From: an uncultured bacterium
GTDB lineage: Bacteria; Bacillota_I; Bacilli_A; RF39; UBA660
Reading direction: 5' to 3'
Length of the DNA: 64,000 nucleotides
Assembly: GCA_905215145.1 (NCBI GenBank)
Contig: CAJMOW010000002.1
Coordinates: forward strand, 1 to 64,000
The notes below the pieces were generated by a model. The model was not told the DNA's origin. It worked only from the letters and a program-made list of their open reading frames with translations, and did not search any database. The position numbers were made by a program, and so were the translations under genes. Below, piece after piece: positions 1-64,000 of this stretch (its first letter is position 1; each line of letters begins with the position of its first letter).

Positions 1-32
1 TATATAATATAAAATAAATTGTTATAAATGAC

Positions 33-61
33 TTGACAATTAGGACAATTTATGGTATAAT
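33..61 (+). promoter_or_regulatory. sigma70-type promoter
   Basis: TTGACA (33-38), a 17-base spacer and TATAAT (56-61), with TGG just before the -10 box (extended -10). It is placed to drive the small ORF at 92 and the RNA polymerase-like gene at 273. Unlike most promoters in this window, I see no clear inverted repeat joining its spacer to the downstream Shine-Dalgarno sequence. Confidence 0.85.
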
Positions 62-91
62 GTAATAAAGTTCAAGAAAGGAGATATAAAT

Positions 92-223
92 ATGTGTTAT
101 GAAGATGTTCTTTATGTAGATGCTGTTAGTTATGGTCTATATGAAGATTTATATAAAGAATGTACGTTTAGTGTTGAGCAAGTGTATGAAGAATATTGGA
201 ATGAAAAAAATGGAGAGATGTAA
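92..223 (+). CDS. small hypothetical protein (43 aa)
   Basis: ATG at 92 follows AAGGAG (77-82) at good spacing and lies just downstream of the promoter at 33-61. The product is acidic and tyrosine-rich, beginning MCYEDVLYVD, with no domain I recognise. As the first gene of the transcript carrying the phage RNA polymerase-like protein, it could be a leader or a small regulator; function unknown. Confidence 0.55.
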   Translation: MCYEDVLYVDAVSYGLYEDLYKECTFSVEQVYEEYWNEKNGEM

Positions 224-272
224 TGCTAACTTGTTTAATCGGAGATAATAAAATCAATAAGGAGGTGGAATA

Positions 273-2798
273 ATGGCAGGAATTAAAGTTCCGCAACATG
301 AAATTTTAAAAATTAGTACAGATAAATTAAGACATAGTAAATGGGATTTGACCATTACAAGGAAAGAGGCATTTGTAAATGAAGAACTTGTGCCATTATT
401 TCAAGGAGAAGTATTTAGAGCAATTAAAAGAATTGTAGGAGAAAGTCATATTGACTACACTCAATACATAATGGCTCTTGAAGTCAATAAAGAGAAAGAT
501 TTTCTTAGAGCTTGTAAAAAAGGTTTTAAAGTGAATGGAAAATCTTTTAAACGTTTCGTTGGAACAACTGGTGGATTAAAGAGCAATACAGTTTTATTTG
601 TCAGTGAAGATATTTATGATAAACTATATGAAATTTCAGAATGTGGTAGAGATAAAACCGTTCCTATAATTCCAGCTAAACTTGAAGCATATAGAGCTTT
701 GTTTTGTAGTGCAAGCCAAAGAATTATTAGTCCTAATAAGATTTTAGTAGTGTCAGATTGTATTACTCAATATTATGATGATGTGATTAAATTAGATGAC
801 GGAAATAATGAAATTGAACCAATGATGACAGTGCTAAAAAATGAATTATTAGAAAACAATAGTTCTGATGGATATAATTTATGCACAATAGGTTATATGG
901 AAAAAGTTGCTAATGCTTTAGGATTAGATTACATTCCAAGTGGAGTATGTTTAAGAAATGCTTGGTTAAAAGGTATGCTTTACCCATTTCCTATTGTGGA
1001 GTTCTTTGATAAATATATGAATGGCAATTATATTGTTAAGGATATTTGGGGAAATGATATTGATATTAGAGAAGTTGAAATGATTTTAACAGAATCTAGT
1101 CTAAAATTATGGAGTAGTTATAAGTCAATAGACGATTATGTTGAAAATTATAAAAAATATGGATATGAATTTGCCGTAACAAAAATTTCTCCACATAAAC
1201 TTGAAGATGAAAGGGCAGTTAATTATCAATATTTGCAATCATATTATTTTTCAGATGAAGATATTCAAGAGTTATGTGAACCAACTGTAAAGTTCTTAAA
1301 AGACTCTATGTGTGGTGATTATCAATCAACATTAAAATTTTTAGGCATTAATGGTAATCTAAATGATAATAGTTGGCAACAAGCATTAGGAATTAGCGAA
1401 TATATGATGAGTGACCCATATATAATTGATTCAGTACATAGAATGATTAAAAAGAAAATTAGTGATGCTAAAATTGGCAAGCTAATTATAAAGGGAAACT
1501 ATCAAATTTTAAGTGGTGACCCATTTGCTTTAATGCAACATATTTGTGGGTTGAAAATTACTGGATTGCTTAAAGCAGAAGAAATTTATTCAAGTTATTG
1601 GAATGAAAATAATGTTGATGAAGTTTGTGTTTTTAGAAGTCCTATGACAAGTCACAATAACATTAGAAAATGTAAGATTAACAATTCAAACGAAGCAAAA
1701 TATTGGTATCAATATATGAATAATATAATGATTGTCAATGCTTGGGATTCATTTTGTATGGCAGAGAATGGTGCGGACAATGACGGGGATATTTGTTATT
1801 CAACAAATAATAATGTCCTTTTAAGAAATTATAGAAAGTTAATGCCTTTAATGTGTGTTCAAAGAAAGGCAGAAAAAATCATTCCTACAGAAGATGATAT
1901 TATTAAATCTAATATGAATGGCATGGGAAATAAAGTAGGTCAAATTACTAATCGTGCAACAAGTATGATGGATGTTCAGTTTAATTTTGACAAAGACAGT
2001 GAAGAATGGAATATTATGACTTATAGAATTGCGTGTGGTCAACTATATCAACAAAATGAGTTGGATAAAATTAAAGGAATTGATTTTAAACCCATGCCTA
2101 GATATTGGTTTAGCATTAAAGATTGCACAAATGACCAACAAAGACTATTGTGTGCTAATAAAAAGCCATATTTCTTTATATATAATTATGATTATATTAA
2201 AAAAGAATATATGGACTATATGAAAAATGTTGAAAGTAAGTGTTTAACAAAATTTGGTATTTCTTTAGAAGAATTATTAAATAAAACAGACTTAACAGAA
2301 GAAGAACAATTATTTATTAAGTATTATAATAATGGACTACCTGTTGGATTTGGAGATTGTGCCATGAATAAGATTTGTTGGCATATTGAAAATGAATTTA
2401 ATGGATATAAGATTTCATTGAAACATAATGGCAACTTTGACTATAACAAAATCAAATATCCAAAAAAGAGATGCACAGAAGCACATAGGCAAGGGTTGAA
2501 ATTCTTGTGTGACCAATATGTTAAACAAGTTGCTTTATATAAACAAGAACAAGAATTGAAAAAAGAATCAAGCGGAGAAACACGAACAGAAGAATCTAAA
2601 AAAGAGAGAAAATTCATGCGTGAAGATTATGCTTGTAGTGCAAAAGAAATTTGTCCTAATGATGAAGAAAGACTTAATATTGTACTAGATATGTGTTATG
2701 GTTGTAGAAATAATAGACAGTTTTGTTGGGACGTTGTTGGTGATTTGATTATTTATAGATTGGAGGAATTAGAAAATAATGGCGAATTATATATTTAA
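273..2798 (+). CDS. single-chain DNA-directed RNA polymerase-like protein (double-psi beta-barrel, DxDGD)
   Basis: This 841-aa protein carries the metal-binding signature of two-barrel RNA polymerases as GADNDGDICY, placing the aspartates at about 502, 504 and 506. It is followed by a segment (GNKVGQITNR) that resembles the conserved region after this motif in QDE-1/YonO-type enzymes. YonO of phage SPbeta is known to be a one-subunit RNA polymerase for late phage genes, and the neighbouring HU-like genes match that setting. By inference it transcribes the late + strand genes here. SD AAGGAGG precedes ATG 273. The C-terminal about 80 residues are charged and contain a CxxC-like cluster (CYGC). 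The gene overlaps the next by 20 bases. The polymerase fold is a motif-based call; the exact subfamily is unsure. Confidence 0.72.
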   Translation: MAGIKVPQHEILKISTDKLRHSKWDLTITRKEAFVNEELVPLFQGEVFRAIKRIVGESHIDYTQYIMALEVNKEKDFLRACKKGFKVNGKSFKRFVGTTGGLKSNTVLFVSEDIYDKLYEISECGRDKTVPIIPAKLEAYRALFCSASQRIISPNKILVVSDCITQYYDDVIKLDDGNNEIEPMMTVLKNELLENNSSDGYNLCTIGYMEKVANALGLDYIPSGVCLRNAWLKGMLYPFPIVEFFDKYMNGNYIVKDIWGNDIDIREVEMILTESSLKLWSSYKSIDDYVENYKKYGYEFAVTKISPHKLEDERAVNYQYLQSYYFSDEDIQELCEPTVKFLKDSMCGDYQSTLKFLGINGNLNDNSWQQALGISEYMMSDPYIIDSVHRMIKKKISDAKIGKLIIKGNYQILSGDPFALMQHICGLKITGLLKAEEIYSSYWNENNVDEVCVFRSPMTSHNNIRKCKINNSNEAKYWYQYMNNIMIVNAWDSFCMAENGADNDGDICYSTNNNVLLRNYRKLMPLMCVQRKAEKIIPTEDDIIKSNMNGMGNKVGQITNRATSMMDVQFNFDKDSEEWNIMTYRIACGQLYQQNELDKIKGIDFKPMPRYWFSIKDCTNDQQRLLCANKKPYFFIYNYDYIKKEYMDYMKNVESKCLTKFGISLEELLNKTDLTEEEQLFIKYYNNGLPVGFGDCAMNKICWHIENEFNGYKISLKHNGNFDYNKIKYPKKRCTEAHRQGLKFLCDQYVKQVALYKQEQELKKESSGETRTEESKKERKFMREDYACSAKEICPNDEERLNIVLDMCYGCRNNRQFCWDVVGDLIIYRLEELENNGELYI

Positions 2799-3585
2799 TG
2801 AAAAACAATATATAGAAGAATTTTTGGATGGAGAACAAGTTGAAGAAAAGATTGGAATGAGATATATAATTGGTTTATTGTTTCGATATTACTCCATTTA
2901 TAAAAAAGATGAAATTGAACCAAAAAAGATTAAAAAACAAATATTCCAAGATTTGAGAACCAATGGTTCATTTGGCAAAGAAAGCAGTAATAGATTACAA
3001 GACTTTGAACTAGAAAAGGTTATTGAAGGAGTTATAACAAAAAATAAAAAATATTATAAAGAGTATGATGAATATAAATCATTAAAGCAATTAGAATATA
3101 TTCCTTTGTATTCAAGTGAATTTAATTTTATTCAAAGTTTAAGTAATGACCAAGAAAAGAAATTTATGTTTACTTGTTATATTCTTGCAAGATTTTATAA
3201 TACAACTTGGGTAAATAGTTCTTATACAGAGATATTTAAGTTGGCAAATATTACAAAATCATCAAAAGATAAGGCGTTGTTCGTAGGAAAGTTGCTTAGA
3301 GAAGAAAAAATTTCTATGTCAGATTATGTAACAAGCCTTGCAATTAAGTTAAAAGAAGTAAAACAAGAAGATGATGAAGAAGTGATTAAGGTTTACCAAA
3401 TGCAAAACCTCGGCAATCTATTCCTTTCATACATCAAGCCAAATTATAAGCAATGTGAAAAGTGTGGAAAATTGGTAAAGATTAAGAGTAAAAATGACCA
3501 CAGAACACAATATTGTAGCAAATGTGCAGAAGAGGTTCATAGAGAAATAAATAAAAATTGTATGAGAATTACAAGAGAAAAGTGA
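2779..3585 (+). CDS. hypothetical protein with C-terminal zinc ribbon
   Basis: 268 aa, starting inside the end of the RNA polymerase-like gene, so probably translationally coupled to it. The N-terminal 220 residues are charged and mostly helical without a known motif. The C terminus has a four-cysteine zinc ribbon, CEKC (226-229) and CSKC (246-249). Tight coupling suggests a partner or factor of the polymerase, such as a promoter- or nucleic-acid-binding accessory protein; that role is inference. Confidence 0.6.
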   Translation: MANYIFNEKQYIEEFLDGEQVEEKIGMRYIIGLLFRYYSIYKKDEIEPKKIKKQIFQDLRTNGSFGKESSNRLQDFELEKVIEGVITKNKKYYKEYDEYKSLKQLEYIPLYSSEFNFIQSLSNDQEKKFMFTCYILARFYNTTWVNSSYTEIFKLANITKSSKDKALFVGKLLREEKISMSDYVTSLAIKLKEVKQEDDEEVIKVYQMQNLGNLFLSYIKPNYKQCEKCGKLVKIKSKNDHRTQYCSKCAEEVHREINKNCMRITREK

Positions 3586-3894
3586 TTTTGTGTACTTATC
3601 GAAAATCCTTAAACCCCTTGATTTTACTGGATTTCTTGACACTTTTTGTTATCGGACTTACATTTCTTTATATGGAGAAGAAATGAAAAATCTCCACTCC
3701 GATTAAACAAAAGTATGCAAGAAGTCGAAAGCAATAAATCACTTCTTTAATACCCCACCCATAGGGTTACAATATGTGGGTTTAATAAAACTGCTTGGGA
3801 AAATAATATTATGTTTTCCTTCTTGAATAATACAACCTCGACAGTAGGGTTGTAAATAATATGCTGTCAAAAATAAATTAAGAAAGGAGAAACA
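3586..3894 (+). other. non-coding structured leader upstream of HU genes
   Basis: About 310 bases without a credible gene. An inverted repeat GAAAATCC/GGATTTC brackets a C-rich stretch at about 3601-3637. A nested hairpin follows at about 3653-3705 (outer CGGA/TCCG, inner ATTTCTT/AAGAAAT). Two more hairpins lie further on (ACCCATA/TATGTGGGT and ACAACC/GGGTTGT). TTGACA at about 3637 has only a weak -10 match (TACATT) 17 bases on. SD AAAGGAG precedes ATG 3895. It may be a leader RNA or terminator-attenuator region. Confidence 0.45.
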
Positions 3895-4287
3895 ATGGCA
3901 GTAGAAAAGACAAATCCAAGACTTACAACAGCAGATATTGTTGAATTGATTGCTAAGAAATCTAATCTTACGAAACAACAAGTCCGTGAATGTTTACAAG
4001 AATTTGCTGAATTATATAAGTCACTAATGGCATCTGATAATACGCCTAGTGATTTCACAATGCCGTTACCTTATGTTGGCACATTCAAATTAAAGAAATA
4101 TAAAGGAATGAAAAAAGGTAGTACATATAAAATCCCAGACTGGGATAATGGTGGAAGTATCATCAAAATTGCAGAAGAAGATAGACCTGACTTTAATTTA
4201 CCAGTCTTTGTTGTAAAGCCTGAAATTAGAGAATCTAGGAAAGAAGCATCTAAACGTCAATGGTATAGGGAGCATAAAGATGGCTAA
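3895..4287 (+). CDS. HU/IHF-like DNA-binding protein
   Basis: 130 aa with the HU-family layout: an N-terminal helical dimerisation part (about 10-45), then a glycine turn (PYVGTFKLKKYKG) at the usual start of the beta arm, where standard HU has GFGTF. It is longer than the typical 90-aa HU because of a C-terminal extension ending in a basic tail. HU-like proteins bend and coat phage DNA. In SPbeta the HU-like yonN gene also neighbours the phage RNA polymerase gene. It overlaps the next gene by eight bases. Confidence 0.7.
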   Translation: MAVEKTNPRLTTADIVELIAKKSNLTKQQVRECLQEFAELYKSLMASDNTPSDFTMPLPYVGTFKLKKYKGMKKGSTYKIPDWDNGGSIIKIAEEDRPDFNLPVFVVKPEIRESRKEASKRQWYREHKDG

Positions 4288-4765
4288 GAAAGATTTAACT
4301 ATTGACCAACTGTGTAATTTAGTTGCCTTAGAAAGTAAATTGTCTCCTAAAACAATTAGAACTGTGTTGGATTCTTTATATAAAGTTGTATTAAAACAAT
4401 TAAAACTAAATGAAAGAATCTATTTCATGGATTTTGGTGCTTTTGAAATATATGAAAGACCAAGTGGAGATAAAAAGATGGGTAACTTTGAAGAAGGTGG
4501 GTCTATTATTCGATACATTGCACCTAAAATCAAAGTATTGTTCAAACCATCAGAGGCTTTAGAAAGAGCAATCAATGAAGATGATTTTACACCACCAAAT
4601 AGACGTAAGAAAAATAAAAAATCAAGAGCACAAATTGTAAGAGAATACAATGAGCGTCATAAAAATGAAAAGCCTACTACAGAAGAATTACTTGTCAAAG
4701 CATTGAATGTATCACAAGCTAGGCAAGAGAATGATGATTGGAAAGTTAGGCAAGCAAAGAAATAG
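4280..4765 (+). CDS. second HU-like DNA-binding protein with basic tail
   Basis: 161 aa. Residues 1-95 resemble HU: helices, then MDFGAFEIYERPSGDKK in place of the HU GFGTFEV arm motif. A lysine/arginine-rich region (RRKKNKKSRAQ) and a charged tail follow. The gene starts inside the end of the first HU-like gene, so the two are probably co-translated and might form a heterodimer, as IHF does. No separate promoter is visible. Confidence 0.7.
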   Translation: MAKKDLTIDQLCNLVALESKLSPKTIRTVLDSLYKVVLKQLKLNERIYFMDFGAFEIYERPSGDKKMGNFEEGGSIIRYIAPKIKVLFKPSEALERAINEDDFTPPNRRKKNKKSRAQIVREYNERHKNEKPTTEELLVKALNVSQARQENDDWKVRQAKK

Positions 4766-4777
4766 AAAGGAAATATT

Positions 4778-4951
4778 ATGGCAAAGCAATCCATAAAGAA
4801 AACAAGAGTTTTAGAGATTAAAGGTTATTTGGATATAAATGAAAATAATGAATATATTGTTACAGTAGAAGATAAAGAATACAAATTGAATAATTTATTA
4901 GAAGATATGTGTGGAACTGAACTAAATTTAAAATGCATTGATGAACTTTAA
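4778..4951 (+). CDS. small protein, possibly YonK-like
   Basis: 57 aa, ATG at 4778 after AGAAAGGAA. The sequence has a basic N terminus (MAKQSIKKTR), then alternating charged and hydrophobic residues typical of a small beta-rich fold. Size, position after HU genes and general pattern resemble YonK of SPbeta, but the identity is weak and this is only a suggestion. It is the last gene before a pair of hairpins. Confidence 0.5.
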   Translation: MAKQSIKKTRVLEIKGYLDINENNEYIVTVEDKEYKLNNLLEDMCGTELNLKCIDEL

Positions 4952-4960
4952 TAAATAATT

Positions 4961-5080
4961 AGACCATAAGAGAATTGTATGAGTTCGTTGCTCAATGGTC
5001 TATTTTAAGAGTGGATAGTAAAGAATTGCAAACTTTACGAATGATAGTCCTCCAATCCTATCACCCACTCTTTTAAATAA
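4961..5080 (+). terminator. two stacked hairpins, probable terminator/attenuator
   Basis: The first hairpin pairs AGACCAT (4961-4967) with ATGGTCT (4995-5001) and is followed by ATTTT. The second pairs AAGAGTGG (5007-5014) with CCACTCTT (5065-5072) and is followed by TTAAATAAAATATTTT. Inside the second, TAAAG (5019-5023) pairs with CTTTA (5033-5037). The CTATC at 5058-5062 can pair with either of two GATAG copies (5014-5018 or 5043-5047), so two folds are possible. It separates the HU operon from the HNH gene. Confidence 0.55.
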
Positions 5081-5115
5081 AATATTTTGATTGGAGAGAT
5101 TGGTGGAATATATAT

Positions 5116-5979
5116 ATGTTATTAACTCAAGAAGTAGAAGTTGGAGTATGTGGTTCTGAGAAAAAATATTATGAAAATCTTGGGTATAAAATTCCAGTTG
5201 TGGAACATATTTATACAAAGAAAAATGGCGATATTACGATTATTAGAACGACAACCCCAAGAGGCACTAAAATAAAAGTAAAAGTTCAAGATTTACCAAA
5301 AGGAAGTAATTACAAAGTAAAATGCAAATGTGATATTTGTGGAAAAATTACAGCAAATATGTGGAATGATTACATACAAAATAATCATAATGGTAAAACA
5401 TATTGTAATAAATGTAGTTCAATGTTAATTTGTGGAGAAAAACATCCTAATTTTAATAATAATTTAACAGAAGAAGAAAGACAAATAAAGCGTGGCTACA
5501 AAGAATATACTGATTTTGTTAAAAAGGTAATAATTAGAGATAAAGGAAAATGTAAAATTTGTGGAAATAGAGCTGATGTTGTTCATCATTTGAATAGTTA
5601 CGATTGGTTCAAAGAGGGAAGAACCGATGAAACTAATGGTATTTCTTTATGTGATAATTGCCATAAAAGTTTTCATTCCAAATATGGATATGGGAGAAAT
5701 ACTCGTATGCAATTTAAAGTATGGTCTAATTTAGTTTATATTAACTTAGAACAATATAAAGGAGCATTACCAACTGCAAAAGTAGCATATTGTATTGAAG
5801 ATGAAGAGATAATATACAATATAAGAGATTATTGTAAAAACAATCAAAATTTTACAAATAAACATTCAGCAGAAATAAATATATACAATAGTTGTAACAA
5901 AAAGAATAAAAGTCATTCATATAAAGGAAAACATTATGTTTGGTTAAATGAATGGGAATCTGAAACTATTAATAAATAA
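5116..5979 (+). CDS. HNH homing-type endonuclease
   Basis: 287 aa. The N-terminal region begins MLLTQEVEV and holds a zinc-binding pair (CKCDICGK and YCNKC, about 72-101). An HNH nuclease domain follows (CKICG, VHHLNSYDW, LCDNCHKSFH, about 140-190). A C-terminal module ends SYKGKHYVWLNE, as in DNA-binding repeats of homing nucleases. It is a clear paralogue of the gene at 24261 (same start, zinc region, HNH and tail). Such free-standing nucleases spread by cutting gene copies that lack them. SD GATTGGAGAG lies upstream. Confidence 0.85.
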   Translation: MLLTQEVEVGVCGSEKKYYENLGYKIPVVEHIYTKKNGDITIIRTTTPRGTKIKVKVQDLPKGSNYKVKCKCDICGKITANMWNDYIQNNHNGKTYCNKCSSMLICGEKHPNFNNNLTEEERQIKRGYKEYTDFVKKVIIRDKGKCKICGNRADVVHHLNSYDWFKEGRTDETNGISLCDNCHKSFHSKYGYGRNTRMQFKVWSNLVYINLEQYKGALPTAKVAYCIEDEEIIYNIRDYCKNNQNFTNKHSAEINIYNSCNKKNKSHSYKGKHYVWLNEWESETINK

Positions 5980-6003
5980 AAAGATTGGAGAAAAATATTA
6001 CAT

Positions 6004-7200
6004 ATGGATTTTAAAAGACTAGAGAACGAAACTGATGAACAGTTAGTTTATAGGGTTTGTTCTCAGAAAGAAATTGTTGGCACATGGGAAGATGTTGCGG
6101 ATATTCTAAATAATTTGCTTGGAAATAATTTTTCTGAAAGCGCTTATCGGAAGAGGTATCAATCATTTCAAAGGGTGCTACAAGAAAACAAAAGTAAATT
6201 TATAGAAGAAGATAATTATTCAAAAGAATTAGATAAGAAGTATGAAGATATTAGAAAAGAAAGAATTAAACTTCAAACTGTTAATGTCGAAAGACAACGC
6301 ATTGATAGAGCTGAATCAAGGCAAGAATTATTCTATGAATATATTGGGAAAGTAAAAGAAACATTACCTTTGCCGAAGTTTGAAGAAGTTTTTGTTGAAG
6401 ATGGTGAAACAAAAGAATACTTATTGACGTTAAGTGACATTCATTATGGTGCAAAATTCAAAAGTATGAATAATGAATACTCACCAGAAATTGCAAAGCA
6501 AAGATTTGAACTAATGACTGCATATGTAATAGGATTCATTGAAGAGCATCATTTGTCGAAACTAAATATTGTTAGTTTAGGAGATTGCATACAAGGAATT
6601 TTAAGACTCAAAGATTTACAATTAAACGATACCAGCATTGTAAAAGCTACAGTTGAAGTGAGTAGACTTATTGCGACTTTCTTAAATGAAATTTCTACTT
6701 TTTGTTATGTTGAATATTATCATGTGCCAAAAGCAAATCATACACAATTAAGAGTTTTAGGTGCTAAAGCCAATGAATTAGGTGAAGAAGACCTTGAATA
6801 TGTAATTGGACATTATATTAAAGATTTATGTTCTAACAATTACAGAATAAATGTTCATTTAGAGGATGAGAAAACATATATAGAAATTCCTATATTTGAC
6901 TATGAAATTGTTGCTTTGCATGGACACACAATTAAAAATATTGAATCTTCTATTAAAGATTTAAGTGTTTTGACAAGGAAATTTATAGATTATTGTGTTT
7001 TAGGACATTTTCATAACGGTAAAGAAATTCCTATGTATGAATCTTGTTGTAATGATTGTGAAGTTTTAGTTAGTCCTTCTTTTATAGGGTCTGACCCATA
7101 TAGTGATTCACTAATGTGCGGAGGAAAATCTTCTATAAAAATTTATGGATTTTCAGATATTTACGGTCATACAGAAACTTATAAGTACATTTTGAATTAA
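6004..7200 (+). CDS. calcineurin-like metallophosphoesterase
   Basis: 398 aa with an N-terminal helix-turn-helix-like, charged section (1-120) and a phosphoesterase domain. Motifs in order: LSDIHYG (DxH), LGDCIQG (GDxxxG), KANHTQ (a variant of GNH), LHGHT and LGHFHNG (GHxH). The family hydrolyses phosphomonoesters or diesters with two metal ions; phage members often act on nucleic acids. It lies close after the HNH gene and 13 bases before the next gene. The substrate is unknown; the N-terminal part could bind DNA. Confidence 0.8.
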   Translation: MDFKRLENETDEQLVYRVCSQKEIVGTWEDVADILNNLLGNNFSESAYRKRYQSFQRVLQENKSKFIEEDNYSKELDKKYEDIRKERIKLQTVNVERQRIDRAESRQELFYEYIGKVKETLPLPKFEEVFVEDGETKEYLLTLSDIHYGAKFKSMNNEYSPEIAKQRFELMTAYVIGFIEEHHLSKLNIVSLGDCIQGILRLKDLQLNDTSIVKATVEVSRLIATFLNEISTFCYVEYYHVPKANHTQLRVLGAKANELGEEDLEYVIGHYIKDLCSNNYRINVHLEDEKTYIEIPIFDYEIVALHGHTIKNIESSIKDLSVLTRKFIDYCVLGHFHNGKEIPMYESCCNDCEVLVSPSFIGSDPYSDSLMCGGKSSIKIYGFSDIYGHTETYKYILN

Positions 7201-7213
7201 GAAAGGGAAAATT

Positions 7214-7465
7214 ATGTGTCAATATTGTGAAGAAGATAGACCAACAATCGCTTGTGATTTAACCATTGTAGATTCAGAAGGGCATATGACTTGTCTGCAA
7301 AAGCAAGAAGAGCTATATTATGACAATGAAATTTGTCAATTTGCTAATTGGTTTAAGTATTTACTTAATTCTATTGGTTATGAATTTATTGACGAAGTGC
7401 AATTTATTCAACACAGAGATAAGTTTAATGAAGAAGATACAGTTTATTCTAGTGAAGATTTATAA
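7214..7465 (+). CDS. small cysteine-containing protein, unknown
   Basis: 83 aa, ATG 7214 after AAAGGGAA. It begins MCQYCEED with a CxxC pair and is strongly acidic. No domain recognised. It is the last gene before the ncRNA promoter and appears to share the transcript of the phosphoesterase gene. Confidence 0.6.
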   Translation: MCQYCEEDRPTIACDLTIVDSEGHMTCLQKQEELYYDNEICQFANWFKYLLNSIGYEFIDEVQFIQHRDKFNEEDTVYSSEDL

Positions 7466-7472
7466 TTAGTTG

Positions 7473-7501
7473 TTGACAAACTAAAGATTGTGTGGTATAA
7501 T
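7473..7501 (+). promoter_or_regulatory. consensus promoter of the ncRNA region
   Basis: TTGACA (7473-7478), 17-base spacer, TATAAT (7496-7501), with TGG directly before the -10 box. Both hexamers match consensus. The start site should fall near 7508, and the next ORF only starts at 8379, so the main product is likely a non-coding RNA. Confidence 0.9.
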
Positions 7502-7507
7502 ACCATT

Positions 7508-8331
7508 ATAAAATAAAAGTTTACATATTTTCCGTCTTGGAGAATTTATGTATACATATTAAAAACCTCTATGCCAACAATTATGCCCTCATGGTCATAG
7601 TAAACCATTTCTCAGAGGGGTGAAATGGTCGCAGTTATAGGTAACTGCAATCCTTTAAGGGTTTTCACCGAGATAGACGGTTAGAATATCTATACTAATC
7701 AAGGTTAAACCTTGCAAGTGGAGTATCTTGTAGCAGAAGAAAAACTTCAAAAGTTATGCGGTGCTAAAATCCGTTGGTTAATTCTTATCCAGCTAAAACT
7801 CACCAAAAAGAAAACACTTCCCTAAACGGGACGTATAGAACATCGCCTATAGGGCATTAAAGAATTAACTTTCAACAATTAACGAAGTTACAAGAGTAAT
7901 ATTCTGCAAAATATGAAATTGGTTATAGTTAAAATGATTATAGGTAATTTTCAGATTTCCTATAAGTATATTTTGTGATTGGCAATCACTATGTTATGAT
8001 GACAACATAACAGAAATGACCTCGGTTCGTCACCGAGTTTTATAATGTGGAGTCCGACAAGACTTTAAAAGGCTGTCTACATAGTCCATGCGAGACTTAA
8101 TTGAGATTAGGACAAAATCAATCAAATTGATAGGGTAACGTGCAACGGTATAGGAGCTGGCTCATAAGAGTGTCATAAAATAACAGTGTGGAAGTTGCAC
8201 CAGTCAACGGTAGCAGAAAAAATAACGAAGGGGCAGAAGGATAGAAAAGTCATATGCCTTGCTTGGGATTTGCGTTGACACTACATATTTATTTTGTTAA
8301 GGGCTAATGGTCATTGACTGTTGGCTCTTTT
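7508..8331 (+). ncRNA. candidate giant structured ncRNA (GOLLD/ROOL size class)
   Basis: About 820 nt with no credible ORF, bounded by a consensus promoter and an intrinsic terminator. Many local hairpins are visible: ACCATTTC/GAAATGGT (7604-7629), GCAGTTA/TAACTGC (7631-7648), GTGATT/AATCAC (7975-7989), CTCGG/CCGAG (8021-8037, loop TTCGTCA), and a multibranch closed by GTGCAAC/GTTGCAC (8140-8200). Length, phage location and dense structure fit the ornate large RNAs GOLLD and ROOL, known from Firmicutes and their phages. I cannot match a consensus by eye, so the family is unproven; group I and II intron cores were looked for and not seen. Confidence 0.65.
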
Positions 8332-8332
8332 C
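8301..8332 (+). terminator. intrinsic terminator of the ncRNA
   Basis: A near-complete 12-13 bp stem (with G-U pairs) from GGGCTAATGGTCA to TGACTGTTGGCTC, followed by TTTT. It defines the 3' end of the ncRNA. GTACATAT follows at once (8333-8340), as after seven other hairpins in the late region. Confidence 0.8.
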
Positions 8333-8340
8333 GTACATAT
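8333..8340 (+). repeat. hairpin-GTACATA element 1
   Basis: GTACATAT directly after the terminator hairpin at 8301-8332 and about 45 bases before the TTG start of the nuclease gene. Member of a family of eight such sites in the late region. Confidence 0.6.
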
Positions 8341-8378
8341 GAAGTCCATATGAATATAACCGAAAGGTGGAAATTTAT

Positions 8379-9812
8379 TTGGCAAAGAAAGATAAAAAAA
8401 TAAAGATTTCTTTTGTTGATAGTTTTTCGGCACAAGAAGTAACTGGGTCTAATGTTTATGTGGAAACACCTAATCATAAAATATTATTAGATTGTGGTAT
8501 GCATCAAAGTAATGATAAAAAGCAAGACTACTTAACTAATAATAGAAAAACAAAAGAATATAGACCAAAAGATATTGACTTGATATTTTTAACCCACACA
8601 CATCAAGATCATATTGGCTTATGCCCAAAATATTGTAAGGATGGATTCAATGGTTGTATTGTAGTGCCTTATGGTTCAAAAGAGGTGCTAAAAAGAATGT
8701 GGGTAGATTCTGCAAATATCAATGAAAGAGATATTGAGGTCATAAACAAGCAAGAAAACAAGAAATGGAAACCGCTATATGAGCTTGATGCTGTAGATGA
8801 CGCTTATGAACATATAATTGAATTTTCTATCAATGAAAAAATTGTAATAGATGATGAATTAAGTTTTATGTTTGTTCCAAGCGGTCATTTAATAAATGGT
8901 TGTCAAATTATATTGTGGATAACTATTGACAATTTAACAAAGAAAATATTGTATACTGGTGATTTAGGAAATCCATTAGTAGATAATAAGTATGTTGGAA
9001 AGTTAGAAAAAGTTGAAAAATGTGATATTGCTATTTGTGAAAGCACTTATGGTGATAGACCTAATTTCAAAGTAAGAAAGAAAGAACGTAAAAACGATTT
9101 AGATAAATTAAAGACTATTATTGATACACAAGTTGTTAGAATGAATGGCAGATTGATAATTCCTGTATTCGCACAATGTAGATGTCCACAAATATTACAA
9201 ATGATATATAGCCTATATAAAGATGATAATACATTTAATAAACACATTTATATTGATTCACCTTTGGCAATAGATTTATTGTATTTGTTAAGAGAAAATT
9301 TATATGATGAGGAATTACAAGAATTTGATAAAATGTTAGAATGGAAAAATTTAGTATTATGTTCTAAACCCGATGATAGCAAAGCATTAGTTGATTCTAA
9401 TGAATCTTGTGTTATTCTGTCAACAAGCGGAATGATGACCAATGGAAGAATTAGACACCACTTTAAAAAAATAGTGTCAGACCCAAACGCTACAATATTG
9501 TTTTGTGGATATTCAACAGAAGGAAGTTTGGCTTCTATGTTGAAAGACCCAAAAAGAGAAACAATAGATATTGATGGGAAAACTTATACTATTAAATGTG
9601 CTTCATATAGTTTGAAATCAATGAGTGGTCATGCTATGTACGAAACGTTAGTTGATTATTATTCAAATATAAATTGTAATAAGATAATTTTGCATCATGG
9701 CTCATCAGAAGCTAAAGAAAGTTTGGCAAAAGGATTAAAAGATATTTTATCAGATAAATGTAAAAGCACGAAAGTTATATGTGCTAACAATTCTTTAAAA
9801 CTTACTATATAG
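8379..9812 (+). CDS. beta-CASP metallo-beta-lactamase-fold nuclease
   Basis: 477 aa from a TTG start at 8379. This start has the SD AAAGGTGG eight bases upstream, whereas the in-frame GTG at 8367 lies inside that SD. The metal motif HTHQDH (73-78) and further motifs (CESTYGD, IDSPLA, STSGMMTNGR, MSGHA, LHHGSSEAKESL) give the order of CPSF73-like beta-CASP RNases, with metallo-beta-lactamase and beta-CASP parts and the RMMBL-like end. Such enzymes cleave or trim RNA. It is the first gene after the giant ncRNA, so the RNA or late mRNA could be its substrate (inference). Confidence 0.85.
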   Translation: MAKKDKKIKISFVDSFSAQEVTGSNVYVETPNHKILLDCGMHQSNDKKQDYLTNNRKTKEYRPKDIDLIFLTHTHQDHIGLCPKYCKDGFNGCIVVPYGSKEVLKRMWVDSANINERDIEVINKQENKKWKPLYELDAVDDAYEHIIEFSINEKIVIDDELSFMFVPSGHLINGCQIILWITIDNLTKKILYTGDLGNPLVDNKYVGKLEKVEKCDIAICESTYGDRPNFKVRKKERKNDLDKLKTIIDTQVVRMNGRLIIPVFAQCRCPQILQMIYSLYKDDNTFNKHIYIDSPLAIDLLYLLRENLYDEELQEFDKMLEWKNLVLCSKPDDSKALVDSNESCVILSTSGMMTNGRIRHHFKKIVSDPNATILFCGYSTEGSLASMLKDPKRETIDIDGKTYTIKCASYSLKSMSGHAMYETLVDYYSNINCNKIILHHGSSEAKESLAKGLKDILSDKCKSTKVICANNSLKLTI

Positions 9813-9821
9813 GAGAATTAT

Positions 9822-10094
9822 ATGGAAAAATTAAAGATATACATATTAGGAATGATTACTGCTTTAGTAGCGTTACCTATAATTGATGAAGTTGTAGAAA
9901 TTATATGTAGTTTTCTTGAAATCTTAAAAGGGATTAGCACAAAGAAAGTCCTAAAAATAAATAAAGACATTATGGATTTAAAAGAACAATTAGAACCTGT
10001 AAATACAAATTGTATAGGTTTTGAAGCACCCAATACACAATATTATGATGATTGGGAAGATAATAAAGTAAAGAATAGAATCGGATTTAATTAA
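9822..10094 (+). CDS. small membrane-anchored protein
   Basis: 90 aa. An N-terminal hydrophobic segment (about 6-30) could span the membrane, followed by an acidic tail with charged residues. SD AGGAG lies seven bases before ATG 9822. No known domain. It lies ten bases after the nuclease gene and before a hairpin-GTACATA element, so it closes that operon section. Confidence 0.55.
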   Translation: MEKLKIYILGMITALVALPIIDEVVEIICSFLEILKGISTKKVLKINKDIMDLKEQLEPVNTNCIGFEAPNTQYYDDWEDNKVKNRIGFN

Positions 10095-10104
10095 ATTCGT
10101 TTGG

Positions 10105-10148
10105 GGAGGATTGGTCAATCAATGGTTGACTGATTCTCCGTACATATT
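10105..10148 (+). repeat. hairpin-GTACATA element 2
   Basis: A 14-bp stem (10105-10118 with 10126-10139, three G-U pairs) followed directly by GTACATATT (10140-10148) and the SD region of the gene at 10161. Confidence 0.7.
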
Positions 10149-10160
10149 AGAGGTGTTATT

Positions 10161-11096
10161 ATGGCAAGAAAAGCAGAAAATGTAACATTATGTATGGGTC
10201 ATAATACTCCAATGTTACAATGTATTGGTTTGAAAAAGGAAAGTGAATATTTTAGTTCGTGGAGTAAATTTCACGCCAATGGTAAAGTTCCTTATTGTAA
10301 GGAATGTTGCAGTAAAATTTTTAATTATTATTTAGATGAAACAAAATCGGCTAAGACTGCTTTATACTATACATTGATGAAGATTGACACACCGTTTATT
10401 AAAGAAGTTTATGAAAAAGTAAATGAACGTAGTTTAAGTGGTGATGTCAATGGTAAGAAAACATCAATCAATATAGGTACATATATGAATGAACTCCGTA
10501 AATATTCTAAGAATAAAGAAATATGGAGTGATTTCAGCGCAACTAATGTAGATATTACAGAGGTTGATAGTAAAATTCAAACTGCTGAAATTAAGCAGAA
10601 AGAAATGAAACAATGGGAAGTTGATTGGGGAATACAAGATGAAGTTCAAGACTATGAATTTTTGAATGATACATTTAATCGTTATACTAAAGGTGTAGAA
10701 TTTGTAAATCCTCAACAGGAAGATTTATATAGGGATTTGTGCCGAGATAGATTATTATTAAGAAAAATTAATGATAATAGATACAAAGGTGATGAAACTA
10801 TTGACAAGGTACAAAACAGAATTAGTAAAACAATGGCTACATTAAAAGTAGACCAATTTGAAAGTAATAGACCTAAAACCGCAAGTGAACAAAGTTTCTT
10901 TGCTAAAATTGCTCAAATCGAACAGACAAAACCTGCTGATTTATATAAAGAGCCTAAGAAATATAAGGACTTTAATAAATTAAGAAAATATGAAGAAGAT
11001 ATGGTGTTAAGACCTCTATTAAATACTTTGTGTAATCATAGAGATTTTGATATTGATATTAATGATGTGGAGAAATATAACTTAGACGATGATTGA
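10161..11096 (+). CDS. putative terminase small subunit with zinc-finger-like N terminus
   Basis: 311 aa. The N terminus has cysteine/histidine pairs (CMGHNTP, LQC, YCKECCSK, about 11-47) that could bind zinc. The rest is helical and charged. It overlaps the start of the large terminase by eight bases, the usual place of the small subunit that recognises packaging DNA. No sequence motif confirms this, so the call rests on position and a likely DNA-binding finger. Confidence 0.55.
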   Translation: MARKAENVTLCMGHNTPMLQCIGLKKESEYFSSWSKFHANGKVPYCKECCSKIFNYYLDETKSAKTALYYTLMKIDTPFIKEVYEKVNERSLSGDVNGKKTSINIGTYMNELRKYSKNKEIWSDFSATNVDITEVDSKIQTAEIKQKEMKQWEVDWGIQDEVQDYEFLNDTFNRYTKGVEFVNPQQEDLYRDLCRDRLLLRKINDNRYKGDETIDKVQNRISKTMATLKVDQFESNRPKTASEQSFFAKIAQIEQTKPADLYKEPKKYKDFNKLRKYEEDMVLRPLLNTLCNHRDFDIDINDVEKYNLDDD

Positions 11097-12903
11097 TAAT
11101 AAAGAACTAGAAAAACTTACTCTTAAAAAAAAGAGAGAAGATAGACAAAAATTGTCTAAAGAAGATATTGAGCAAAATGTAATTGAATGGTGTACATTTT
11201 ATCGTAGAAATCTTGACATTTTTAATGAAGATTATTTGGAAATAAAAATTAGTCAATTTCAAAAGCAAAGAATAAATAGTTGGGCTGATAACGAAGTACA
11301 AGATACTTTGGCAAGTCGTGGTAGCGCAAAATCTTTTGATATAGGATTATTTGCTATTGATGCGGCTTTATTATATCCAGCTTGCAATGTTTTAGTGACA
11401 TCTATGACATTAACACAAAGTAATTTAATTTTAGATGAAAAGATAGATAAAATATTTTGTACTGAGGGAACAAGATGGAGTAGTCCTGTTTTGTGCCAAC
11501 TTAGAAAAGATGGTTGGATTAAATTTAAAAAGGATGATAACACGGGTGCTAAAATTGTAGAATTTGGAAATAATAGTAAAATATTTGCAGTAAATTGTGG
11601 TGACAGTGCAAGAGGCAAAAGAAGTCAAATAGTTATTGTAGACGAATGTGTTCTTGTTAAGAGAAAAGACTTTGAAGAAATTATTTCTCCTACACTTGAA
11701 GTAAGAAAATTTGCTGGAAGACCAAAAGATTATCCAGAAGAAACCAAACAGATATTTTTAAGTAGCGCAAAAACAAAGACAAATTGGATGTGGACACATT
11801 TAAAAAAATCTGTAAATAAACATTATAAAGATAAAAATAATAGATATGGTTTTTTTGCTGGTGATATTTTTACTGCTGTAGCGAATGGAATACAAACAGC
11901 GAAACAGTACATACAAAAAAAAGAAGACACTGATGATATGTCTTTTGAACAAGAATATTTGAATATATTCTTAGGAAGTAATGAAAATAGTATATTCAAA
12001 TTTGAAGATTTTGAGCAAAATCAAATACTTGAGCATCCTTTTTATGTAAGAACAATAGAACAAATTATAGACAATGAACCAAATAGTTATAAATTTACAG
12101 ATGATTGGGTTAGAATTATTGTTTGTGATATAGCATTGGCATCTGGCAACGAAAATGATAATAGTGTTTATATATTTATGGCTATAAATAAAGAAACTGG
12201 TGAAAGACGAGTTGAAAATATTATAGTTAAAAATGGATTGAATACATTATTGCAAGTTCGTAATATGAAAAGATATTTTTATGAATATCATGCTTCTTAT
12301 TTAATGATGGATGTAAAAGGTGTTGGTCAAGGAGTGTATGACCTTATGACAGTAGAAACAGAAGATAATGAATTTAATATGACATATCCTGCTTGGACTG
12401 TTTGTTTAGATAAAGACTTAAAAATTTCTTCTGATACCGTTATAAATGATAAAATTCAAAGAACTATTTCTTCCGATGCAAAAGAAGTGATAATACCTTT
12501 TGCTGGAACTTCTGATTTAAACAGTGAAATGCACTTAGCTTTAAGAAAAGCATTAAAGGATAAGATTATTTCTTTATTAAAAGATGATAGTGAAATGAAA
12601 GTTAAAATAGAAGATTCTGACCCTAGATTTATTTTAAAATCAGCAGAAGAAAAAGCTCAAGCAATATTGCCATTTATACAAACTAAGTATATGATAAATG
12701 AAGCAATATCATTAGAGGTTAAATTTTTAGACAATGGGAATATTAAATTGCAAGAAGCTAAAAGGACAGATGTAAAGGATAGATATATGACTTTAGCCAT
12801 GGGTAATTTATTGGCTGATAAGATTTATAACAAATATAATAAGCAGTATGATGATGAAGTCAATCTTGATGATTGGCAATGGTTAAGTCAAACAACTGGT
12901 TGA
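11089..12903 (+). CDS. terL: terminase large subunit (packaging ATPase-nuclease)
   Basis: 604 aa. The ATPase part has a Walker A-like motif SRGSAKS (about 76-82) and Walker B IVIVDEC. The nuclease part has acidic positions in IIVCDIALASG (about 345) and YLMMDVKGVG (about 405), typical of RNase H-like terminase nucleases. It drives DNA into the prohead and cuts concatemers. It is coupled to the preceding gene and followed by portal. Confidence 0.9.
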   Translation: MIDNKELEKLTLKKKREDRQKLSKEDIEQNVIEWCTFYRRNLDIFNEDYLEIKISQFQKQRINSWADNEVQDTLASRGSAKSFDIGLFAIDAALLYPACNVLVTSMTLTQSNLILDEKIDKIFCTEGTRWSSPVLCQLRKDGWIKFKKDDNTGAKIVEFGNNSKIFAVNCGDSARGKRSQIVIVDECVLVKRKDFEEIISPTLEVRKFAGRPKDYPEETKQIFLSSAKTKTNWMWTHLKKSVNKHYKDKNNRYGFFAGDIFTAVANGIQTAKQYIQKKEDTDDMSFEQEYLNIFLGSNENSIFKFEDFEQNQILEHPFYVRTIEQIIDNEPNSYKFTDDWVRIIVCDIALASGNENDNSVYIFMAINKETGERRVENIIVKNGLNTLLQVRNMKRYFYEYHASYLMMDVKGVGQGVYDLMTVETEDNEFNMTYPAWTVCLDKDLKISSDTVINDKIQRTISSDAKEVIIPFAGTSDLNSEMHLALRKALKDKIISLLKDDSEMKVKIEDSDPRFILKSAEEKAQAILPFIQTKYMINEAISLEVKFLDNGNIKLQEAKRTDVKDRYMTLAMGNLLADKIYNKYNKQYDDEVNLDDWQWLSQTTG

Positions 12904-12934
12904 CAAAAATATATGAGAAAGGAGTAACCTCATA

Positions 12935-14560
12935 TTGAGTGAAAATAAAGAAAGCCTTTCTGAGCAAGAATTAGACCAAGTTTTACAATTTGCTCAAGGC
13001 TTATATAACGGTTTGAATGGGGGGTATTTTTGGACTCCTTTTTCACAAAACCAAAACTTGCTTGCTTTAAATAACAATGGTCAAAAACCAACACAAGAAA
13101 AGTTATCTAAAGCATTAGAAACAGCACCTTATGATTATGGTTCGTTAGCATCATATTCTGAATTTATGGAAATTTGGGATGCGATTTATGCTAAAACCTT
13201 AAGATATTTTGGTGGACTGCTTTCTTTTGATTTATCTTACACTTGTAAAAACATTAAGAATCCAAGTGATTATAATTCAAAAGAATATAAAGATGATATT
13301 AAAAGGGTTCATAAGTTTCTTGATAATTTTGACTATAAAACAGAATTTGACAAAGTTGTTAAACAAATGTTAAGAACCGAAACGTGTTATACATGGTTTA
13401 GAGACTCATATGAAGACTTAAATAACCCTATTGATATTGACAGTGATGAAGGCAAAATTCGTAGAAATGAAAAGTTTTCATTACAAATGATGCCACAAAA
13501 GAACTGTATGTTGACTGGATATTTTAACTGTAGTCAATTATTATATGACTTTGATATTAACTATTTTCTTAATGGAAATGTAGATATTAACTTGTTTGCT
13601 CCTGCTTTGAAGAAGAAATTCAAAGAATCATATACTAATGAAAATGGAGAATATATTCCGTCTGCTCAATTAAATTATAGGAACGGTTCTTACGCAAACT
13701 GGGTACAATGCAGTCCTAATGATGGAGCATATGCGTTTAAGTTTGATTTAAGCAATTTTAGACAAGTACCACCTTTGATGACTTTGTTAAAGAATTGCTT
13801 AAATAATGACGCTATTGAAGAAATGCAAAAGAATAAAGATTTGATTTCGGCATACTTTATTATGGCTGGTGAAATTGAAACTATGCAAACTGATAAAAGT
13901 GGTCAAAAAGCAAATCAATTTGCTATCACACCTCAAGTTTTAGGACAAATGATGAATCTTGTAACTAGAGGTTTGAAATCAAATAATATTTTAGCGAGCG
14001 CATTTCCTTTGAAAGATATTAAAGGTTGGCAATTTACAGACAGTAATCCAAGTATGGTTGAAAAGCAATATACTACAACTGCCGCACAAGGAGCAAGCGC
14101 AAGTACATTGATTTACACGACAAGTAAAATGTCGCAATCAGAACTTGAAAATGCTATTTATGCAGATTATTGTTTTATGAAGCCTTTATATGAACAATTT
14201 AATCAATTCCTTAATTTCTATGTAAATAAGAAAACAACAAAGTATAAGTTTGAGTTTTCCTTTGATGGACTTAATAGACCATGGGATAGAAAGCAAAGGC
14301 AAGAAACTTTAAGAAATTTTGCAGATAAAGGGATTGTATTAGACGCAACTCAATGGGCGAGTGCTTATGGAATGAAACCACAAGCATTTCAACGTAGTTT
14401 AGAGTGCGCTCATAATGATACTACATTTATTAGTAATTTAACTATGATGTTAAATGCTAATACAATGCAATCAAGTGGTGAAGATAATGTAGGTGCACCA
14501 AAGAAAGATTCTTCTGAAAGGTCTGATAAGACAGAGGAAGTTTCGGACTATGTAGATTAG
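12935..14560 (+). CDS. portal protein
   Basis: 541 aa. TTG start at 12935 follows GAAAGGAGTAAC. Position directly after terminase, length, and the mixed helical body with a disordered acidic end fit a phage portal that forms the DNA channel at the capsid vertex. The late section (residues about 440-490, around FEFSFDGLNRPW) and the glycine/serine-poor end match portal-like proteins only generally. Identification is mainly by gene order. Confidence 0.75.
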   Translation: MSENKESLSEQELDQVLQFAQGLYNGLNGGYFWTPFSQNQNLLALNNNGQKPTQEKLSKALETAPYDYGSLASYSEFMEIWDAIYAKTLRYFGGLLSFDLSYTCKNIKNPSDYNSKEYKDDIKRVHKFLDNFDYKTEFDKVVKQMLRTETCYTWFRDSYEDLNNPIDIDSDEGKIRRNEKFSLQMMPQKNCMLTGYFNCSQLLYDFDINYFLNGNVDINLFAPALKKKFKESYTNENGEYIPSAQLNYRNGSYANWVQCSPNDGAYAFKFDLSNFRQVPPLMTLLKNCLNNDAIEEMQKNKDLISAYFIMAGEIETMQTDKSGQKANQFAITPQVLGQMMNLVTRGLKSNNILASAFPLKDIKGWQFTDSNPSMVEKQYTTTAAQGASASTLIYTTSKMSQSELENAIYADYCFMKPLYEQFNQFLNFYVNKKTTKYKFEFSFDGLNRPWDRKQRQETLRNFADKGIVLDATQWASAYGMKPQAFQRSLECAHNDTTFISNLTMMLNANTMQSSGEDNVGAPKKDSSERSDKTEEVSDYVD

Positions 14561-14570
14561 GAGGGGTGAA

Positions 14571-14741
14571 ATGATTATAAGACAAACTCCTAAAGATAAG
14601 GATAAATATATTGCTGTGAATAATGATACAAATAATATATTGCATGAGCATGGTTTTTATCCTAAATATATAGACAATGAATTTATATATTATGTAAAAA
14701 GTAAAGAACTAATTGAATTTATGTCAATGGAGGTTTTATAA
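14571..14741 (+). CDS. small hypothetical protein (56 aa)
   Basis: ATG 14571 after GGAGGGG; the stop overlaps the start of the next gene (TAATG), and the last codons hold that gene's SD (ATGGAGG). This layout points to translational coupling between portal and protease genes. Charged and tyrosine-rich, no domain recognised. Confidence 0.6.
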   Translation: MIIRQTPKDKDKYIAVNNDTNNILHEHGFYPKYIDNEFIYYVKSKELIEFMSMEVL

Positions 14742-16618
14742 TGCAAGAATATATAAAGAAGTTCTCTGTTGACGATGTTCAAATGTATAGAGAACAAAAT
14801 GAAGACCCCGATTTTGCCGTTGTAGAAATTTATGCTTTGGCAGAGGGTAATAATAGTCATAAAAATCCTTTTTCAAGAGAAGTTCTTGAACGTGATGCTG
14901 ACACTTTTAAAGGAAAATTTATTATAGGAAAATATGATAAGTTTACTAAAGACACAGAAGCGCATGAGATAGAGCAATCTGTGCTTGGTTATGTTCCACC
15001 TAATGAAGAAGTGGAATTTAGAATGAAAGAAGTAGACGGTGTTGAAAAAGAATTTGTTGTTGTAAAAGGTTTACTAAGCAAAATCTATGCAAAAGATGTT
15101 GTAGATATGTTCCGTAGTAAAAATGAAAGAACTGTAAGTTGTGAATTTTCTTGTAGTACAGAGTATGATGAAAATGAATATGGAAAAGCTGTAGATGAAT
15201 TTGGTGTTGAACTAAATATTGATAATCCAGTATTAAGTTATCATATCCATGGAATTACCGTGTTAGGACTTCGTTATAATCCGTCTGTAGCTGGGACAGA
15301 AATTAAAGTTAAACAATTTGCAGAAGAATCATTACAATCTCACCTAGTAGACAAGTCCAAAGAAGCTGTTGATATGGGGGATTGGAATGGAAATAAAGCA
15401 AAAGATGATTTATTAAAAGAAAAGAACTTCAAGACTGTTGCTAAAAGTGTATGCTTACTTTTAGAGGATGGTTGGGAAGAAAAAAGAAAAGGTTCTCTGA
15501 AATATCCAGTTATGAACTTAAAAGATGGTAAATGGGTATATAATGCAGAGGGGCTTTCAAGTGCTAGAGCTTATGGAGAACAACATGGCCCTAGTGTGGC
15601 TGAAAAAGCAATTTCCATTCAAAAACGATTGGGATTATATAAAGATGACAAGGAGGACACTATGTCAAGCGAAAAGAAGTTTGCTATAGATATTGGAAAT
15701 CTTTGGTGTACCATTTACGATATTTTGGAAACAAAATATCCAGATAATGATTACGGTTCTATTTATAGAATTGAAGGAATTTATGAAGAAGGTACTCAAA
15801 AATTTGCCATAATCTATAGAAAAGACGAAACTACAATGTACAGACTTGATATTGCTATTGAGAATGATAATATTGTATTGGGTGAAGATATTGTGGAAGT
15901 AGAAAAAACTTATGTTGAGCAAGGCAATGTTAAAAAGTTCTCTGATGAAAACATTGACAGTAAGTATAAATTATTTAATGATGCTGAAAAGGATGTTATT
16001 ATGGAAGAGAAGGAACAAAATAAAGAAATGGCTCAAGATAATAAGGAAGAACAACCTAAAGAAGAGGAAACTAAAGAAATGGGTTGTGACGAAACAAAAG
16101 CAATGGCTGATGAAGAATCTAAGGAAGAAGTGAAAGAAGAAAAACCTCAAGAGGAAGAAAAGAAATTTTCCTTAGATGCTTACGTTGACCAAGTTGCTAT
16201 GTTAGCAATGCTTGAAAAAGAAACAGAACAAAATAAGGAGTTAGCAGAAAAGGTTATGAAACAAATGTCTGCTAATGAAATTGTTGAGAAGTTTGTTCAA
16301 ATGTCTAAAGAAAATGCTGAGTTAAAGGCTGAAAAGGAAGCTAATGATACTGAAAAGAGAGATAAGAAGTTTTCTGCAATTATGGCTTCTGTTAAAGAAG
16401 ACCTTGATGAGAAGAAATTTTCTGAACTTTCCGAAGAAGGCAAGAATCTTTCTTTAGGTGAGCTTGGTGCTTTTGAAAACAAGGTTAAGGCATTTGCTTA
16501 TGAAGCAACTAAGAACAAACCAAAACAAGATGATGACGGTATTATGAGATTTGCTGGTGTTAGGGAAGAAACTACAGTAAAAGAAACCGTTGATGACATT
16601 TATAAAAAATATCTATAA
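14741..16618 (+). CDS. prohead protease / scaffold fusion protein
   Basis: 625 aa. Residues 1-200 look like a prohead protease region (SREVLERDADTFKGK, NERTVSCEFSC, YHIHGITVLG). The middle (about 205-300) has a compact domain (KSVCLLLEDGWEEKR, LSSARAYGEQHG) seen in Firmicute phage proteins. The end (about 420-600) is a Glu/Lys-rich coiled coil typical of scaffolds. It lies directly before the capsid genes. The protein probably templates and processes the prohead. Catalytic residues could not be assigned with confidence. Confidence 0.65.
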   Translation: MQEYIKKFSVDDVQMYREQNEDPDFAVVEIYALAEGNNSHKNPFSREVLERDADTFKGKFIIGKYDKFTKDTEAHEIEQSVLGYVPPNEEVEFRMKEVDGVEKEFVVVKGLLSKIYAKDVVDMFRSKNERTVSCEFSCSTEYDENEYGKAVDEFGVELNIDNPVLSYHIHGITVLGLRYNPSVAGTEIKVKQFAEESLQSHLVDKSKEAVDMGDWNGNKAKDDLLKEKNFKTVAKSVCLLLEDGWEEKRKGSLKYPVMNLKDGKWVYNAEGLSSARAYGEQHGPSVAEKAISIQKRLGLYKDDKEDTMSSEKKFAIDIGNLWCTIYDILETKYPDNDYGSIYRIEGIYEEGTQKFAIIYRKDETTMYRLDIAIENDNIVLGEDIVEVEKTYVEQGNVKKFSDENIDSKYKLFNDAEKDVIMEEKEQNKEMAQDNKEEQPKEEETKEMGCDETKAMADEESKEEVKEEKPQEEEKKFSLDAYVDQVAMLAMLEKETEQNKELAEKVMKQMSANEIVEKFVQMSKENAELKAEKEANDTEKRDKKFSAIMASVKEDLDEKKFSELSEEGKNLSLGELGAFENKVKAFAYEATKNKPKQDDDGIMRFAGVREETTVKETVDDIYKKYL

Positions 16619-16635
16619 GATAAGGAGACAATAAC

Positions 16636-17172
16636 ATGGCAAGACATGGTTTTATGATTGAAAAAAGAATCAGTGCTAAAGACGTAGAAGCATTAAATAG
16701 AAGTGCTAAGTCTGTGGCTGATATTGATGGCGGTATGCTTGTAAAGCTCGGTGAATATGCCGATGGTGTATGGAATGTAACTAAAGCTACAGAGGGTGAA
16801 GGTCTATATATGGCATATAATCCTTCTGAGCATTTTACCGATGTAAACGGAAGACTCTTTGCTGGTCTTACAAAAGACCCTAGAGATTATACTAACTTGA
16901 CTGGTAGAACTTTTGATATTTTCAAGCTAACAAAGGGAGATATTGTAGGTATTACTGCTGAACTTATTAAAGCGGCAGATGTAAAGACTGTAGAAAAGGG
17001 TAAGTTCCTTGAGCAAGGGGCTGATGGATATGAGAAGAAAGATGCCGCAACTGCTTCTACTACTTCTCTTAAAGTAATTGATATTGAAACACTACCTTTC
17101 CCTAACAATGGCAATGGTGGTATTGGTATGGAGTTTGCTAAACTTTATATTTGTGAAGTAGAACAAAACTAA
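16636..17172 (+). CDS. putative head decoration protein
   Basis: 178 aa, rich in Gly, Asp and Thr, with compact beta-like segments (GGMLVKLGEYADG, FDIFKLTKGDIVGI). It sits between protease/scaffold and major capsid gene, the usual place of a decoration or stabilising protein. It has strong SD (AAGGAG) and a composition like the capsid gene. No catalytic motifs. Confidence 0.6.
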   Translation: MARHGFMIEKRISAKDVEALNRSAKSVADIDGGMLVKLGEYADGVWNVTKATEGEGLYMAYNPSEHFTDVNGRLFAGLTKDPRDYTNLTGRTFDIFKLTKGDIVGITAELIKAADVKTVEKGKFLEQGADGYEKKDAATASTTSLKVIDIETLPFPNNGNGGIGMEFAKLYICEVEQN

Positions 17173-17194
17173 TTGATAAGGAGATAATACAGAT

Positions 17195-18286
17195 ATGAGA
17201 GAATTGATGAGTGTAAAGAGATTTGCTAAAGAATCTCCCGAACTTTATAAAGTATTCAAAGATTATGCTGATAATGTATTTGCCGTTGAAAGAAATGTAA
17301 AGGGTAAATCTTTCTCTGCTATGTCTTTGGATGACAAGGAAAAGGCTATTAACAAGATGTTTGCAGAAGAAATTGCAAGACGTTCTAAGGTAGAAGTTTC
17401 TGCTTATGACGGAGATTATGCACACTACTGTGAAAACCCTATCGTTAAGTCTTTTGCTGATTCCATCTTTGATAGAATGATTGATATGATTCTACCCGAA
17501 GCACTTAATACTTCTGTAGGTCTTATTGCTGAAATTGCATATATTGATTGGGGCGATACTGCAAAGTTTGACCTTGACAACAATGCACTTTACAATGTAT
17601 ATAAAGCTGGTTACAGACAAAAGAATGGTCTATTCCAACAACTTGAAGGTCAAACTGTAACTGTTGCTCCCGAAAATAGACAAGTATCTCTTACTTTTAC
17701 TTTGTTTGAGATTCTTACTGGCAGAAAATCTATTGCAAAGGAAGCAATGAAGGCTGTTCGTTCTATTGAACTTGAAATGGTTGATGAAGCATGGGATGCG
17801 TTTACTGGTGCAGTAAATCATACTAATACGCCTAATGAACTCAAAGTTCAAAACTATACACAAGCGACCGCTGTTGGTCTTGCAGATAAGGTAACTGCTT
17901 GGAATGGTGGAAAGAAGGCTGTATTTGCTGGAACTCCTTTATCTCTTTCCAAGATTGTGCCTACTGATGCAAATTATCGTTATACTCTTGATGACGATAT
18001 GGTTAGATTAGGATATGTTAAGGACTTTATGACTTATGATGTAATTCCTACTCCTAATTTTGCTGATAGGAAGTCTACAACTTACGGATTAAAGTTACCC
18101 GACAATAAGATTTATGTTGTATCCCCTGCTTCTGATAAGATTATCAAGATTGCAGTAGGCGGTTCTTTGACCGTTCCTAGTGGACAATTTGAGAACGCTA
18201 ACATGAGTCAAACTCATACAATTAATAAAGCATGGGGCATCGTTTGTGCGACTAATTCGATTTGTGGTCAAATTTCTCTACAATAA
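17195..18286 (+). CDS. major capsid protein
   Basis: 363 aa. Start at ATG 17195 after AAGGAG. The gene follows scaffold and decoration genes and is followed by a hairpin, as expected for the most abundant virion protein. A short helical N terminus precedes a beta-rich body with an acidic central region, in the size range of HK97-fold capsid proteins. The codons look more regular (many GCT, GTA, CTT) than in flanking early genes, in keeping with high expression. Confidence 0.8.
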   Translation: MRELMSVKRFAKESPELYKVFKDYADNVFAVERNVKGKSFSAMSLDDKEKAINKMFAEEIARRSKVEVSAYDGDYAHYCENPIVKSFADSIFDRMIDMILPEALNTSVGLIAEIAYIDWGDTAKFDLDNNALYNVYKAGYRQKNGLFQQLEGQTVTVAPENRQVSLTFTLFEILTGRKSIAKEAMKAVRSIELEMVDEAWDAFTGAVNHTNTPNELKVQNYTQATAVGLADKVTAWNGGKKAVFAGTPLSLSKIVPTDANYRYTLDDDMVRLGYVKDFMTYDVIPTPNFADRKSTTYGLKLPDNKIYVVSPASDKIIKIAVGGSLTVPSGQFENANMSQTHTINKAWGIVCATNSICGQISLQ

Positions 18287-18301
18287 TAGAGTAAATAAAT
18301 T

Positions 18302-18332
18302 GAGGGAGTTTTGTTGCTCCCTCGTACATATT
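18302..18332 (+). repeat. hairpin-GTACATA element 3
   Basis: GAGGGAG (18302-18308) pairs with CTCCCTC (18317-18323), directly followed by GTACATATT (18324-18332) and then AAGGAG for the gene at 18365. It sits just after the major capsid gene. Confidence 0.75.
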
Positions 18333-18364
18333 AAATTAAGATAATTAAGGAGATTTTTATATAA

Positions 18365-19078
18365 ATGGCAGAAGAAATTAAAACAACTTCAACTAGAGGA
18401 AGAAAACCTAGACCAAAGGTTGAAGAAACAGTTATGGAGCAAAGTGATATGACTCAAATGATGGCTAAAATGCAAGAGCAAATTTTAGCATTGCAAAAGC
18501 AATTAGCTGAGTCTACTGAAAAAGTAGAAAAAACAGATAAAGAAAAATCTGATTTACAACAATTAGTTGAAGCACTAAAGTCTGATGGAAATACAGAAAC
18601 TAAGAATTTACCAAAGAAAGTAAAAGTTATTAGTTTAGTTCCAAATATTTATAATCTTACTACTCAAGAAGATGGGAAAGGGAAGGCTTTTACTTTTAAA
18701 GAATTTGGTCAGATGATTACAATGAAAACTTCTGAATTGGAAGAAATTCTTTCTATTCAATCATATCGTAATCAAGCAGAACAAGGTTATTTCTATATTC
18801 TCGATAAAGATATTGTAGAAGACCAAGACCTTACAGAAGCATATGAACATATTAGTAATAAAGAAGCTATTGAACATGTTATGAATCTTGATAGTGATGA
18901 ATGTGTTGATATTTTCTGTGGATTGAATAAAGATATGCAAGAATCTTTAGCAGCTCAAATAGCTGAAAATATGGCTAATGGTGCAAGATTAGATAGAAAT
19001 AGAATTGCTGATATTTTTATGAGAACAGATATTGATATTGAAAAAATTGCAGAACAATTTAGCAAAATTCACAAATAA
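18365..19078 (+). CDS. coiled-coil virion or assembly protein
   Basis: 237 aa. Basic N terminus (RGRKPRPK), a long heptad-like coiled coil (about 25-75), then a mixed domain with a helical acidic end. It sits between capsid and connector genes. It may be an internal head protein or head-completion factor; no family recognised. Confidence 0.55.
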   Translation: MAEEIKTTSTRGRKPRPKVEETVMEQSDMTQMMAKMQEQILALQKQLAESTEKVEKTDKEKSDLQQLVEALKSDGNTETKNLPKKVKVISLVPNIYNLTTQEDGKGKAFTFKEFGQMITMKTSELEEILSIQSYRNQAEQGYFYILDKDIVEDQDLTEAYEHISNKEAIEHVMNLDSDECVDIFCGLNKDMQESLAAQIAENMANGARLDRNRIADIFMRTDIDIEKIAEQFSKIHK

Positions 19079-19084
19079 ATAGTA

Positions 19085-19115
19085 ATGGGAGTTTACTAAC
19101 TCCCATGAGTACATA
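19085..19115 (+). repeat. hairpin-GTACATA element 4
   Basis: Perfect nine-base stem ATGGGAGTT/AACTCCCAT (19085-19106, loop TACT), then GAGTACATA (GTACATA 19109-19115) and AAAGGAGG before ATG 19130. Confidence 0.75.
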
Positions 19116-19129
19116 AAGGAGGTGGCAAG

Positions 19130-19609
19130 ATGCGTGTGACATTTAAAGATGTGTTAAATAGGGCATATACCACATTATTCACTGATTATAAATTAGACAA
19201 CCTAATTAAGATGGATGAGCAAGCATTTTACACTTTCTTAGGCGGTTTTTTGGTTAATGCTACAGACCTTTTTTCTGGAACGTTGACCGATTTATCATAC
19301 CATTCAGAAGTAATAAAAGATGAAAATGGCAATGATAATATTGAATATGTATTTGATGCTGATTTATCAAGCAAAGAAGTATATATTCTTTGCCTTGGTG
19401 TAGCATTAGGTTGGTATAAGAAAGCATTAGATGATGTAACTCAATTTAAGTTGCATTTGTCAAGTAAAAATTTTAAAAACTTCTCAGAACAAGCCAACAT
19501 TTCTAAACGATTAGAAAGACTTGGAGCAATGGAAGAAGAACTTTCAGAAGCTATTACTGCATATCAACTTAACAATTTTGATAAATTACCATTCTTTGGA
19601 GGTGCTTAA
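19130..19609 (+). CDS. putative head-tail adaptor
   Basis: 159 aa, helical with a conserved-looking C-terminal helix pair (RLERLGAMEEELSEA). The size and position two genes after the capsid gene fit the adaptor (gp6/gp15-like) that docks on the portal. Its stop shares a base with the next start. Assigned by position. Confidence 0.55.
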   Translation: MRVTFKDVLNRAYTTLFTDYKLDNLIKMDEQAFYTFLGGFLVNATDLFSGTLTDLSYHSEVIKDENGNDNIEYVFDADLSSKEVYILCLGVALGWYKKALDDVTQFKLHLSSKNFKNFSEQANISKRLERLGAMEEELSEAITAYQLNNFDKLPFFGGA

Positions 19610-20889
19610 TGTTTAATTTTAATGTAAAAAATTATTTAGACAAAATAGTGCAGACTCCAAAAGAATATTATCAAGGTCTTGTTCAAGCTACAATAAATGA
19701 CCAATGGATAAACACAACACAATTATTTACAATTAAAGAACAATCAGCTTTGCCATTTGTAGACGAATATACAGAATATGAAGCATGGGTTGATGTTATT
19801 TCAGATAACTTAATTAACACTTCAAAAGTATATTCAGACTTTGTTAGGGTTGTGTTTCAAGATATTGACCATAAACAGAATTATAAAGGTCAGTATTATA
19901 AAATGGTTTTAGATGGTGAGCATGAAGAATATTATATATGCTATGACCGTATGGGGACACTTGACCAAGTAGCTGATTTTAGTTGTGTTCGATGCAATAA
20001 TGTGTTGACTTGGATTGATGAATATGGTAAAATAGTTGAGATGCCTTGTTATTTGGGAACAGATATTAGTTCTACAAACAACTTAATAAACAAAGATGGT
20101 ACTGTGCCTAATACAAGATTGATTATTCTTGTGCAAGCTAATGATTACACTATGTCCATTGTTAAGAATCAAAGATTTATGTTCCAACATTCGACCGCAT
20201 TTAAGGTGGAAGAAGTAAACAATTATATGCGTGAAGAAGGTACGGATGGTCAAGTTACTTGTGTTAAAATTTATGTAGATTATAGTGCTTTGTTACCAAG
20301 TGATAATAAAGAGTTGAACATATGTGATTATTACAAGGTTGATTACACATTAAAGATTGACCAAGACAATATTGAACAGACACAAGGATTCAAGGGTAAA
20401 TTGACAGCAACAGTTAAGAATGGAACAGATGTTATAAATGTGCCTTTAAAGTGGTCTACAAGCGATTCTGACGTTGTTGAAATTGATGAGCAAGGGAATT
20501 ATCAAGTTATAGGAGAAATAGGCTCTATGGGGCAAATAACGTGTTCTATGGCTGATAATGAAAGCATATATGGCACGATAACAATTAAAATTGTAGATGA
20601 CTATTTACCAGAAAAGAAAATTATTATCAACCCTAATAATATCACAGAATTGAATCAAGGTCAAGTAATTGATTTTGATTGTGGTGTGTATATTGAAGGA
20701 GAGAAACAAGACGATATTGTAACTTGTGTATCAAGTGGAGCAGATGTATATTCTTATACATTAGCAGAAACACTTGATGGATATAAACTTACTGTGAGAC
20801 AAGAATCTGATAATGATTTGGTTTTAACTTTTAGTGCTGACGGTTGTGATGATGTTGTAATGACAATCGAATTATTAGGATTATTGTAG
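19609..20889 (+). CDS. head-tail connector with Ig-like domains
   Basis: 426 aa. The N-terminal half (1-240) is a virion-protein-like beta domain with cysteine-containing segments. The C-terminal half contains two BIG2/Ig-like domains (PLKWSTSDSDVVEID and a second from about 345 on). Ig-like domains on phage proteins are usually exposed and help adhesion to carbohydrates. By order it may be a head closure or stopper protein with surface extensions. Confidence 0.55.
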   Translation: MFNFNVKNYLDKIVQTPKEYYQGLVQATINDQWINTTQLFTIKEQSALPFVDEYTEYEAWVDVISDNLINTSKVYSDFVRVVFQDIDHKQNYKGQYYKMVLDGEHEEYYICYDRMGTLDQVADFSCVRCNNVLTWIDEYGKIVEMPCYLGTDISSTNNLINKDGTVPNTRLIILVQANDYTMSIVKNQRFMFQHSTAFKVEEVNNYMREEGTDGQVTCVKIYVDYSALLPSDNKELNICDYYKVDYTLKIDQDNIEQTQGFKGKLTATVKNGTDVINVPLKWSTSDSDVVEIDEQGNYQVIGEIGSMGQITCSMADNESIYGTITIKIVDDYLPEKKIIINPNNITELNQGQVIDFDCGVYIEGEKQDDIVTCVSSGADVYSYTLAETLDGYKLTVRQESDNDLVLTFSADGCDDVVMTIELLGLL

Positions 20890-20899
20890 GAGGAAAATT

Positions 20900-21514
20900 A
20901 TGTTAGCGAATGAAAATAATTATATGGCTTTTAATAATTTTTCAGAGATGCCAGACTTCCCCTACAAAATAATTGAAGTGTTATTGACAGATACAAGTCA
21001 AGACGCAGAAGATTTTTGGAAATTGCTTAAATATACAGAAGTTAATGCACTAAAACAGAAAAATCTTACATTAAAAGAGAAAAAGGCAATGATATGGCAA
21101 GGAGAAAGCATTGAACAAAATTTTAATGTTTTCTTAAAACCTTTGATTGGGTCTGCTATGGATAGTGCCGAAGCCCAAACACAGTTAAGATTATATAGAT
21201 ATAATACAATTCCTACAACACAATTTGAAGCGATAGTATGTTTTGAGGCAGACTTTGTTACAAATGAAAAAACTTCATTAGTAAGAAGAAATAAAATCTT
21301 GTGCGAAAGAACAGATGTTATGGAAGCATTATTTCTATCTGTTATGAATGGAAGAGATATTGAAATTGGTAGTGGAGTTTTTCAATTCAATAGAGAATTG
21401 AGTAGGTCTTGTAATAGCCAACTAAATATTGGCAACTCTAAATCATTTTATGGTCGTAGTTTGATATTAGCATTACAATTTGTTGGTGCTGATAGTGGAG
21501 GTGGCTGTGGTTGA
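20900..21514 (+). CDS. putative tail terminator / connector protein
   Basis: 204 aa, mixed alpha/beta, ending in a glycine-rich tail (SGGGCG). Located where tail terminator genes lie, between connectors and tail tube. Its final codons carry the SD (GGAGGT) of the next gene. No motif proves the role. Confidence 0.5.
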   Translation: MLANENNYMAFNNFSEMPDFPYKIIEVLLTDTSQDAEDFWKLLKYTEVNALKQKNLTLKEKKAMIWQGESIEQNFNVFLKPLIGSAMDSAEAQTQLRLYRYNTIPTTQFEAIVCFEADFVTNEKTSLVRRNKILCERTDVMEALFLSVMNGRDIEIGSGVFQFNRELSRSCNSQLNIGNSKSFYGRSLILALQFVGADSGGGCG

Positions 21515-22304
21515 TTTAGAAACATTAGAATTGAATTATTTTGTAAATATGGAAAATGTACCATACGAATTAAAAGATGGTGGTTTGATTTATATTAAAC
21601 CTATTTTAGTGAAAGATTATTTACGATATTCATGGGCGAAAGAAATTTTAAGTATAGAGAAGAATGAAATAAATGACATTGAAATTATTCAAATGTCTTA
21701 TCTTGAATTTCTTATCAAAAAAGTATTCACAATGAATAAAGAATCAGAAGATAAGCTAAGATGGTTAATTAAATTGTGTATGGATGAAGATTATGTTGCG
21801 TTTGTAGATAATAATATATATATATGTGAACAAGATACAACAATTAAAGCAATTATCAGACCAAAAGAATTTGATGATATTTCAAAGATAATTCAATCGC
21901 AAAATGACCCAAATTATGATGACAGATATGTTTCACCCGAAGTTAAAGAGTTGATGCAAGATTATTATAAAACAAAATATAGTAATATCACTTCTCCAAC
22001 TTTAGAAAAGAAGAAAGCATTTGTATCAAGTAAGACAAGTAAAACATTTAAAGAATTGAATGAATTGCCTTATCGTGAATTTGAATTGATATATGATGCT
22101 TGCAAAGATAGTGAAATATATATAGGGCAGAAAATTATACAAGGGTCTTATAAGTATGATGTAAAAGAAGATATTAAACACCCATTATTTGAACCTAAGA
22201 AAGACCCATATGAAGAATTGTTTACAGATACTTCTACATTGGCAAGTAAAGGTATTAGTGGTGCTGAAAATCTAACTGCAATGAACTTACAAGGAGAACG
22301 ATAA
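21507..22304 (+). CDS. hypothetical structural protein
   Basis: About 265 aa from the likely GTG at 21507, which follows GGAGGT in the end of the upstream gene. A longer in-frame start at 21480 is possible but lacks an SD. Helical and acidic, with no motif recognised. It sits between connector and tail tube genes and may be a tail assembly factor. Confidence 0.5.
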   Translation: MVDLETLELNYFVNMENVPYELKDGGLIYIKPILVKDYLRYSWAKEILSIEKNEINDIEIIQMSYLEFLIKKVFTMNKESEDKLRWLIKLCMDEDYVAFVDNNIYICEQDTTIKAIIRPKEFDDISKIIQSQNDPNYDDRYVSPEVKELMQDYYKTKYSNITSPTLEKKKAFVSSKTSKTFKELNELPYREFELIYDACKDSEIYIGQKIIQGSYKYDVKEDIKHPLFEPKKDPYEELFTDTSTLASKGISGAENLTAMNLQGER

Positions 22305-22525
22305 TGTATAGAATTATGCTATTAAAAGAAGCAAAAGAGAATTATGGCTCTTTGTATGCTTTCAAAACACAAGTAGTAGATGGCGAAACAAAACCATTAG
22401 AATTTTCAACAGAATTAGAATTAGATAATTATGTTGAAGATTTATTAAATAACAAAGGTTATGCAAAATCTGATTTTATTATTGTAACAGTAAAAGATTA
22501 TGATGTAAGTACAGATATTGCTTGA
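22304..22525 (+). CDS. small hypothetical protein (73 aa)
   Basis: Starts on the stop of the preceding gene (TAATG), so coupled. Compact and acidic, no domain recognised. The following 88 bases hold a GATAGG/CCTATC hairpin and the SD (AGGAGG) of the intron-split gene. Confidence 0.55.
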   Translation: MYRIMLLKEAKENYGSLYAFKTQVVDGETKPLEFSTELELDNYVEDLLNNKGYAKSDFIIVTVKDYDVSTDIA

Positions 22526-22613
22526 CAGATATAAATAGAGAAACGCATGATAGGGTAAGCTCCTATCGCTCTAATAATAAAAATAACAATGTAAAAATAT
22601 AGGAGGATATAAT

Positions 22614-24083
22614 ATGTCTCAAAAATTTGTCATAGCTTCGGTTGGCACGGCACAAGCTTTCGACCAAACAAGTGGTGATTTAATTATGTCAAGTAAGACA
22701 TTAGTAGATAGTGGTATTAATTTTTCTGTGACGGCAGAAGAGATTCGTGGGGGTAACTGAATATTTCAACCGCCCCCCATATTCAGTAATGAGTATGGAG
22801 TGGTGTTATTATTAACATCCAAAATTCCTTTAATGGCTGGAAACTCGTAAAGACACATTAACTACAACGTAGGTATGAAATAAAACCAAGCGTGAATGTG
22901 ACGAAAGTAGAAAAAATAATGTGTATGACATATGGTTAAATCCTAAGTGTTTATAATCGACAATCAGCCCCTAAGACCCAAATAGGGTAAAGGTCAACGA
23001 CTAGAATGACGATTCGTACACTCAAATATCGTGAGTGGAAATGGGGAAGTTCCTATTTAATAGGAATGTGATATAGTCTAATCTCTATAGAAATATAGAG
23101 CAGTTCATAAGAGAACGGTATAAATTAACGAATTATACGAATAAAAATGTATGGGAAATAGTTTGCTTTCGATGTATCTACATGATTCTGCAATGGCTTT
23201 AACAATGAATGATAGCCTTTTCAGTCTTGAATATTTGTCATTACAGACTGGAAGTATTATCCAAGCAGGTGCAGATGTTCTTACACTAGAGCAAGTTACA
23301 ACTACTGTAGCAAACAAGATTACAGTAAAAGATACACCTCAAAAATTTGGTCAATTCGGAATTATTGGTTGGTATTCACTTGTTGGAGAAGATAATTGGA
23401 CTACAATTACTTTTGACCAAGATACCAAAACTGCAAATGTAGCTGACTTACCTCAAGGAACAACTGTTTGTGTTAAGTATACTAAGACAGATACAAGTGC
23501 TGAACAATTCACTGTAAGTTCTGCATTTATTCCTGCTCAAGTATATATGATACTTACACTACCTCTATTTAAGAGTGGCACAGACGCAAAGCAATTCTCT
23601 AATAGTTCCAAGGTTGGTGAAATTCAAGTAGAAATTCCTAACTTTATGTTTGACGGAGCAGTAGACCTTGCATTAACTTCCAGTGGTACAACAACTACAC
23701 CTTTAAGTGGTCATGCTCTTGCAACATTTACAGGTCTTGAAGGTTGTGATTCTAACGATGGCTACTATGCTAAGTTAAAGCAAGTTACCTATAATAAGGA
23801 TGAATTTGCTGATGTTAAGGCTATTGTTGTAGCCGATGCTAACGTAGAATTGAAGGCTACAGAAACACAAACTTTACAAGTATATGCTATTTATAGTGGC
23901 ATTAAAGCTCCAAAACTAATTGACAATTCAAAATTAACCTTCACCAGTAGCAATGATACTTATGCTTCTGTTGATGCAAAAGGTGTAGTTACTGCTAATG
24001 CAGAAGGTCATGCGGATATTGAAATCATGGTAAAAAATAAAAATACATTGATGACTGCCGCAGTCGTAGATGTTCAAGCATAA
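22614..24083 (+). CDS. tail tube-like virion protein, split by a group I intron
   Basis: Exon 1 is 22614-22754 (47 codons, ending EEIRGG). Exon 2 is 23154-24083 (309 codons, starting GNSLLSMYLHDS). Joining them gives a 356-aa protein with an uninterrupted RGG-GN motif; without splicing the frame stops six bases after exon 1. The C-terminal about 90 residues form a BIG2-type Ig domain (TFTSSNDTYASVDAKG). Position before tape-measure genes and the repeated-subunit look suggest the tail tube protein. SD AGGAGG precedes ATG 22614. Confidence 0.75.
22755..23153 (+). ncRNA. group I intron (399 nt), no internal ORF
   Basis: Exon 1 ends in T and the intron ends in G, the group I rule. Core elements are recognisable: TCAACGACTA (22993-23002) and GATATAGTCTA (23070-23080) form P7 with GACAATCAGC upstream, and CTCTATAGAAATATAGAG makes the P9 hairpin. 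Layout closely resembles the Staphylococcus phage Twort introns (IA type). A C-run in the intron (about 22772-22777) can pair with the G-run at the end of exon 1 as guide sequence, though I could not settle the exact P1. There is no homing nuclease inside; the nearest is at 24261. Confidence 0.88.
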
Positions 24084-24099
24084 AAATAACTAAGTTGAA

Positions 24100-24124
24100 A
24101 AGGAGGGTCTTTATGACTCTCCTT
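24100..24124 (+). terminator. hairpin after tail tube gene
   Basis: AAGGAGGGTC (24100-24109) pairs with GACTCTCCTT (24115-24124) with loop TTTAT. The trailing sequence AATTAAAAAG is not U-rich, so termination is uncertain; it resembles the other late-region hairpins but lacks GTACATA. A promoter follows 13 bases later. Confidence 0.5.
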
Positions 24125-24136
24125 AATTAAAAAGAC

Positions 24137-24165
24137 TTGACAAAAGTTAAAAGACGAAGTATAAT
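24137..24165 (+). promoter_or_regulatory. promoter of the second HNH gene
   Basis: TTGACA (24137-24142), 17-base spacer, TATAAT (24160-24165). It lies in the late gene run and should drive only the HNH gene at 24261. It is the one promoter in the window without TGN before the -10 box, which suits an inserted, foreign unit. A CCTTC/GAAGG hairpin overlaps the SD downstream. Confidence 0.85.
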
Positions 24166-24260
24166 ATATTTATAAGGTTGATGGATAATCAATAAAGTGC
24201 AATTAGTTAAATATATAAATTTGCTAATCCTACCTTCAAAAAAAGAAGGAGTTTATAAGT

Positions 24261-25385
24261 ATGTTATTAACAGAAGAAGTTGAAGTTCCGTATGGGTCTA
24301 AGACTCATACATATTATGAAGAATTAGGTTATTATTTTGAAAAAATAGAAACAAAAAAGCCTATTTTAAGAAATAGAAATGGCAAAATGGTAAGAGACTA
24401 TCAAAAACAAATAAAACACTTACCTGCCATTGTTAAGGTAAAAGATTTATCATATGGAAGCAGTGTAAAAGTAGAATGTAATTGTGACAGATGTGATAAA
24501 ATAATGACAATGTGTTATTGCACATATAAAAAAATTAATCATAATGGAAAAACGTATTGTCAAAGCTGTGCTAATTTATTATTTCATTCAGGGGAAAATA
24601 ACGCTAGATGGAATTTTAACAAAACAAAAGAAGAACGTGAATTACAAAGAAATTCAAGTGAGTATTTTATGTTTTGCAAGAATGTATTAAATAGAGATGC
24701 ATATACTTGTCAATGTTGTGGTTCTAAAAACAATATTCAAGTTCATCATCTCGATGGATATGACTGGTGCAAAGAAAAAAGAACAGAAGTTGAAAATGGG
24801 ATAACATTATGCGAAATTTGTCATAAAAATTTTCATATGATATACGGAAAAGGTAGAAATACTAAAGAACAATTTGAAGAATGGCTTAATAAAACAATAA
24901 ATGATTTATCTGTTAAAAATAGTAAATTATTTGTTTGTAAAATTGCTTATTGTGCTGAAACAAAAGAATTTATATATAATATACAAGACTATTGTAGAAA
25001 ACACAATTTAGACCCAAGCACAATATATAATTGTTGTAATCATAATAAAAGTTTATCCTATAAAGGGAAACATTACTTTTGGGTAGATGAATTAAACGAG
25101 TGTAATATAGAAGAAGATGCTATAAGATTAGCAAAAGAAATAGAAGATAGAAAAATTGAAACAATGTATCAACAAAGAAAAGATTCAGCAAAAGCAAGAA
25201 GTAAAGAAGTTGTTCAATTAACAAAAGATAATGATTTTGTGAAAAAATACGAATCATTATGTTCTGTAAAACAATATGGATATAGTGTTGGAGCTGTTTC
25301 AAATTGTTGCAATAAATTAAAAAATCATAAAACTCATAAAGGGTGTAGATGGGTTTTTGCAGAAGAATATTATAATGATATATAG
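24261..25385 (+). CDS. HNH homing-type endonuclease, paralogue of 5116
   Basis: 374 aa. Starts MLLTEEVEV, then a zinc pair (CNCDRCDK, YCQSC), HNH domain (CQCCGSKNNIQVHHLDGYDW, LCEICHKNFH) and two C-terminal DNA-binding-like repeats (IYNIQDYCRKH, SYKGKHYFW and a second ending THKGCRWVF). The gene at 5116 has the same order with one repeat fewer. It has its own promoter and lies 177 bases after the intron-split tube gene, so it may mobilise that intron from outside (collaborative homing); this is inference. Confidence 0.82.
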   Translation: MLLTEEVEVPYGSKTHTYYEELGYYFEKIETKKPILRNRNGKMVRDYQKQIKHLPAIVKVKDLSYGSSVKVECNCDRCDKIMTMCYCTYKKINHNGKTYCQSCANLLFHSGENNARWNFNKTKEERELQRNSSEYFMFCKNVLNRDAYTCQCCGSKNNIQVHHLDGYDWCKEKRTEVENGITLCEICHKNFHMIYGKGRNTKEQFEEWLNKTINDLSVKNSKLFVCKIAYCAETKEFIYNIQDYCRKHNLDPSTIYNCCNHNKSLSYKGKHYFWVDELNECNIEEDAIRLAKEIEDRKIETMYQQRKDSAKARSKEVVQLTKDNDFVKKYESLCSVKQYGYSVGAVSNCCNKLKNHKTHKGCRWVFAEEYYNDI

Positions 25386-25643
25386 AAAGGTGGCAAAGAA
25401 ACATTAGTTACATTTCCAAGTAACTGATAAAATGAAATGAAAAGATTATATGTAGTTTACAACGCTACATTAGGTATGCTTAAAGGAGGTGTATCTAGTG
25501 TTAATTTGTAAATATAGATTATATACAATCTCTAGTGCATCTCTTTTAGATATATAATATATCTATATAATGGGTGCGCAACATTATGTATGGTGTATTA
25601 ACAACTAATAAACTATATTTTATAATGTAAAGGAGATTATAAC
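25386..25643 (+). other. non-coding spacer with hairpins
   Basis: Contains AGTTAC/GTAACT (about 25406-25424), a 17-base perfect palindrome built from AGATATAT (about 25548-25564), and an SD-preceded 19-codon GTG reading frame (25498-25557) starting MLICKYRLY. The frame could be a leader peptide, but nothing else supports it. SD AAAGGAG precedes ATG 25644. Confidence 0.4.
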
Positions 25644-26318
25644 ATGGCAATGGATGGAAACGGATTAAGCGTAGCAGATGCAATGGCTTTAGCAAATGGA
25701 AGAGATGGTGACGGTCTATTCGGAGGCGGTACAAGTGGTGGTATTCTAGCTCTTATCATCATTTTCGTACTTTTGTTCGGTACAGGAAGTGGTTTTGGAT
25801 TCGGTGGTAATGGTGCAGTAGCAACTCAAGCAGATATTCAAAGAGGCTTTGATACACGAACAATCGTTTCTAAACTGGACGGAATTACTAACGGAATTTG
25901 TGATGCAAGTTATGCTAATGCTAATCTTATTAACAATGTAAGGTTTGATACTATGCAAGGCTTTAACAGTGTAAATCAAGGTATTGCTAATTTAGGTTAT
26001 GAACAACAAAATTGTTGCTGTACCACTAACCGCAATATCGACAGCTTAAAGTATGAAAATGCACAAAACACTTGTGCAATCGTAAATGCTATTCATGCTG
26101 ATGGTGAAGCAACAAGAGCTTTAATGCAAGCTAACACTGTTCAAGAACTTAGAGATAAGCTACAAGAACGTGATAACACAATTTCTAACTTTATGCAAAG
26201 TCAAGGGCTTTTAAACGCACTTGGCAGATACGTGACCAATCCTCCTTGTTATCAAGGTTACAATGGATATGGGTACGGATATGGTTGCGGATGTAACACT
26301 GGTGTAACCGTAGCATAA
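25644..26318 (+). CDS. glycine-rich single-TM protein with CCC motif
   Basis: 224 aa. A transmembrane segment (about 32-47) is flanked by glycine-rich runs. A central helical region has a CCC triplet (about 128-130), and the end is Gly/Tyr/Cys-rich (YGYGYGCGCN). Proteins of this shape recur in Clostridia phages, often near tail genes, with no known role. It could anchor a virion structure or bind the membrane. Confidence 0.6.
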   Translation: MAMDGNGLSVADAMALANGRDGDGLFGGGTSGGILALIIIFVLLFGTGSGFGFGGNGAVATQADIQRGFDTRTIVSKLDGITNGICDASYANANLINNVRFDTMQGFNSVNQGIANLGYEQQNCCCTTNRNIDSLKYENAQNTCAIVNAIHADGEATRALMQANTVQELRDKLQERDNTISNFMQSQGLLNALGRYVTNPPCYQGYNGYGYGYGCGCNTGVTVA

Positions 26319-26322
26319 TAAA

Positions 26323-26370
26323 CAGACACTCAATAAGGGTGTCTGAAACATGACACCCTTTAAAGAAGGG
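26323..26370 (+). promoter_or_regulatory. mutually exclusive hairpins before surface-protein gene
   Basis: Three overlapping hairpins: CAGACAC (26323-26329) with GTGTCTG (26339-26345), GGGTGTC (26337-26343) with GACACCC (26352-26358), and CCCTTT (26356-26361) with GAAGGG (26365-26370), the last covering the SD. Only non-adjacent ones can coexist, so it could switch access to the ribosome site. Confidence 0.45.
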
Positions 26371-26378
26371 AGAATATC

Positions 26379-26792
26379 ATGTTAGAAGTTGGAAACACAA
26401 GTACAACAGCTTTGACAGCTAATGCAAAAATTCCATTTACAACAGTGTTCTTTAACACTAACAACAGGACTTCTTTTGACTCTGCAAACAACGCATTAGT
26501 CATTAAGAGACGTGGAATTTATAAGGTTGGCGGTAGTTTTGTTTTTACAGCTACTGGTGCAGGAAATGTATCAATTTCTATGTATGTAAATGGGGCTTCT
26601 GAACCTACTGCTGTATCAACTTTTACTGCCGTAGCTGGTAGCACATATACTTTTACCATTCCATCAAAATATATTAAAGCAATCCCATCTGTAAGCGGAA
26701 GTACAATTCCTATTACTTTCGTAGTGAGTGCTGATGGTACTTTAAATAGTGCTAATGCTTATGTGTATTACAATGAAACTGTAAATGAGTAA
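26379..26792 (+). CDS. jelly-roll (C1q/TNF-like) surface protein
   Basis: 137 aa, beta-rich with alternating small and aromatic residues (RRGIYKVGGSFVFTATG, VSISMYVNG, YVYYNETVNE). This matches the trimeric C1q/TNF-like jelly rolls used on phage fibres and spore surfaces. No signal peptide. Likely virion decoration or receptor contact. Confidence 0.6.
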   Translation: MLEVGNTSTTALTANAKIPFTTVFFNTNNRTSFDSANNALVIKRRGIYKVGGSFVFTATGAGNVSISMYVNGASEPTAVSTFTAVAGSTYTFTIPSKYIKAIPSVSGSTIPITFVVSADGTLNSANAYVYYNETVNE

Positions 26793-26991
26793 TAATAGAC
26801 AATGGGAAGCTCTTGACGCTTTAAGTGTCATTAGCTTCCTTATTGGTTGGTTTAACTTCTTTGAGAATGTTGACCAATCGACTATGCAAGATGCTATACA
26901 AAATGCAGTAAGTGATATACATGAGCATTTGAAAGAGCAAGACAAAAAGATGGATGCTATAATAGAAATGTTAGGTGGTGAAAGTCAGTGA
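26785..26991 (+). CDS. small helical protein with hydrophobic segment
   Basis: 68 aa. A short hydrophobic stretch (about 13-26) and an amphipathic C-terminal helix (DIHEHLKEQDKKMDAI). Overlaps both neighbours, so coupled. Unknown function; the shape fits a membrane-associated or virion accessory protein. Confidence 0.55.
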   Translation: MSNNRQWEALDALSVISFLIGWFNFFENVDQSTMQDAIQNAVSDIHEHLKEQDKKMDAIIEMLGGESQ

Positions 26992-27443
26992 AAGATAGAG
27001 AAATAATCGAAAAATATATGAAGTCTTTGAAAGAAGAACTTTGTATGTATTCTGAAAATCTGTCTGAAAAGACTCTGCCTTATATTGATACTTTAAAGTG
27101 TCGATATAATAAATGGGAAAAGGACTTATGCAAACTTGACGGAACATGGGTCAAGAAAGAAAAGCATAAAGAGGACAGAGAACGGAAAGATATTGAAGAA
27201 ACCGAGATAGATGAAAAATTGTATGATGCTGTAGATGAATTTGCTGACTATAAGAAGTATAAAGATGAGTACAAGAAGACTGGAAGTAATGACAGTTTAA
27301 CTATGTCACATCAAGAACTTGGACACTTCTTAACTAACCTTAAAGATATGTTCAAGGAACTTAATGAGCACAGTAAAGACAATACAGAAGAACGTGCTAT
27401 GGTTAAAAGCACAATCAAAGAAATATATCAACTTTTTAGTTAG
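26988..27443 (+). CDS. hypothetical charged helical protein
   Basis: 151 aa, GTG start overlapping the previous stop; SD GGTGGTG upstream. Almost entirely charged helix, with no known motif. Part of a three-gene coupled set (26785-27766) of small helical proteins. Confidence 0.55.
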   Translation: MKDREIIEKYMKSLKEELCMYSENLSEKTLPYIDTLKCRYNKWEKDLCKLDGTWVKKEKHKEDRERKDIEETEIDEKLYDAVDEFADYKKYKDEYKKTGSNDSLTMSHQELGHFLTNLKDMFKELNEHSKDNTEERAMVKSTIKEIYQLFS

Positions 27444-27454
27444 TGAGGTGTAAT

Positions 27455-27766
27455 ATGGTAATAATACAAAACATTTCTCACGACATAAAAGAAAAGATAC
27501 ATGACGCTGATAAAGATATTCGTAAGGCTATTGACCTTAAACACGAATATCCAAGTTTAGCAAATGATTATTATGAGTTCTCAGTAGAACGGATGCAAGA
27601 AGCCATGGATTTACATTCAGAAGTGGTTAAAATCATTGACGAATATAAAAAAGAAAATGGCGAACCTCCTGCTACTATGAGTGCTCTTTGGGATTTTTCT
27701 CATAAAATAATCATGGAAGAAGCAGACGATGTTAAGATATTACAAGAGCATTACAAAAAGCTGTAA
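27455..27766 (+). CDS. four-helix-like small protein
   Basis: 103 aa from ATG 27455, which has the SD GAGGTG at good spacing; an in-frame GTG at 27443 is less likely. The sequence looks like a long helical bundle (KDIRKAIDLKHEYP, ANDYYEFSVERMQEAMDLHS) with ferritin-like spacing but without clear metal residues. Function unknown. Confidence 0.55.
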   Translation: MVIIQNISHDIKEKIHDADKDIRKAIDLKHEYPSLANDYYEFSVERMQEAMDLHSEVVKIIDEYKKENGEPPATMSALWDFSHKIIMEEADDVKILQEHYKKL

Positions 27767-27773
27767 TGCCAAC

Positions 27774-27832
27774 AAGGGGTAGTTTAGGCTATCCCTTTTA
27801 CATATATAAGGGGCGAGGTAACACTTGCCCCT
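27774..27832 (+). terminator. terminator hairpin plus second hairpin
   Basis: AAGGGGTAG (27774-27782) pairs with CTATCCCTT (27789-27797) and runs into TTTACATATA, a variant of the GTACATA motif. A second hairpin, AGGGGCGAG (27809-27817) with CTTGCCCCT (27824-27832), precedes the SD of the next gene. Confidence 0.6.
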
Positions 27833-27852
27833 ACTAAGGAGTGAAAATAAAT

Positions 27853-28227
27853 ATGTGCCAACATATGTATTATAAAGATGAAACAGAGTATTTTCCAAGG
27901 CTGTATTGCAACATTGACGATAAAATATGTATATATGTTAAACAGTGCTTCAAGGAAAATAAATTCGTACCAAATGGAAATTTATGGAAGGAATGTTACA
28001 AGATGATTGAAGATAAAATTAAAGAAATCCCACAAGGTTCTTACTATGTGCAATCATATAGACCGAACAGAAGTGGAAAATTATTCTTATATGTTGTAAT
28101 CAATGACCATGTTGAAAAGATACCAACAGAATTAACATCTATTGACCAAGATTATGTATATCTTAAAGAAGGACTTGACGGATATGAAGTTTCTCTTACG
28201 CCTTTTAGAGGAACTAGGAAGAAATAA
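27853..28227 (+). CDS. hypothetical protein upstream of MazF-like toxin
   Basis: 124 aa from ATG 27853 (SD AGGAG); an in-frame GTG at 27841 overlaps the SD. Two CxxxC-like cysteines near the N terminus and a beta-rich end. It is directly followed by the MazF-like gene with two bases between, so it might be a partner, but it does not look like a MazE antitoxin. Confidence 0.55.
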   Translation: MCQHMYYKDETEYFPRLYCNIDDKICIYVKQCFKENKFVPNGNLWKECYKMIEDKIKEIPQGSYYVQSYRPNRSGKLFLYVVINDHVEKIPTELTSIDQDYVYLKEGLDGYEVSLTPFRGTRKK

Positions 28228-28228
28228 T

Positions 28229-28597
28229 ATGAAGAAAAAAGAAGTAAAACAAGGCGAGGTTTGGATGTGTAATTTACCTAAAGGTGAAGATTCTGAGCAG
28301 ATGGGGGTTAGACCTTGTTTAATTATTAGTGCAGATGCAAGGAATGAAACGAGTTCTAATGTTTTTGTATTTCCTATTACACACGCAAGAAAAAAAGAAC
28401 AACCTTGTCATTACATATTACATAAAGAAAATTATCCATTTTTTACATATGCAGAGAATACAGTAATATGTGAAGAAGGACGTAGTATTAGCAAAAGTCG
28501 TTTAGAAAGACGGTTAGGATTAATCTTTGCAAAAGATATTATTGAAATCTTAAAATGCAAAGAATTTGTGTTCTTAAACATAAAAGATAATATATAA
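28229..28597 (+). CDS. MazF/PemK-like endoribonuclease
   Basis: 122 aa. The start KQGEVWMCNLPKG, followed by GVRPCLIISADARN, VFVFPITHA and the helical end ERRLGLIFAKDIIE, is the classic MazF/PemK order. The conserved Arg and Ser/Thr sites are in place. Known members cut mRNA at short motifs. No antitoxin gene with a matching shape is adjacent, unless the 124-aa upstream protein serves. ATG 28229 was chosen over longer starts in the previous gene. Confidence 0.82.
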   Translation: MKKKEVKQGEVWMCNLPKGEDSEQMGVRPCLIISADARNETSSNVFVFPITHARKKEQPCHYILHKENYPFFTYAENTVICEEGRSISKSRLERRLGLIFAKDIIEILKCKEFVFLNIKDNI

Positions 28598-28610
28598 GGA
28601 GATTTAATAT

Positions 28611-29057
28611 ATGTCAAATATACTATTTAGTAGAACAGATAGCCCAAATTCTAAATCCATTATAGATGGTCAAGTTATTTTTGACACTTCCGGAAATGGT
28701 AAAATATATTTAGATATTGGGACAAAAAGATTGTCCGTTGGTGGAGCGTTAGATGTTGATACTAAATTGGATGCAAATTCTACCAATCCAATTCAAAACA
28801 AAGGCGTAGCCGGCGTAATGATAGATAATTTAGTAGATGTTAAAAACACTACATCTAAAGGATTTTTAACAGATGTACTAGCCACAAAAGAACTGAGCAT
28901 AAAAGTAGAAACTTTAGAAAGTGAAGTTGGTACTACTGATATTTCTGATATTGGTGATGGTACAATTAAAGGAAGTATTAGTGACATAAATGGCAAGTTA
29001 GGAACTCAAGCGACTATGTCATTAAGCGGAACTACGCTTATTATTACAACGAAATAG
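28611..29057 (+). CDS. fibre-associated protein, paralogue of 45180
   Basis: 148 aa. The N-terminal region (ILFSRTDSPNSKSIIDGQV, GKIYLDIG, NPIQNKGVAGVMID) is found again in the gene at 45180. The pattern is typical of the N-terminal attachment domain of phage fibres. A short helical/beta end follows. It forms a two-gene set with 29069. Confidence 0.65.
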   Translation: MSNILFSRTDSPNSKSIIDGQVIFDTSGNGKIYLDIGTKRLSVGGALDVDTKLDANSTNPIQNKGVAGVMIDNLVDVKNTTSKGFLTDVLATKELSIKVETLESEVGTTDISDIGDGTIKGSISDINGKLGTQATMSLSGTTLIITTK

Positions 29058-29068
29058 GATGTGATATC

Positions 29069-29707
29069 ATGAGTTTAATATTTAATGGTACTACTGTAGA
29101 TAACGTTATTTATGACGGCACTACTCTGGAAAAAGTCATCTACAATGATGTAGAAGTATTTACCAGCGCAGTAACAGTTACTTTTGTAGAAGCCGGGGTT
29201 AGTACTGCTGTCAAATATAAGAAGGGAGCTACTGTTCGTAGAAGTACGGCTCCTAGCGGTGCTACCTTTGTCGGATGGTCTATGAGTAGTAGTGGAACTA
29301 GTCCGGTCGCGACTTTCACTGCTAATAGTAATATGACTGTGTATAGAGTAATTAAGAAGAGTACTACGTATGGAAGCGGTACTTTAACTAGAAGATGGGG
29401 TGATTATTACGATCAAGCCATTAATAGGACGCAAATTAGTAATGAGATAATTAATGGAGCTAAAGTATCATCTATATCTATTACTTGCGATCATACATAT
29501 AATAATGAGCCCTCACCTATATGCATAGGGACAAAACTACTTGGTTACCTGACTGGTGGAACTAAAAGTTTTACTGTACCGACGAACGTAAATGATTATG
29601 TATATCTTGGTAATAATACAGGTGTTTATACAATATACTATGGTAGTAGTGTAAAGGCACTTGGAAAATATACAGGTAGAACAGTTACTAGTCAATATGT
29701 AGGTTGA
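29069..29707 (+). CDS. tail fibre/receptor-binding protein, paralogue of 45567
   Basis: 212 aa. N-terminal module with repeated short beta units (FNGTTVDNVIYDGTTLEKVIY), then an InlB-type repeat-like part (GATFVGWSMSSSGTS) and a variable beta-rich tip ending YTGRTVTS. The 45567 protein has the same build and end (FTGRTVS). It faces an opposite-strand fibre-tip fragment nine bases downstream. Confidence 0.65.
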   Translation: MSLIFNGTTVDNVIYDGTTLEKVIYNDVEVFTSAVTVTFVEAGVSTAVKYKKGATVRRSTAPSGATFVGWSMSSSGTSPVATFTANSNMTVYRVIKKSTTYGSGTLTRRWGDYYDQAINRTQISNEIINGAKVSSISITCDHTYNNEPSPICIGTKLLGYLTGGTKSFTVPTNVNDYVYLGNNTGVYTIYYGSSVKALGKYTGRTVTSQYVG

Positions 29708-29731
29708 TTAATTAGTTACTTAATATATGTG

Positions 29732-29748
29732 AACGTAATTATTACGTT
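29732..29748. repeat. 17-base perfect palindrome near the fibre-tip ends
   Basis: AACGTAAT-T-ATTACGTT. It lies just past the end of the + strand fibre gene, inside the last codons of the opposite-strand fragment. It could be a crossover site for the neighbouring recombinase or a weak bidirectional terminator. I found no second copy by eye. Confidence 0.4.
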
Positions 29749-30063
29749 TTCCGGTGTAATATCAGTATATAAGTATGCTTCAATTAATCCAGACGCTGTC
29801 ACTGAAATTCTCACATATGCATCACTTGGAGATGTTGCATCAACAATTCTATTTCCAGTAGGTCTAGCAATTTCTGGCAATGTTGCAATAGTAATGGTTT
29901 TTTCTTTCGTCAAATTTTTTAAACCATCTATATACACCATTGCCTCAAATGAATTTGCTCTATAAAGAATAGGACGTACAGAATAGTCGGTGGTAATTGA
30001 ACCACTATGCATAGTTAAATTGCCATTTAGATAATTAAGCTTTTGCACTTTTAAAAATAATTC

Positions 30064-30092
30064 TTTACAAATCTTTAACAATGTGTTATAAT
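30064..30092 (+). promoter_or_regulatory. promoter of tyrosine recombinase gene, with operator-like repeat
   Basis: TTTACA (30064-30069), 17-base spacer, TATAAT (30087-30092) preceded by TGT. An eight-base inverted repeat AATGTGTT (30080-30087) / AACACATT (30105-30112) encloses the -10 box. The SD (GGAGG, 30122) lies outside the repeat. Confidence 0.75.
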
Positions 30093-30135
30093 GCAAATAT
30101 CAACAACACATTAAATTGAATGGAGGATGTAAAGT

Positions 30136-31170
30136 ATGGACGCAAAAGAACAATTATTTAGAAATATCATTTTAGTAATGGGATAGTATTTAAGCAAAGA
30201 GCACCATGATAAATTAAGAAACGTATTAACTAAAGAGCTTGAAAGATACAATATAGAAGAAATTGAGCAAAAAGATTTACCATGTGCTTATGCTGAAAGA
30301 AATAAGAAGCTTATTGACTCTTATCTTATTTCAAAAAGAATAGAAGGTCTTTCTATGAACTCAATTCATTGTTATGATTATACTTTGCGTAGGTTTGAAA
30401 GCATGTTTGATATGGACTTATTGAATGTTGATACTAATCATTTTAGAACCTATTTTTATCACTTAGAAACTCTTGGAAATCAATTTTCTACAATAGACAA
30501 TAATAGAAGAGAGTTAAATTCTTTCTATCAGTGACTTGTACAAGAAGATTATATTAGACACAATCCTGTGGCTAAAATTAAAGTGATTAAAAGCGAACAA
30601 AAGGTGAGAAATCCATATAGTGATATTGAGGTAACAAAACTTAAAGATATTTGTTTATCTTATAAAGAAAAAGCTATTATAGATTTATTATTGACAACTG
30701 GAATTAGAAATTCTGAATTGTGTGACCTTAAATTAGAAGATGTTGATTTTTACGATAAATCATTTATTGTACATGGAAAAGGAAATAAACAAAGAACTGT
30801 CTACTTTTCTGATGGTTGTTTTTATCATGTGAATCAATATTTAACAGAAAGATAAAAGAACGGAATAGAGTCAGAATGGCTATTTTGTAACGACAGAAAA
30901 ACAAAAATAGGTGAAGGATATGTTTATGACAAACTATCAAATGGGAATTTAAGAAGAATTGTTCATATTTTGGCGAATAAAGCTGGAATTAAAGAAGCAT
31001 TTCCTCATAAATTTAGAAGAACATTCGGAACTAATTTATCAGAATATGCTGATATTACTTCTGTTCAAGAATTAATGGGACATAGTTCTGTTCGTACTAC
31101 GATGTTGTATGTAGCTTCTAATAAAAAGAAAGTAAGATATGAACATTCAAAATTAAGAATGTCTTCATAA
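30136..31170 (+). pseudogene. tyrosine recombinase (integrase family) with three in-frame stops
   Basis: A single 344-codon frame from ATG 30136 (SD GGAGG) to TAA 31168-31170, broken by TAG (codon 17, 30184-30186), TGA (codon 133, 30532-30534) and TAA (codon 240, 30853-30855). Otherwise intact, with no frameshift. All catalytic parts are there: Arg in TGIRNSELC, Lys in GKGNKQR, HKFRR, GHSS and the TMLY tyrosine. TGA falls where relatives carry Trp (FYQ-W-L). Each stop can arise by one C-to-T change on one strand or the other. Probably a recently inactivated integrase or inversion enzyme; read-through is possible but unproven. Confidence 0.85.
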
Positions 31171-31175
31171 AGATA

Positions 31176-31204
31176 TTGACAAACCTTCTTTTTTATGATA
31201 TAAT
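31176..31204 (+). promoter_or_regulatory. promoter nested in SD-masking hairpin (plus strand, 1)
   Basis: TTGACA (31176-31181), 17 bases, TATAAT (31199-31204) with TGA before it. Bases 31179-31196 pair with 31216-31233, 18 of 18 positions if two G-U pairs are allowed. The right arm contains AAAGGAGG of the gene at 31237. The start site, near 31211, lies between the arms, so only read-through RNA can form the hairpin. Confidence 0.85.
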
Positions 31205-31236
31205 ATATTATAATTATAAGAAAGGAGGTTTGTAGA

Positions 31237-31578
31237 ATGGCAAAACGTATATCTATTTCTTTGTTTACTTTATTAAGTATTTTTTGTATAGTATATTATA
31301 CAAGTAAGTTTTACTTTGAAGGAGAACTATTTTTTGATAACAAAATGATATTAGTATGGACTATTATAGTTGTGTTAATTATTTCATCTTTGATTGTCGG
31401 ATTGTTTTCAGTGTGGAAAGTATATAAGTTAGACAAAGAAAACTTAGAACTAAAAGAATTAGTGTTACAATTAAATGAACACTCAGAAAATCATTATGAT
31501 TCACTTTGTAATTACTTGCTAAATAGTAGAGAATTAAGTTTAGATATTTTCGACAAAGTGCAAGGGAGAGAGCAATGA
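31237..31578 (+). CDS. two-TM membrane protein
   Basis: 113 aa. Two hydrophobic segments (about 7-22 and 37-60) and a charged helical tail that continues inside the cell. No family recognised. It has its own promoter and the strongest SD-masking hairpin here, so it is probably a separately controlled accessory (moron) gene, perhaps expressed in the prophage state. Confidence 0.6.
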   Translation: MAKRISISLFTLLSIFCIVYYTSKFYFEGELFFDNKMILVWTIIVVLIISSLIVGLFSVWKVYKLDKENLELKELVLQLNEHSENHYDSLCNYLLNSRELSLDIFDKVQGREQ

Positions 31579-31892
31579 TGAATCAAAAGTGGTATGACAG
31601 AAACAATTTTAGTGACAATATCGAGTACACAGAAAAAGTGTTAAATAAATTTAATATCGAAAAATATCATTTTGCTTATGACAACGGTGAACTTGCTTTA
31701 TTGATTGAAAGGGGTCTTAAAAAATATAAAGTTGTTATTAGTCAAAATAAATGTGTTGTAGAAATTTATAGGTGTGAAGTACATTTGAACTATGGTAAAT
31801 ACACAAAAGAAAATATGGTATTGAAAAAATCGTTTCAAGACGATTGTATATGGAATAGTATTAAATGGATTGCAAAAGATTCTAAGTTGTAA
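31575..31892 (+). CDS. hypothetical protein coupled to membrane protein
   Basis: 105 aa, start overlapping the previous stop. Mixed alpha/beta, basic, two cysteines, no motif. Co-transcribed with 31237; the two may act together. Confidence 0.55.
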   Translation: MMNQKWYDRNNFSDNIEYTEKVLNKFNIEKYHFAYDNGELALLIERGLKKYKVVISQNKCVVEIYRCEVHLNYGKYTKENMVLKKSFQDDCIWNSIKWIAKDSKL

Positions 31893-31902
31893 TCGTACAT
31901 AG
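31868..31902 (+). repeat. hairpin-GTACATA element 5
   Basis: GATTGCAA (31868-31875) pairs with TTGTAATC (31887-31894, one G-U), followed at once by GTACATAG (31895-31902). The hairpin overlaps the end of the gene before it. A promoter, not an SD, comes next. Confidence 0.6.
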
Positions 31903-31913
31903 AACATTTCCTC

Positions 31914-31942
31914 TTGACAAATCCTCCTTTAAGTGGTATAAT
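31914..31942 (+). promoter_or_regulatory. promoter nested in SD-masking hairpin (plus strand, 2)
   Basis: TTGACA (31914-31919), 17 bases, TATAAT (31937-31942) after TGG. ATCCTCC in the spacer (arm 31921-31933) pairs with GGAGGAT (arm 31953-31965) with one mismatch and one G-U further in. The SD of the gene at 31972 is in the right arm. Confidence 0.8.
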
Positions 31943-31971
31943 ATACTTATCATTTAATGGAGGATAAATAT

Positions 31972-32409
31972 ATGATTAAAGAGATTATTACTGATTGTTT
32001 ATTGTTTAGTTTATGGGAAAGTATTTATTTTTATTTGTTTGCTAGAAGTTATAGTAATATTAGATTAAAATTTTATCAAATATTTGTAATGATTATAGTA
32101 AATTCAATAATAGTAATTATATTCCCACCTACTATAAAACAAATAATTGCAATTATTTTTATGAGTTTATATTATTTTGCTTTTAGTGATGTAAATTTAT
32201 CTAATTGTTTTAAAGCTGTTATTGTCGGATATATGGTTTTATTTATAATTGAAGTTTTATATAGTATATTTCTTGAATATATATTTAATATAAAATCATT
32301 AGTTTTAGACTTAAATATAAATAAACAATTTATAATATTTTTATATTTAATACCAATTAGAATAATTGAATATATTATAGCATTGAAAGGTAAAAGAAGT
32401 GTAAAATAA
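31972..32409 (+). CDS. polytopic membrane protein
   Basis: 145 aa from ATG 31972, eight bases after GGAGG; an ATG at 31957 lies within the SD region and is unlikely. Four to five hydrophobic segments spread over the whole length. It could be a sensor-like or exclusion protein; the neighbour is AgrB-like, so a link to peptide signalling is possible but not shown. Confidence 0.55.
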   Translation: MIKEIITDCLLFSLWESIYFYLFARSYSNIRLKFYQIFVMIIVNSIIVIIFPPTIKQIIAIIFMSLYYFAFSDVNLSNCFKAVIVGYMVLFIIEVLYSIFLEYIFNIKSLVLDLNINKQFIIFLYLIPIRIIEYIIALKGKRSVK

Positions 32410-32444
32410 TGAAGCTAGGTATTGGTGGCGTAGTTCGTAAGTAA
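32409..32444 (+). CDS. tiny coupled ORF, possible signal peptide precursor
   Basis: Eleven codons (MKLGIGGVVRK) starting on the stop of the membrane-protein gene (TAATG). It lies between a membrane protein and an AgrB-like gene, where a pro-peptide might be expected, but it is much shorter than known AgrD peptides (about 45 aa). Could be chance. Confidence 0.25.
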   Translation: MKLGIGGVVRK

Positions 32445-32468
32445 TTATAACTACAACAAAAGGTCTTG

Positions 32469-32498
32469 TCGGCTCTTCCTAAGAACCGAAGTACATAG
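32469..32498 (+). repeat. hairpin-GTACATA element 6
   Basis: TCGGCTCTT (32469-32477) pairs with AAGAACCGA (32481-32489) with one mismatch, then A and GTACATAG (32491-32498), then AAAAGGAG of the AgrB-like gene. Confidence 0.6.
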
Positions 32499-32513
32499 AA
32501 AAGGAGTGTTGAT

Positions 32514-33041
32514 ATGTTAGACAAACTACAATTATTCTTGAAGTCTAAAATTGGTCAACCTTGGGCTTATTATATAACTTGTGTTGTCTATCTTATATTA
32601 ACATTCGGTGGACTAATGGGCATAGGTTATATATTTGGTGTTTGGTGGCAAATGCTTGTATTAGGAATTTGTTTGAGTTGCGTTCGCAGTTATACAATGG
32701 GATTTCATTGCCACACAAACGGTAAGTGTTTTATTATTAGTTCAATAATCGGAATAATGTTCTCTATTATCTAAAAGACTGCTCCTATATGGGTAGTCTT
32801 TTTATTGTGCTTATATTCATGTGTAGATATTTATAAGAAAGCACCGATAGAATTAAATGCAGAACACGAAGGAAAAGATGAGGACTGGCATTTCAAAAGG
32901 GTTGTATTGATTATGACTATTTATATGGCTATTTCTCTTATAACATATTATTTTGGATTAGAGCAATTATGTAAATGTGTATTATTAAGTCTTGTAATGA
33001 CAGACTTATTACTATTTAAGAATCATAAAGAATATATATAG
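32514..33041 (+). pseudogene. agrB: AgrB-like membrane protease broken by in-frame TAA
   Basis: Codons 1-86 (32514-32774) end in TAA, but the same frame continues through codon 175 to 33041 with fitting sequence. Part one has hydrophobic helices and the active-site region RSYTMGFHCHTNGKC, where AgrB has its catalytic His and Cys. Part two has the basic loop (IYKKAPIELNAEHEGK) and two more helices. AgrB usually is about 190 aa and processes peptide pheromones. A terminator hairpin begins at the stop. It is either a broken gene, two separate half-proteins, or a recoded one. Confidence 0.65.
32773..32803 (+). terminator. terminator hairpin inside the agrB-like frame
   Basis: AAAAGACTGCTC (32773-32784) pairs with GGGTAGTCTTTT (32791-32802) over 12 positions including two G-U, with a CTATAT loop and a run of Ts. 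It starts on the in-frame TAA, so it would end transcription exactly after the first half of the gene. Confidence 0.7.
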
Positions 33042-33054
33042 AGGGGATAGATAT

Positions 33055-33507
33055 ATGGAAGACAATCAAGAATTACACGACCTTAAAGCCAAGGTTAATA
33101 AAATAGAATATACGGAAATTAAAGAATTAAAAGATGAAATTCAACAAGTAAAAATTGACCTTAATACAAACAATATTTTAACAAAGCAATGTATTGAAAG
33201 TAATGATAAAATGTCAAATACATTAGACACATTAAAGGACACAATGATTGAAGTGGCTCAAAGTGTTAAGGATAGTAATAGAGTAACATCAGAATTGGCT
33301 TCAACAGTAAAAGACTTGAATGATAAAGTAAAGAATGTTGAAAGCACAATGGACAAGAAATTTGATGAAGTAAATGAACGAATGGAAGTTATTGATGATA
33401 AAGGTAAATTTGATTGGATGCTATTCTTAAAGCATAATGCAGTTGGTATTTTGCTTGGAATAGGTGCTTTAATCTATGCTTTGTCACAACTTGGAATAAA
33501 CCTATAA
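33055..33507 (+). CDS. coiled-coil protein with C-terminal TM segment
   Basis: 150 aa: a heptad-rich coiled coil over residues 5-120, then a hydrophobic helix (about 128-145). The layout resembles XhlA/hemolysin-type phage proteins that sit near holins. It may support lysis or bind the membrane. SD GAGGGG before ATG. Confidence 0.6.
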   Translation: MEDNQELHDLKAKVNKIEYTEIKELKDEIQQVKIDLNTNNILTKQCIESNDKMSNTLDTLKDTMIEVAQSVKDSNRVTSELASTVKDLNDKVKNVESTMDKKFDEVNERMEVIDDKGKFDWMLFLKHNAVGILLGIGALIYALSQLGINL

Positions 33508-33519
33508 TGGAGGTAATAT

Positions 33520-33699
33520 ATGGTAACAATAGCAAGGATTGGCGGTCAAGTTGAACAAGCAACCGCAGAATTATATGGTCTATCTACTGATAACAAGCCT
33601 ATTAGTGATGATATTCCTAACGCTTCTACATTTTATGAGATGGACACAAAGGTGGCGTTTTTATATGACGCAGAAAATAAGCAATGGTTAGAACAATAG
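33520..33699 (+). CDS. small virion-like protein (59 aa)
   Basis: ATG 33520 after GGAGG. Sequence MVTIARIGGQVEQATAELYG... ends in YDAENKQWLEQ, the pattern of short phage proteins located with fibre or baseplate genes. Ten bases before the next gene. Role unknown. Confidence 0.6.
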   Translation: MVTIARIGGQVEQATAELYGLSTDNKPISDDIPNASTFYEMDTKVAFLYDAENKQWLEQ

Positions 33700-33708
33700 G
33701 AGGGTAAT

Positions 33709-34581
33709 ATGGACATAATTGATATTGTACTCTCAAAGAAATATACAGATGAATCATTAAAAGGTATTACTGGTGCTTTAGCTGGTAAGAATTGCACTAT
33801 TAAATCGGCTACTAAAGTAGATGATGTTACAACTGTTGTATTCGCATGGACAGCGGACGATGGAACAGAAAAGACAACAACTATTCAAGTTAATGATGGT
33901 GCTAAAGGTGACATTGGAGATAAAGGTGAAGTTGGTGTTGGTATTGACAATGTGACAATCAATGCAAATAGCCATTTAATCGTAACCTTAACTGATGGTT
34001 CAAGTATTGACGCTGGTTTAATTCAAGGTGGTAGTGGAACTGATGACTATGAAGATTTAATCAATAGACCTAAGATTGAAGGCACTGAACTTATCGGTAA
34101 CATGACCTTTGAAAACTTAGGTGTCGCAAGTGCTACTGATTTAGCACAAACAGACGGACATTTACAAGATTTGGCAGACTTAGTAGGTGACAAGACTAAT
34201 CTACCTATGCCAAATGAAACAGTGATTGATAACATTGAATATGTTGATACAAAGGTAGACGGTCTAATTGATGATAATGCAACTGGACTGGCTAAGACAT
34301 TTTCAAGCGACAAGATTGCAAAGACGTTTGCCACACTTGAAGAAGTAAACGAACGTATACCTCAATATGAAATCATGTCTACCGCAACAGAATCTTGTGG
34401 TGGTCAAGTGGTTCAATTTATTGGAACAAGTACGAGTGACTATACACATGGATATTTTTATGAATGTGTTCAAAATGATGGAACATACAAATGGACAAAT
34501 ATAAAAATTCAAGAAAGTATTATTACACAAGAGCAATATCAAAGCATATTAGATAGATTAAATGCTTTGGAAAATAAATAA
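33709..34581 (+). CDS. fibre/baseplate protein with collagen-like repeat
   Basis: 290 aa. N-terminal helical cap (IDIVLSKKYTDESLKG), beta domain, then Gly-x-x units (GAKGDIGDKGEVGVG, about 64-78) and repeated beta and helical parts with a coiled-coil end (QYQSILDRLNALENK). Such proteins form trimeric fibres or upper baseplate parts. Confidence 0.65.
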   Translation: MDIIDIVLSKKYTDESLKGITGALAGKNCTIKSATKVDDVTTVVFAWTADDGTEKTTTIQVNDGAKGDIGDKGEVGVGIDNVTINANSHLIVTLTDGSSIDAGLIQGGSGTDDYEDLINRPKIEGTELIGNMTFENLGVASATDLAQTDGHLQDLADLVGDKTNLPMPNETVIDNIEYVDTKVDGLIDDNATGLAKTFSSDKIAKTFATLEEVNERIPQYEIMSTATESCGGQVVQFIGTSTSDYTHGYFYECVQNDGTYKWTNIKIQESIITQEQYQSILDRLNALENK

Positions 34582-34606
34582 TAAACAGAAGGGAGGCTCA
34601 TAGAAG

Positions 34607-34780
34607 TTGACGATAGATGATTATTTGTCTGAAATCAGCAAACGGTCGAATAGATTTGGTTCACAATTAAACAAACTTATGGATTTTTGTGGAGTAAATT
34701 GTTTAGTGGACGTTACTTATGATATGGCAAAAATGTTTTACGAAAAGATGGTCAGAGAAAATATAGATGATAGTATTTAA
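34607..34780 (+). CDS. small hypothetical protein (57 aa)
   Basis: TTG start at 34607, ten bases after GGGAGG. Helical, basic N-terminal half, acidic end. A strong terminator follows. No family recognised. Confidence 0.5.
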   Translation: MTIDDYLSEISKRSNRFGSQLNKLMDFCGVNCLVDVTYDMAKMFYEKMVRENIDDSI

Positions 34781-34803
34781 TGTTAGCTTCTATGAAGCTG
34801 ATT

Positions 34804-34834
34804 ATGGAGAGGTGGAAACATCTCTCCATTTTTT
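34804..34834 (+). terminator. strong intrinsic terminator
   Basis: An 11-bp stem (34804-34814 with 34819-34829, one G-U) closed by a GAAA tetraloop and followed by TTTTTT. It ends the accessory/fibre stretch. A hairpin-GTACATA element comes seven bases later. Confidence 0.9.
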
Positions 34835-34840
34835 AATTTA

Positions 34841-34868
34841 GGATGGGTAAGACACCCATCCGTACATA
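34841..34868 (+). repeat. hairpin-GTACATA element 7
   Basis: Perfect eight-base stem GGATGGGT/ACCCATCC (34841-34861), directly followed by GTACATA (34862-34868) and GAAAGGGA before ATG 34883. It lies right after a strong terminator, so transcription of the tail genes must restart or be rescued near here. Confidence 0.75.
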
Positions 34869-34882
34869 GAAAGGGAAAGAAT

Positions 34883-35260
34883 ATGAAAAAATATTTAACA
34901 TCTAATGAACTTATGGAAGTAGTAAATGAATTAACAAAGGTAGAGAACGGAGAATTAGTTCATAAGACTGCTGTTGAAAGATATATATTAAAGGTAGGTA
35001 TGGTTGCACAAATTGTCCTTGACGATATGGATAAGTTTAAGGATTGCAGTGAAATCTATGATTATGTAGTAGAGAATGATATTGACTTTGAGATGGAAGT
35101 AAATAACTATTACATGATTGATGTTTTAGTAAAAGAAGAATTAAGTACAACTAATGTGATTAGAGATTTTGTAAAGTCTATGGAAGTTTCTATGAAAGAC
35201 TTGCCTAACACATTAAATCTTGAACAAACATTAACAAAGTTTAGAGATGAACTAAAATGA
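34883..35260 (+). CDS. putative tail assembly protein
   Basis: 125 aa, helical and acidic. It lies upstream of a tail-completion-like gene and the tape measure, where tail chaperones often lie, and overlaps the next gene by four bases. I see no slippery-site frameshift partner. Role by position only. Confidence 0.45.
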   Translation: MKKYLTSNELMEVVNELTKVENGELVHKTAVERYILKVGMVAQIVLDDMDKFKDCSEIYDYVVENDIDFEMEVNNYYMIDVLVKEELSTTNVIRDFVKSMEVSMKDLPNTLNLEQTLTKFRDELK

Positions 35261-35721
35261 TAATTACAACATATACACAACTTGAAAATATATTAAATGG
35301 AAAATGTCAAGAAGCATTGGATAGAACGACAGACAGGTTATTAGACAAATTAGGAGAGTTCATTCAAAAGGATGTGTATGAATCATACTCTCCTACATTT
35401 TATGATAGAACATTTGATTTCAAGAACTCTTGGGAAAAGACTTCTGCTAAACTTAAAGGTAAAATAGTTGAAGCTGAAATATTTCAAAATATCAACACTT
35501 TGGCATTTAATTCCGACAAATTTCAACATGGTAGTAATGTATGGGTCGAAGCATGGAATGATAATGAAAATGAATTAGCACATATTATAAATGATGGTGC
35601 AATAGGTGAAGCATTTGGTTTTCCACAATTAGGAGCAAGACCATTTTGGAATGATTTCATACAATACTGTGAAAGGGAATTTGAGAATATATTTCAAGAA
35701 GAGTTGAAAAAGATAATATAA
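35257..35721 (+). CDS. HK97 gp10-like tail completion protein
   Basis: 154 aa. The layout (N-terminal helix, DLYESYSPTFYDRT-like turn, FQHGSNVW, ARPFWNDFIQYC at the end) matches the HK97 gp10-type family: conserved ending ARPF near the C terminus. Members complete the tail tube or connector. Coupled with the preceding gene. Confidence 0.65.
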   Translation: MIITTYTQLENILNGKCQEALDRTTDRLLDKLGEFIQKDVYESYSPTFYDRTFDFKNSWEKTSAKLKGKIVEAEIFQNINTLAFNSDKFQHGSNVWVEAWNDNENELAHIINDGAIGEAFGFPQLGARPFWNDFIQYCEREFENIFQEELKKII

Positions 35722-35732
35722 GGAGAAAACAT

Positions 35733-36287
35733 ATGGTAACTTGTGGAATAGATGCATCAAGTTCTATGACAGGAATAGGAATATTTGATGATTTGAATTT
35801 GGTGTATTATAATAAAATACCACCTATATCAAAGGATGGAACATGGGAAGACCATGTGTTTGAAATAATAGAACAAATCACTCCCATATTAGAAGAATAT
35901 AAAGTCGAAGAAATCTATATGGAAGACGTACCTGAATTTGTAAGATATGGGAGTAAAGGAAAAGCTATTGTTAAGCCACTTATTATACTAGGTGGAGTTC
36001 ACATGGCTTTTTATTTAAAGTTAGTTAAAGAATTACATTATAATATAAAGTATGACGATGTAGATGAATGGCGTAAAGATATGGGATTTTTGTTAGGAAA
36101 AGAAAGGTCAAGAGAAGACCAAAAACAAAAGGCTGTTGATTTCGTCAATGAAACATTTGGATTGAATTTACATTTTGTCAAAGGGTCTAAAAGTAAAAAA
36201 CAAGATGATGATATTGCAGAAGCTATTTGTATAGTGTGGAAGAATATTAGACCTAAAGAAGATAAGAAACAATTTGGTCGGAGGTGA
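35733..36287 (+). CDS. RuvC-like Holliday junction resolvase
   Basis: 184 aa with the RNase H-fold order: GIDASSSMTGIGIFD (Asp 7), IYMEDVPEF (Glu in strand 4), and a final acidic cluster in KKQDDDIAEAICI. These are the active-site positions of RuvC/poxvirus resolvase-like enzymes. It probably resolves branched DNA before packaging. Location beside the tape measure is unusual; replication genes are on the other strand. Confidence 0.75.
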   Translation: MVTCGIDASSSMTGIGIFDDLNLVYYNKIPPISKDGTWEDHVFEIIEQITPILEEYKVEEIYMEDVPEFVRYGSKGKAIVKPLIILGGVHMAFYLKLVKELHYNIKYDDVDEWRKDMGFLLGKERSREDQKQKAVDFVNETFGLNLHFVKGSKSKKQDDDIAEAICIVWKNIRPKEDKKQFGRR

Positions 36288-36291
36288 TTAG

Positions 36292-39200
36292 ATGGCGAAT
36301 AATTTAAGTGCTAATGATTTTCAATTAGGAGTACAAGTTGTACCGAAAACCGACCAATTAAACAATGAGTTTAAAAAGATTAGTCAAACTGCTACATTAA
36401 ATGTCAATGTAAAAATCAATGACCAATCTTTCAAGAAAGTAAATAAAGTAGTAGAAACTTATAGTAATAATCTGGGTAAAACATATCAACAGACAACGAT
36501 ACTAAACCAAGCGAATGAAGTGCTATATAGTTCCACTACAAAGTTGAATGAAAAATTCAAGCCATTTAACAAAGAAGTAAAGCAATCAAGTCAAAATCTT
36601 AGTGAGACGGCTAAAACAGCAAAACAAGCAAGTGGTTCTATTACAAATCTTGGAGAAGCAACTTCTAAAGCAGAAACACAAGCAAAATCATTAGGTCAAT
36701 CATTTGGTGATATTGTAACAAAGGTTGGTAAGTTTTATCTTGCTACAAAGCCTATTCAAATGATGCAACAAGCATTTGATGATGCTATTGAAACAGTTAA
36801 AGAATTTGATGATGTTGTCACTGAATTTAAAAAAGTGTCTGATTTAAGCGGAGAGTCATTAGATGATTATACGCAAAAATTAGGAGAACTTGGTCAAACT
36901 GTGGCTCGGACTAGATCAGAAATGGTTTCTAGTAGTACAGAATTTGTAAAAAGTGGATATTCAGAAGAAGATGCGGCTCAATTAGCAAGAATAGCCGAAT
37001 TATATCGTAACATTGCAGACGAAGCTATTAGTAGTGGGGATAGTGCCAATTTTATAATTTCCCAGATGAAAGCATTTTCTAATGATACAGAAACATTTGC
37101 TTTACATACTATCAATGCTATTAACAACGTATCGAATAATATGGCGGTAAGTTCTAGTGATATTAGCACTGCTTTAAGCAAAACCTCTAGTGCTATGGGA
37201 GCATTAGGAAATACATATGAACAAACCATTGCTTTAGTAACAAGTGGCACTGAGATTATGCAAGGGCAAGCTAGTAAAGTCGCACGAGGTTTGAGAACCA
37301 TAGGTAATAATATTGCTAATGCGGCTCAAGGCGCAGATACATTAGAAATTTCTGTTCAAGGCGTTACAAAGCAAATTAGTTTATTAGACTCAACAACTGG
37401 GGATATGCGTAGTACATTTGATATTATGCAAGATATTTTTACAAGTGGTTGGGAAGATATGACCAATTCTGAGAAGCAAGCATTAGCGATTAGTTTAGCT
37501 GGAAAGAATCAGTTCGAGGTTTTCGTTAGTGTACTCGAAAATTTTGCTGACGCGCAAAAAGCAGTAGCTTTAGCCACTGATTCTGCTAATTCTGCGGAGC
37601 AAGAGAATACGGCTTACCTTGATTCTCTTAGTGCCAAATTAAATCAATTAAAAGCATTATTACAAGAACTTGTTCTAGGCAAAGGTGGACTTCAAGATTT
37701 TGCTAAGAACTTACTTGATGTTGGAATTGCTATATTAAAGTTTGCCAATAGCGATATTGGTCAAGCTATAATTAAGATAGCTTCATTAACTGCTGGAATT
37801 GCACTACTTAATAAAACTTGGACTTCCTTACAAACAATATCCGAAACAAATATTTTAGCAAGTGCAATTACTTCTTTAATAGCCGGAGAAACAACATTAG
37901 GTCAAGTTACTGGTGTATTAACAACTAAATTTTTAGCAAATGCGGCGGCTTGGGCGGCTACTCCATTTGGTATGATTACAATAGCTGTAGGTGCTATAGT
38001 AGCTATAAAAGCGGCATATGACCATTTTAATGTAACGCTTGAAGAACACGTAGAGAAACTTAAAGAGTTAAAATCTGATTATGAAGAAGCTCAAACTAAG
38101 GCTGATGGACTAGAAAAACAACTTGAAAACGTAAGAGACAGAATTGAGGAAATCAATAGTAAAGACAACCTAGAACTTACTGATGAAACTCAATTAAGAA
38201 TGTTGCAAGAAGAAGAAGCTAGTCTTGAGAATCAATTATTAGTACAAAAAGAATTAGCTAGAATAGCCAAAGAAAAAGCAACAGACGAAGCCAAACAGAC
38301 TTTACAAAAAGAAACAGTTGATGCAGGGGCATTTGGTTCAACTCAAGTTACTGTTGCTTCTGGGTATACAGGAGATACCGTTCGTGAATTAGCTAATAAA
38401 GGAACTGTCGTAGAAGCATTAGACAGTTATATAAAGCAATTAAATGAAACTCAAGATGAAATAAATTCTTTGTTGATAAAAAGAGAAGAACTAGAGGAAT
38501 CAAACCAAAAAGAGTCAGAAGAGTATAAGCAAATCAATTCAGATATTGATGCGCTTAGAACTAAAAAAGAAGAATTACGAGAAACGACAGCTAGCTATGC
38601 AGAAACAATTTCATTAGCAACTCAAGGAGTTAATGAAGAAGATGAAGTAATTCAAGATGCAATTACTTCGCTTACTTCTTACACTGAAACACTTAAAAGA
38701 CTTGATGGAGAAGAACAAGATGTAAAAACTACTACAGATGAAACAACTGAAAGTACAAAATCATATGACGAAGCTACTTCTGAAATTATAGATAGTATTG
38801 AAAAATTAGTGTCTTCTCTTGGACTTACAAATTCGCAATTAGAACGATATAGCTCTTTAATGGGTGATATTGAACTTGAAAATTTTCTACAGAATTTACA
38901 AGATATAAGAGATGCTTCTAATGATGCTAGTACGGGTATTGATAATCTTCAATCCGCTTTAGAAACTGCCGTTGAAGCCCAAGCCGAATACGAATCGAAT
39001 GGTAAATTAACCATTGACACTTTCCAATCCCTTATGGGTGTTAGTGCCGATTATTTAACAGCATTAGAAAACGAAAATGGTCAGATTGAAATAAATCAAA
39101 CGACTCTTGGAAATTTGGTTGAGACTATGAAAGCCGCAAAGATTGAAGAATTACAGCAAGCGGCGGCGGCTGATATTTTAGCATATTCTCAAGGCAATAT

Positions 39201-40788
39201 GGCAGAAGTATCAGATTTTGCAAAAGGTTTAGTAGCTGATTTAGGAAGTAATATTGAAACAACTGGAGAACAAGCTAAAGCTAGTGCTCTTAAAATGAAT
39301 ACATTTTCATTGTCTGTTGGAGAAGCCATAACTACAATGGGTGGAACTGTTAAATGGAGCGACAATGGACAAAGAGCAATTCTTCAAGGGTATAAAGATA
39401 TTGCTAAACAAGTTGCTGAATTAACAATAGATACAACAACTTATGGCAATACTTCATCTAAAGCTCATAATAAATCAGCTAGTTCAACAAAATCTGAAAA
39501 ATCAGCTCTTGACCAACTAAAAGATAAGTATAAAGATGTTATTAATTTTATTTTAGATGGTTATGATAAACAGATTGATAAGATAGAAGATGCTAGAGAC
39601 GCTGAAATTGACAGAATCGAAGCAGAAATTGATGCTATTGAAAAAGAGAAAGATGCACAATTAGATGCTATTGATGCTGAAATTGATGCTCTTGAAAAAG
39701 AACGTGATGCAAGAAAAGAATATTGGGATGCTCAATTAGATGCTTTAGAAAAGAATAATAATGCTGTAAATGATGCTATTACATTACAAGAAAAGTTAAA
39801 TGCTTTAGCTACCGCACAACAAACTAAGCAAATGGTCTTTAAAAATGGAAGATTTCAATATTCTTCCGATGAAGAAGCTGTTTCTAGTGCACAATCTGAT
39901 ATAGATGAATTTAATCGTGAACAAGAGTATAAAAAGCAAAAAGAACTTTTAGAACAATTAAGAGATGATGAACTTAATAATTATGACGAACGATTAGAAG
40001 CGTTACAAGATTTTAGAACTGAACGTGAGAAATCTTATGAAGATTTAAAAGAACAATTAGAAGAGCAAAAAGATTATCTTAAAGACTATTATGAAAATAG
40101 AATCAATGACTTAAAAGCACAAAAAGAAGCAACAAAAGAACTACTTGAAAATGGTGTAAAAGACCAAAAAGAGTATGAAGATAAAATGCTTGCTCAATTA
40201 GGAAATTTTGTTGCCGATTGGAACGCTACTGTTGGTGCTATGTCATTTCCCGATATTAGTGGGAGTGGAATTGATGTGGGTAGTATTAGTATTAGTCAAA
40301 AATCAAGCGGTGGAAGTAGTACAAAAACTACCAAGACCACTACTGTAACTAAACCTAAAACAACTACTCGTCCTAAGTCAACTAAGTCAAAAGACAAGAA
40401 CATTCATGTTAAGGGTGGTCGTATCATGGCGTATGCCAGTGGTACAAATTCAATTAAAGACAATGAAATAGCTTTAGTTGGTGATAATCCTAAATATCGT
40501 GAATTGGTTATCGGTTCTAAATTAAACAATGACCAAGGAGCTTTAATGAGATTAAGTAGTGGAAGTGGTGTTGTAAATGCTGATTCTACTAAAACTCTTG
40601 CTAGTATTTTTAATTCGTTAAGTGGACAAATTAATTCTGCTCCGTTTGCAAACAATGAAGTGAATAATGGAACAACAATTTCTATAGGCTCTATAAGTCT
40701 TCCAAAAGTAAAAGATGGACAAGAATTCGTTGATTATATGCAACATTTTAGTACGGATATTACTCAACAATCGTTTAAGAGAATTTAA
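36292..40788 (+). CDS. tail tape measure protein
   Basis: 1498 aa, the longest gene here. N-terminal coiled coils (about 90-130), a conserved-looking region (EFVKSGYSEEDAAQLA, MGALGNTYEQTIAL), two hydrophobic segments (about 495-600), then more coiled coil with repeated acidic heptads (about 1085-1140) and a Ser/Thr/Lys-rich linker (about 1340-1370). This fits a tape measure, which sets tail length and passes through the tube during DNA ejection. It suggests a long flexible tail (siphovirus-like). SD GGAGG just upstream. Confidence 0.9.
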   Translation: MANNLSANDFQLGVQVVPKTDQLNNEFKKISQTATLNVNVKINDQSFKKVNKVVETYSNNLGKTYQQTTILNQANEVLYSSTTKLNEKFKPFNKEVKQSSQNLSETAKTAKQASGSITNLGEATSKAETQAKSLGQSFGDIVTKVGKFYLATKPIQMMQQAFDDAIETVKEFDDVVTEFKKVSDLSGESLDDYTQKLGELGQTVARTRSEMVSSSTEFVKSGYSEEDAAQLARIAELYRNIADEAISSGDSANFIISQMKAFSNDTETFALHTINAINNVSNNMAVSSSDISTALSKTSSAMGALGNTYEQTIALVTSGTEIMQGQASKVARGLRTIGNNIANAAQGADTLEISVQGVTKQISLLDSTTGDMRSTFDIMQDIFTSGWEDMTNSEKQALAISLAGKNQFEVFVSVLENFADAQKAVALATDSANSAEQENTAYLDSLSAKLNQLKALLQELVLGKGGLQDFAKNLLDVGIAILKFANSDIGQAIIKIASLTAGIALLNKTWTSLQTISETNILASAITSLIAGETTLGQVTGVLTTKFLANAAAWAATPFGMITIAVGAIVAIKAAYDHFNVTLEEHVEKLKELKSDYEEAQTKADGLEKQLENVRDRIEEINSKDNLELTDETQLRMLQEEEASLENQLLVQKELARIAKEKATDEAKQTLQKETVDAGAFGSTQVTVASGYTGDTVRELANKGTVVEALDSYIKQLNETQDEINSLLIKREELEESNQKESEEYKQINSDIDALRTKKEELRETTASYAETISLATQGVNEEDEVIQDAITSLTSYTETLKRLDGEEQDVKTTTDETTESTKSYDEATSEIIDSIEKLVSSLGLTNSQLERYSSLMGDIELENFLQNLQDIRDASNDASTGIDNLQSALETAVEAQAEYESNGKLTIDTFQSLMGVSADYLTALENENGQIEINQTTLGNLVETMKAAKIEELQQAAAADILAYSQGNMAEVSDFAKGLVADLGSNIETTGEQAKASALKMNTFSLSVGEAITTMGGTVKWSDNGQRAILQGYKDIAKQVAELTIDTTTYGNTSSKAHNKSASSTKSEKSALDQLKDKYKDVINFILDGYDKQIDKIEDARDAEIDRIEAEIDAIEKEKDAQLDAIDAEIDALEKERDARKEYWDAQLDALEKNNNAVNDAITLQEKLNALATAQQTKQMVFKNGRFQYSSDEEAVSSAQSDIDEFNREQEYKKQKELLEQLRDDELNNYDERLEALQDFRTEREKSYEDLKEQLEEQKDYLKDYYENRINDLKAQKEATKELLENGVKDQKEYEDKMLAQLGNFVADWNATVGAMSFPDISGSGIDVGSISISQKSSGGSSTKTTKTTTVTKPKTTTRPKSTKSKDKNIHVKGGRIMAYASGTNSIKDNEIALVGDNPKYRELVIGSKLNNDQGALMRLSSGSGVVNADSTKTLASIFNSLSGQINSAPFANNEVNNGTTISIGSISLPKVKDGQEFVDYMQHFSTDITQQSFKRI

Positions 40789-40791
40789 TTT

Positions 40792-40821
40792 AAGGGGCAA
40801 ATTTTGCCCCTTGTACATATT
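40792..40821 (+). repeat. hairpin-GTACATA element 8
   Basis: AAGGGGCAAA pairs with TTTGCCCCTT (40792-40812), followed directly by GTACATATT (40813-40821) and AAGGAGG before ATG 40838. The best example of the series. Confidence 0.8.
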
Positions 40822-40837
40822 AAGGAGGCATATTTTA

Positions 40838-41248
40838 ATGACAAATGAAAGAGAAAAAAATGCTTATGACCAATTATTACAAGGTGTACAATCTTTTGTA
40901 AAAAAATGTGTCAATGAAAGCAATAGAGATATAACTACTACAGCAAGAGTTGTTAGTGTTCAATCTGATGGAAGCTATAATATAGATTTGAATGGTGTAG
41001 AATATAAGAATATTTATACAATAGGTGGAAAGTGTACCTTAAATGAAATGGTTAGAGTTGTTATACCACAAGGTCAATATAATAATATGTTTATATTGAA
41101 AGGTGCTGATTTTGACAAAATTTATCCTATTGGAAGTGTTTATGTGTCAACAGAAATAATAAATCCTGCAATATTATTTGGCGGCATTTGGGAACAAATT
41201 AAAAATAATAATATTTCGGCTGTATATATGTGGAAAAGAACGAATTAA
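40838..41248 (+). CDS. small baseplate/OB-fold protein
   Basis: 136 aa from ATG 40838 (SD AAGGAGG). Middle: beta-barrel-like region (TARVVSVQSDGSYNIDLNG). End: YPIGSVYVSTEIINPAILFGGIWE, which matches the fibre-type motif in which YPIGS precedes NP..LFGG.W. A compact baseplate protein that may bind a fibre. Confidence 0.6.
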   Translation: MTNEREKNAYDQLLQGVQSFVKKCVNESNRDITTTARVVSVQSDGSYNIDLNGVEYKNIYTIGGKCTLNEMVRVVIPQGQYNNMFILKGADFDKIYPIGSVYVSTEIINPAILFGGIWEQIKNNNISAVYMWKRTN

Positions 41249-41270
41249 ATAATTTATAAAGGAGAATAAT

Positions 41271-43418
41271 ATGGCGTTAGTTAAGCCTATTGCACAAGGC
41301 GTGTCTGCTTTTGATGCAACTAAAAATCAAACATTTAGTTTTGTTGCTAATGGTGGTAGTCAAGTTGTTGCAAATAGAATAACAATTAGATTACAAACTG
41401 ACAACAGCATAATATATCAAAATAAAATTGAAAGTTACCGTTTTGAGCAAACTGTTCCTGCTGGAACCTTAACTAATGATAATTATTATAATTTCTATTT
41501 TAACACTTATGACAGTGATGGGAATGAAAGTGAAAATAGTAATGTAATTCAATTTTATTGCTATAATAGTCCTACATTAACATTAACGAATTTACCCTTA
41601 AACGACTTAGTAGAATCTACAAATTATACATTTGGAGTTACATATAACCAAATACAAGGTGAATTATTAAATTATTTAAAGTTTTATTTGTATGATGAAA
41701 GAAATAACTTAATTAATGAAAGCGAATTTTATATTGGTGAAAATGTAGTTCCGGTTAGTTTTACTCATACTTTTAGTGGACTAGAAAATAATGTAAATTA
41801 TAAAATGAATGTAATTGCTGTGACCATAAATGGAACTACGGTATCCACAGATTATTATTCATTTAATGTTAGATATTATTATCCTGAATTATATTCTTTG
41901 TTAAACCTAGAAAATTTATGTGAAAATGGTTGTGTTAGAATAGAGAGTAATATAGTTATTGCGGATGGTAAAGTTCCGGAGAAATATGACCCGCCTCGTT
42001 ATATAAAATCATTAGCACCTACTGATTTAACGAATTATGTAAAATGGCAGGAAATATTTACTTATGATATGTTGAATAATCAACCTATAAGTGTATGGAT
42101 GACTCCATCTATGATAGATTTGGTGTACAATGATAATTATGTTCAATGGACAAAAGGTTACAGTATTAGATCAAATTTTACATTTACTTTGTTTATGAAA
42201 GCTGGTTATTTTGGAAAGTTTGCAACAATAGGAACAGAAGATAATGGATTTACTATTGAACTTATTAGAGAAATACCTTATGGAAAAACAGAAGTAAAAG
42301 ATAGATTTGAAGTAAATGGATATGTAAATGGAGTCCATACTGTACATCAAACTTCTAACTATGTAGATATTATAAATCAAAAATCTTATTATCTTGTATG
42401 GTTTAGAAAAGTTAGAGACACATATGATTTAAGATTCGTTGTATTACAAAGAGCTAACGATATATTTGGATGGGATGAAAGTAATCTTGTCACAGATAGA
42501 TTAACTGATATGTCATATAGAGATGAACAGTATACTCAAGGTGTAGAATTTGTTCCAATGTCCGGCAATATGTCTTCTATATTCCCAACTGTCGGAGTTA
42601 AATTATATAATGGTATTTTTAATAATATGAATTTAACAAATGATGTTACTAGCGAATTTACGACTGTAATTCCACAATGGGATTCTAATACTAGAGTAGC
42701 TTGTGATTTTGATAATAATATTCGTGGTGGTAATATTGATATATTATTGGAAAAATTAACTTATTTAAAAGTAAAGAGAAGAGAGCATGGAACCTTTAAT
42801 TGGATTACTTTAAAAGAATATAAAATTAGTGAAATTTCGGACTTAATAATAACATTAGATGATTATTATATTCCAAGTTATTATTATGCTGATTATGCTT
42901 TAGTACCTTTATTAGAAGGAAATGTAGAGGGCGATTATATTGTTAATAGTATAAAAACAAAATTTAATTGTGTGACAATAGCTGATTCTAATAATGTATT
43001 TAATTTAATAGCAAACATATCTTATGGTGGAGATACTGCAAACTCACCTATTGGTACTTATAGTCCTTTAAATGGTCTTTATCCTATTTTACAAAAAAAT
43101 AGTGAATTAGAATATATGAGTGGTTCTATTACCGCTTTAGTAGAGGGCTATAATTTTAATAAAACCCATAAAATAGATAGATTAGATGTTGTTAAGCAAA
43201 CTAATGATTTATGTAAATTTTTCAATAATATGAGTGCTAAGATATTAAAAGATTGGAATGGTAAAATATATTTAGTTAGATTTACCGGCTCTCCTACTAT
43301 TTCTTATAATAGTTCATATGGAAATGGTGTTGCTCAAATTACTGTGAATTGGGTAGAACAAGGAGAATTTGATAATCAGCATGATTTATATTACAATGGA
43401 TTAATAGACGTAGAATAG
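41271..43418 (+). CDS. distal tail / baseplate protein
   Basis: 715 aa, beta-rich. Residues 1-200 look like two Ig/FN3-like domains (TIRLQTDNSIIYQ, YSFNVRYYYPEL). The middle (300-480) resembles a lectin-like beta sandwich, and the end resembles a tail-tip domain. It follows the tape measure in the usual place of distal tail proteins. SD AAAGGAG. Confidence 0.6.
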   Translation: MALVKPIAQGVSAFDATKNQTFSFVANGGSQVVANRITIRLQTDNSIIYQNKIESYRFEQTVPAGTLTNDNYYNFYFNTYDSDGNESENSNVIQFYCYNSPTLTLTNLPLNDLVESTNYTFGVTYNQIQGELLNYLKFYLYDERNNLINESEFYIGENVVPVSFTHTFSGLENNVNYKMNVIAVTINGTTVSTDYYSFNVRYYYPELYSLLNLENLCENGCVRIESNIVIADGKVPEKYDPPRYIKSLAPTDLTNYVKWQEIFTYDMLNNQPISVWMTPSMIDLVYNDNYVQWTKGYSIRSNFTFTLFMKAGYFGKFATIGTEDNGFTIELIREIPYGKTEVKDRFEVNGYVNGVHTVHQTSNYVDIINQKSYYLVWFRKVRDTYDLRFVVLQRANDIFGWDESNLVTDRLTDMSYRDEQYTQGVEFVPMSGNMSSIFPTVGVKLYNGIFNNMNLTNDVTSEFTTVIPQWDSNTRVACDFDNNIRGGNIDILLEKLTYLKVKRREHGTFNWITLKEYKISEISDLIITLDDYYIPSYYYADYALVPLLEGNVEGDYIVNSIKTKFNCVTIADSNNVFNLIANISYGGDTANSPIGTYSPLNGLYPILQKNSELEYMSGSITALVEGYNFNKTHKIDRLDVVKQTNDLCKFFNNMSAKILKDWNGKIYLVRFTGSPTISYNSSYGNGVAQITVNWVEQGEFDNQHDLYYNGLIDVE

Positions 43419-43431
43419 AAAGGAGGAAAGT

Positions 43432-45165
43432 ATGCCTACACAAACAGAATACAGTTTGTCTAAACAAAATGTTAGGATTATAAATTATAGAATAAATTTA
43501 TTAAATTATCAATTCCAAAACGTAGGAGATATTACTGGTGATTCCATAGAATCTCCTAGTTTTACTATTGATGCAAATTCAGATATTCGTAGAACTTGTA
43601 GTGTATCTTTAACTCCTAGAGATAGTTCTTTTGATATTCGTAAAGGAAATAAAATTTGGCTTGACAAATATGTTCAAATATCTGTCGGACAGAAAGACAT
43701 AAGGACTGGAAATATAGAATATACAAATATGGGAATTTATTTAATCAACAATCCTCAAAGATTATATTCTGCCATAGAAAACAAAATAACAATTCAAGGA
43801 TTGGATTTAATGGCAAAATTAACCGGATTAAGAAATGGTAATCTTATTGGATTGCCATATCTTATTCCGCAAGGTTCTAATGTTCGTACTGCTATTATAG
43901 CGTGTCTTGAATTAGCTGGTTTTACAAAATATGTTATAGATGAATGCGAAATTGACGTTCCTAACGATATTAACGTAGATATTGGTGGTACAATATATGA
44001 TTTGTTAAAACAATTACGTGATATATTACCTAATTATCAAATGTATTTTGATGTGGATGGAGTCTTTCATTATAATTTAATACCAAGTGGCAAGAATGAA
44101 CAGATTATGGTAGATGATGATATATGGAATATCAATATCATAAATTATCAAAAAAATACAGATTATGAATCTTTAAAAAATTCCATTACAGTTATCGGGA
44201 AAACGCATGATATTAAAAATTATGGTGGACTTGCCGCAACAAATGAAGATACATATAAAATTTCTTTGAGCGGCTTGAATTATTTAAGTAGGTATACAAA
44301 AATAGGATTCAATACTAATGTTGATTTAGGAAGTACTAAAAAATTAGAAGTAACTTTGAAACATCAAAAAGTAGATTCTAGCGGTAACATTACTACTGAA
44401 ACTAAAGTTTTAACATATCCTATTAGAAATGAAAATGGTACTGTACCTACGTTTTCTGATGAAAATACATATTATGTAGTAAAATTTGTATATGGGACAG
44501 ACCATTGGGAATTTGATAATGTTCAATCTGTTGAAAATCCAAATAGGGCAATTATTAATGATGATACATATATTGTCACTGACGATACTATTTCAGATTA
44601 CACAGATGGCATGATATATACGTTTAGAACTCCGATGACTGGATGCGATAATGTATATATGCCTTATTTTCAAATTAACAGTTTGAAGAAAATCGAAATA
44701 CATAATACTGTAAAATTAAGAAACGATACAACGTATACATTAAAATATTATGAAGCTAGTGAATATGACCAAGAAAAATATTTTCAATTTATGGGAGAAA
44801 TTACACCATATGCTCAATCTCAAGAATTAAATCCAAATAGTCCGTTTTATATAAATGGAACTGTTGGGGAAATTAGAATTACGTTGAACGGTGGAGATTA
44901 TGATAATATTTATACCACTGCTTTAGCACAAGAAAGAGCAAAATGGGAACTATATACAAGGTGTCGTTTACAAGATAATGTTACAATAAATTGTATTCCT
45001 ATATATTGGTTGGATGTAAATTGGCTTGTTGAAATTACATTACCAAATAAATATGGTATTGAAGAAACAGAAAAATATATGATTAAATCAATAAATATGG
45101 AAAGTGGATTGGGTAGTACTATGTCTGTAAATTTAGTTAAGTATTATCCTTATTATGAAGATTAA
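43432..45165 (+). CDS. tail-associated baseplate protein (Tal-like)
   Basis: 577 aa. Starts with a beta-rich domain carrying a conserved look (SIESPSFTIDANSDIRRTCSVSL), then a hub-like middle (LGSTKKLEVTLKH) and an end with paired acidic/aromatic residues. Order after distal tail suggests the tail-tip hub. No protease motif recognised. Confidence 0.6.
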   Translation: MPTQTEYSLSKQNVRIINYRINLLNYQFQNVGDITGDSIESPSFTIDANSDIRRTCSVSLTPRDSSFDIRKGNKIWLDKYVQISVGQKDIRTGNIEYTNMGIYLINNPQRLYSAIENKITIQGLDLMAKLTGLRNGNLIGLPYLIPQGSNVRTAIIACLELAGFTKYVIDECEIDVPNDINVDIGGTIYDLLKQLRDILPNYQMYFDVDGVFHYNLIPSGKNEQIMVDDDIWNINIINYQKNTDYESLKNSITVIGKTHDIKNYGGLAATNEDTYKISLSGLNYLSRYTKIGFNTNVDLGSTKKLEVTLKHQKVDSSGNITTETKVLTYPIRNENGTVPTFSDENTYYVVKFVYGTDHWEFDNVQSVENPNRAIINDDTYIVTDDTISDYTDGMIYTFRTPMTGCDNVYMPYFQINSLKKIEIHNTVKLRNDTTYTLKYYEASEYDQEKYFQFMGEITPYAQSQELNPNSPFYINGTVGEIRITLNGGDYDNIYTTALAQERAKWELYTRCRLQDNVTINCIPIYWLDVNWLVEITLPNKYGIEETEKYMIKSINMESGLGSTMSVNLVKYYPYYED

Positions 45166-45179
45166 AAGGAGATTAAAAT

Positions 45180-45554
45180 ATGGCTAATTTAGTAGACGTT
45201 TTATTTAATAGAACTCCTACCCCTAATGAAGAAGAAATTATAGATGGCCAAATAATATTTGATACAAGTGGTAGCGGCAAGATGTATTTAGATGTTGGTG
45301 GAAAGCGTTTAGAAATGGGTGGTGCTAAAGAAATAGACCAAGTTTTAAACAAACTTTCAACAAATGCTATACAAAATCGTGCCGTTGCCGGAGTTATGAT
45401 AAGTTCATTAGAAGATATTGACAATGTAAACACAGAAGGATTTTTAATAGATGTTATTGCAACAAAATCTATTTTAACAAAATTAAAAAAGTGTTTATTT
45501 GTTGATTCTTTTGATGAGAGTACTGGCATTTTGACGACTTCTTCTTATAAGTGA
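45180..45554 (+). CDS. fibre-associated protein, paralogue of 28611
   Basis: 124 aa. Shares with 28611 the motifs IIDGQIIFDTSGSGKMYLDVG and AIQNRAVAGVMI, in the same order. A short end region differs. Followed by 45567, forming a copy of the two-gene fibre unit. Confidence 0.65.
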   Translation: MANLVDVLFNRTPTPNEEEIIDGQIIFDTSGSGKMYLDVGGKRLEMGGAKEIDQVLNKLSTNAIQNRAVAGVMISSLEDIDNVNTEGFLIDVIATKSILTKLKKCLFVDSFDESTGILTTSSYK

Positions 45555-45566
45555 TGAGGTGTTAAA

Positions 45567-46544
45567 ATGTCAACTACAACTTATGAAAATACAAATATAA
45601 AAATCATGTCTTATGATGGGAAAAATGTAAAAAAGTGGATACATGATGGTGTTGTTGTTTTTCTTAGTGGAAATATAGTGACCTATTATGTAGATTCAAA
45701 TAATGTAAAAACAGAATTTATAAATTATGGAGAATCTTGCCTAACACCTACTTCATTTATTCCCACAAAAGACGGATATGAATTTTTCGGATGGAAAGAA
45801 GACAATTCTGCTAATGCAGATATTTTATCAGAAAAACAAATGGCAGATGCTCCGATTACTTTATATGCCGTGTTTAAGAAAACATTTACACTATCATTTG
45901 CTAACAATTATGCTTCTGGTGGTGCTACAAATCCTGTATCTGGTAATCGGTATTATAATAATGGAAATATTGTGAATCCTGTTGTAACTTTACCTGCGGA
46001 TGGTTATACAAGAAGTGGACTTACGTTTATAAAATGGGTATTAGGTACTGTTGGAACAAAGGTGACGTTGACTGCTGATACCTCAACCAGAGCAGTATGT
46101 AAGTATTCGGATATGGTACCTACATATATGTCTTGGGCTGGTGCCGGTGTGCTTAATGAGAACGGAAGCGAAAATTATGCTGTATATGTTGATGGAACTA
46201 AATACAGTCATATGTATTTTGCAAGGGGATACACCGGAAGAGGGGCTATATGGATTAGTAATAATGATACAAGAACAACCTCAGGATGGGTGAGAAGTGT
46301 TGCAGAATTTAATGCTGGAAATTATTTATATCATCATTGTAATGGTATATATGATGGGTATGCCCGTCGTTATACTAATGGAGTTGAAGGAAGCCCATCC
46401 ACTACTTCTGGATCTGTAACATCTGTAACTGTTGCGTTACCAAACCGTAGAATTACCATAGGATGTACTGTTTTTGATGATAGCGCGTCAGAAAGTGGAG
46501 CTAGGATGGAAGGAATAAAATTTACTGGTAGAACCGTATCGTAA
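45567..46544 (+). CDS. tail fibre/receptor-binding protein, paralogue of 29069
   Basis: 325 aa. N-terminal short repeats (NTNIKIMSYDGKNVKKWIHDG), InlB-like repeat units (EFFGWKEDNSANADILSE, YTRSGLTFIKWVLG), and a variable beta-rich end ending IKFTGRTVS. The paralogue at 29069 is shorter by one repeat. Probably contacts the host cell. Confidence 0.65.
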   Translation: MSTTTYENTNIKIMSYDGKNVKKWIHDGVVVFLSGNIVTYYVDSNNVKTEFINYGESCLTPTSFIPTKDGYEFFGWKEDNSANADILSEKQMADAPITLYAVFKKTFTLSFANNYASGGATNPVSGNRYYNNGNIVNPVVTLPADGYTRSGLTFIKWVLGTVGTKVTLTADTSTRAVCKYSDMVPTYMSWAGAGVLNENGSENYAVYVDGTKYSHMYFARGYTGRGAIWISNNDTRTTSGWVRSVAEFNAGNYLYHHCNGIYDGYARRYTNGVEGSPSTTSGSVTSVTVALPNRRITIGCTVFDDSASESGARMEGIKFTGRTVS

Positions 46545-46561
46545 TAAAAAAGGAGAATATT

Positions 46562-47428
46562 ATGTCTTATATTAAATTTTTAAATAGTGATGAGCACTTA
46601 CAAGGCTCTGTAAAAAAGATAGATGAAAACACAATAGAAGTAAGAAATTGTAAACAAAATTTAAGTGGTTTTCAATTATTTACAGATGCTGATTTTATGT
46701 TTGGAGATTATAGTAGATATAGATATGATTATGAAGAACCGAACCTAGAAGAAAATGTATATAGATATACGAATGATAATCATAAATGGACAAAACCTAA
46801 AAAGATTGTTACTTTTTCTTCTAATGTAGACGGTGGAATTATAGGAGAACAAACACAAAAAGTATATAATTATGAAGAATTAGAAGTCCCTACTGTGCAA
46901 GAGGTAGAAAATTATAAATTTAATGATTGGGTTCCTTCTATTCCAAAAAGCGGTTTAGTAACAAATGATGAATCTTATGTTGCAAAATTTGTTTATATCA
47001 AACCTAGCGAACCTCTCGAATCTGTAAAAGAAAGAAAAATTTCAGAAATGAACTCTGTACAGCAAAGTATGATTGCAAATGGATTTGATATAGTAATTGA
47101 TGGTAAATTAAAACATTTTACCTTAACTGACCATGACCAAACTTCTATGTTAGGTTTAATGGGTCAAGTTCAAATGGGAATAGAACAAATTCCTTGGCAT
47201 ACAAGTGACCATGATGAACATTGTGAATATTTTACCAATGAGCAAATGAAATCAATTATAGAAAAAGCTACTGGATTTTTAACTTATCATATTACTTATT
47301 TTAGAGATTTAAGAATTTATATTAATAATTTAAGTTCAAAAGAAGAAATTGAAGCGGTTGAATATGGTATTCAAATTCCAAACGAATATAAATCTGATGT
47401 ATTGAAAGATTTAGAGAGTAAAATGTAA
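46562..47428 (+). CDS. tail fibre assembly-like protein
   Basis: 288 aa. N-terminal beta part, then a repeat-like unit (TFSSNVDGGIIGEQTQ), and a helical C-terminal region (ERKISEMNSVQQSMI, LGLMGQVQMGIEQI) typical of DUF4376-type tail proteins. Overlaps the next gene by one base. Confidence 0.6.
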   Translation: MSYIKFLNSDEHLQGSVKKIDENTIEVRNCKQNLSGFQLFTDADFMFGDYSRYRYDYEEPNLEENVYRYTNDNHKWTKPKKIVTFSSNVDGGIIGEQTQKVYNYEELEVPTVQEVENYKFNDWVPSIPKSGLVTNDESYVAKFVYIKPSEPLESVKERKISEMNSVQQSMIANGFDIVIDGKLKHFTLTDHDQTSMLGLMGQVQMGIEQIPWHTSDHDEHCEYFTNEQMKSIIEKATGFLTYHITYFRDLRIYINNLSSKEEIEAVEYGIQIPNEYKSDVLKDLESKM

Positions 47429-47892
47429 TGAAAAAATTTATAGGTAAATTAGGATTGTTTCTATCATGTGGTTTTATATACTACATGATAGAAATTTTAT
47501 TTAGAGGATGGTCGCATTGGTCAATGTTTGTATTGACTGGATTTTTAGGGGTATTTTGCATTGATTCTATAAATAATACGTTATCATTTGATTGTGATTA
47601 TATAGTGCAAATTCTAATTTCTACTATATTGTGTACAATAGGAGAAGGGATAAGTGGAATAATACTTAATGTATGGTTGCAATTAAATGTATGGGATTAT
47701 TCTAAAATTACTTTTGGAACATTTTTCTTTGGTCAGTGCAATGTATTATTTTGTTTTGCTTGGATGCTAATTATAAGTATTATTATATTTTATTGTGATG
47801 CTTATAATTATTACATATTAAAAATAGAACCATGCCCTTATTATATAATATTTGGACATAAGTTCTTGCAATTTAAAGAAAGGAAGAATTAG
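47428..47892 (+). CDS. polytopic membrane protein (CmpB-like)
   Basis: 154 aa, four hydrophobic segments; starts FIGKLGLFLSCGFIYYMIEILFRGWSHWS, a pattern seen in the putative ABC-transporter type IV (CmpB-like) proteins often found in Firmicute prophages near lysis genes. It may modify the membrane or help lysis. No ATPase partner. Confidence 0.65.
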   Translation: MKKFIGKLGLFLSCGFIYYMIEILFRGWSHWSMFVLTGFLGVFCIDSINNTLSFDCDYIVQILISTILCTIGEGISGIILNVWLQLNVWDYSKITFGTFFFGQCNVLFCFAWMLIISIIIFYCDAYNYYILKIEPCPYYIIFGHKFLQFKERKN

Positions 47893-47894
47893 AT

Positions 47895-48218
47895 ATGGGT
47901 GAAATGTTAATTCAATTAGGGTTATTAGCTGTTGCAATTATTTGTAATATTTTATGTGGTATTTATTACAACATCAATATTAAAGAGGCAAATTTTGATT
48001 GGTATAAATTAGTTAATGGAGTGCTTAAAGCTATTGTTATTTCTGCCGTAGCGATAGGCATGGCTTTTGTATTTGAAAATAAGCCCGAACTATCCGAGGC
48101 TGTTGGAGTTACGCCTAATTTTGTGATTAATAGTGCTATTATTTTATATGTAAGTAAAGCCATTGTTAGTCTAGGAAATATTTTAGGAATTAAAATTGAA
48201 ACAAAAAATAAGGAGTGA
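47895..48218 (+). CDS. holin-like protein
   Basis: 107 aa. Hydrophobic segments at about 4-24, 42-61 and 78-94, charged tail, short length and position right before the endolysin. Holins make membrane holes that let endolysin reach the wall. Sequence resembles the phage holin LLH/6_1 group only loosely. Confidence 0.7.
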   Translation: MGEMLIQLGLLAVAIICNILCGIYYNINIKEANFDWYKLVNGVLKAIVISAVAIGMAFVFENKPELSEAVGVTPNFVINSAIILYVSKAIVSLGNILGIKIETKNKE

Positions 48219-48223
48219 TGTGT

Positions 48224-49066
48224 ATGAAGTATGGTATTGATACAAGTAAATGGCAAGGTAGCAAAGTAGATTATGCAAAAGCAAAACAAGTTGGCATTGA
48301 GTTTGTGTTCTTAAGAATCGGTTATAATAAAACAAAGGATAAATGCTTTGAAAGAGATTATGCGGCGGCTATTGCGGCTGGTCTTAAGGTTGGAGCATAT
48401 TATTATACTATTGGTCAAAGAGAATCTGATGGTACAACAGATGCTACTAGAGTATTAGGATGGCTTAATAATCGTCATCTTGATTTTCCTATTGGTTATG
48501 ATATAGAAGATACTAAACAAAAGAGTACTTCAAGAAGAAAAATCAACTCCGCTATGTACAATGCTTTCAAGTCCAAAATTGAGCAAGGCGGTGTGTATGA
48601 TGCTATTCTTTACACTGGTGAATATTTTTATAATACTTACTTTGACAAATCTAAGGTAACTGATGATTTATGGATTGCAAAGTATTCTAATAGCGCACCT
48701 AATGTTGGAAGACAAGTTTCTATTTGGCAATATAGTTCTAACGCTGTAAATACCGCATATTACAAAGGAAAATTAGATGTTAATAAAATGCTTGTTGACA
48801 ATTTCCAAGGCAGTAGAACGCCTTCTACGAAGCCTACAAGCAATCCTTATCCTGTTCCTACAAGAGTATTAAAGAAAACTATTCCTTGTATGAGAGGAAA
48901 TGATGTTAAATGGTTACAATGGGAACTAGGGATGAAGGAAAATGATTGTGATGGTATTTTTGGTAAGAATACTAAAAATGCTCTAATTGCTTATCAAAAA
49001 TCACATGGTTTACTTGTTGATGGTAAAGCTGGTTCTGCTACAAGATATGCAATGTTAAATGATTAA
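48224..49066 (+). CDS. GH25 endolysin with peptidoglycan-binding domain
   Basis: 280 aa from ATG 48224, eight bases after AAGGAG. GH25 lysozyme domain 1-200 with catalytic Asp 6 (YGIDTSKWQG) and the DIED pair (Asp 93, Glu 95). A proline-rich linker (about 203-222) leads to a peptidoglycan-binding domain (LKKTIPCMRGNDVKWLQWEL, KNALIAYQKSHGL). It cuts the glycan backbone of the host wall. Last gene of the late strand. Confidence 0.9.
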   Translation: MKYGIDTSKWQGSKVDYAKAKQVGIEFVFLRIGYNKTKDKCFERDYAAAIAAGLKVGAYYYTIGQRESDGTTDATRVLGWLNNRHLDFPIGYDIEDTKQKSTSRRKINSAMYNAFKSKIEQGGVYDAILYTGEYFYNTYFDKSKVTDDLWIAKYSNSAPNVGRQVSIWQYSSNAVNTAYYKGKLDVNKMLVDNFQGSRTPSTKPTSNPYPVPTRVLKKTIPCMRGNDVKWLQWELGMKENDCDGIFGKNTKNALIAYQKSHGLLVDGKAGSATRYAMLND

Positions 49067-49074
49067 AATAATTA

Positions 49075-49110
49075 TGGGGAGAAGTCTTAATTGACTTTTC
49101 CCCATTTTTT
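49075..49110. terminator. bidirectional terminator between late and early modules
   Basis: TGGGGAGAAGTC (49075-49086) pairs with GACTTTTCCCCA (49093-49104, one G-U), followed by T6. On the opposite strand the same stem is followed by ATAATTAT. It separates the convergent late and early clusters. The stop of the last minus-strand gene lies at its edge. Confidence 0.85.
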
Positions 49111-49258
49111 ACTTTTCTAGTACTTTAAGCATAGAGTATAATCCATAAATAAAACTAGAGTGCCATTTATCAATCTTTTGTTGAAGTTTACGGTTATAGT
49201 CATCTACAAACGCAACAAATTCTCTATACTCTTCTTCTGTAATAGGTTTATTTTTCAT
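49109..49258 (-). CDS. small hypothetical protein (49 aa)
   Basis: ATG at 49258 overlaps the dut end; a GGGGG stretch upstream could serve as SD. An in-frame ATG at 49279 has an SD too close to it. Charged, with a final hydrophobic stretch (SSFIYGLYSML). Unknown; the start is uncertain. Confidence 0.5.
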   Translation of the reverse strand: MKNKPITEEEYREFVAFVDDYNRKLQQKIDKWHSSFIYGLYSMLKVLEK

Positions 49259-49808
49259 TTGTTGAACCGAATCCCCCATTCCTTTTTGCTGTAATTTTTT
49301 CTTCCTTTGCAAGATAATATTTAGTAAAAATGCCTTGCGCAAAAGCGTCACCTTGTTTTAGATTAATAGTTTTATCATCAAGTGTGCTATTAGTCATTTT
49401 AACAAAAATATGACCTTCATTGTCAGAATAGAAATAATCTTCATCAATGATTCCAACAGTATTGTTTAATTGACAGCGATACTTAAAACCAAGACCGCTT
49501 CTAGGATAGATTTGCAATACATAATTCTTCTTCATCTTACATCTAATACCAGTAGGAATCTTAACTGTTGTATTGGGTTTAATATTTAATTCAATAGGAG
49601 ACAAGAAATCATAGCCTGCCGAACCAGTAGTGGCACGTTTTGGCAACTTAATATTTTCATAAATTTGACGAATAATTGGTTCTAATTCAACTGTTTCAAT
49701 AGAACCGTCTTCATGTTCAACAAAATCTTTTGCGTTAAAACTATCATAAAAATCTTTATAAAATTGTTCAAAAGATACCTTTTCAAATTGTGCGATTGTT
49801 CTAAACAT
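49248..49808 (-). CDS. dut: dUTPase
   Basis: 186 aa. All trimeric dUTPase motifs are in order: AGYDFLSP, YPRSGLG, NTVGIIDEDY, a fourth hydrophobic strand with FAQG, and the P-loop-like NGGFGSTN at the end. A 50-residue N-terminal extension precedes motif 1. The enzyme turns dUTP into dUMP, keeping uracil out of DNA; with the deaminase it feeds dTMP synthesis. Confidence 0.92.
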   Translation of the reverse strand: MFRTIAQFEKVSFEQFYKDFYDSFNAKDFVEHEDGSIETVELEPIIRQIYENIKLPKRATTGSAGYDFLSPIELNIKPNTTVKIPTGIRCKMKKNYVLQIYPRSGLGFKYRCQLNNTVGIIDEDYFYSDNEGHIFVKMTNSTLDDKTINLKQGDAFAQGIFTKYYLAKEEKITAKRNGGFGSTNEK

Positions 49809-49820
49809 TTTATTCTCCTT

Positions 49821-50360
49821 TTACTTCACTTGCATATTCAAATTAGTTACAATCTTAGCACCATTGATTTCTTTGCCACTCTTAATATCTTTCTTTAATG
49901 CGGTCTTATCTGCTGATACTTCAACCTTTTCCTTGATATACTCTTTTGGTAATGAATCAATATCATATACATCAACAGAATCGGATTTACGATATGACAG
50001 TTTCATCCTAGGTGTTTCCATCTTAAATTTATTAAGACCATCTGTATCAACAATGCCATCTTCATTAGTATACTTCATACGAATATAATTGTCAATACGA
50101 TTCTTAATACGTTCAGCTAAATTTTCCTTAACCTTTCTACGTTGTGCAATGTTCTTTTCTTCTGTTTTAAATGCCTCAATGTCTGCTTGTAAATTCTTGT
50201 AGAAACACATTGAGTTTTCAATCTTTTCATTTAAAGCCATTTGAATTTCATCAAATTTAGCGTTGAAAGAATCCTCATCAAGTAATTCTCCTGTGTCAGG
50301 GTCACACATATAATCCTCTAATACTCTTAGTTGATAATCAATTTCATATAAATTACTCAA
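49821..50360 (-). CDS. Gp157-like (siphovirus) protein
   Basis: 179 aa. Coiled-coil first half (LQADIEAFKTEEKNIAQRRK) and a beta-like second half (FKMETPRMKLSYRKSDSV), the known shape of Gp157/SaPI helper proteins. Such genes are usually next to recombination and dUTPase genes. Gam-like DNA-end binding is suggested for relatives. Overlaps next gene by eight bases. Confidence 0.7.
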   Translation of the reverse strand: MSNLYEIDYQLRVLEDYMCDPDTGELLDEDSFNAKFDEIQMALNEKIENSMCFYKNLQADIEAFKTEEKNIAQRRKVKENLAERIKNRIDNYIRMKYTNEDGIVDTDGLNKFKMETPRMKLSYRKSDSVDVYDIDSLPKEYIKEKVEVSADKTALKKDIKSGKEINGAKIVTNLNMQVK

Positions 50361-50583
50361 ATGTACATCCTCCTTTTAGTCTTAATATTTCTTCCACATT
50401 TTTAAATAAAATTTCTTCTTCAACCATTGAATATGGAGGAATTTTATTAGTATTTCTCCATTTTGTAGTTTTATCATTGTAAGATGTTACGCCCATACCG
50501 TCTCTTAAAATTTGCAGTTCTCTAATGGTTAATTTAACTTGAATTATATTATCCCATACTTCTTGTGACCGAACTAATTTCAT
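50353..50583 (-). CDS. small hypothetical protein with helical repeat
   Basis: 76 aa, with a helix-turn-helix-like middle (TIRELQILRDGMG) and a basic stretch (NDKTTKWRNTNK). May bind DNA; no family recognised. SD AAAGGAG present. Confidence 0.5.
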   Translation of the reverse strand: MKLVRSQEVWDNIIQVKLTIRELQILRDGMGVTSYNDKTTKWRNTNKIPPYSMVEEEILFKNVEEILRLKGGCTFE

Positions 50584-50598
50584 GTATTATCTCCTTTC

Positions 50599-50832
50599 TT
50601 AAATAGCAAATCTTTTCATTTCATCATAGAAATGAACAATTTCATCTTCATTTACCGAATGAATAACTACCATTGTAGGTTGAGTAAAATCTAAACTTAA
50701 AACGCCTAATAAACTCTTCGCATCAACCACATAACGGTCTTTAATCATATCAATATTTGATTCAAACGATGTTGTAATCTTAATAAATTCTTTTAAATCT
50801 TCATACTTTAGCTTAATCTTTATACCATTCAC
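50599..50832 (-). CDS. HPr-like small protein
   Basis: 77 aa. Central part YVVDAKSLLGVLSLDFTQP matches the HPr fold motif around the serine-phosphorylation site (AKSIMGVMSL in HPr); the histidine loop is not present. Phage HPr-like proteins occur near replication genes, role unknown. Confidence 0.65.
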   Translation of the reverse strand: MNGIKIKLKYEDLKEFIKITTSFESNIDMIKDRYVVDAKSLLGVLSLDFTQPTMVVIHSVNEDEIVHFYDEMKRFAI

Positions 50833-51235
50833 TACAATCTACTCCTTCCTCAATTTGTACGTTTTTCTCATCCCAATCTATAAGTTGGTTACTATCTTGA
50901 TTAAAACTCCATGAAGTTTTCCCGTCTGGATAAGCACAAATTGTTTTATTATAATATTTAGCAAAGTGTCTTTTAATTGAGTTACCATATGAATCCGTTA
51001 TTAAAATACAGGTATCAACAGGAACTTTATTCCAATCAATTTCATGTTCTTTGTATTCTGAATTAGCCCACTCTGCAAATCCTCTAGCACAACTACCATA
51101 ATAATACAGTTTACATTTACTACATTGTACATTATCATCACATTTAGTAGGTGTATTATTAATAATAGCAGGATTTTCGCCATCTTGACATACAATATCA
51201 AGAATTTCCTTTGCATACTTTTCTTTGTTTAACAT
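50813..51235 (-). CDS. hypothetical protein with cysteine cluster
   Basis: 140 aa from ATG 51235 (SD AAAGGAG). Five cysteines (CDDNVQCSKCKLYYYGSC) in the first half could bind zinc; the rest is acidic and aromatic. Unknown. Overlaps next gene by 20 bases. Confidence 0.55.
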   Translation of the reverse strand: MLNKEKYAKEILDIVCQDGENPAIINNTPTKCDDNVQCSKCKLYYYGSCARGFAEWANSEYKEHEIDWNKVPVDTCILITDSYGNSIKRHFAKYYNKTICAYPDGKTSWSFNQDSNQLIDWDEKNVQIEEGVDCSEWYKD

Positions 51236-51239
51236 AATA

Positions 51240-51668
51240 TTATCTCCTTTCATATTGCCAACCATTATTAGTTGTATAATAAATATTTCTTATACCAAGT
51301 TCTTCAAGTCGTTTAGAACAAGCATTACATGGCTTTGTGAGCCTCGTAGACCCATCTTTCTTTTCACTATACACAAATATACTGCACTTGCTTAAATCGC
51401 CCTTAAATGACCTTGTAGCATGTTGTAGAGCCATTAACTCAGCGTGTAAACAAGGTTCATGCTCATCACATATATAGTCTCTATTTTTAGCAAGTTCTCT
51501 ATACTTGTTATATTTAAGTTGATATGGGTGAGTTCTACTTGTGTTCCAACCAACTCCAATCGGCTTATTCTTGTATAATACAACAGCACCGACATGTACA
51601 TTTTTCTTGTTGTAATCACTAAATTCACTTGCATTTTTGGCTAACTTAAATCCACGTTCTATGTTCAT
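51240..51668 (-). CDS. dCMP/cytidine deaminase-like zinc enzyme
   Basis: 142 aa from ATG 51668 (SD AAAGGAG). The zinc motif is HAELMAL (HAE) with PCNACSK (PCxxC), the arrangement of cytidine/dCMP deaminases. A dCMP deaminase would supply dUMP; the dUTPase lies nearby. The start codon sits in an eight-base stem with the sequence before the SD. Confidence 0.82.
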   Translation of the reverse strand: MNIERGFKLAKNASEFSDYNKKNVHVGAVVLYKNKPIGVGWNTSRTHPYQLKYNKYRELAKNRDYICDEHEPCLHAELMALQHATRSFKGDLSKCSIFVYSEKKDGSTRLTKPCNACSKRLEELGIRNIYYTTNNGWQYERR

Positions 51669-51692
51669 AACTATCTCCTTTACTATGAACAT

Positions 51693-51721
51693 ATTATACC
51701 ATAGAATTGTTAATCTGTCAA
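51693..51721 (-). promoter_or_regulatory. promoter of the deaminase gene, partly inside a start-codon hairpin
   Basis: Minus strand TTGACA (51716-51721), 17 bases, TATAAT (51693-51698) after TGG. TATGAACA (51684-51691) and TGTTCATA (51662-51669) are perfect inverted repeats enclosing the SD; the right arm includes the ATG. The likely start site (about 51686) falls in the left arm, so transcripts from here cannot form the full stem. Confidence 0.8.
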
Positions 51722-51883
51722 TCCATATTTGTTAATCATATCTTGTCTGACCCAATTAAAATAATCAACACGACATTCATAACAATCATTGCAATCAATC
51801 GTCATTTTATCTGAATACACACATAGTCCTCTAGTATCATGGTCTAATTGAGTGATGAAATCTTCTAATTCTTGTCTTGTCAA
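51710..51883 (-). CDS. small cysteine-containing protein (57 aa)
   Basis: TTG start at 51883 after AAAGGAG, overlapping the end of the preceding gene. Contains CNDCYECRVD, a possible zinc site. Its last codons overlap the -35 box of the deaminase promoter. Unknown. Confidence 0.55.
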   Translation of the reverse strand: MTRQELEDFITQLDHDTRGLCVYSDKMTIDCNDCYECRVDYFNWVRQDMINKYGLTD

Positions 51884-52257
51884 ATATATTCTCCTTTTAC
51901 ATGACCACTTAATACACCTTTAGATTGCAGATAATCCATCCATTCTTCAACTTGTTCATATACAATTAAAGCTGGTTTAAATGTAGGATTTTTGTGAAGC
52001 ATAGATTGATAATCATAAGGTTGACAAAAATCTTCATCTAATACATCAATACGAATATCAGAACCATCTTTAGGAATTGATACATTGAAAGAAATGTCAA
52101 AACCTCTATGGGGGAACTGAATACTTCTACAGAAAAACCATCTGTCCTTACTATAGTCGGTAAAGCCAATTTCTCTCATTTCTTTCTCTGATAAAATATG
52201 TACTTTGATTTTAACATTAACGCAATTACTATTTAATTTTACTTTTTCATCAAACAT
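51880..52257 (-). CDS. hypothetical protein (125 aa)
   Basis: ATG 52257 with SD AAGGAGG; an upstream in-frame start would run through the promoter. Beta-rich middle (FFCRSIQFPHRGFDISFN), acidic, no known domain. Own promoter nested in an SD-masking hairpin, so separately controlled. Confidence 0.6.
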   Translation of the reverse strand: MFDEKVKLNSNCVNVKIKVHILSEKEMREIGFTDYSKDRWFFCRSIQFPHRGFDISFNVSIPKDGSDIRIDVLDEDFCQPYDYQSMLHKNPTFKPALIVYEQVEEWMDYLQSKGVLSGHVKGEYI

Positions 52258-52281
52258 GAAATCACCTCCTTTATGATATAT

Positions 52282-52310
52282 ATTATAACATATAAGGAGG
52301 TGAATGTCAA
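52282..52310 (-). promoter_or_regulatory. promoter nested in SD-masking hairpin (minus strand, 1)
   Basis: TTGACA (52305-52310), 17 bases, TATAAT (52282-52287) after TGT. TCACCTCCTT (minus strand, 52294-52303) pairs perfectly with AAGGAGGTGA (52262-52271), the SD of the gene starting at 52257. The start site (about 52275) lies between the arms. Confidence 0.85.
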
Positions 52311-53077
52311 GTATAAAATTGGAAATAAGTACCACTTTTAGTTCTAGTCTTAGGTTTGTATGAATTGTTACATTGTTGATTTATAGTCTTAGCTGATATT
52401 TCAGTTTTTTCATGCGCTTCTGCTATATTATAAAATCTATTTAATTCTGTATCAGTTTCATAATCATATTGAATAACAATTTTAGGTGGATTGATATTCC
52501 CGTCTTTTTGAAATCTGAAATAAACCCTTTGTCTTACAGGTGTAAGATACTTTGCTTGATTAGTAATAGTGTTTAATGGAATATTTGTCTCTTTACTTGC
52601 AATTCTACAACTACCATAATTTTCTAATAGTTTTCTTGTATATACATCATACATAGATACTGGCATAGATTGAGAATCGTCATATCCTTTATCATTTATC
52701 ATCAATCCATCATCTACCGCTTGTTGTGTATTCTCTTGTATCGTTCCCCATTTTAAGTTGGTATAATGAATATTTTCTTTATTATTATCTTTGTGCATAA
52801 CAATAGGATAATTATTTGGATTAGGAATGTAGGCTTGTGCTACTAATATATGCACTCGTCTTTGTTTATTTCCGTTTTTGTAAGTAATACCACAATATAC
52901 ATACCCATTATGATTGTTAGTAGAATTTCTTTTGGGATAAAACATGTTATTACCATAATCTTTGTAAATCTTACCGCTTGGAGTTATATAATCAGTTTCA
53001 CTATTTTTTATTGGTCTAAGTTCTTCTGTTATGTCATCTTTGCTAATAAGTTTATCAGTTAATTTTCTTTTAGCCAT
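52307..53077 (-). CDS. HNH homing endonuclease (HNH_3 type)
   Basis: 256 aa from ATG 53077 (SD AAGGAG); the longer frame to 53146 runs through its own promoter. The nuclease core is VHILVAQAYIPNP, VMHKDNNKENI and NLKWGT, followed by repeated DNA-binding NUMOD-like units (SRKLLENYGSCRIAS, FYNIAEAHEKTEISA). It sits between the nrdG promoter and early genes, as free-standing homing nucleases often do near nrd genes. Confidence 0.82.
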   Translation of the reverse strand: MAKRKLTDKLISKDDITEELRPIKNSETDYITPSGKIYKDYGNNMFYPKRNSTNNHNGYVYCGITYKNGNKQRRVHILVAQAYIPNPNNYPIVMHKDNNKENIHYTNLKWGTIQENTQQAVDDGLMINDKGYDDSQSMPVSMYDVYTRKLLENYGSCRIASKETNIPLNTITNQAKYLTPVRQRVYFRFQKDGNINPPKIVIQYDYETDTELNRFYNIAEAHEKTEISAKTINQQCNNSYKPKTRTKSGTYFQFYT

Positions 53078-53117
53078 AAATATCTCCTTATTTATAAATA
53101 AAAATCTCTTATTTTTA

Positions 53118-53146
53118 ATTATACCACAAATAAGAGATTTTGTCAA
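53118..53146 (-). promoter_or_regulatory. promoter enclosed by 14-bp inverted repeat (HNH gene)
   Basis: TTGACA (53141-53146), 17 bases, TATAAT (53118-53123) after TGG. 53128-53141 is a perfect inverted repeat of 53101-53114. Here the right arm ends before the SD, but the SD region (AAATAAGGAGAT) is a near copy of the arm, so the left arm could pair with either. Confidence 0.8.
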
Positions 53147-53147
53147 G

Positions 53148-53642
53148 TCAAATATCTAAAATTTCTATATTTTTATTGTTAAAAGTGTTTTTTATATCAA
53201 TAATTCTTTGGTTAGAAGACCCCCTTAAACTCAATTTATAATCCTTTAATGAATCAATGTATTTACCATCTATAAGATAATCAATATAAATCAAACACTT
53301 TTGCATTGGGTACGACTCCATAATTTCTTCAAACTTATACCCAGTCCATACAAATATAGGTTTATTAACATCATGTTTTAATTTTTTTAATAATTCATAA
53401 AAATCTTCCCCTTGTTGAAATGGCTCTCCACCTAAAATTGATACACAGTCTATAAATGGTTTTTTGCATAACTCAATAAATTTATTTTCTGTTTCTTGAG
53501 TCCACTCTTTTCCTTTATTAAAATCCCATGTTTCTTGATTAAAACAATTATAACAATGATGTAAACAGCCTTGCACGAACAAAGAACACGCTATACCAAT
53601 ACCATTTACAACATCCATATCTCTGATACTTGCATATCTCAT
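53148..53642 (-). CDS. nrdG: anaerobic ribonucleotide reductase activator
   Basis: 164 aa from ATG 53642 (SD AAAGGAG); the longer frame begins in the -35 box and is not real. The radical-SAM motif CLHHCYNC (CxxxCxxC), the GGEPFQQ motif and the short length match NrdG. It uses S-adenosylmethionine and a 4Fe-4S cluster to make the glycyl radical on NrdD, whose gene lies just upstream. Confidence 0.93.
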   Translation of the reverse strand: MRYASIRDMDVVNGIGIACSLFVQGCLHHCYNCFNQETWDFNKGKEWTQETENKFIELCKKPFIDCVSILGGEPFQQGEDFYELLKKLKHDVNKPIFVWTGYKFEEIMESYPMQKCLIYIDYLIDGKYIDSLKDYKLSLRGSSNQRIIDIKNTFNNKNIEILDI

Positions 53643-53667
53643 AAAAACATCTCCTTTCATAGTATAT

Positions 53668-53696
53668 ATTATACCATAAAAAGAGATGTTTGTCAA
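53668..53696 (-). promoter_or_regulatory. promoter nested in SD-masking hairpin (minus strand, 2; nrdG)
   Basis: TTGACA (53691-53696), 17 bases, TATAAT (53668-53673) after TGG. The spacer arm pairs with AAAGGAGATGTTT (53645-53657) over 13 positions with one G-U, extendable to 16 with another. Since nrdD lies directly upstream, read-through from it would carry a masked nrdG ribosome site. Confidence 0.85.
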
Positions 53697-53701
53697 TGAT
53701 T

Positions 53702-55870
53702 TTATTTAATTTCGTGATTATCTAAATGAACAAATCTGTGAGCTATTTCATCGGTTCTTCCATCATTCCAAAAATTACTTCCAATATAACCACAAGTTCG
53801 CCTTGCCACATTCATCTTGCTATGGTCACGATTTTTACAATTAGGACATTCCCAAATTAATTCTCCATTTTCATCAATAATTTTAATTTCACCATCATAA
53901 CCGCATACTTGACAATAGTCAGATTTAGTATTGAGTTCAGCATACATAATATTATCATAAATAAATTTTATAATATTAAGCACTGCTTGAACATTATGTG
54001 TCAAATCAGCACATTCAATATATGAAATTGCACCACCCAATGACAATTCTTGAAATTTTGATTCAATGCTTAATTTATCGAATGGATTGATTTCTTCAAA
54101 CACTGGAATATGATAACTATTGGTAATATAGTTTCTATCTTTTCCGTCTAATTGAACAAAAATATCATTACCAAATCTTTCTTTTAGCTTTTTAGCAAAT
54201 TTATAAGTAGTGGATTCAATAGGAGAACCATATAATGAATATCCTAAGTTATCTTGTTTCTTCCATTGCTCACACTTGTTGTTTAAATATTGCATAATTT
54301 TAATTCCAAAAGAATGACCCTTGTCATTGTTTGAATGTGATTGTTTTGTCATATATTTAACACATTCATATAAACCAGCATAACCTAAAGAAATGCTTGA
54401 ATAACCGCCGAACAATAATTTATCAATAGGCTCATGTTGATTTAATCTTGCTAATGCTCCATCTTGCCATAGAATGGGTGCTACATCACTAGAAGTTCCT
54501 AATAATCTTTTATGTCTTAACATTAAAGCCCTATGGCATAATTCACAACGGTCTTCTAAAATATTCCAAAATTTATCCATATTTCCATCAGAACTAAAAG
54601 CAACATCTGGTAAATTGATAGTTACTACACCTTGATTAAAACGACCATAAAATTTATAGTTCCCTTGTTCATCTTTCCAAGGGGCTAAAAACGAACGACA
54701 TCCCATGTTAGGAAAACAATTACCTTCTTTTAATTCTTTCATTTTCTTTTCAGAAATATAGTCTGGAACAAGCCTTTTAGCTGTACATTGTGCTGATAGT
54801 TTTGTTAAATACCAATAAGGGGAATTTTCGTGAATATTGTCCTCTTCAAGAACATATAATAATTTTGGAAATGCTTGGGTTACATAAGCTCCAACTTTAT
54901 TCTTCATTCCTTGAATACGTTGTTTTAAAAATTCCTCAATAATCATAGCGAGTTCTTGTTTGTATTCTTTTGTTTCTCCTAAATACATAAATACACTTAA
55001 AAAAGGAGCTTGCCCGTTTGTTGTAGACATACTGTTTATCTGATAATTAAATGTTTGTACACCATCTTCAATTTCTTTTGCTAAATCTTCCATTGCATAT
55101 TTTTCTGCTTCTAAGTTGCTATTCCCACGTTTTATGTATTTATTATATGCAATATCATAACTATATTTAACAAATGGTGCAAGATGAGATAAACTAATGG
55201 TACAACCGCCATATTGTGAACTAGCTACTGCCGTAATAATTTGTGTAGCAACGGTACAAGCAGTCAAAAATCTATGTGGTTTATCAATGCGAACTCCGTT
55301 AATGACTGTCCCATTTTGCAACATATCTTCAAGATTGATTAAATCGCAATTATGCAAAGCCTTTTGACCAAAATAATCCATATCGTGAAAATGAATTATT
55401 CCTTCTTCATCAGCTTGTAAAATGTCTGGTGGCATAAGAAACCTTTTTGTAATATCTTTACTCATAATCCCAGCCATATAATCTCTTTGAGTTGTAACAA
55501 GTTTAGCATCTTTATTAGAATTTTCTTTGTTTAAGTATTCATTAGTACCGTCTAATAAATTAATTAAATCTTCATCTGTACTATTCTGAACATATCTTTG
55601 ATATTCTCTTACTTGTCTATAGCCCTCATATGCTTTTGCAGTATTTTTTTGTTTATATTTAATCAATTTATCAAATACCATAGATTCAATAGTATAAATT
55701 TCTACTTCTTCAATTTGTTTTTGTAATAATTCTTGTTCGATTTCTTCTGCAATTCTTAATGCAATTTTTTCTTTAATGCCTTCTCCATATGGCATTGCTT
55801 TCATAATTGCATTAGAAATTTTTTCTTTGTTAAAAGGAACTTCTGTACAATCACGTTTAATTACATTCAT
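53702..55870 (-). CDS. nrdD: anaerobic (class III) ribonucleotide reductase
   Basis: 722 aa. N-terminal ATP-cone (about 1-90), the central barrel with CRSFLAPW, a zinc site near the end (CQVCG, CPNC) and the glycyl-radical loop TCGYIGSNFW (about 692-701). It reduces ribonucleoside triphosphates to deoxy forms in the absence of oxygen; NrdG activates it. This points to a strictly anaerobic host. Length is near the usual 700. Four bases overlap the next gene downstream in the order of transcription. Confidence 0.95.
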   Translation of the reverse strand: MNVIKRDCTEVPFNKEKISNAIMKAMPYGEGIKEKIALRIAEEIEQELLQKQIEEVEIYTIESMVFDKLIKYKQKNTAKAYEGYRQVREYQRYVQNSTDEDLINLLDGTNEYLNKENSNKDAKLVTTQRDYMAGIMSKDITKRFLMPPDILQADEEGIIHFHDMDYFGQKALHNCDLINLEDMLQNGTVINGVRIDKPHRFLTACTVATQIITAVASSQYGGCTISLSHLAPFVKYSYDIAYNKYIKRGNSNLEAEKYAMEDLAKEIEDGVQTFNYQINSMSTTNGQAPFLSVFMYLGETKEYKQELAMIIEEFLKQRIQGMKNKVGAYVTQAFPKLLYVLEEDNIHENSPYWYLTKLSAQCTAKRLVPDYISEKKMKELKEGNCFPNMGCRSFLAPWKDEQGNYKFYGRFNQGVVTINLPDVAFSSDGNMDKFWNILEDRCELCHRALMLRHKRLLGTSSDVAPILWQDGALARLNQHEPIDKLLFGGYSSISLGYAGLYECVKYMTKQSHSNNDKGHSFGIKIMQYLNNKCEQWKKQDNLGYSLYGSPIESTTYKFAKKLKERFGNDIFVQLDGKDRNYITNSYHIPVFEEINPFDKLSIESKFQELSLGGAISYIECADLTHNVQAVLNIIKFIYDNIMYAELNTKSDYCQVCGYDGEIKIIDENGELIWECPNCKNRDHSKMNVARRTCGYIGSNFWNDGRTDEIAHRFVHLDNHEIK

Positions 55871-56055
55871 CTAATCCAAATCTCCTTACAATCTTCTTCA
55901 TCATTACATTCCATAAATTCCATTTGTAACAATTCTTCATCTATTTTATCATAATCATTTAGTTTATATTCCTTACATCTTATCTGCCCTCCTTCAAACC
56001 ATAATAGAGCAATTTGTTCATATGGTTGCTCTAATAAATATTCCTTTAGCGTCAT
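55867..56055 (-). CDS. small hypothetical protein upstream of nrdD
   Basis: 62 aa, acidic (MEFMECNDEEDCKEIW), overlapping nrdD's start by four bases. SD AGGAGG. Unknown; probably co-translated. Confidence 0.55.
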   Translation of the reverse strand: MTLKEYLLEQPYEQIALLWFEGGQIRCKEYKLNDYDKIDEELLQMEFMECNDEEDCKEIWIR

Positions 56056-56079
56056 TAGTAATTATATCCTCCTTTCTAT

Positions 56080-56262
56080 TTATTTTTGTAGTCGTTTATT
56101 TGAAGTATATGTTTGTACTATTTGATTACACATTTCAGTTGTACAACAAATATTGTTATAATGAGTTCTATTATATTCTGCAATAGCATTACATATTGGA
56201 CAAAAATCTTCACAATAATGTGTAATTTTTTCCTCGTTCTCTGTCAATAAAAAGTCTTCCAT
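56080..56262 (-). CDS. small cysteine-rich protein (60 aa)
   Basis: ATG 56262 after AAGGAG; a TTG at 56286 overlaps the upstream gene and is less likely. Six cysteines (HYCEDFCPICNA, NNICCTTEMC) suggest a zinc or iron site. Unknown. Confidence 0.55.
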   Translation of the reverse strand: MEDFLLTENEEKITHYCEDFCPICNAIAEYNRTHYNNICCTTEMCNQIVQTYTSNKRLQK

Positions 56263-56278
56263 GAAATTATTACTCTCC

Positions 56279-56818
56279 TTAATCAACCATTTTTATTTCC
56301 TTGCCACAATAAGGACAATATTTTAATTTCTCCATATTCTCAGGTATTCTCCAATATGGGTTGTTAATATCATGGTACTTTGGACACATTGTACGATAAT
56401 CATATTTAATCCATACACAAAACTCTTGGTTATCATTGAAATTAGTACAATCTTTTACTTTATGAATAGTATTGTCTTTCTTATATTTTATTTGTTTATC
56501 TATAAGTTGATGTACTAAATAATTTACTTTTTTCCCATGTTCTTTAGCATATTTAATTTCTGACTTTGTACTTTCTCCAATATATCCATCAACATTAACT
56601 ACAAAAATTTCGTCTGCCATATCAATTTTCCTTTTGTGCATATCATCAAGCATTTCTTTTGTGCCTTCTGTCCAAACTTCTTTATCTCCAGAATGTCCAA
56701 ATAGTCCCACACTAATTACAATATTCCCTGCTAATGTAAGTTCTTTTTGAACTCTCATAAATTCATCTTTAAATTTTGTGCTACCGCATAATGTAATTAC
56801 TTTATAATTTTCAATCAT
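56279..56818 (-). CDS. nucleoside 2-deoxyribosyltransferase-like protein with zinc-ribbon end
   Basis: 179 aa. N-terminal ITLCGSTKFKDEF, DEIFVVNVDGYIGESTKSEIKYA is the typical nucleoside 2-deoxyribosyltransferase-like/DUF4406 order (catalytic Glu in the ES/TKSE region). C-terminal CPYCGKEI half-ribbon. Such enzymes swap bases on deoxynucleosides; relatives in phage have unknown substrates. Fits the nucleotide-supply cluster. Confidence 0.72.
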   Translation of the reverse strand: MIENYKVITLCGSTKFKDEFMRVQKELTLAGNIVISVGLFGHSGDKEVWTEGTKEMLDDMHKRKIDMADEIFVVNVDGYIGESTKSEIKYAKEHGKKVNYLVHQLIDKQIKYKKDNTIHKVKDCTNFNDNQEFCVWIKYDYRTMCPKYHDINNPYWRIPENMEKLKYCPYCGKEIKMVD

Positions 56819-56836
56819 TTTCTAATCAATTCCTTT

Positions 56837-57508
56837 CTATTTATAAAATGTATGACCACTTTCATCTGTAAATTGTTTAGTCCAACTATTCCATTCATTA
56901 GGACTACAATCACTTCTAAAAGCAATACAACCATTAGTAGTGTCTTCATAATAAGCATATTCTAATGCTAATATAGTATCTTCTGTAATATTATTCCGAC
57001 CATAAGAAAATTGATTCTTTTCTGTAATAATTTTAATAGGGTCTGTTGGGTATAAGTCATGTTCTACTCTATTTAAAATTACACAAGCAACATTTACCTT
57101 AGAATCAAAATCAGCCTCAAAAGTTTCTGTTTCAATACATTTTTGCATCATTTTAATTTGTTCATCAGTAAAATGATTATAAATTGTGTCTTTTGTTTCG
57201 ATTGATTTATATAAAATAAACCATAATTTTTTATCCATAGGTTTAATTTGGTCAATTAATTCTAGGATATTATTATACCATTTAATTTGTTGATTGTCAA
57301 GTTCTGTTTGTAATTCTTTATTTTTAGATTGCAACAAATTATTTTGATGTTCTAATTCACTACAATATGTCTGTAAGCTCGTATTAGCCGATTCTAGGGC
57401 TTCAATTTGTTCTTGCTTAGACTTTATTGTATAACACATAATCATTAAAATTAGAGCCAATAAAACGATTCCTACACACTGAATAATATTATGCTTCTCT
57501 ATCTTCAT
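56837..57508 (-). CDS. membrane-anchored SleB-type cell-wall hydrolase
   Basis: 223 aa from ATG 57508 (SD AAAGGAG). One N-terminal TM helix (about 11-27), a coiled coil (about 30-75), and a SleB/Hydrolase_2-like domain (ETETFEADFDSKVNVACVIL, NRVEHDLYPTDP, FSYGRNN) with its lead Glu. SleB enzymes cut spore-cortex or cell-wall peptidoglycan. Finding one among early genes, apart from the late endolysin, is unusual. Confidence 0.72.
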   Translation of the reverse strand: MKIEKHNIIQCVGIVLLALILMIMCYTIKSKQEQIEALESANTSLQTYCSELEHQNNLLQSKNKELQTELDNQQIKWYNNILELIDQIKPMDKKLWFILYKSIETKDTIYNHFTDEQIKMMQKCIETETFEADFDSKVNVACVILNRVEHDLYPTDPIKIITEKNQFSYGRNNITEDTILALEYAYYEDTTNGCIAFRSDCSPNEWNSWTKQFTDESGHTFYK

Positions 57509-57524
57509 TTTCTTCTTCTCCTTT

Positions 57525-58331
57525 CTAATCTGTAATTTCAACTTCATAAGCATATAAAGCGTCATAAAGTTTTTGCGGAAACTTAGGATATTTATTTTTA
57601 TAATAGTCAGCTACTTCTTTAATAACTTTTTCTTTGGTTGTTTTATAAGCTTGAAATGCTTCTTCTGGTGTATTAAATGTACCTAAATCAATTCTTTTAT
57701 TATTTTCTAATATATGATTACTTACTCTTGCTCTATAATGTTTTTGCCCTTGTTTGCAATAAGAAACACCGATTGGTAAACTCCCTCTGACAGTTTTGCA
57801 ATTTGTCAATAGACTATTTAATTCTTGAGGTATAATCACACAATTTTTGGGACTATATATTTTATTTCCTTTGTACAAAATATCTTTATCAACCACCATT
57901 GATGAATTACCACATTCCCAATAATTTTTGTTATACCACTTTGCAAAATTTTGAAAATTGCACCATTCTTCACAAATTTCGCACCCTATATATGTAGGCT
58001 TTTCTTTGTGATAGTTTTCGTTATAACACCTTGTGAATATACCTCCCCATGCGACATATTCTTTAGTATTATTGTTTCTATTTTTTGACGGGACAAATTT
58101 AGTTGGTTTATATTCTCCCTCTCCTAAGTACCCTCTCCCAAAGATTGTCCTTGCATAAGGGCTAAAACATCTTCCATTTTTAAAAGCATCATGTGTTGTT
58201 TTCGTTTTGTAATTACTTTCATTAAAAATTATATAAATATGTTCATAGTCTTTGTAATCATAAATTGTAAACTTTTCTCCAAATTTATTAATATTTGATT
58301 GCCCTATCATATCTTCTTTTAATATTTTCAT
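57525..58331 (-). CDS. AP2-domain homing-type endonuclease/DNA-binding protein
   Basis: 268 aa. A cysteine-bearing region with CEICEEWCNF, then KNCVIIPQELNSLL as in HNH-AP2 proteins, and an AP2-like DNA-binding domain (GVSYCKQGQKHYRARVS, LGTFNTPEEAFQAY). Typical of mobile AP2/HNH endonucleases in phages. The HNH residues are not all clear, so it might only bind DNA. One base separates it from the helicase. Confidence 0.75.
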   Translation of the reverse strand: MKILKEDMIGQSNINKFGEKFTIYDYKDYEHIYIIFNESNYKTKTTHDAFKNGRCFSPYARTIFGRGYLGEGEYKPTKFVPSKNRNNNTKEYVAWGGIFTRCYNENYHKEKPTYIGCEICEEWCNFQNFAKWYNKNYWECGNSSMVVDKDILYKGNKIYSPKNCVIIPQELNSLLTNCKTVRGSLPIGVSYCKQGQKHYRARVSNHILENNKRIDLGTFNTPEEAFQAYKTTKEKVIKEVADYYKNKYPKFPQKLYDALYAYEVEITD

Positions 58332-58332
58332 T

Positions 58333-60564
58333 TTACAGTAATTCCTTTAACCATGTGTTCCTTTGTTCATCTTCATCTACCAATAAAGCATTGTTAAAAG
58401 CTGAAACGCTTCCAATATCAACAACTTTTTTCTTCGCTCTTGTGTCAGCAACATAAAGTAAATTCTTTGATAACATTTTTGTATGTTTTTCACTAACTAT
58501 ATTTATAACATAGTCACTCTCGCTTCCTTGAGACTTGTGAATCGTAATACAATAAGCCAATAATAAATTTTGTAATTTAGGTTTATCGAAAACGATAAGT
58601 TCATTATCAAATTCAATAACCATCATATTGTTATTTACTTCTCTAATGACACCGCACTGTCCATTAAATACTTGTGTTAATTCTACATCATCACTTGTCA
58701 GCATATTATCTGAATTTTGTATTTCTTTATAACTCTCTAATGGCATTGCCTTATAGTCATTTTTTGTATTGATTACTACATCTCCAACCCTAAAAATTAT
58801 GTTAGTTTTGTTGATTTGCCTTGTCATAATTTTCTCATTCGGTTTTGGCGAATTTATAATTGCTTGTATTTCATTATTGATAATATAAGTTCCTTCTTCT
58901 CCAACATTCATAGGAGACAAACATAATATATTCTTTGGCTTAATATTTTTATCAATAAGTTTAATATATTCTTCTTTTACAGTATTTAATATATCGTTAG
59001 TCTCAATAAATTCATAATTGTCACAAATCTTATATCTGTTACCTATATGTTTCACCATTTCAGCATCATCAAAAAACTGTTTTCCTTGACGTACATTTGT
59101 CGCAACAAATAAACTGCCATTGCTTTTATATCTAAAAATTTCGTCCAGTGTAATGCTTGGAACTTTACCACTGTTAATCAAATCACTAAATACTCTTCCT
59201 ACACCTACGCAACTTAATTGTTTAAAATCTCCAACAAATACAATTCTTGCATTTTCATTAGTGATATGTTTAAATAACATTACGATTGTTGGTAAGTCAT
59301 TCATTGTAGCCTCGTCTAAAATAACACAATCAGAAAAAATTTCTCCGTCTTTCAAACATTTTCTATGTACTGTACTTGTTGGTCTATGCGTTGCTTCTGC
59401 CATTCTAAGGCTTGCTTTTCCAGTAGAAGATAACAAAGTGTATGATAAATCATTATTTTCCATAAGTTTGATAAGACCCTTCAACGAACTCGTTTTTCCA
59501 CTTCCAGAGAACCCAGCCAAAATCATAAAATTATATTTACAAAATAATTCTAATGCTTTTGATTGCTTTTCACTTAGTTGAAATCCATCAATATTAGTGT
59601 ATTTTGTATAATCAATGTCAAGTTGCTTACTATTCATAATTTTATCCTTTACAAAATCAGCAACATAACATTCACCTTGGTAAGTTGACATAATACTTAA
59701 ATCTTTTGATTCTTCATCGTAATAGAATAAATCATTATTCATTGCGGTAGGAACAATTAAAGGTTCAAGCTCTGGCACACTATATTCTTCCATAATATAG
59801 TAATACAAATCATTGCCATTGAGTCTTGTATCACCCTCTTGTTCATTTCTTTCCAACACACTTAAAATCAAATAAGCACATCTCATTTCGCTTACTTTTA
59901 AGTCTTTTCTTAATTCCATAATCGTTCTATCAGCAAATTCAAAAGAACGACCAAGTGTTGAGATTAAAACTTTATAAGGATTAGATTGAATTTCTTTAGT
60001 AATATGCTCTTCATCAAGATATTCTTCAATTAACTTCTTGCAATCACTTACATCAAATTTGTAATCCTTGAAATGTTGAATAATACCAAGATACTTATAT
60101 TTTTCAAGTAAGTTTCTTGCATAAGCACCAAGATAGACTTCTCCGACACCTTTTATTCTACTTACATCAATAATATCTTTGCCTTGAGTTAAAATCAATT
60201 CAATGAAATCAGGATATGCTTCTAAAATATTATCAGCAATTCTTTCACTTGTAGTGCAATCCATAAGAATTTCTTTCTTTTGGTCTAAAGTAAGAGTTGA
60301 CACATCAAAGTTGCTCATAGATGGAACTGATAAAATCTTATATGTTCCACCATATCTTTTGTCATAGGCAATTTCTTCAATCTCAATTTCGTAGTCTTTA
60401 TTTTCATCTATATATGAATCGTTGCCCTTCGTTGAAAAGGTAAAATAAAGGCTTAATTTGACACTATCATTATGGTCAATAGGACTCCATGAAAATATTC
60501 TATAATCATCTTTCTTAAAACAACACTTTACACATCTTGCTTTTAATGTTATACTTTTACTCAT
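58333..60564 (-). CDS. RecD/Dda-like SF1 DNA helicase
   Basis: 743 aa. N-terminal OB-like and HhH-like part (about 1-300, with RIKGVGEVYLG), then the helicase core: Walker A LAGFSGSGKTSS (about 336), DEATMND (II), FVGDFKQLS (III), and AYCITIHKSQGSE (VI). It matches the RecD2 family, 5'-3' helicases. Probably part of the phage replisome with DnaE. The upstream gene overlaps its start by eight bases. Confidence 0.88.
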   Translation of the reverse strand: MSKSITLKARCVKCCFKKDDYRIFSWSPIDHNDSVKLSLYFTFSTKGNDSYIDENKDYEIEIEEIAYDKRYGGTYKILSVPSMSNFDVSTLTLDQKKEILMDCTTSERIADNILEAYPDFIELILTQGKDIIDVSRIKGVGEVYLGAYARNLLEKYKYLGIIQHFKDYKFDVSDCKKLIEEYLDEEHITKEIQSNPYKVLISTLGRSFEFADRTIMELRKDLKVSEMRCAYLILSVLERNEQEGDTRLNGNDLYYYIMEEYSVPELEPLIVPTAMNNDLFYYDEESKDLSIMSTYQGECYVADFVKDKIMNSKQLDIDYTKYTNIDGFQLSEKQSKALELFCKYNFMILAGFSGSGKTSSLKGLIKLMENNDLSYTLLSSTGKASLRMAEATHRPTSTVHRKCLKDGEIFSDCVILDEATMNDLPTIVMLFKHITNENARIVFVGDFKQLSCVGVGRVFSDLINSGKVPSITLDEIFRYKSNGSLFVATNVRQGKQFFDDAEMVKHIGNRYKICDNYEFIETNDILNTVKEEYIKLIDKNIKPKNILCLSPMNVGEEGTYIINNEIQAIINSPKPNEKIMTRQINKTNIIFRVGDVVINTKNDYKAMPLESYKEIQNSDNMLTSDDVELTQVFNGQCGVIREVNNNMMVIEFDNELIVFDKPKLQNLLLAYCITIHKSQGSESDYVINIVSEKHTKMLSKNLLYVADTRAKKKVVDIGSVSAFNNALLVDEDEQRNTWLKELL

Positions 60565-60727
60565 TTTTATTCTCCTTAAATTCTATATATCCATTTTTTA
60601 ATAACCATTGACTATCTTCAACAAACTTTATGTATTCCTTATAGTTGTCTAAAGTAACATTATGTTCTTTACAAAATTTATTTATAAATTTAATCCTTTT
60701 ATTTGCATTTTCAATTTCTTTTAACAT
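60557..60727 (-). CDS. small hypothetical protein (56 aa)
   Basis: ATG 60727 with SD AAAGGAG in the hairpin arm; its stop overlaps the helicase start. Basic helical sequence. Its translation probably opens the helicase ribosome site, so the masking hairpin at 60731-60780 would control both genes. Confidence 0.6.
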   Translation of the reverse strand: MLKEIENANKRIKFINKFCKEHNVTLDNYKEYIKFVEDSQWLLKNGYIEFKENKNE

Positions 60728-60756
60728 AAAAAATATCTCCTTTCATTGATATAGTA

Positions 60757-60785
60757 ATTATACCATAAAAGGAGATATTTGTCAA
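60757..60785 (-). promoter_or_regulatory. promoter nested in SD-masking hairpin (minus strand, 3; helicase operon)
   Basis: TTGACA (60780-60785), 17 bases, TATAAT (60757-60762) after TGG. The arm at 60768-60780 pairs perfectly over 13 bases with 60731-60743 (AAAGGAGATATTT on the minus strand, the SD), and extends by three more pairs including one G-U. The start site is at about 60750. Confidence 0.9.
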
Positions 60786-60795
60786 GTGTTAATTT

Positions 60796-60993
60796 TTAAA
60801 AAGCAGGAATAGTATTACGCTGTTTTCTAGTAATCAATTCTAATTTGCCACAACATTTAGGGCAAGTGTAATATTCATTAAATCTATTGTCATAAACTAT
60901 TTTAGTATTGTTACAACATTCGTATTTGATAGTTTCTTTTTCTGTTGGATGAGGCATTTCTTCATATAGAACCTTTAAATTTTTATCAATCAC
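60796..60993 (-). CDS. small zinc-ribbon protein (65 aa)
   Basis: Cxxxx and CPKCCGK pairs (ECCNN at about 25, CPKC at about 45) suggest a zinc ribbon. Overlaps the Mom-like gene's end by four bases, so co-translated with it. In Mu the zinc-finger protein Com activates translation of mom; a similar role is only a guess here. Confidence 0.6.
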   Translation of the reverse strand: MIDKNLKVLYEEMPHPTEKETIKYECCNNTKIVYDNRFNEYYTCPKCCGKLELITRKQRNTIPAF

Positions 60994-61550
60994 ATAACAA
61001 TACCTGTGTTTTTTGTTCTAGGTAGCCAAACTCCATGTAATTTTTTTGTAGAACCTCTTGGGTTTATTTTACCATCAGCACAGTAAAAGTCTGTTTTTGA
61101 ATCAGTAAGACCATAATATTTAAAATTACACACTTGATAAATACTACCTATATGTCTTGAACTATCTGCCAATGTTATAACTGCTCTAATGCCATGTTGT
61201 TTTAACATTTTGATACTGTTTCCAAGTAAATATGAAGTTGCATTAGTTCCATTTAAAAGAGGTAGCATACATAATCTTGATAATTCAAGAATACTTTTAT
61301 CTTGATTATTTACACCAAACCAACCTTTTAATGCAGATATTCCTTGTGGGTTACTATAAGTTGCAACTCCAACGAGTTCTTTATTATTAAAAAGACCATA
61401 AGCATATACACTAAAAAATTTTGCATCTTTTAAGTAATGATATTCTTTTACAAAGTTATATGCAGTAATTTTATCTATTTCTTTAATACAAAACAATTCT
61501 TTTGCTTTAATTTGTCTATTTTTAAATTTATCTACCAATGAAATATCCAT
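60990..61550 (-). CDS. Mom-like DNA modification protein (GNAT fold)
   Basis: 186 aa. Order KEYHYLKDAKFFSVYAYG, ELVGVATYSNP, ILELSRLCMLP, GIRAVITLADSS and IGSIYQVCNFKYYG is that of the Mom family, GNAT-like proteins that add a carbamoylmethyl group to adenine in phage Mu DNA to block restriction. The gene has its own promoter and sits beside DnaE. SD TTAGGAGG. The chemistry in this phage is inferred. Confidence 0.75.
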   Translation of the reverse strand: MDISLVDKFKNRQIKAKELFCIKEIDKITAYNFVKEYHYLKDAKFFSVYAYGLFNNKELVGVATYSNPQGISALKGWFGVNNQDKSILELSRLCMLPLLNGTNATSYLLGNSIKMLKQHGIRAVITLADSSRHIGSIYQVCNFKYYGLTDSKTDFYCADGKINPRGSTKKLHGVWLPRTKNTGIVM

Positions 61551-61582
61551 TTTTACCTCCTAAATAATTATCTTATAGGTGC

Positions 61583-61611
61583 ATTATACCACACCTATAA
61601 GATAATGTCAA
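61583..61611 (-). promoter_or_regulatory. promoter enclosed by 15-bp perfect inverted repeat (mom-like gene)
   Basis: TTGACA (61606-61611), 17 bases, TATAAT (61583-61588) after TGG. 61592-61606 and 61567-61581 are perfect inverted repeats around the -10 box. Here the SD (61555-61560) is six bases outside the arm, so a hairpin in read-through RNA could act as terminator or block rather than mask the SD. Confidence 0.85.
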
Positions 61612-61614
61612 TAC

Positions 61615-64000
61615 TTAATCTATACTTTTTAATATTGTATAATCTCTTAAAATTTCTTCCTGTTCTTCACTTTCAATCCACTTGTCATTATTGTCTTTAA
61701 CACGTTTATTTTGTGTTCTAAAGGCGGTTTTAATTATGTCACCACTCTTACATGGGTGGTTTTCATAATTGTGCTTATTTGCCTTAATAAAGACATTCTC
61801 CCCATCATTAACATGATATAATGTAACAAATGGAGTATTGTATTGATTTAACTCTACTTCTGATACAATGTAAATATTATCATCTGCTGATTTATCAATC
61901 AATTCTGTATAACCACTAAGCCCTAATTGGTAAGCAATTGTTTCAAGTAATGTAATAGGTTTATATACATACTTTATAGAAACGAAATCAACAATTCCTT
62001 GGTAATTATTTAGAACATATTCCATTAAAGAATCATTATCAATTTCTTTGAACATTTTTTCTGTTTCTTTACCACAAAATCGTGTAATCTCATGTATATT
62101 TAATCCAAAGTTTACACACTCATCTTTCTTTAATTGTTTACACTCTCTTAACCTTTTCATAATAGAATCAACATCATTATAAATATTCCATTGATTTATT
62201 ACATAATTAACATCCCCATATTCAGCAAAATAATCTAACTTGAATAAAATATCAATACTCTTTTTATTCAAATCACTTTGTAACAAATCTTTAAAAATAA
62301 AGAACAATCCGTCATATTCATTTTTATGTTTGCTCATATTGTATAAAATTTGTGGTGCTACCTTTTGCATATTCTTTACACTTGCCATAGTTTGATTGAT
62401 ACAATTATTTTCTCTATCAATAGAAAATTGCCTATTATCGTCACCAAAAGCAATAGGTTTTAATTTGATACCACGTTTAAGCATTTCTTTCTTTAATGCA
62501 GTCACTTTATCCTTATCACCTTTATTAGTGTATCTTTGTAATGTTACTTTATAAAATTCTAATGGGTAATAAGCCTTTTGCCAAGCAAGTGTAACACTAT
62601 CAATAGCCATACAATAAGCATGAGCAGAATTGAAACCATAAGAAGCACTATCCTCAATTACTTGCCATACTTTTTCAGCCATTTTCATAGCATTATCTTT
62701 GTCTGTTGTTTCTTTTGTGTTAAGTATAGCTTGTGCAAAATTAGGAATAAACTTTTCTTTTGCTTGTGTAATCACATAATGTTTCTTTTTGCTAATAGCT
62801 TTAATGATTGTATATGTTTCACTCATAGGAAATCCTGCAAATCCTAATACTTTCATTAAATGCTCTTGATATAAAATAAATGAACTTGAACAATATTGGT
62901 CTTGAATAAGGTCATCAAAAGCCTTTATTCCATAATCAAAGTGTTTACGTTGTTCAAATGTTTTATACATTGATTGAAATGATGGTCTAATTCCAGCTAC
63001 AAATTGTGTCAACTCTGAAATGTTCTTTGGTTTAAATCTCATAACTTTTTCAGTAGACTTTTGCTGTTCACATTGGTTTACACACATTGTATAACCATTA
63101 GCATAAATATCCCAAGTCTTATTATCATTGTCAATCTTAGCAAGCAATTCGTTTACAGATAATGGTTCAATTCCTATCTCTTTATAAATGTCATATGTCA
63201 ATCCAATAGAATCTACAATGAGGTAGTCCTGTTTCAACATTCCGAAAGCATCAATAGTACCACTTTCAATAACCGCAACAAAAGTTTCTTTAGCTTTATC
63301 TCCTTGTGATTCAGATTTTACCATGATAACGCCAACTTCTTCTACAACATCAAAGTCTGCACAAATTGTGCCGCAAGGATGTGCTTTCAAATTATCTACA
63401 ATTCCCATGTATTGTTGACAACCATCAATTAAATATCCATATTTTTCTTTATCAACATAATCATAAATATCAATAAATTCTTTTTCATCATCATCTGCGT
63501 GTTTTAAAGCATTTTCATATTTACTAATTTGCTTTGTTACCGTATTGGCTAATTGTGGGTCAAGGTTATATGCTCTTGAATACATTTTAAATGCAGATTT
63601 ATAATGCAATGTGCCTAAAGCCAATAGGTCAAATGTTCCTTCTTCTCCAATTATATCTTTTTGCGCTTGTATAAATGGTTCTCTTGATGATACATTATGG
63701 TCAATGTCTGGTGGTGTGTGAGACTCCAATACTCTTTCTTTTGTTAAAAATCTTTCAGAATACATAAGCACTGGTGAATTAACTTTATCTACTTTTGTAA
63801 ATCTAAATAATTTATTCAGATAACAAGATACTCCGCTACCTCTACCACTAGGAGTCAATATACCACCATATTCGTCAATTCCACGTTTCATTATTTCATA
63901 AGTATCAATGAAATAATCAGCCATGTTACATCCTTCAATTTCGGCTATATCATGCTTAATTTCTTTAATATATTCATCATACTTATCTTTGTTAATATCA
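61615..64000 (-). CDS. dnaE: DNA polymerase III alpha subunit, 5' part cut by the window
   Basis: Open over the whole stretch to the window edge; at least 794 residues are visible (ATG 63924 is internal, since the frame continues to 64000). Motifs: PSGRGSGVSCYL (as GRGS in PolIII) and PPDIDHNV, where C-family polymerases have their catalytic PDID. The finger/palm order (GIRPSF, QEHLMKVLGFAG, YGFNSAHAYCMA) matches DnaE. The N-terminal PHP part should lie outside. Main replicative polymerase of the phage. Confidence 0.9.
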   Translation of the reverse strand, partial: DINKDKYDEYIKEIKHDIAEIEGCNMADYFIDTYEIMKRGIDEYGGILTPSGRGSGVSCYLNKLFRFTKVDKVNSPVLMYSERFLTKERVLESHTPPDIDHNVSSREPFIQAQKDIIGEEGTFDLLALGTLHYKSAFKMYSRAYNLDPQLANTVTKQISKYENALKHADDDEKEFIDIYDYVDKEKYGYLIDGCQQYMGIVDNLKAHPCGTICADFDVVEEVGVIMVKSESQGDKAKETFVAVIESGTIDAFGMLKQDYLIVDSIGLTYDIYKEIGIEPLSVNELLAKIDNDNKTWDIYANGYTMCVNQCEQQKSTEKVMRFKPKNISELTQFVAGIRPSFQSMYKTFEQRKHFDYGIKAFDDLIQDQYCSSSFILYQEHLMKVLGFAGFPMSETYTIIKAISKKKHYVITQAKEKFIPNFAQAILNTKETTDKDNAMKMAEKVWQVIEDSASYGFNSAHAYCMAIDSVTLAWQKAYYPLEFYKVTLQRYTNKGDKDKVTALKKEMLKRGIKLKPIAFGDDNRQFSIDRENNCINQTMASVKNMQKVAPQILYNMSKHKNEYDGLFFIFKDLLQSDLNKKSIDILFKLDYFAEYGDVNYVINQWNIYNDVDSIMKRLRECKQLKKDECVNFGLNIHEITRFCGKETEKMFKEIDNDSLMEYVLNNYQGIVDFVSIKYVYKPITLLETIAYQLGLSGYTELIDKSADDNIYIVSEVELNQYNTPFVTLYHVNDGENVFIKANKHNYENHPCKSGDIIKTAFRTQNKRVKDNNDKWIESEEQEEILRDYTILKSID

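What the first reader, a model, noticed from the sequence alone, without database searches (positions are those of the whole stretch)
31176..60785. Promoters buried in hairpins that would mask the ribosome site only in read-through RNA
Five promoters have the same build: plus strand 31176-31204 and 31914-31942; minus strand 52282-52310, 53668-53696 and 60757-60785. Each has an inverted repeat whose left arm lies in the -35/-10 spacer and whose right arm is the downstream Shine-Dalgarno region. Arm sequences differ from gene to gene but always pair: 18 bp at 31179-31233, 16 at 60731-60780, up to 16 at 53645-53690, 10 at 52262-52303 and about 12 at 31921-31965. Mismatches are mostly G-U pairs, which suggests the RNA, not the DNA, is what must fold. 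The expected start site lies between the arms each time. So an mRNA begun at this promoter has an open SD, while read-through RNA from upstream folds it shut. Single cases like this are known (phage T4 gene e, Tn10 transposase); a phage-wide design on both strands with unrelated arms is, as far as I know, not described.
Basis: partly seen in the sequence, partly recalled or inferred. Interest (0 to 1): 0.9.

Follow-up and report, generated by a model that had tools for sequence, protein, structure and literature searches.

The report
Promoters hidden inside read-through hairpins
In a group of phages that appear to infect Gram-positive (Firmicutes-like) hosts, many gene promoters lie inside an RNA hairpin that can form only in RNA running in from the gene before, where it would hide the next gene's ribosome site and probably also stop transcription, so such genes seem to follow only their own promoter.

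Summary
Seven of the window's 12 perfect sigma-A-type promoters lie in a hairpin of 15-27 predicted pairs: the five listed plus 53146- and 61611-. In eight held-out related phage records 26 of 146 promoters meet the same criterion; over 15 records, window included, 46 of 274 do, against 234 of 20,000 random positions. Arms differ from gene to gene, and between orthologs, yet pair; changed SD letters are matched in the spacer. G.U outnumbers A.C in the stems 52 to 10, pointing to RNA. Hairpins sit right behind the previous gene's stop codon (39 of 45). In 30 of 46 the right arm is the SD, predicted closed in read-through RNA and open in promoter-started RNA. In 12 it is not, so masking is not the whole story; U-rich tracts after many stems suggest termination (weaker in 58). 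Best reading: a read-through-only hairpin that insulates the downstream gene, by SD masking, probably termination, or both. The logic is known (T4 e, soc, I-TevI; B. subtilis sigG); repeated use at sigma-A promoters, partly in terminator-like form, is a new variant. All function is inferred.

The parts
31176..31204 (+). promoter TTGACA-N17-TATAAT inside the hairpin
31179..31233 (+). hairpin; right arm holds the SD AAAGGAGG of the gene 31237-31578 (113 aa, no Pfam match)
   Evidence: MFE -24.9, z -7.8
31914..31942 (+). promoter TTGACA-N17-TATAAT inside the hairpin
31921..31965 (+). hairpin; right arm holds the SD GGAGG of the ORF listed as 31957-32409 (no Pfam match); the start that fits the SD is the ATG at 31972
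   Evidence: MFE -20.5, z -4.1
52282..52310 (-). promoter; its -35 overlaps the stop codon (TGA) of the upstream HNH gene
52262..52303 (-). hairpin; right arm holds the SD AAAGGAGG of the gene 51880-52257 (125 aa)
   Evidence: MFE -21.1, z -5.0
53101..53141 (-). hairpin, perfect 14 bp outer stem followed by a U-rich stretch; right arm is not the SD (AAGGAG lies further downstream); downstream gene HNH/NUMOD1 endonuclease 52307-53077
   Evidence: MFE -15.3 for the stretch, z -3.1
53668..53696 (-). promoter directly behind the NrdD stop codon
53645..53691 (-). 22-bp hairpin, 3-nt loop; right arm holds the SD AAAGGAG of nrdG (53148-53642); the only one of the seven hairpins that the consensus terminator scan flagged
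   Evidence: MFE -25.2, z -8.7
60757..60785 (-). promoter inside the hairpin, 10 nt behind an upstream stop codon
60731..60780 (-). hairpin; right arm holds the SD AAAGGAG of a 56-aa frame (60557-60727) that precedes the RecD-like gene 58333-60564
   Evidence: MFE -23.2, z -6.1
61567..61606 (-). hairpin of 17 predicted pairs; right arm is not the SD (AGGAGG follows it); downstream gene is Mom-like (60990-61550, PF25680)
   Evidence: MFE -21.1, z -5.5

Best explanation
Each element is a compact gene-to-gene insulator of about 50 nt. A sigma-A promoter lies inside an inverted repeat placed, in most cases, right behind the stop codon of the preceding gene. RNA polymerase running in from upstream copies both arms, so the RNA folds into a long hairpin. 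In about two thirds of cases the 3' arm is the Shine-Dalgarno sequence of the next gene, which is therefore masked. In many cases the hairpin is followed by a U-rich tract and could also terminate the incoming transcript and form the 3' end of the upstream mRNA. RNA started at the nested promoter begins in the loop or the first bases of the 3' arm, lacks the 5' arm, cannot form the hairpin, and is translated. The next gene then follows its own promoter only. Shown by computation: the arms, their pairing across phages and orthologs, the RNA-type wobbles, their position, the predicted SD accessibility and the U-rich tracts. Inferred: start sites, folding in vivo, masking, termination, and the benefit to the phage.
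For: Frequency: 46 of 274 promoters in 15 records vs 234 of 20,000 random positions; held-out records 26 of 146. Strand-symmetric score >=24: 45 of 274 promoters vs 0 of 274 shuffled spacers. Own arms pair at mean -19.9, swapped arms at -10.5 kcal/mol, permutation p about 1e-5, n=18 from the first records. Orthologous genes keep the hairpin with different arms: RecD-like in 6 phages (own -21.4, swapped -10.3), a 150-aa family in 3, DNA polymerase in 2, a 361-aa family in 2, a 146-aa family in 2. SD letter changes are matched in the spacer: GGCGG/CGCC, GGTGG/CCACC, GGGGG/CCCCC, the last with GGAGG/CCTCC in the ortholog of a related phage. G.U 52 vs A.C 10; outside the SD core and outside TG/-10, 25 vs 10, p=0.017. 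Stop codon of an upstream co-directional open frame within -30..+25 of the -35: 39 of 45 vs 49 of 104. SD unpaired 0.04 in read-through and 0.62 in promoter-started RNA, n=30. U-tracts: 22 of 30 vs 9 of 110 in SD-covering hairpins, 9 of 16 vs 6.3% of leader windows in the others. A similar 20-bp hairpin stands before a DnaQ-like gene in Megasphaera.
Against: No expression data. In 12 of 46 the SD core is not in the stem and its predicted accessibility does not change. Low SD accessibility in read-through RNA of the SD-covering class is partly built into its selection, and the 108 other promoters also show a small significant drop (0.54 vs 0.67). Two of the 15 records have none (G033 0 of 15, G034 0 of 10). 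Distant cultured relatives mostly lack it: WRP3 0 of 50, PMBT24 0 of 20, FADO 1 of 43, phiCDIF1296T 2 of 16, CB473P3 1 of 18. A wider virus sample shows no significant excess at -12 kcal/mol (10 vs 6.6 expected, p=0.11) or -14 (4 vs 2.2, p=0.17); at -10 it is 26 vs 16.5, for which no p was computed. Both upstream and downstream promoters are sigma-A type, so no early/late reason for insulation is evident. U-tracts partly coincide with bases complementary to the A-rich flank of the -35, and by a stricter stem end only 6 of 18 had 5 or more T in the next 8.
Confidence: 0.72

Rival explanations
1. The hairpins are simply intrinsic terminators of the upstream genes, squeezed onto the next gene's promoter and SD by genome compaction; SD masking is a by-product.
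For: Most sit at tight junctions (39 of 45), U-rich tracts follow in both classes, and 12 hairpins do not cover the SD. The 53696- hairpin is called terminator-like.
Against: 30 of 46 right arms coincide with the SD. Several tails are poor in U (31176+, 31914+), and by the stricter definition only 6 of 18 have 5 or more T of 8. The consensus terminator scans, run on 23000-36000 and 48500-64000, flagged only one of the seven window hairpins. Pairing at several sites extends through a G that matches the C of TTGACA (sequences), which helps a stem more than a U-tract.
Confidence: 0.17
2. The palindromes are DNA operators for repressors or other DNA-binding proteins.
For: Inverted repeats that bracket the -10 are typical operator places (general knowledge); in the wider sample one locus (L078) repeats one arm sequence at two promoters.
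Against: Arms differ from promoter to promoter and pair worse when swapped, so no shared site is evident. Wobbles are G.U more than A.C, which a DNA palindrome does not predict. Many right arms coincide with the SD.
Confidence: 0.04
3. The duplex is an RNase III processing site that cuts polycistronic RNA between genes.
For: Near-perfect stems of about 14-27 pairs are within reach of RNase III (general knowledge).
Against: Does not explain the coincidence of the right arm with the SD or the U-rich tracts. Compatible with, and downstream of, the main reading.
Confidence: 0.05
4. The palindromes are by-products of mutation (template switching), without function.
For: Near-perfect palindromes can arise that way (general knowledge).
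Against: Orthologs in different phages keep a hairpin with different arms; placement at promoters (16.8% vs 1.2%) and behind stop codons is not expected.
Confidence: 0.02

Closest known systems
Phage T4 genes e, soc, 49, I-TevI/II/III, segB and Aeh1 mobE (RBS-sequestering hairpins; PMC3014915, PMC2988022, passages seen)
   Same: Read-through RNA folds the SD shut; RNA from the nested promoter lacks the 5' arm; several genes of one phage; homing endonucleases among the targets, as an HNH gene is behind 53146- here.
   Different: T4 uses late (or middle) promoters of the phage's own programme to delay genes. Here the promoters are sigma-A consensus, the 5' arm is the -35/-10 spacer itself, the hairpins mostly sit directly behind stop codons, many look like terminators, and targets include nrdG and, in relatives, DNA polymerase and RecD-like genes.
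Bacillus subtilis sigG read-through hairpin (PMC5942855, passages seen)
   Same: Gram-positive case: a hairpin of 20 or more bp proposed to block translation of read-through RNA from spoIIG and unable to form in RNA from the sigG promoter.
   Different: One cellular gene with a sporulation promoter; here it recurs at many sigma-A promoters.
Tn10/IS10 transposase masking of read-through RNA
   Same: Incoming transcription gives RNA whose start region is masked.
   Different: Protects one transposase against outside transcription; one sequence.
Start-Associated Sequences SAS/ESAS of Cluster K mycobacteriophages (PMC3203893, passages seen)
   Same: Phage-wide inverted repeats next to SD-like sequences at gene starts, in some cases over the upstream stop codon.
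   Different: SAS/ESAS copies share a consensus; here arms are unrelated and the promoter is inside the repeat.
Intrinsic (Rho-independent) terminators (general knowledge)
   Same: Stem, small loop, often a U-rich tail, right behind the stop codon.
   Different: The 5' arm is a promoter spacer and the 3' arm often an SD; termination would hit only read-through RNA.

Membership tests
T4-type RBS-sequestering hairpins at nested promoters | SD lies in an RNA helix of read-through RNA | tested here: met
   5 of 7 window hairpins, 30 of 46 overall, predicted; not met in 12 of 46, undecided in 4
T4-type RBS-sequestering hairpins at nested promoters | The nested promoter starts downstream of the 5' arm | tested here: inconclusive
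   Left arm lies in the -35/-10 spacer and often the -10, so this follows if initiation is at the usual distance; start site predicted from the -10 only, not mapped
T4-type RBS-sequestering hairpins at nested promoters | The nested promoter is a phage late (or middle) promoter | tested here: not met
   TTGACA-N17-TATAAT, with TG before the -10 in the seven window cases
T4-type RBS-sequestering hairpins at nested promoters | Translation of read-through RNA is shown to be reduced | not testable with these tools
   needs reporters or RNA data
Intrinsic terminators | Stem-loop followed at once by a U-tract | tested here: inconclusive
   >=5 T of 8 in 22 of 30 and 9 of 16, but 6 of 18 by a stricter stem end; one of the seven window hairpins passes the consensus scan
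Intrinsic terminators | 3' ends form there | not testable with these tools
   needs Term-seq or in vitro transcription
SAS/ESAS elements | One consensus shared by the copies within a phage | tested here: not met
   swapped arms pair much worse than own arms; spacers differ
Repressor operators | A shared palindromic DNA site, no strand bias of mismatches | tested here: not met
   no shared arm sequence seen; G.U 52 vs A.C 10

The most novel reading that the evidence does not exclude
A family of phages uses a standard composite part at gene junctions: terminator of the upstream gene, promoter of the downstream gene and its SD are written over each other in about 50 nt, with the terminator's 5' arm upstream of the start site, so that only read-through RNA is terminated and masked. 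Rows of co-directional genes become independently driven, insulated units. The 3' arm can be the SD or a sequence before it, and orthologs switch between the two, which suggests insulation rather than one fixed structure is what selection keeps.
Probability: 0.5. Interest if true: 0.85.

Novelty: new variant of a known kind. Interest (0 to 1): 0.73.

Why it matters
It would show that masking of read-through RNA, known from single phage genes and sigG, can be a recurrent layout of a whole phage group with ordinary sigma-A promoters. It gives a compact natural design, promoter plus insulator plus ribosome site in about 50 nt, that synthetic biology could copy. The same spacer must serve the promoter and pair with the SD, and orthologs show it being rewritten while pairing is kept, which makes the evolution of overlapping functions directly readable and testable.

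Tried and rejected
General property of viral promoters: rejected. In 217 distinct promoter+SD sites from 122 IMG/VR loci the pairing is hardly stronger than swapped (mean -5.95 vs -5.54); at -12 kcal/mol 10 observed vs 6.6 expected, p=0.11.

Spread by exact pattern: CTCCTT at one fixed place in the spacer plus AAGGAG gave 2 virus hits, the reversed control TTCCTC 0, and 17 hits in bacterial genomes, of which 8 (four Megasphaera, four Ruminococcus) extend to long stems and 9 do not. No control scan was possible for the bacterial genomes.

Cultured models: five distant cultured relatives were scored and are poor in the element (4 of 147 in all), so no ready laboratory phage was found; three more (TR-TP1, Geobacillus E3, Perkons) have only 1, 0 and 0 perfect promoters and were not scored.

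Decoy hexamers were too rare for a strong test by themselves (0 of 15 and 1 of 54; the held-out comparison with decoy 1 alone, 0 of 7, gave p=0.60), hence the random-position and shuffle controls.

Rfam: no match in the window at the gathering threshold. The window's DNA polymerase as a single query found no related virus locus; alignments A1 and A2 did.

Selection to note: the window is the finding itself, and records G001-G006 were fetched after one search had shown pairing in them, so their 7 of 17 and 13 of 111 are outcome-selected. The thresholds were set on those. G030-G037 were chosen by RecD-like identity (8 of the 39 loci, from the top of its list, leaving out L287 and L293, which lie in G001 and G003; the other 29 were not pursued) before any scoring; their 26 of 146 is the fair rate. 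In one search the leader side is a fixed 48 nt, it ran to the start codon. Two GenBank scaffolds, MT835469 (0 of 4) and MT836683 (0 promoters), were scored and left out. The other loci were scanned only as fetched pieces. Energy-based selection favours G.U pairs, so the wobble test was repeated with strand-symmetric selection. Upstream 'genes' are open frames of at least 40 or 60 codons, not curated genes, and TTGACA itself holds a TGA.
Full report
What the window is. The 64 kb stretch is 30% G+C and encodes phage proteins: portal, terminase-like and tape measure proteins, NrdD/NrdG, a RecD-like (exonuclease V) helicase and a DNA polymerase (10 proteins searched). No whole genome is held, the stretch 30000-50000 has no near match among 50,697 phage records, and its listed polymerase relatives (120 of 3909) carry almost no names. 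Promoters are TTGACA-17-TATAAT, usually with TG before the -10, and genes have AAGGAG-type ribosome sites, so the host is probably a Firmicute (inference).

The observation. There are 12 exact promoters. Two more, 53146- and 61611-, have perfect arms of 14-15 bp whose right arm lies before the SD. The remaining five exact promoters have no such pairing. The hairpins are tighter than described: the -10 lies in the inner stem or the loop, and the loop is only 3-9 nt, so the predicted start site falls in the loop or the first bases of the right arm. Either way the left arm is missing from promoter-started RNA.

Chance and selection. The criterion (duplex energy of the spacer side against the leader <= -12 kcal/mol and z < -3 against shuffled spacers) was set on the window and first relatives. 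In eight further records, found through a RecD-like alignment and scored only afterwards, 26 of 146 promoters pass (G030 5/21, G031 2/8, G032 2/22, G033 0/15, G034 0/10, G035 8/25, G036 6/28, G037 3/17). The window gives 7 of 17 and the six records chosen after a first look 13 of 111. In all, 46 of 274 pass, against 234 of 20,000 random positions in the same DNA and 1 of 69 decoy hexamer pairs. With a score that treats both strands alike, 45 of 274 promoters reach 24 and 0 of 274 shuffled spacers do. Own arms pair far better than swapped arms (-19.9 vs -10.5, n=18 of the first records; in 13 of 18 the own partner is the best of all).

Conserved pairing, changing letters. Genes of one family keep the hairpin in different phages with different arms: RecD-like in G001, G006, G030, G031, G035, G036; a 150-aa family in G004, G031, G036; DNA polymerase in G002 and G005; a 361-aa family in G001 and G032; a 146-aa family in the related phages G035 and G036. 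In the last, CCTCC/GGAGG in one phage is CCCCC/GGGGG in the other. Other phages have SD variants GGCGG and GGTGG, with CGCC and CCACC in the spacer. Over six gene groups, one of them (G035 8603 with G036 9894) assigned by eye, 164 spacer positions that differ between two members are paired in both and 29 are not (pairwise counts on predicted folds of promoters that had been selected for pairing). In these cases the left arm follows the SD variant, not just the general anti-SD. The RecD-like and polymerase families include both hairpins that cover the SD and hairpins that stop before it.

RNA rather than DNA. Among the 45 promoters selected by the symmetric score, stems hold 52 G.U, 10 A.C and 14 other mismatches (G.U against A.C p=5.7e-8). 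Part of that bias could come from the fixed G's of the SD and of the TG motif; outside them it is 25 to 10 (p=0.017). A DNA palindrome read by a protein predicts no such bias.

Position. An upstream co-directional open frame ends within -30..+25 of the -35 in 39 of 45 hairpin promoters (one of the 46 had none in reach) and in 49 of 104 other promoters with an SD (Fisher p=4e-6). In the window all seven are at -21..+4, and at 52310- the stop codon is part of the TTGACA. At these places read-through from the upstream gene is hard to avoid (inference).

What the hairpin would do. For the 30 hairpins that cover the SD, predicted SD accessibility is 0.04 in read-through RNA and 0.62 in promoter-started RNA; for 108 other promoters it is 0.54 and 0.67; for 12 hairpins that do not cover the SD it is 0.59 and 0.58. 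The low read-through value of the first class is partly built into its selection; the openness of the promoter-started RNA is not. Against masking as the only function, U-rich tracts follow many stems: 22 of 30 SD-covering hairpins have at least 5 T in the 8 nt after the SD, against 9 of 110 other promoters; 9 of 16 of the rest do so after the last G-C pair, against 6.3% of leader windows. In the 5 nt beyond the last paired base, 31 of 46 have 3 or more T against 16.6%. An earlier count with a stricter stem end gave only 6 of 18, and some of the T's pair with the A-rich flank of the -35. In G006 (L245 2479-) a hairpin with a long U-tract begins one base after the -10, so its 5' arm would straddle the start site (sequence); it fails the main criterion and is not counted. 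I conclude that the common denominator is a hairpin available only to read-through RNA, acting by masking, by termination, or by both, and that the split between these cannot be decided from sequence.

Spread. The element is a property of this phage group. Five distant cultured relatives have it at 4 of 147 promoters (WRP3 0/50, PMBT24 0/20, FADO 1/43, phiCDIF1296T 2/16, CB473P3 1/18), and a wider virus sample shows no significant excess at -12 kcal/mol. Single strong cases occur elsewhere: L002 and L118 in other virus contigs, where the upstream stop is again part of the -35, and a 20-bp hairpin between an aldehyde-dehydrogenase-like and a DnaQ-like gene in Megasphaera (names from my reading of the translations, not from a family search). 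Of six loci with the DnaQ-like gene in related genomes, five have the hairpin; in the sixth (L286, 47% identity) none was seen in the stretch printed.

Comparison. The logic is known: T4 genes e, soc, 49, I-TevI and others (PMC3014915, PMC2988022; passages seen) and B. subtilis sigG, where a hairpin of 20 or more bp is proposed to block read-through RNA only (PMC5942855; passages seen). Cluster K mycobacteriophages have start-associated inverted repeats with a shared consensus (PMC3203893; passages seen). In the listings of ten searches of open-access papers (three of them returned nothing) I saw no description of a phage group that nests sigma-A promoters in such hairpins at gene junctions, nor of the SD as the 3' arm of a terminator that only read-through RNA can form; most subscription journals are not covered. 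Hence: new variant of a known kind.

Noticed in passing
window 7500-8366 (+): About 860 nt behind a perfect promoter without a long ORF, folding better than 20 dinucleotide shuffles (z -3.7); no Rfam family at gathering, best weak match Bacillus-plasmid RNA at E 0.36. Possibly a large structured non-coding RNA.
   Followed up: partly
window 60990-61550 (-): Mom-like protein (PF25680) directly behind the 61611- hairpin promoter; may mean modified phage DNA.
   Followed up: no
window 51660-51721 (-): Promoter 51721- has no read-through hairpin, but its own transcript can form an 11-bp stem with the SD in the loop and the start codon in the stem (z only -1.3); a 57-aa frame ends inside its spacer.
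   Followed up: partly
L245 2479 (-), record G006: Terminator-like hairpin with a long U-tract begins one base after the -10, so its 5' arm would straddle the start site.
   Followed up: no
L281-L285 (L281 is the L251 site): Megasphaera and relatives: hairpin promoter before a DnaQ-like gene, kept in the five closest loci, with left-arm A-to-G changes that turn A-U into G-U pairs in two; not seen in the more distant L286.
   Followed up: partly
L247, L255, L257, L262: Ruminococcus: promoter element TACTCCTTTGGGAGTATAAT with a distal complementary arm, found in four species' contigs and in a second, similar copy in one genome; nature unknown.
   Followed up: no
L339, record G036: Three of the six hairpin promoters of this phage use GGGG or GGGGG in place of GGAG or GGAGG as SD, with CCCC in the spacer, unlike the related G035.
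   Followed up: partly
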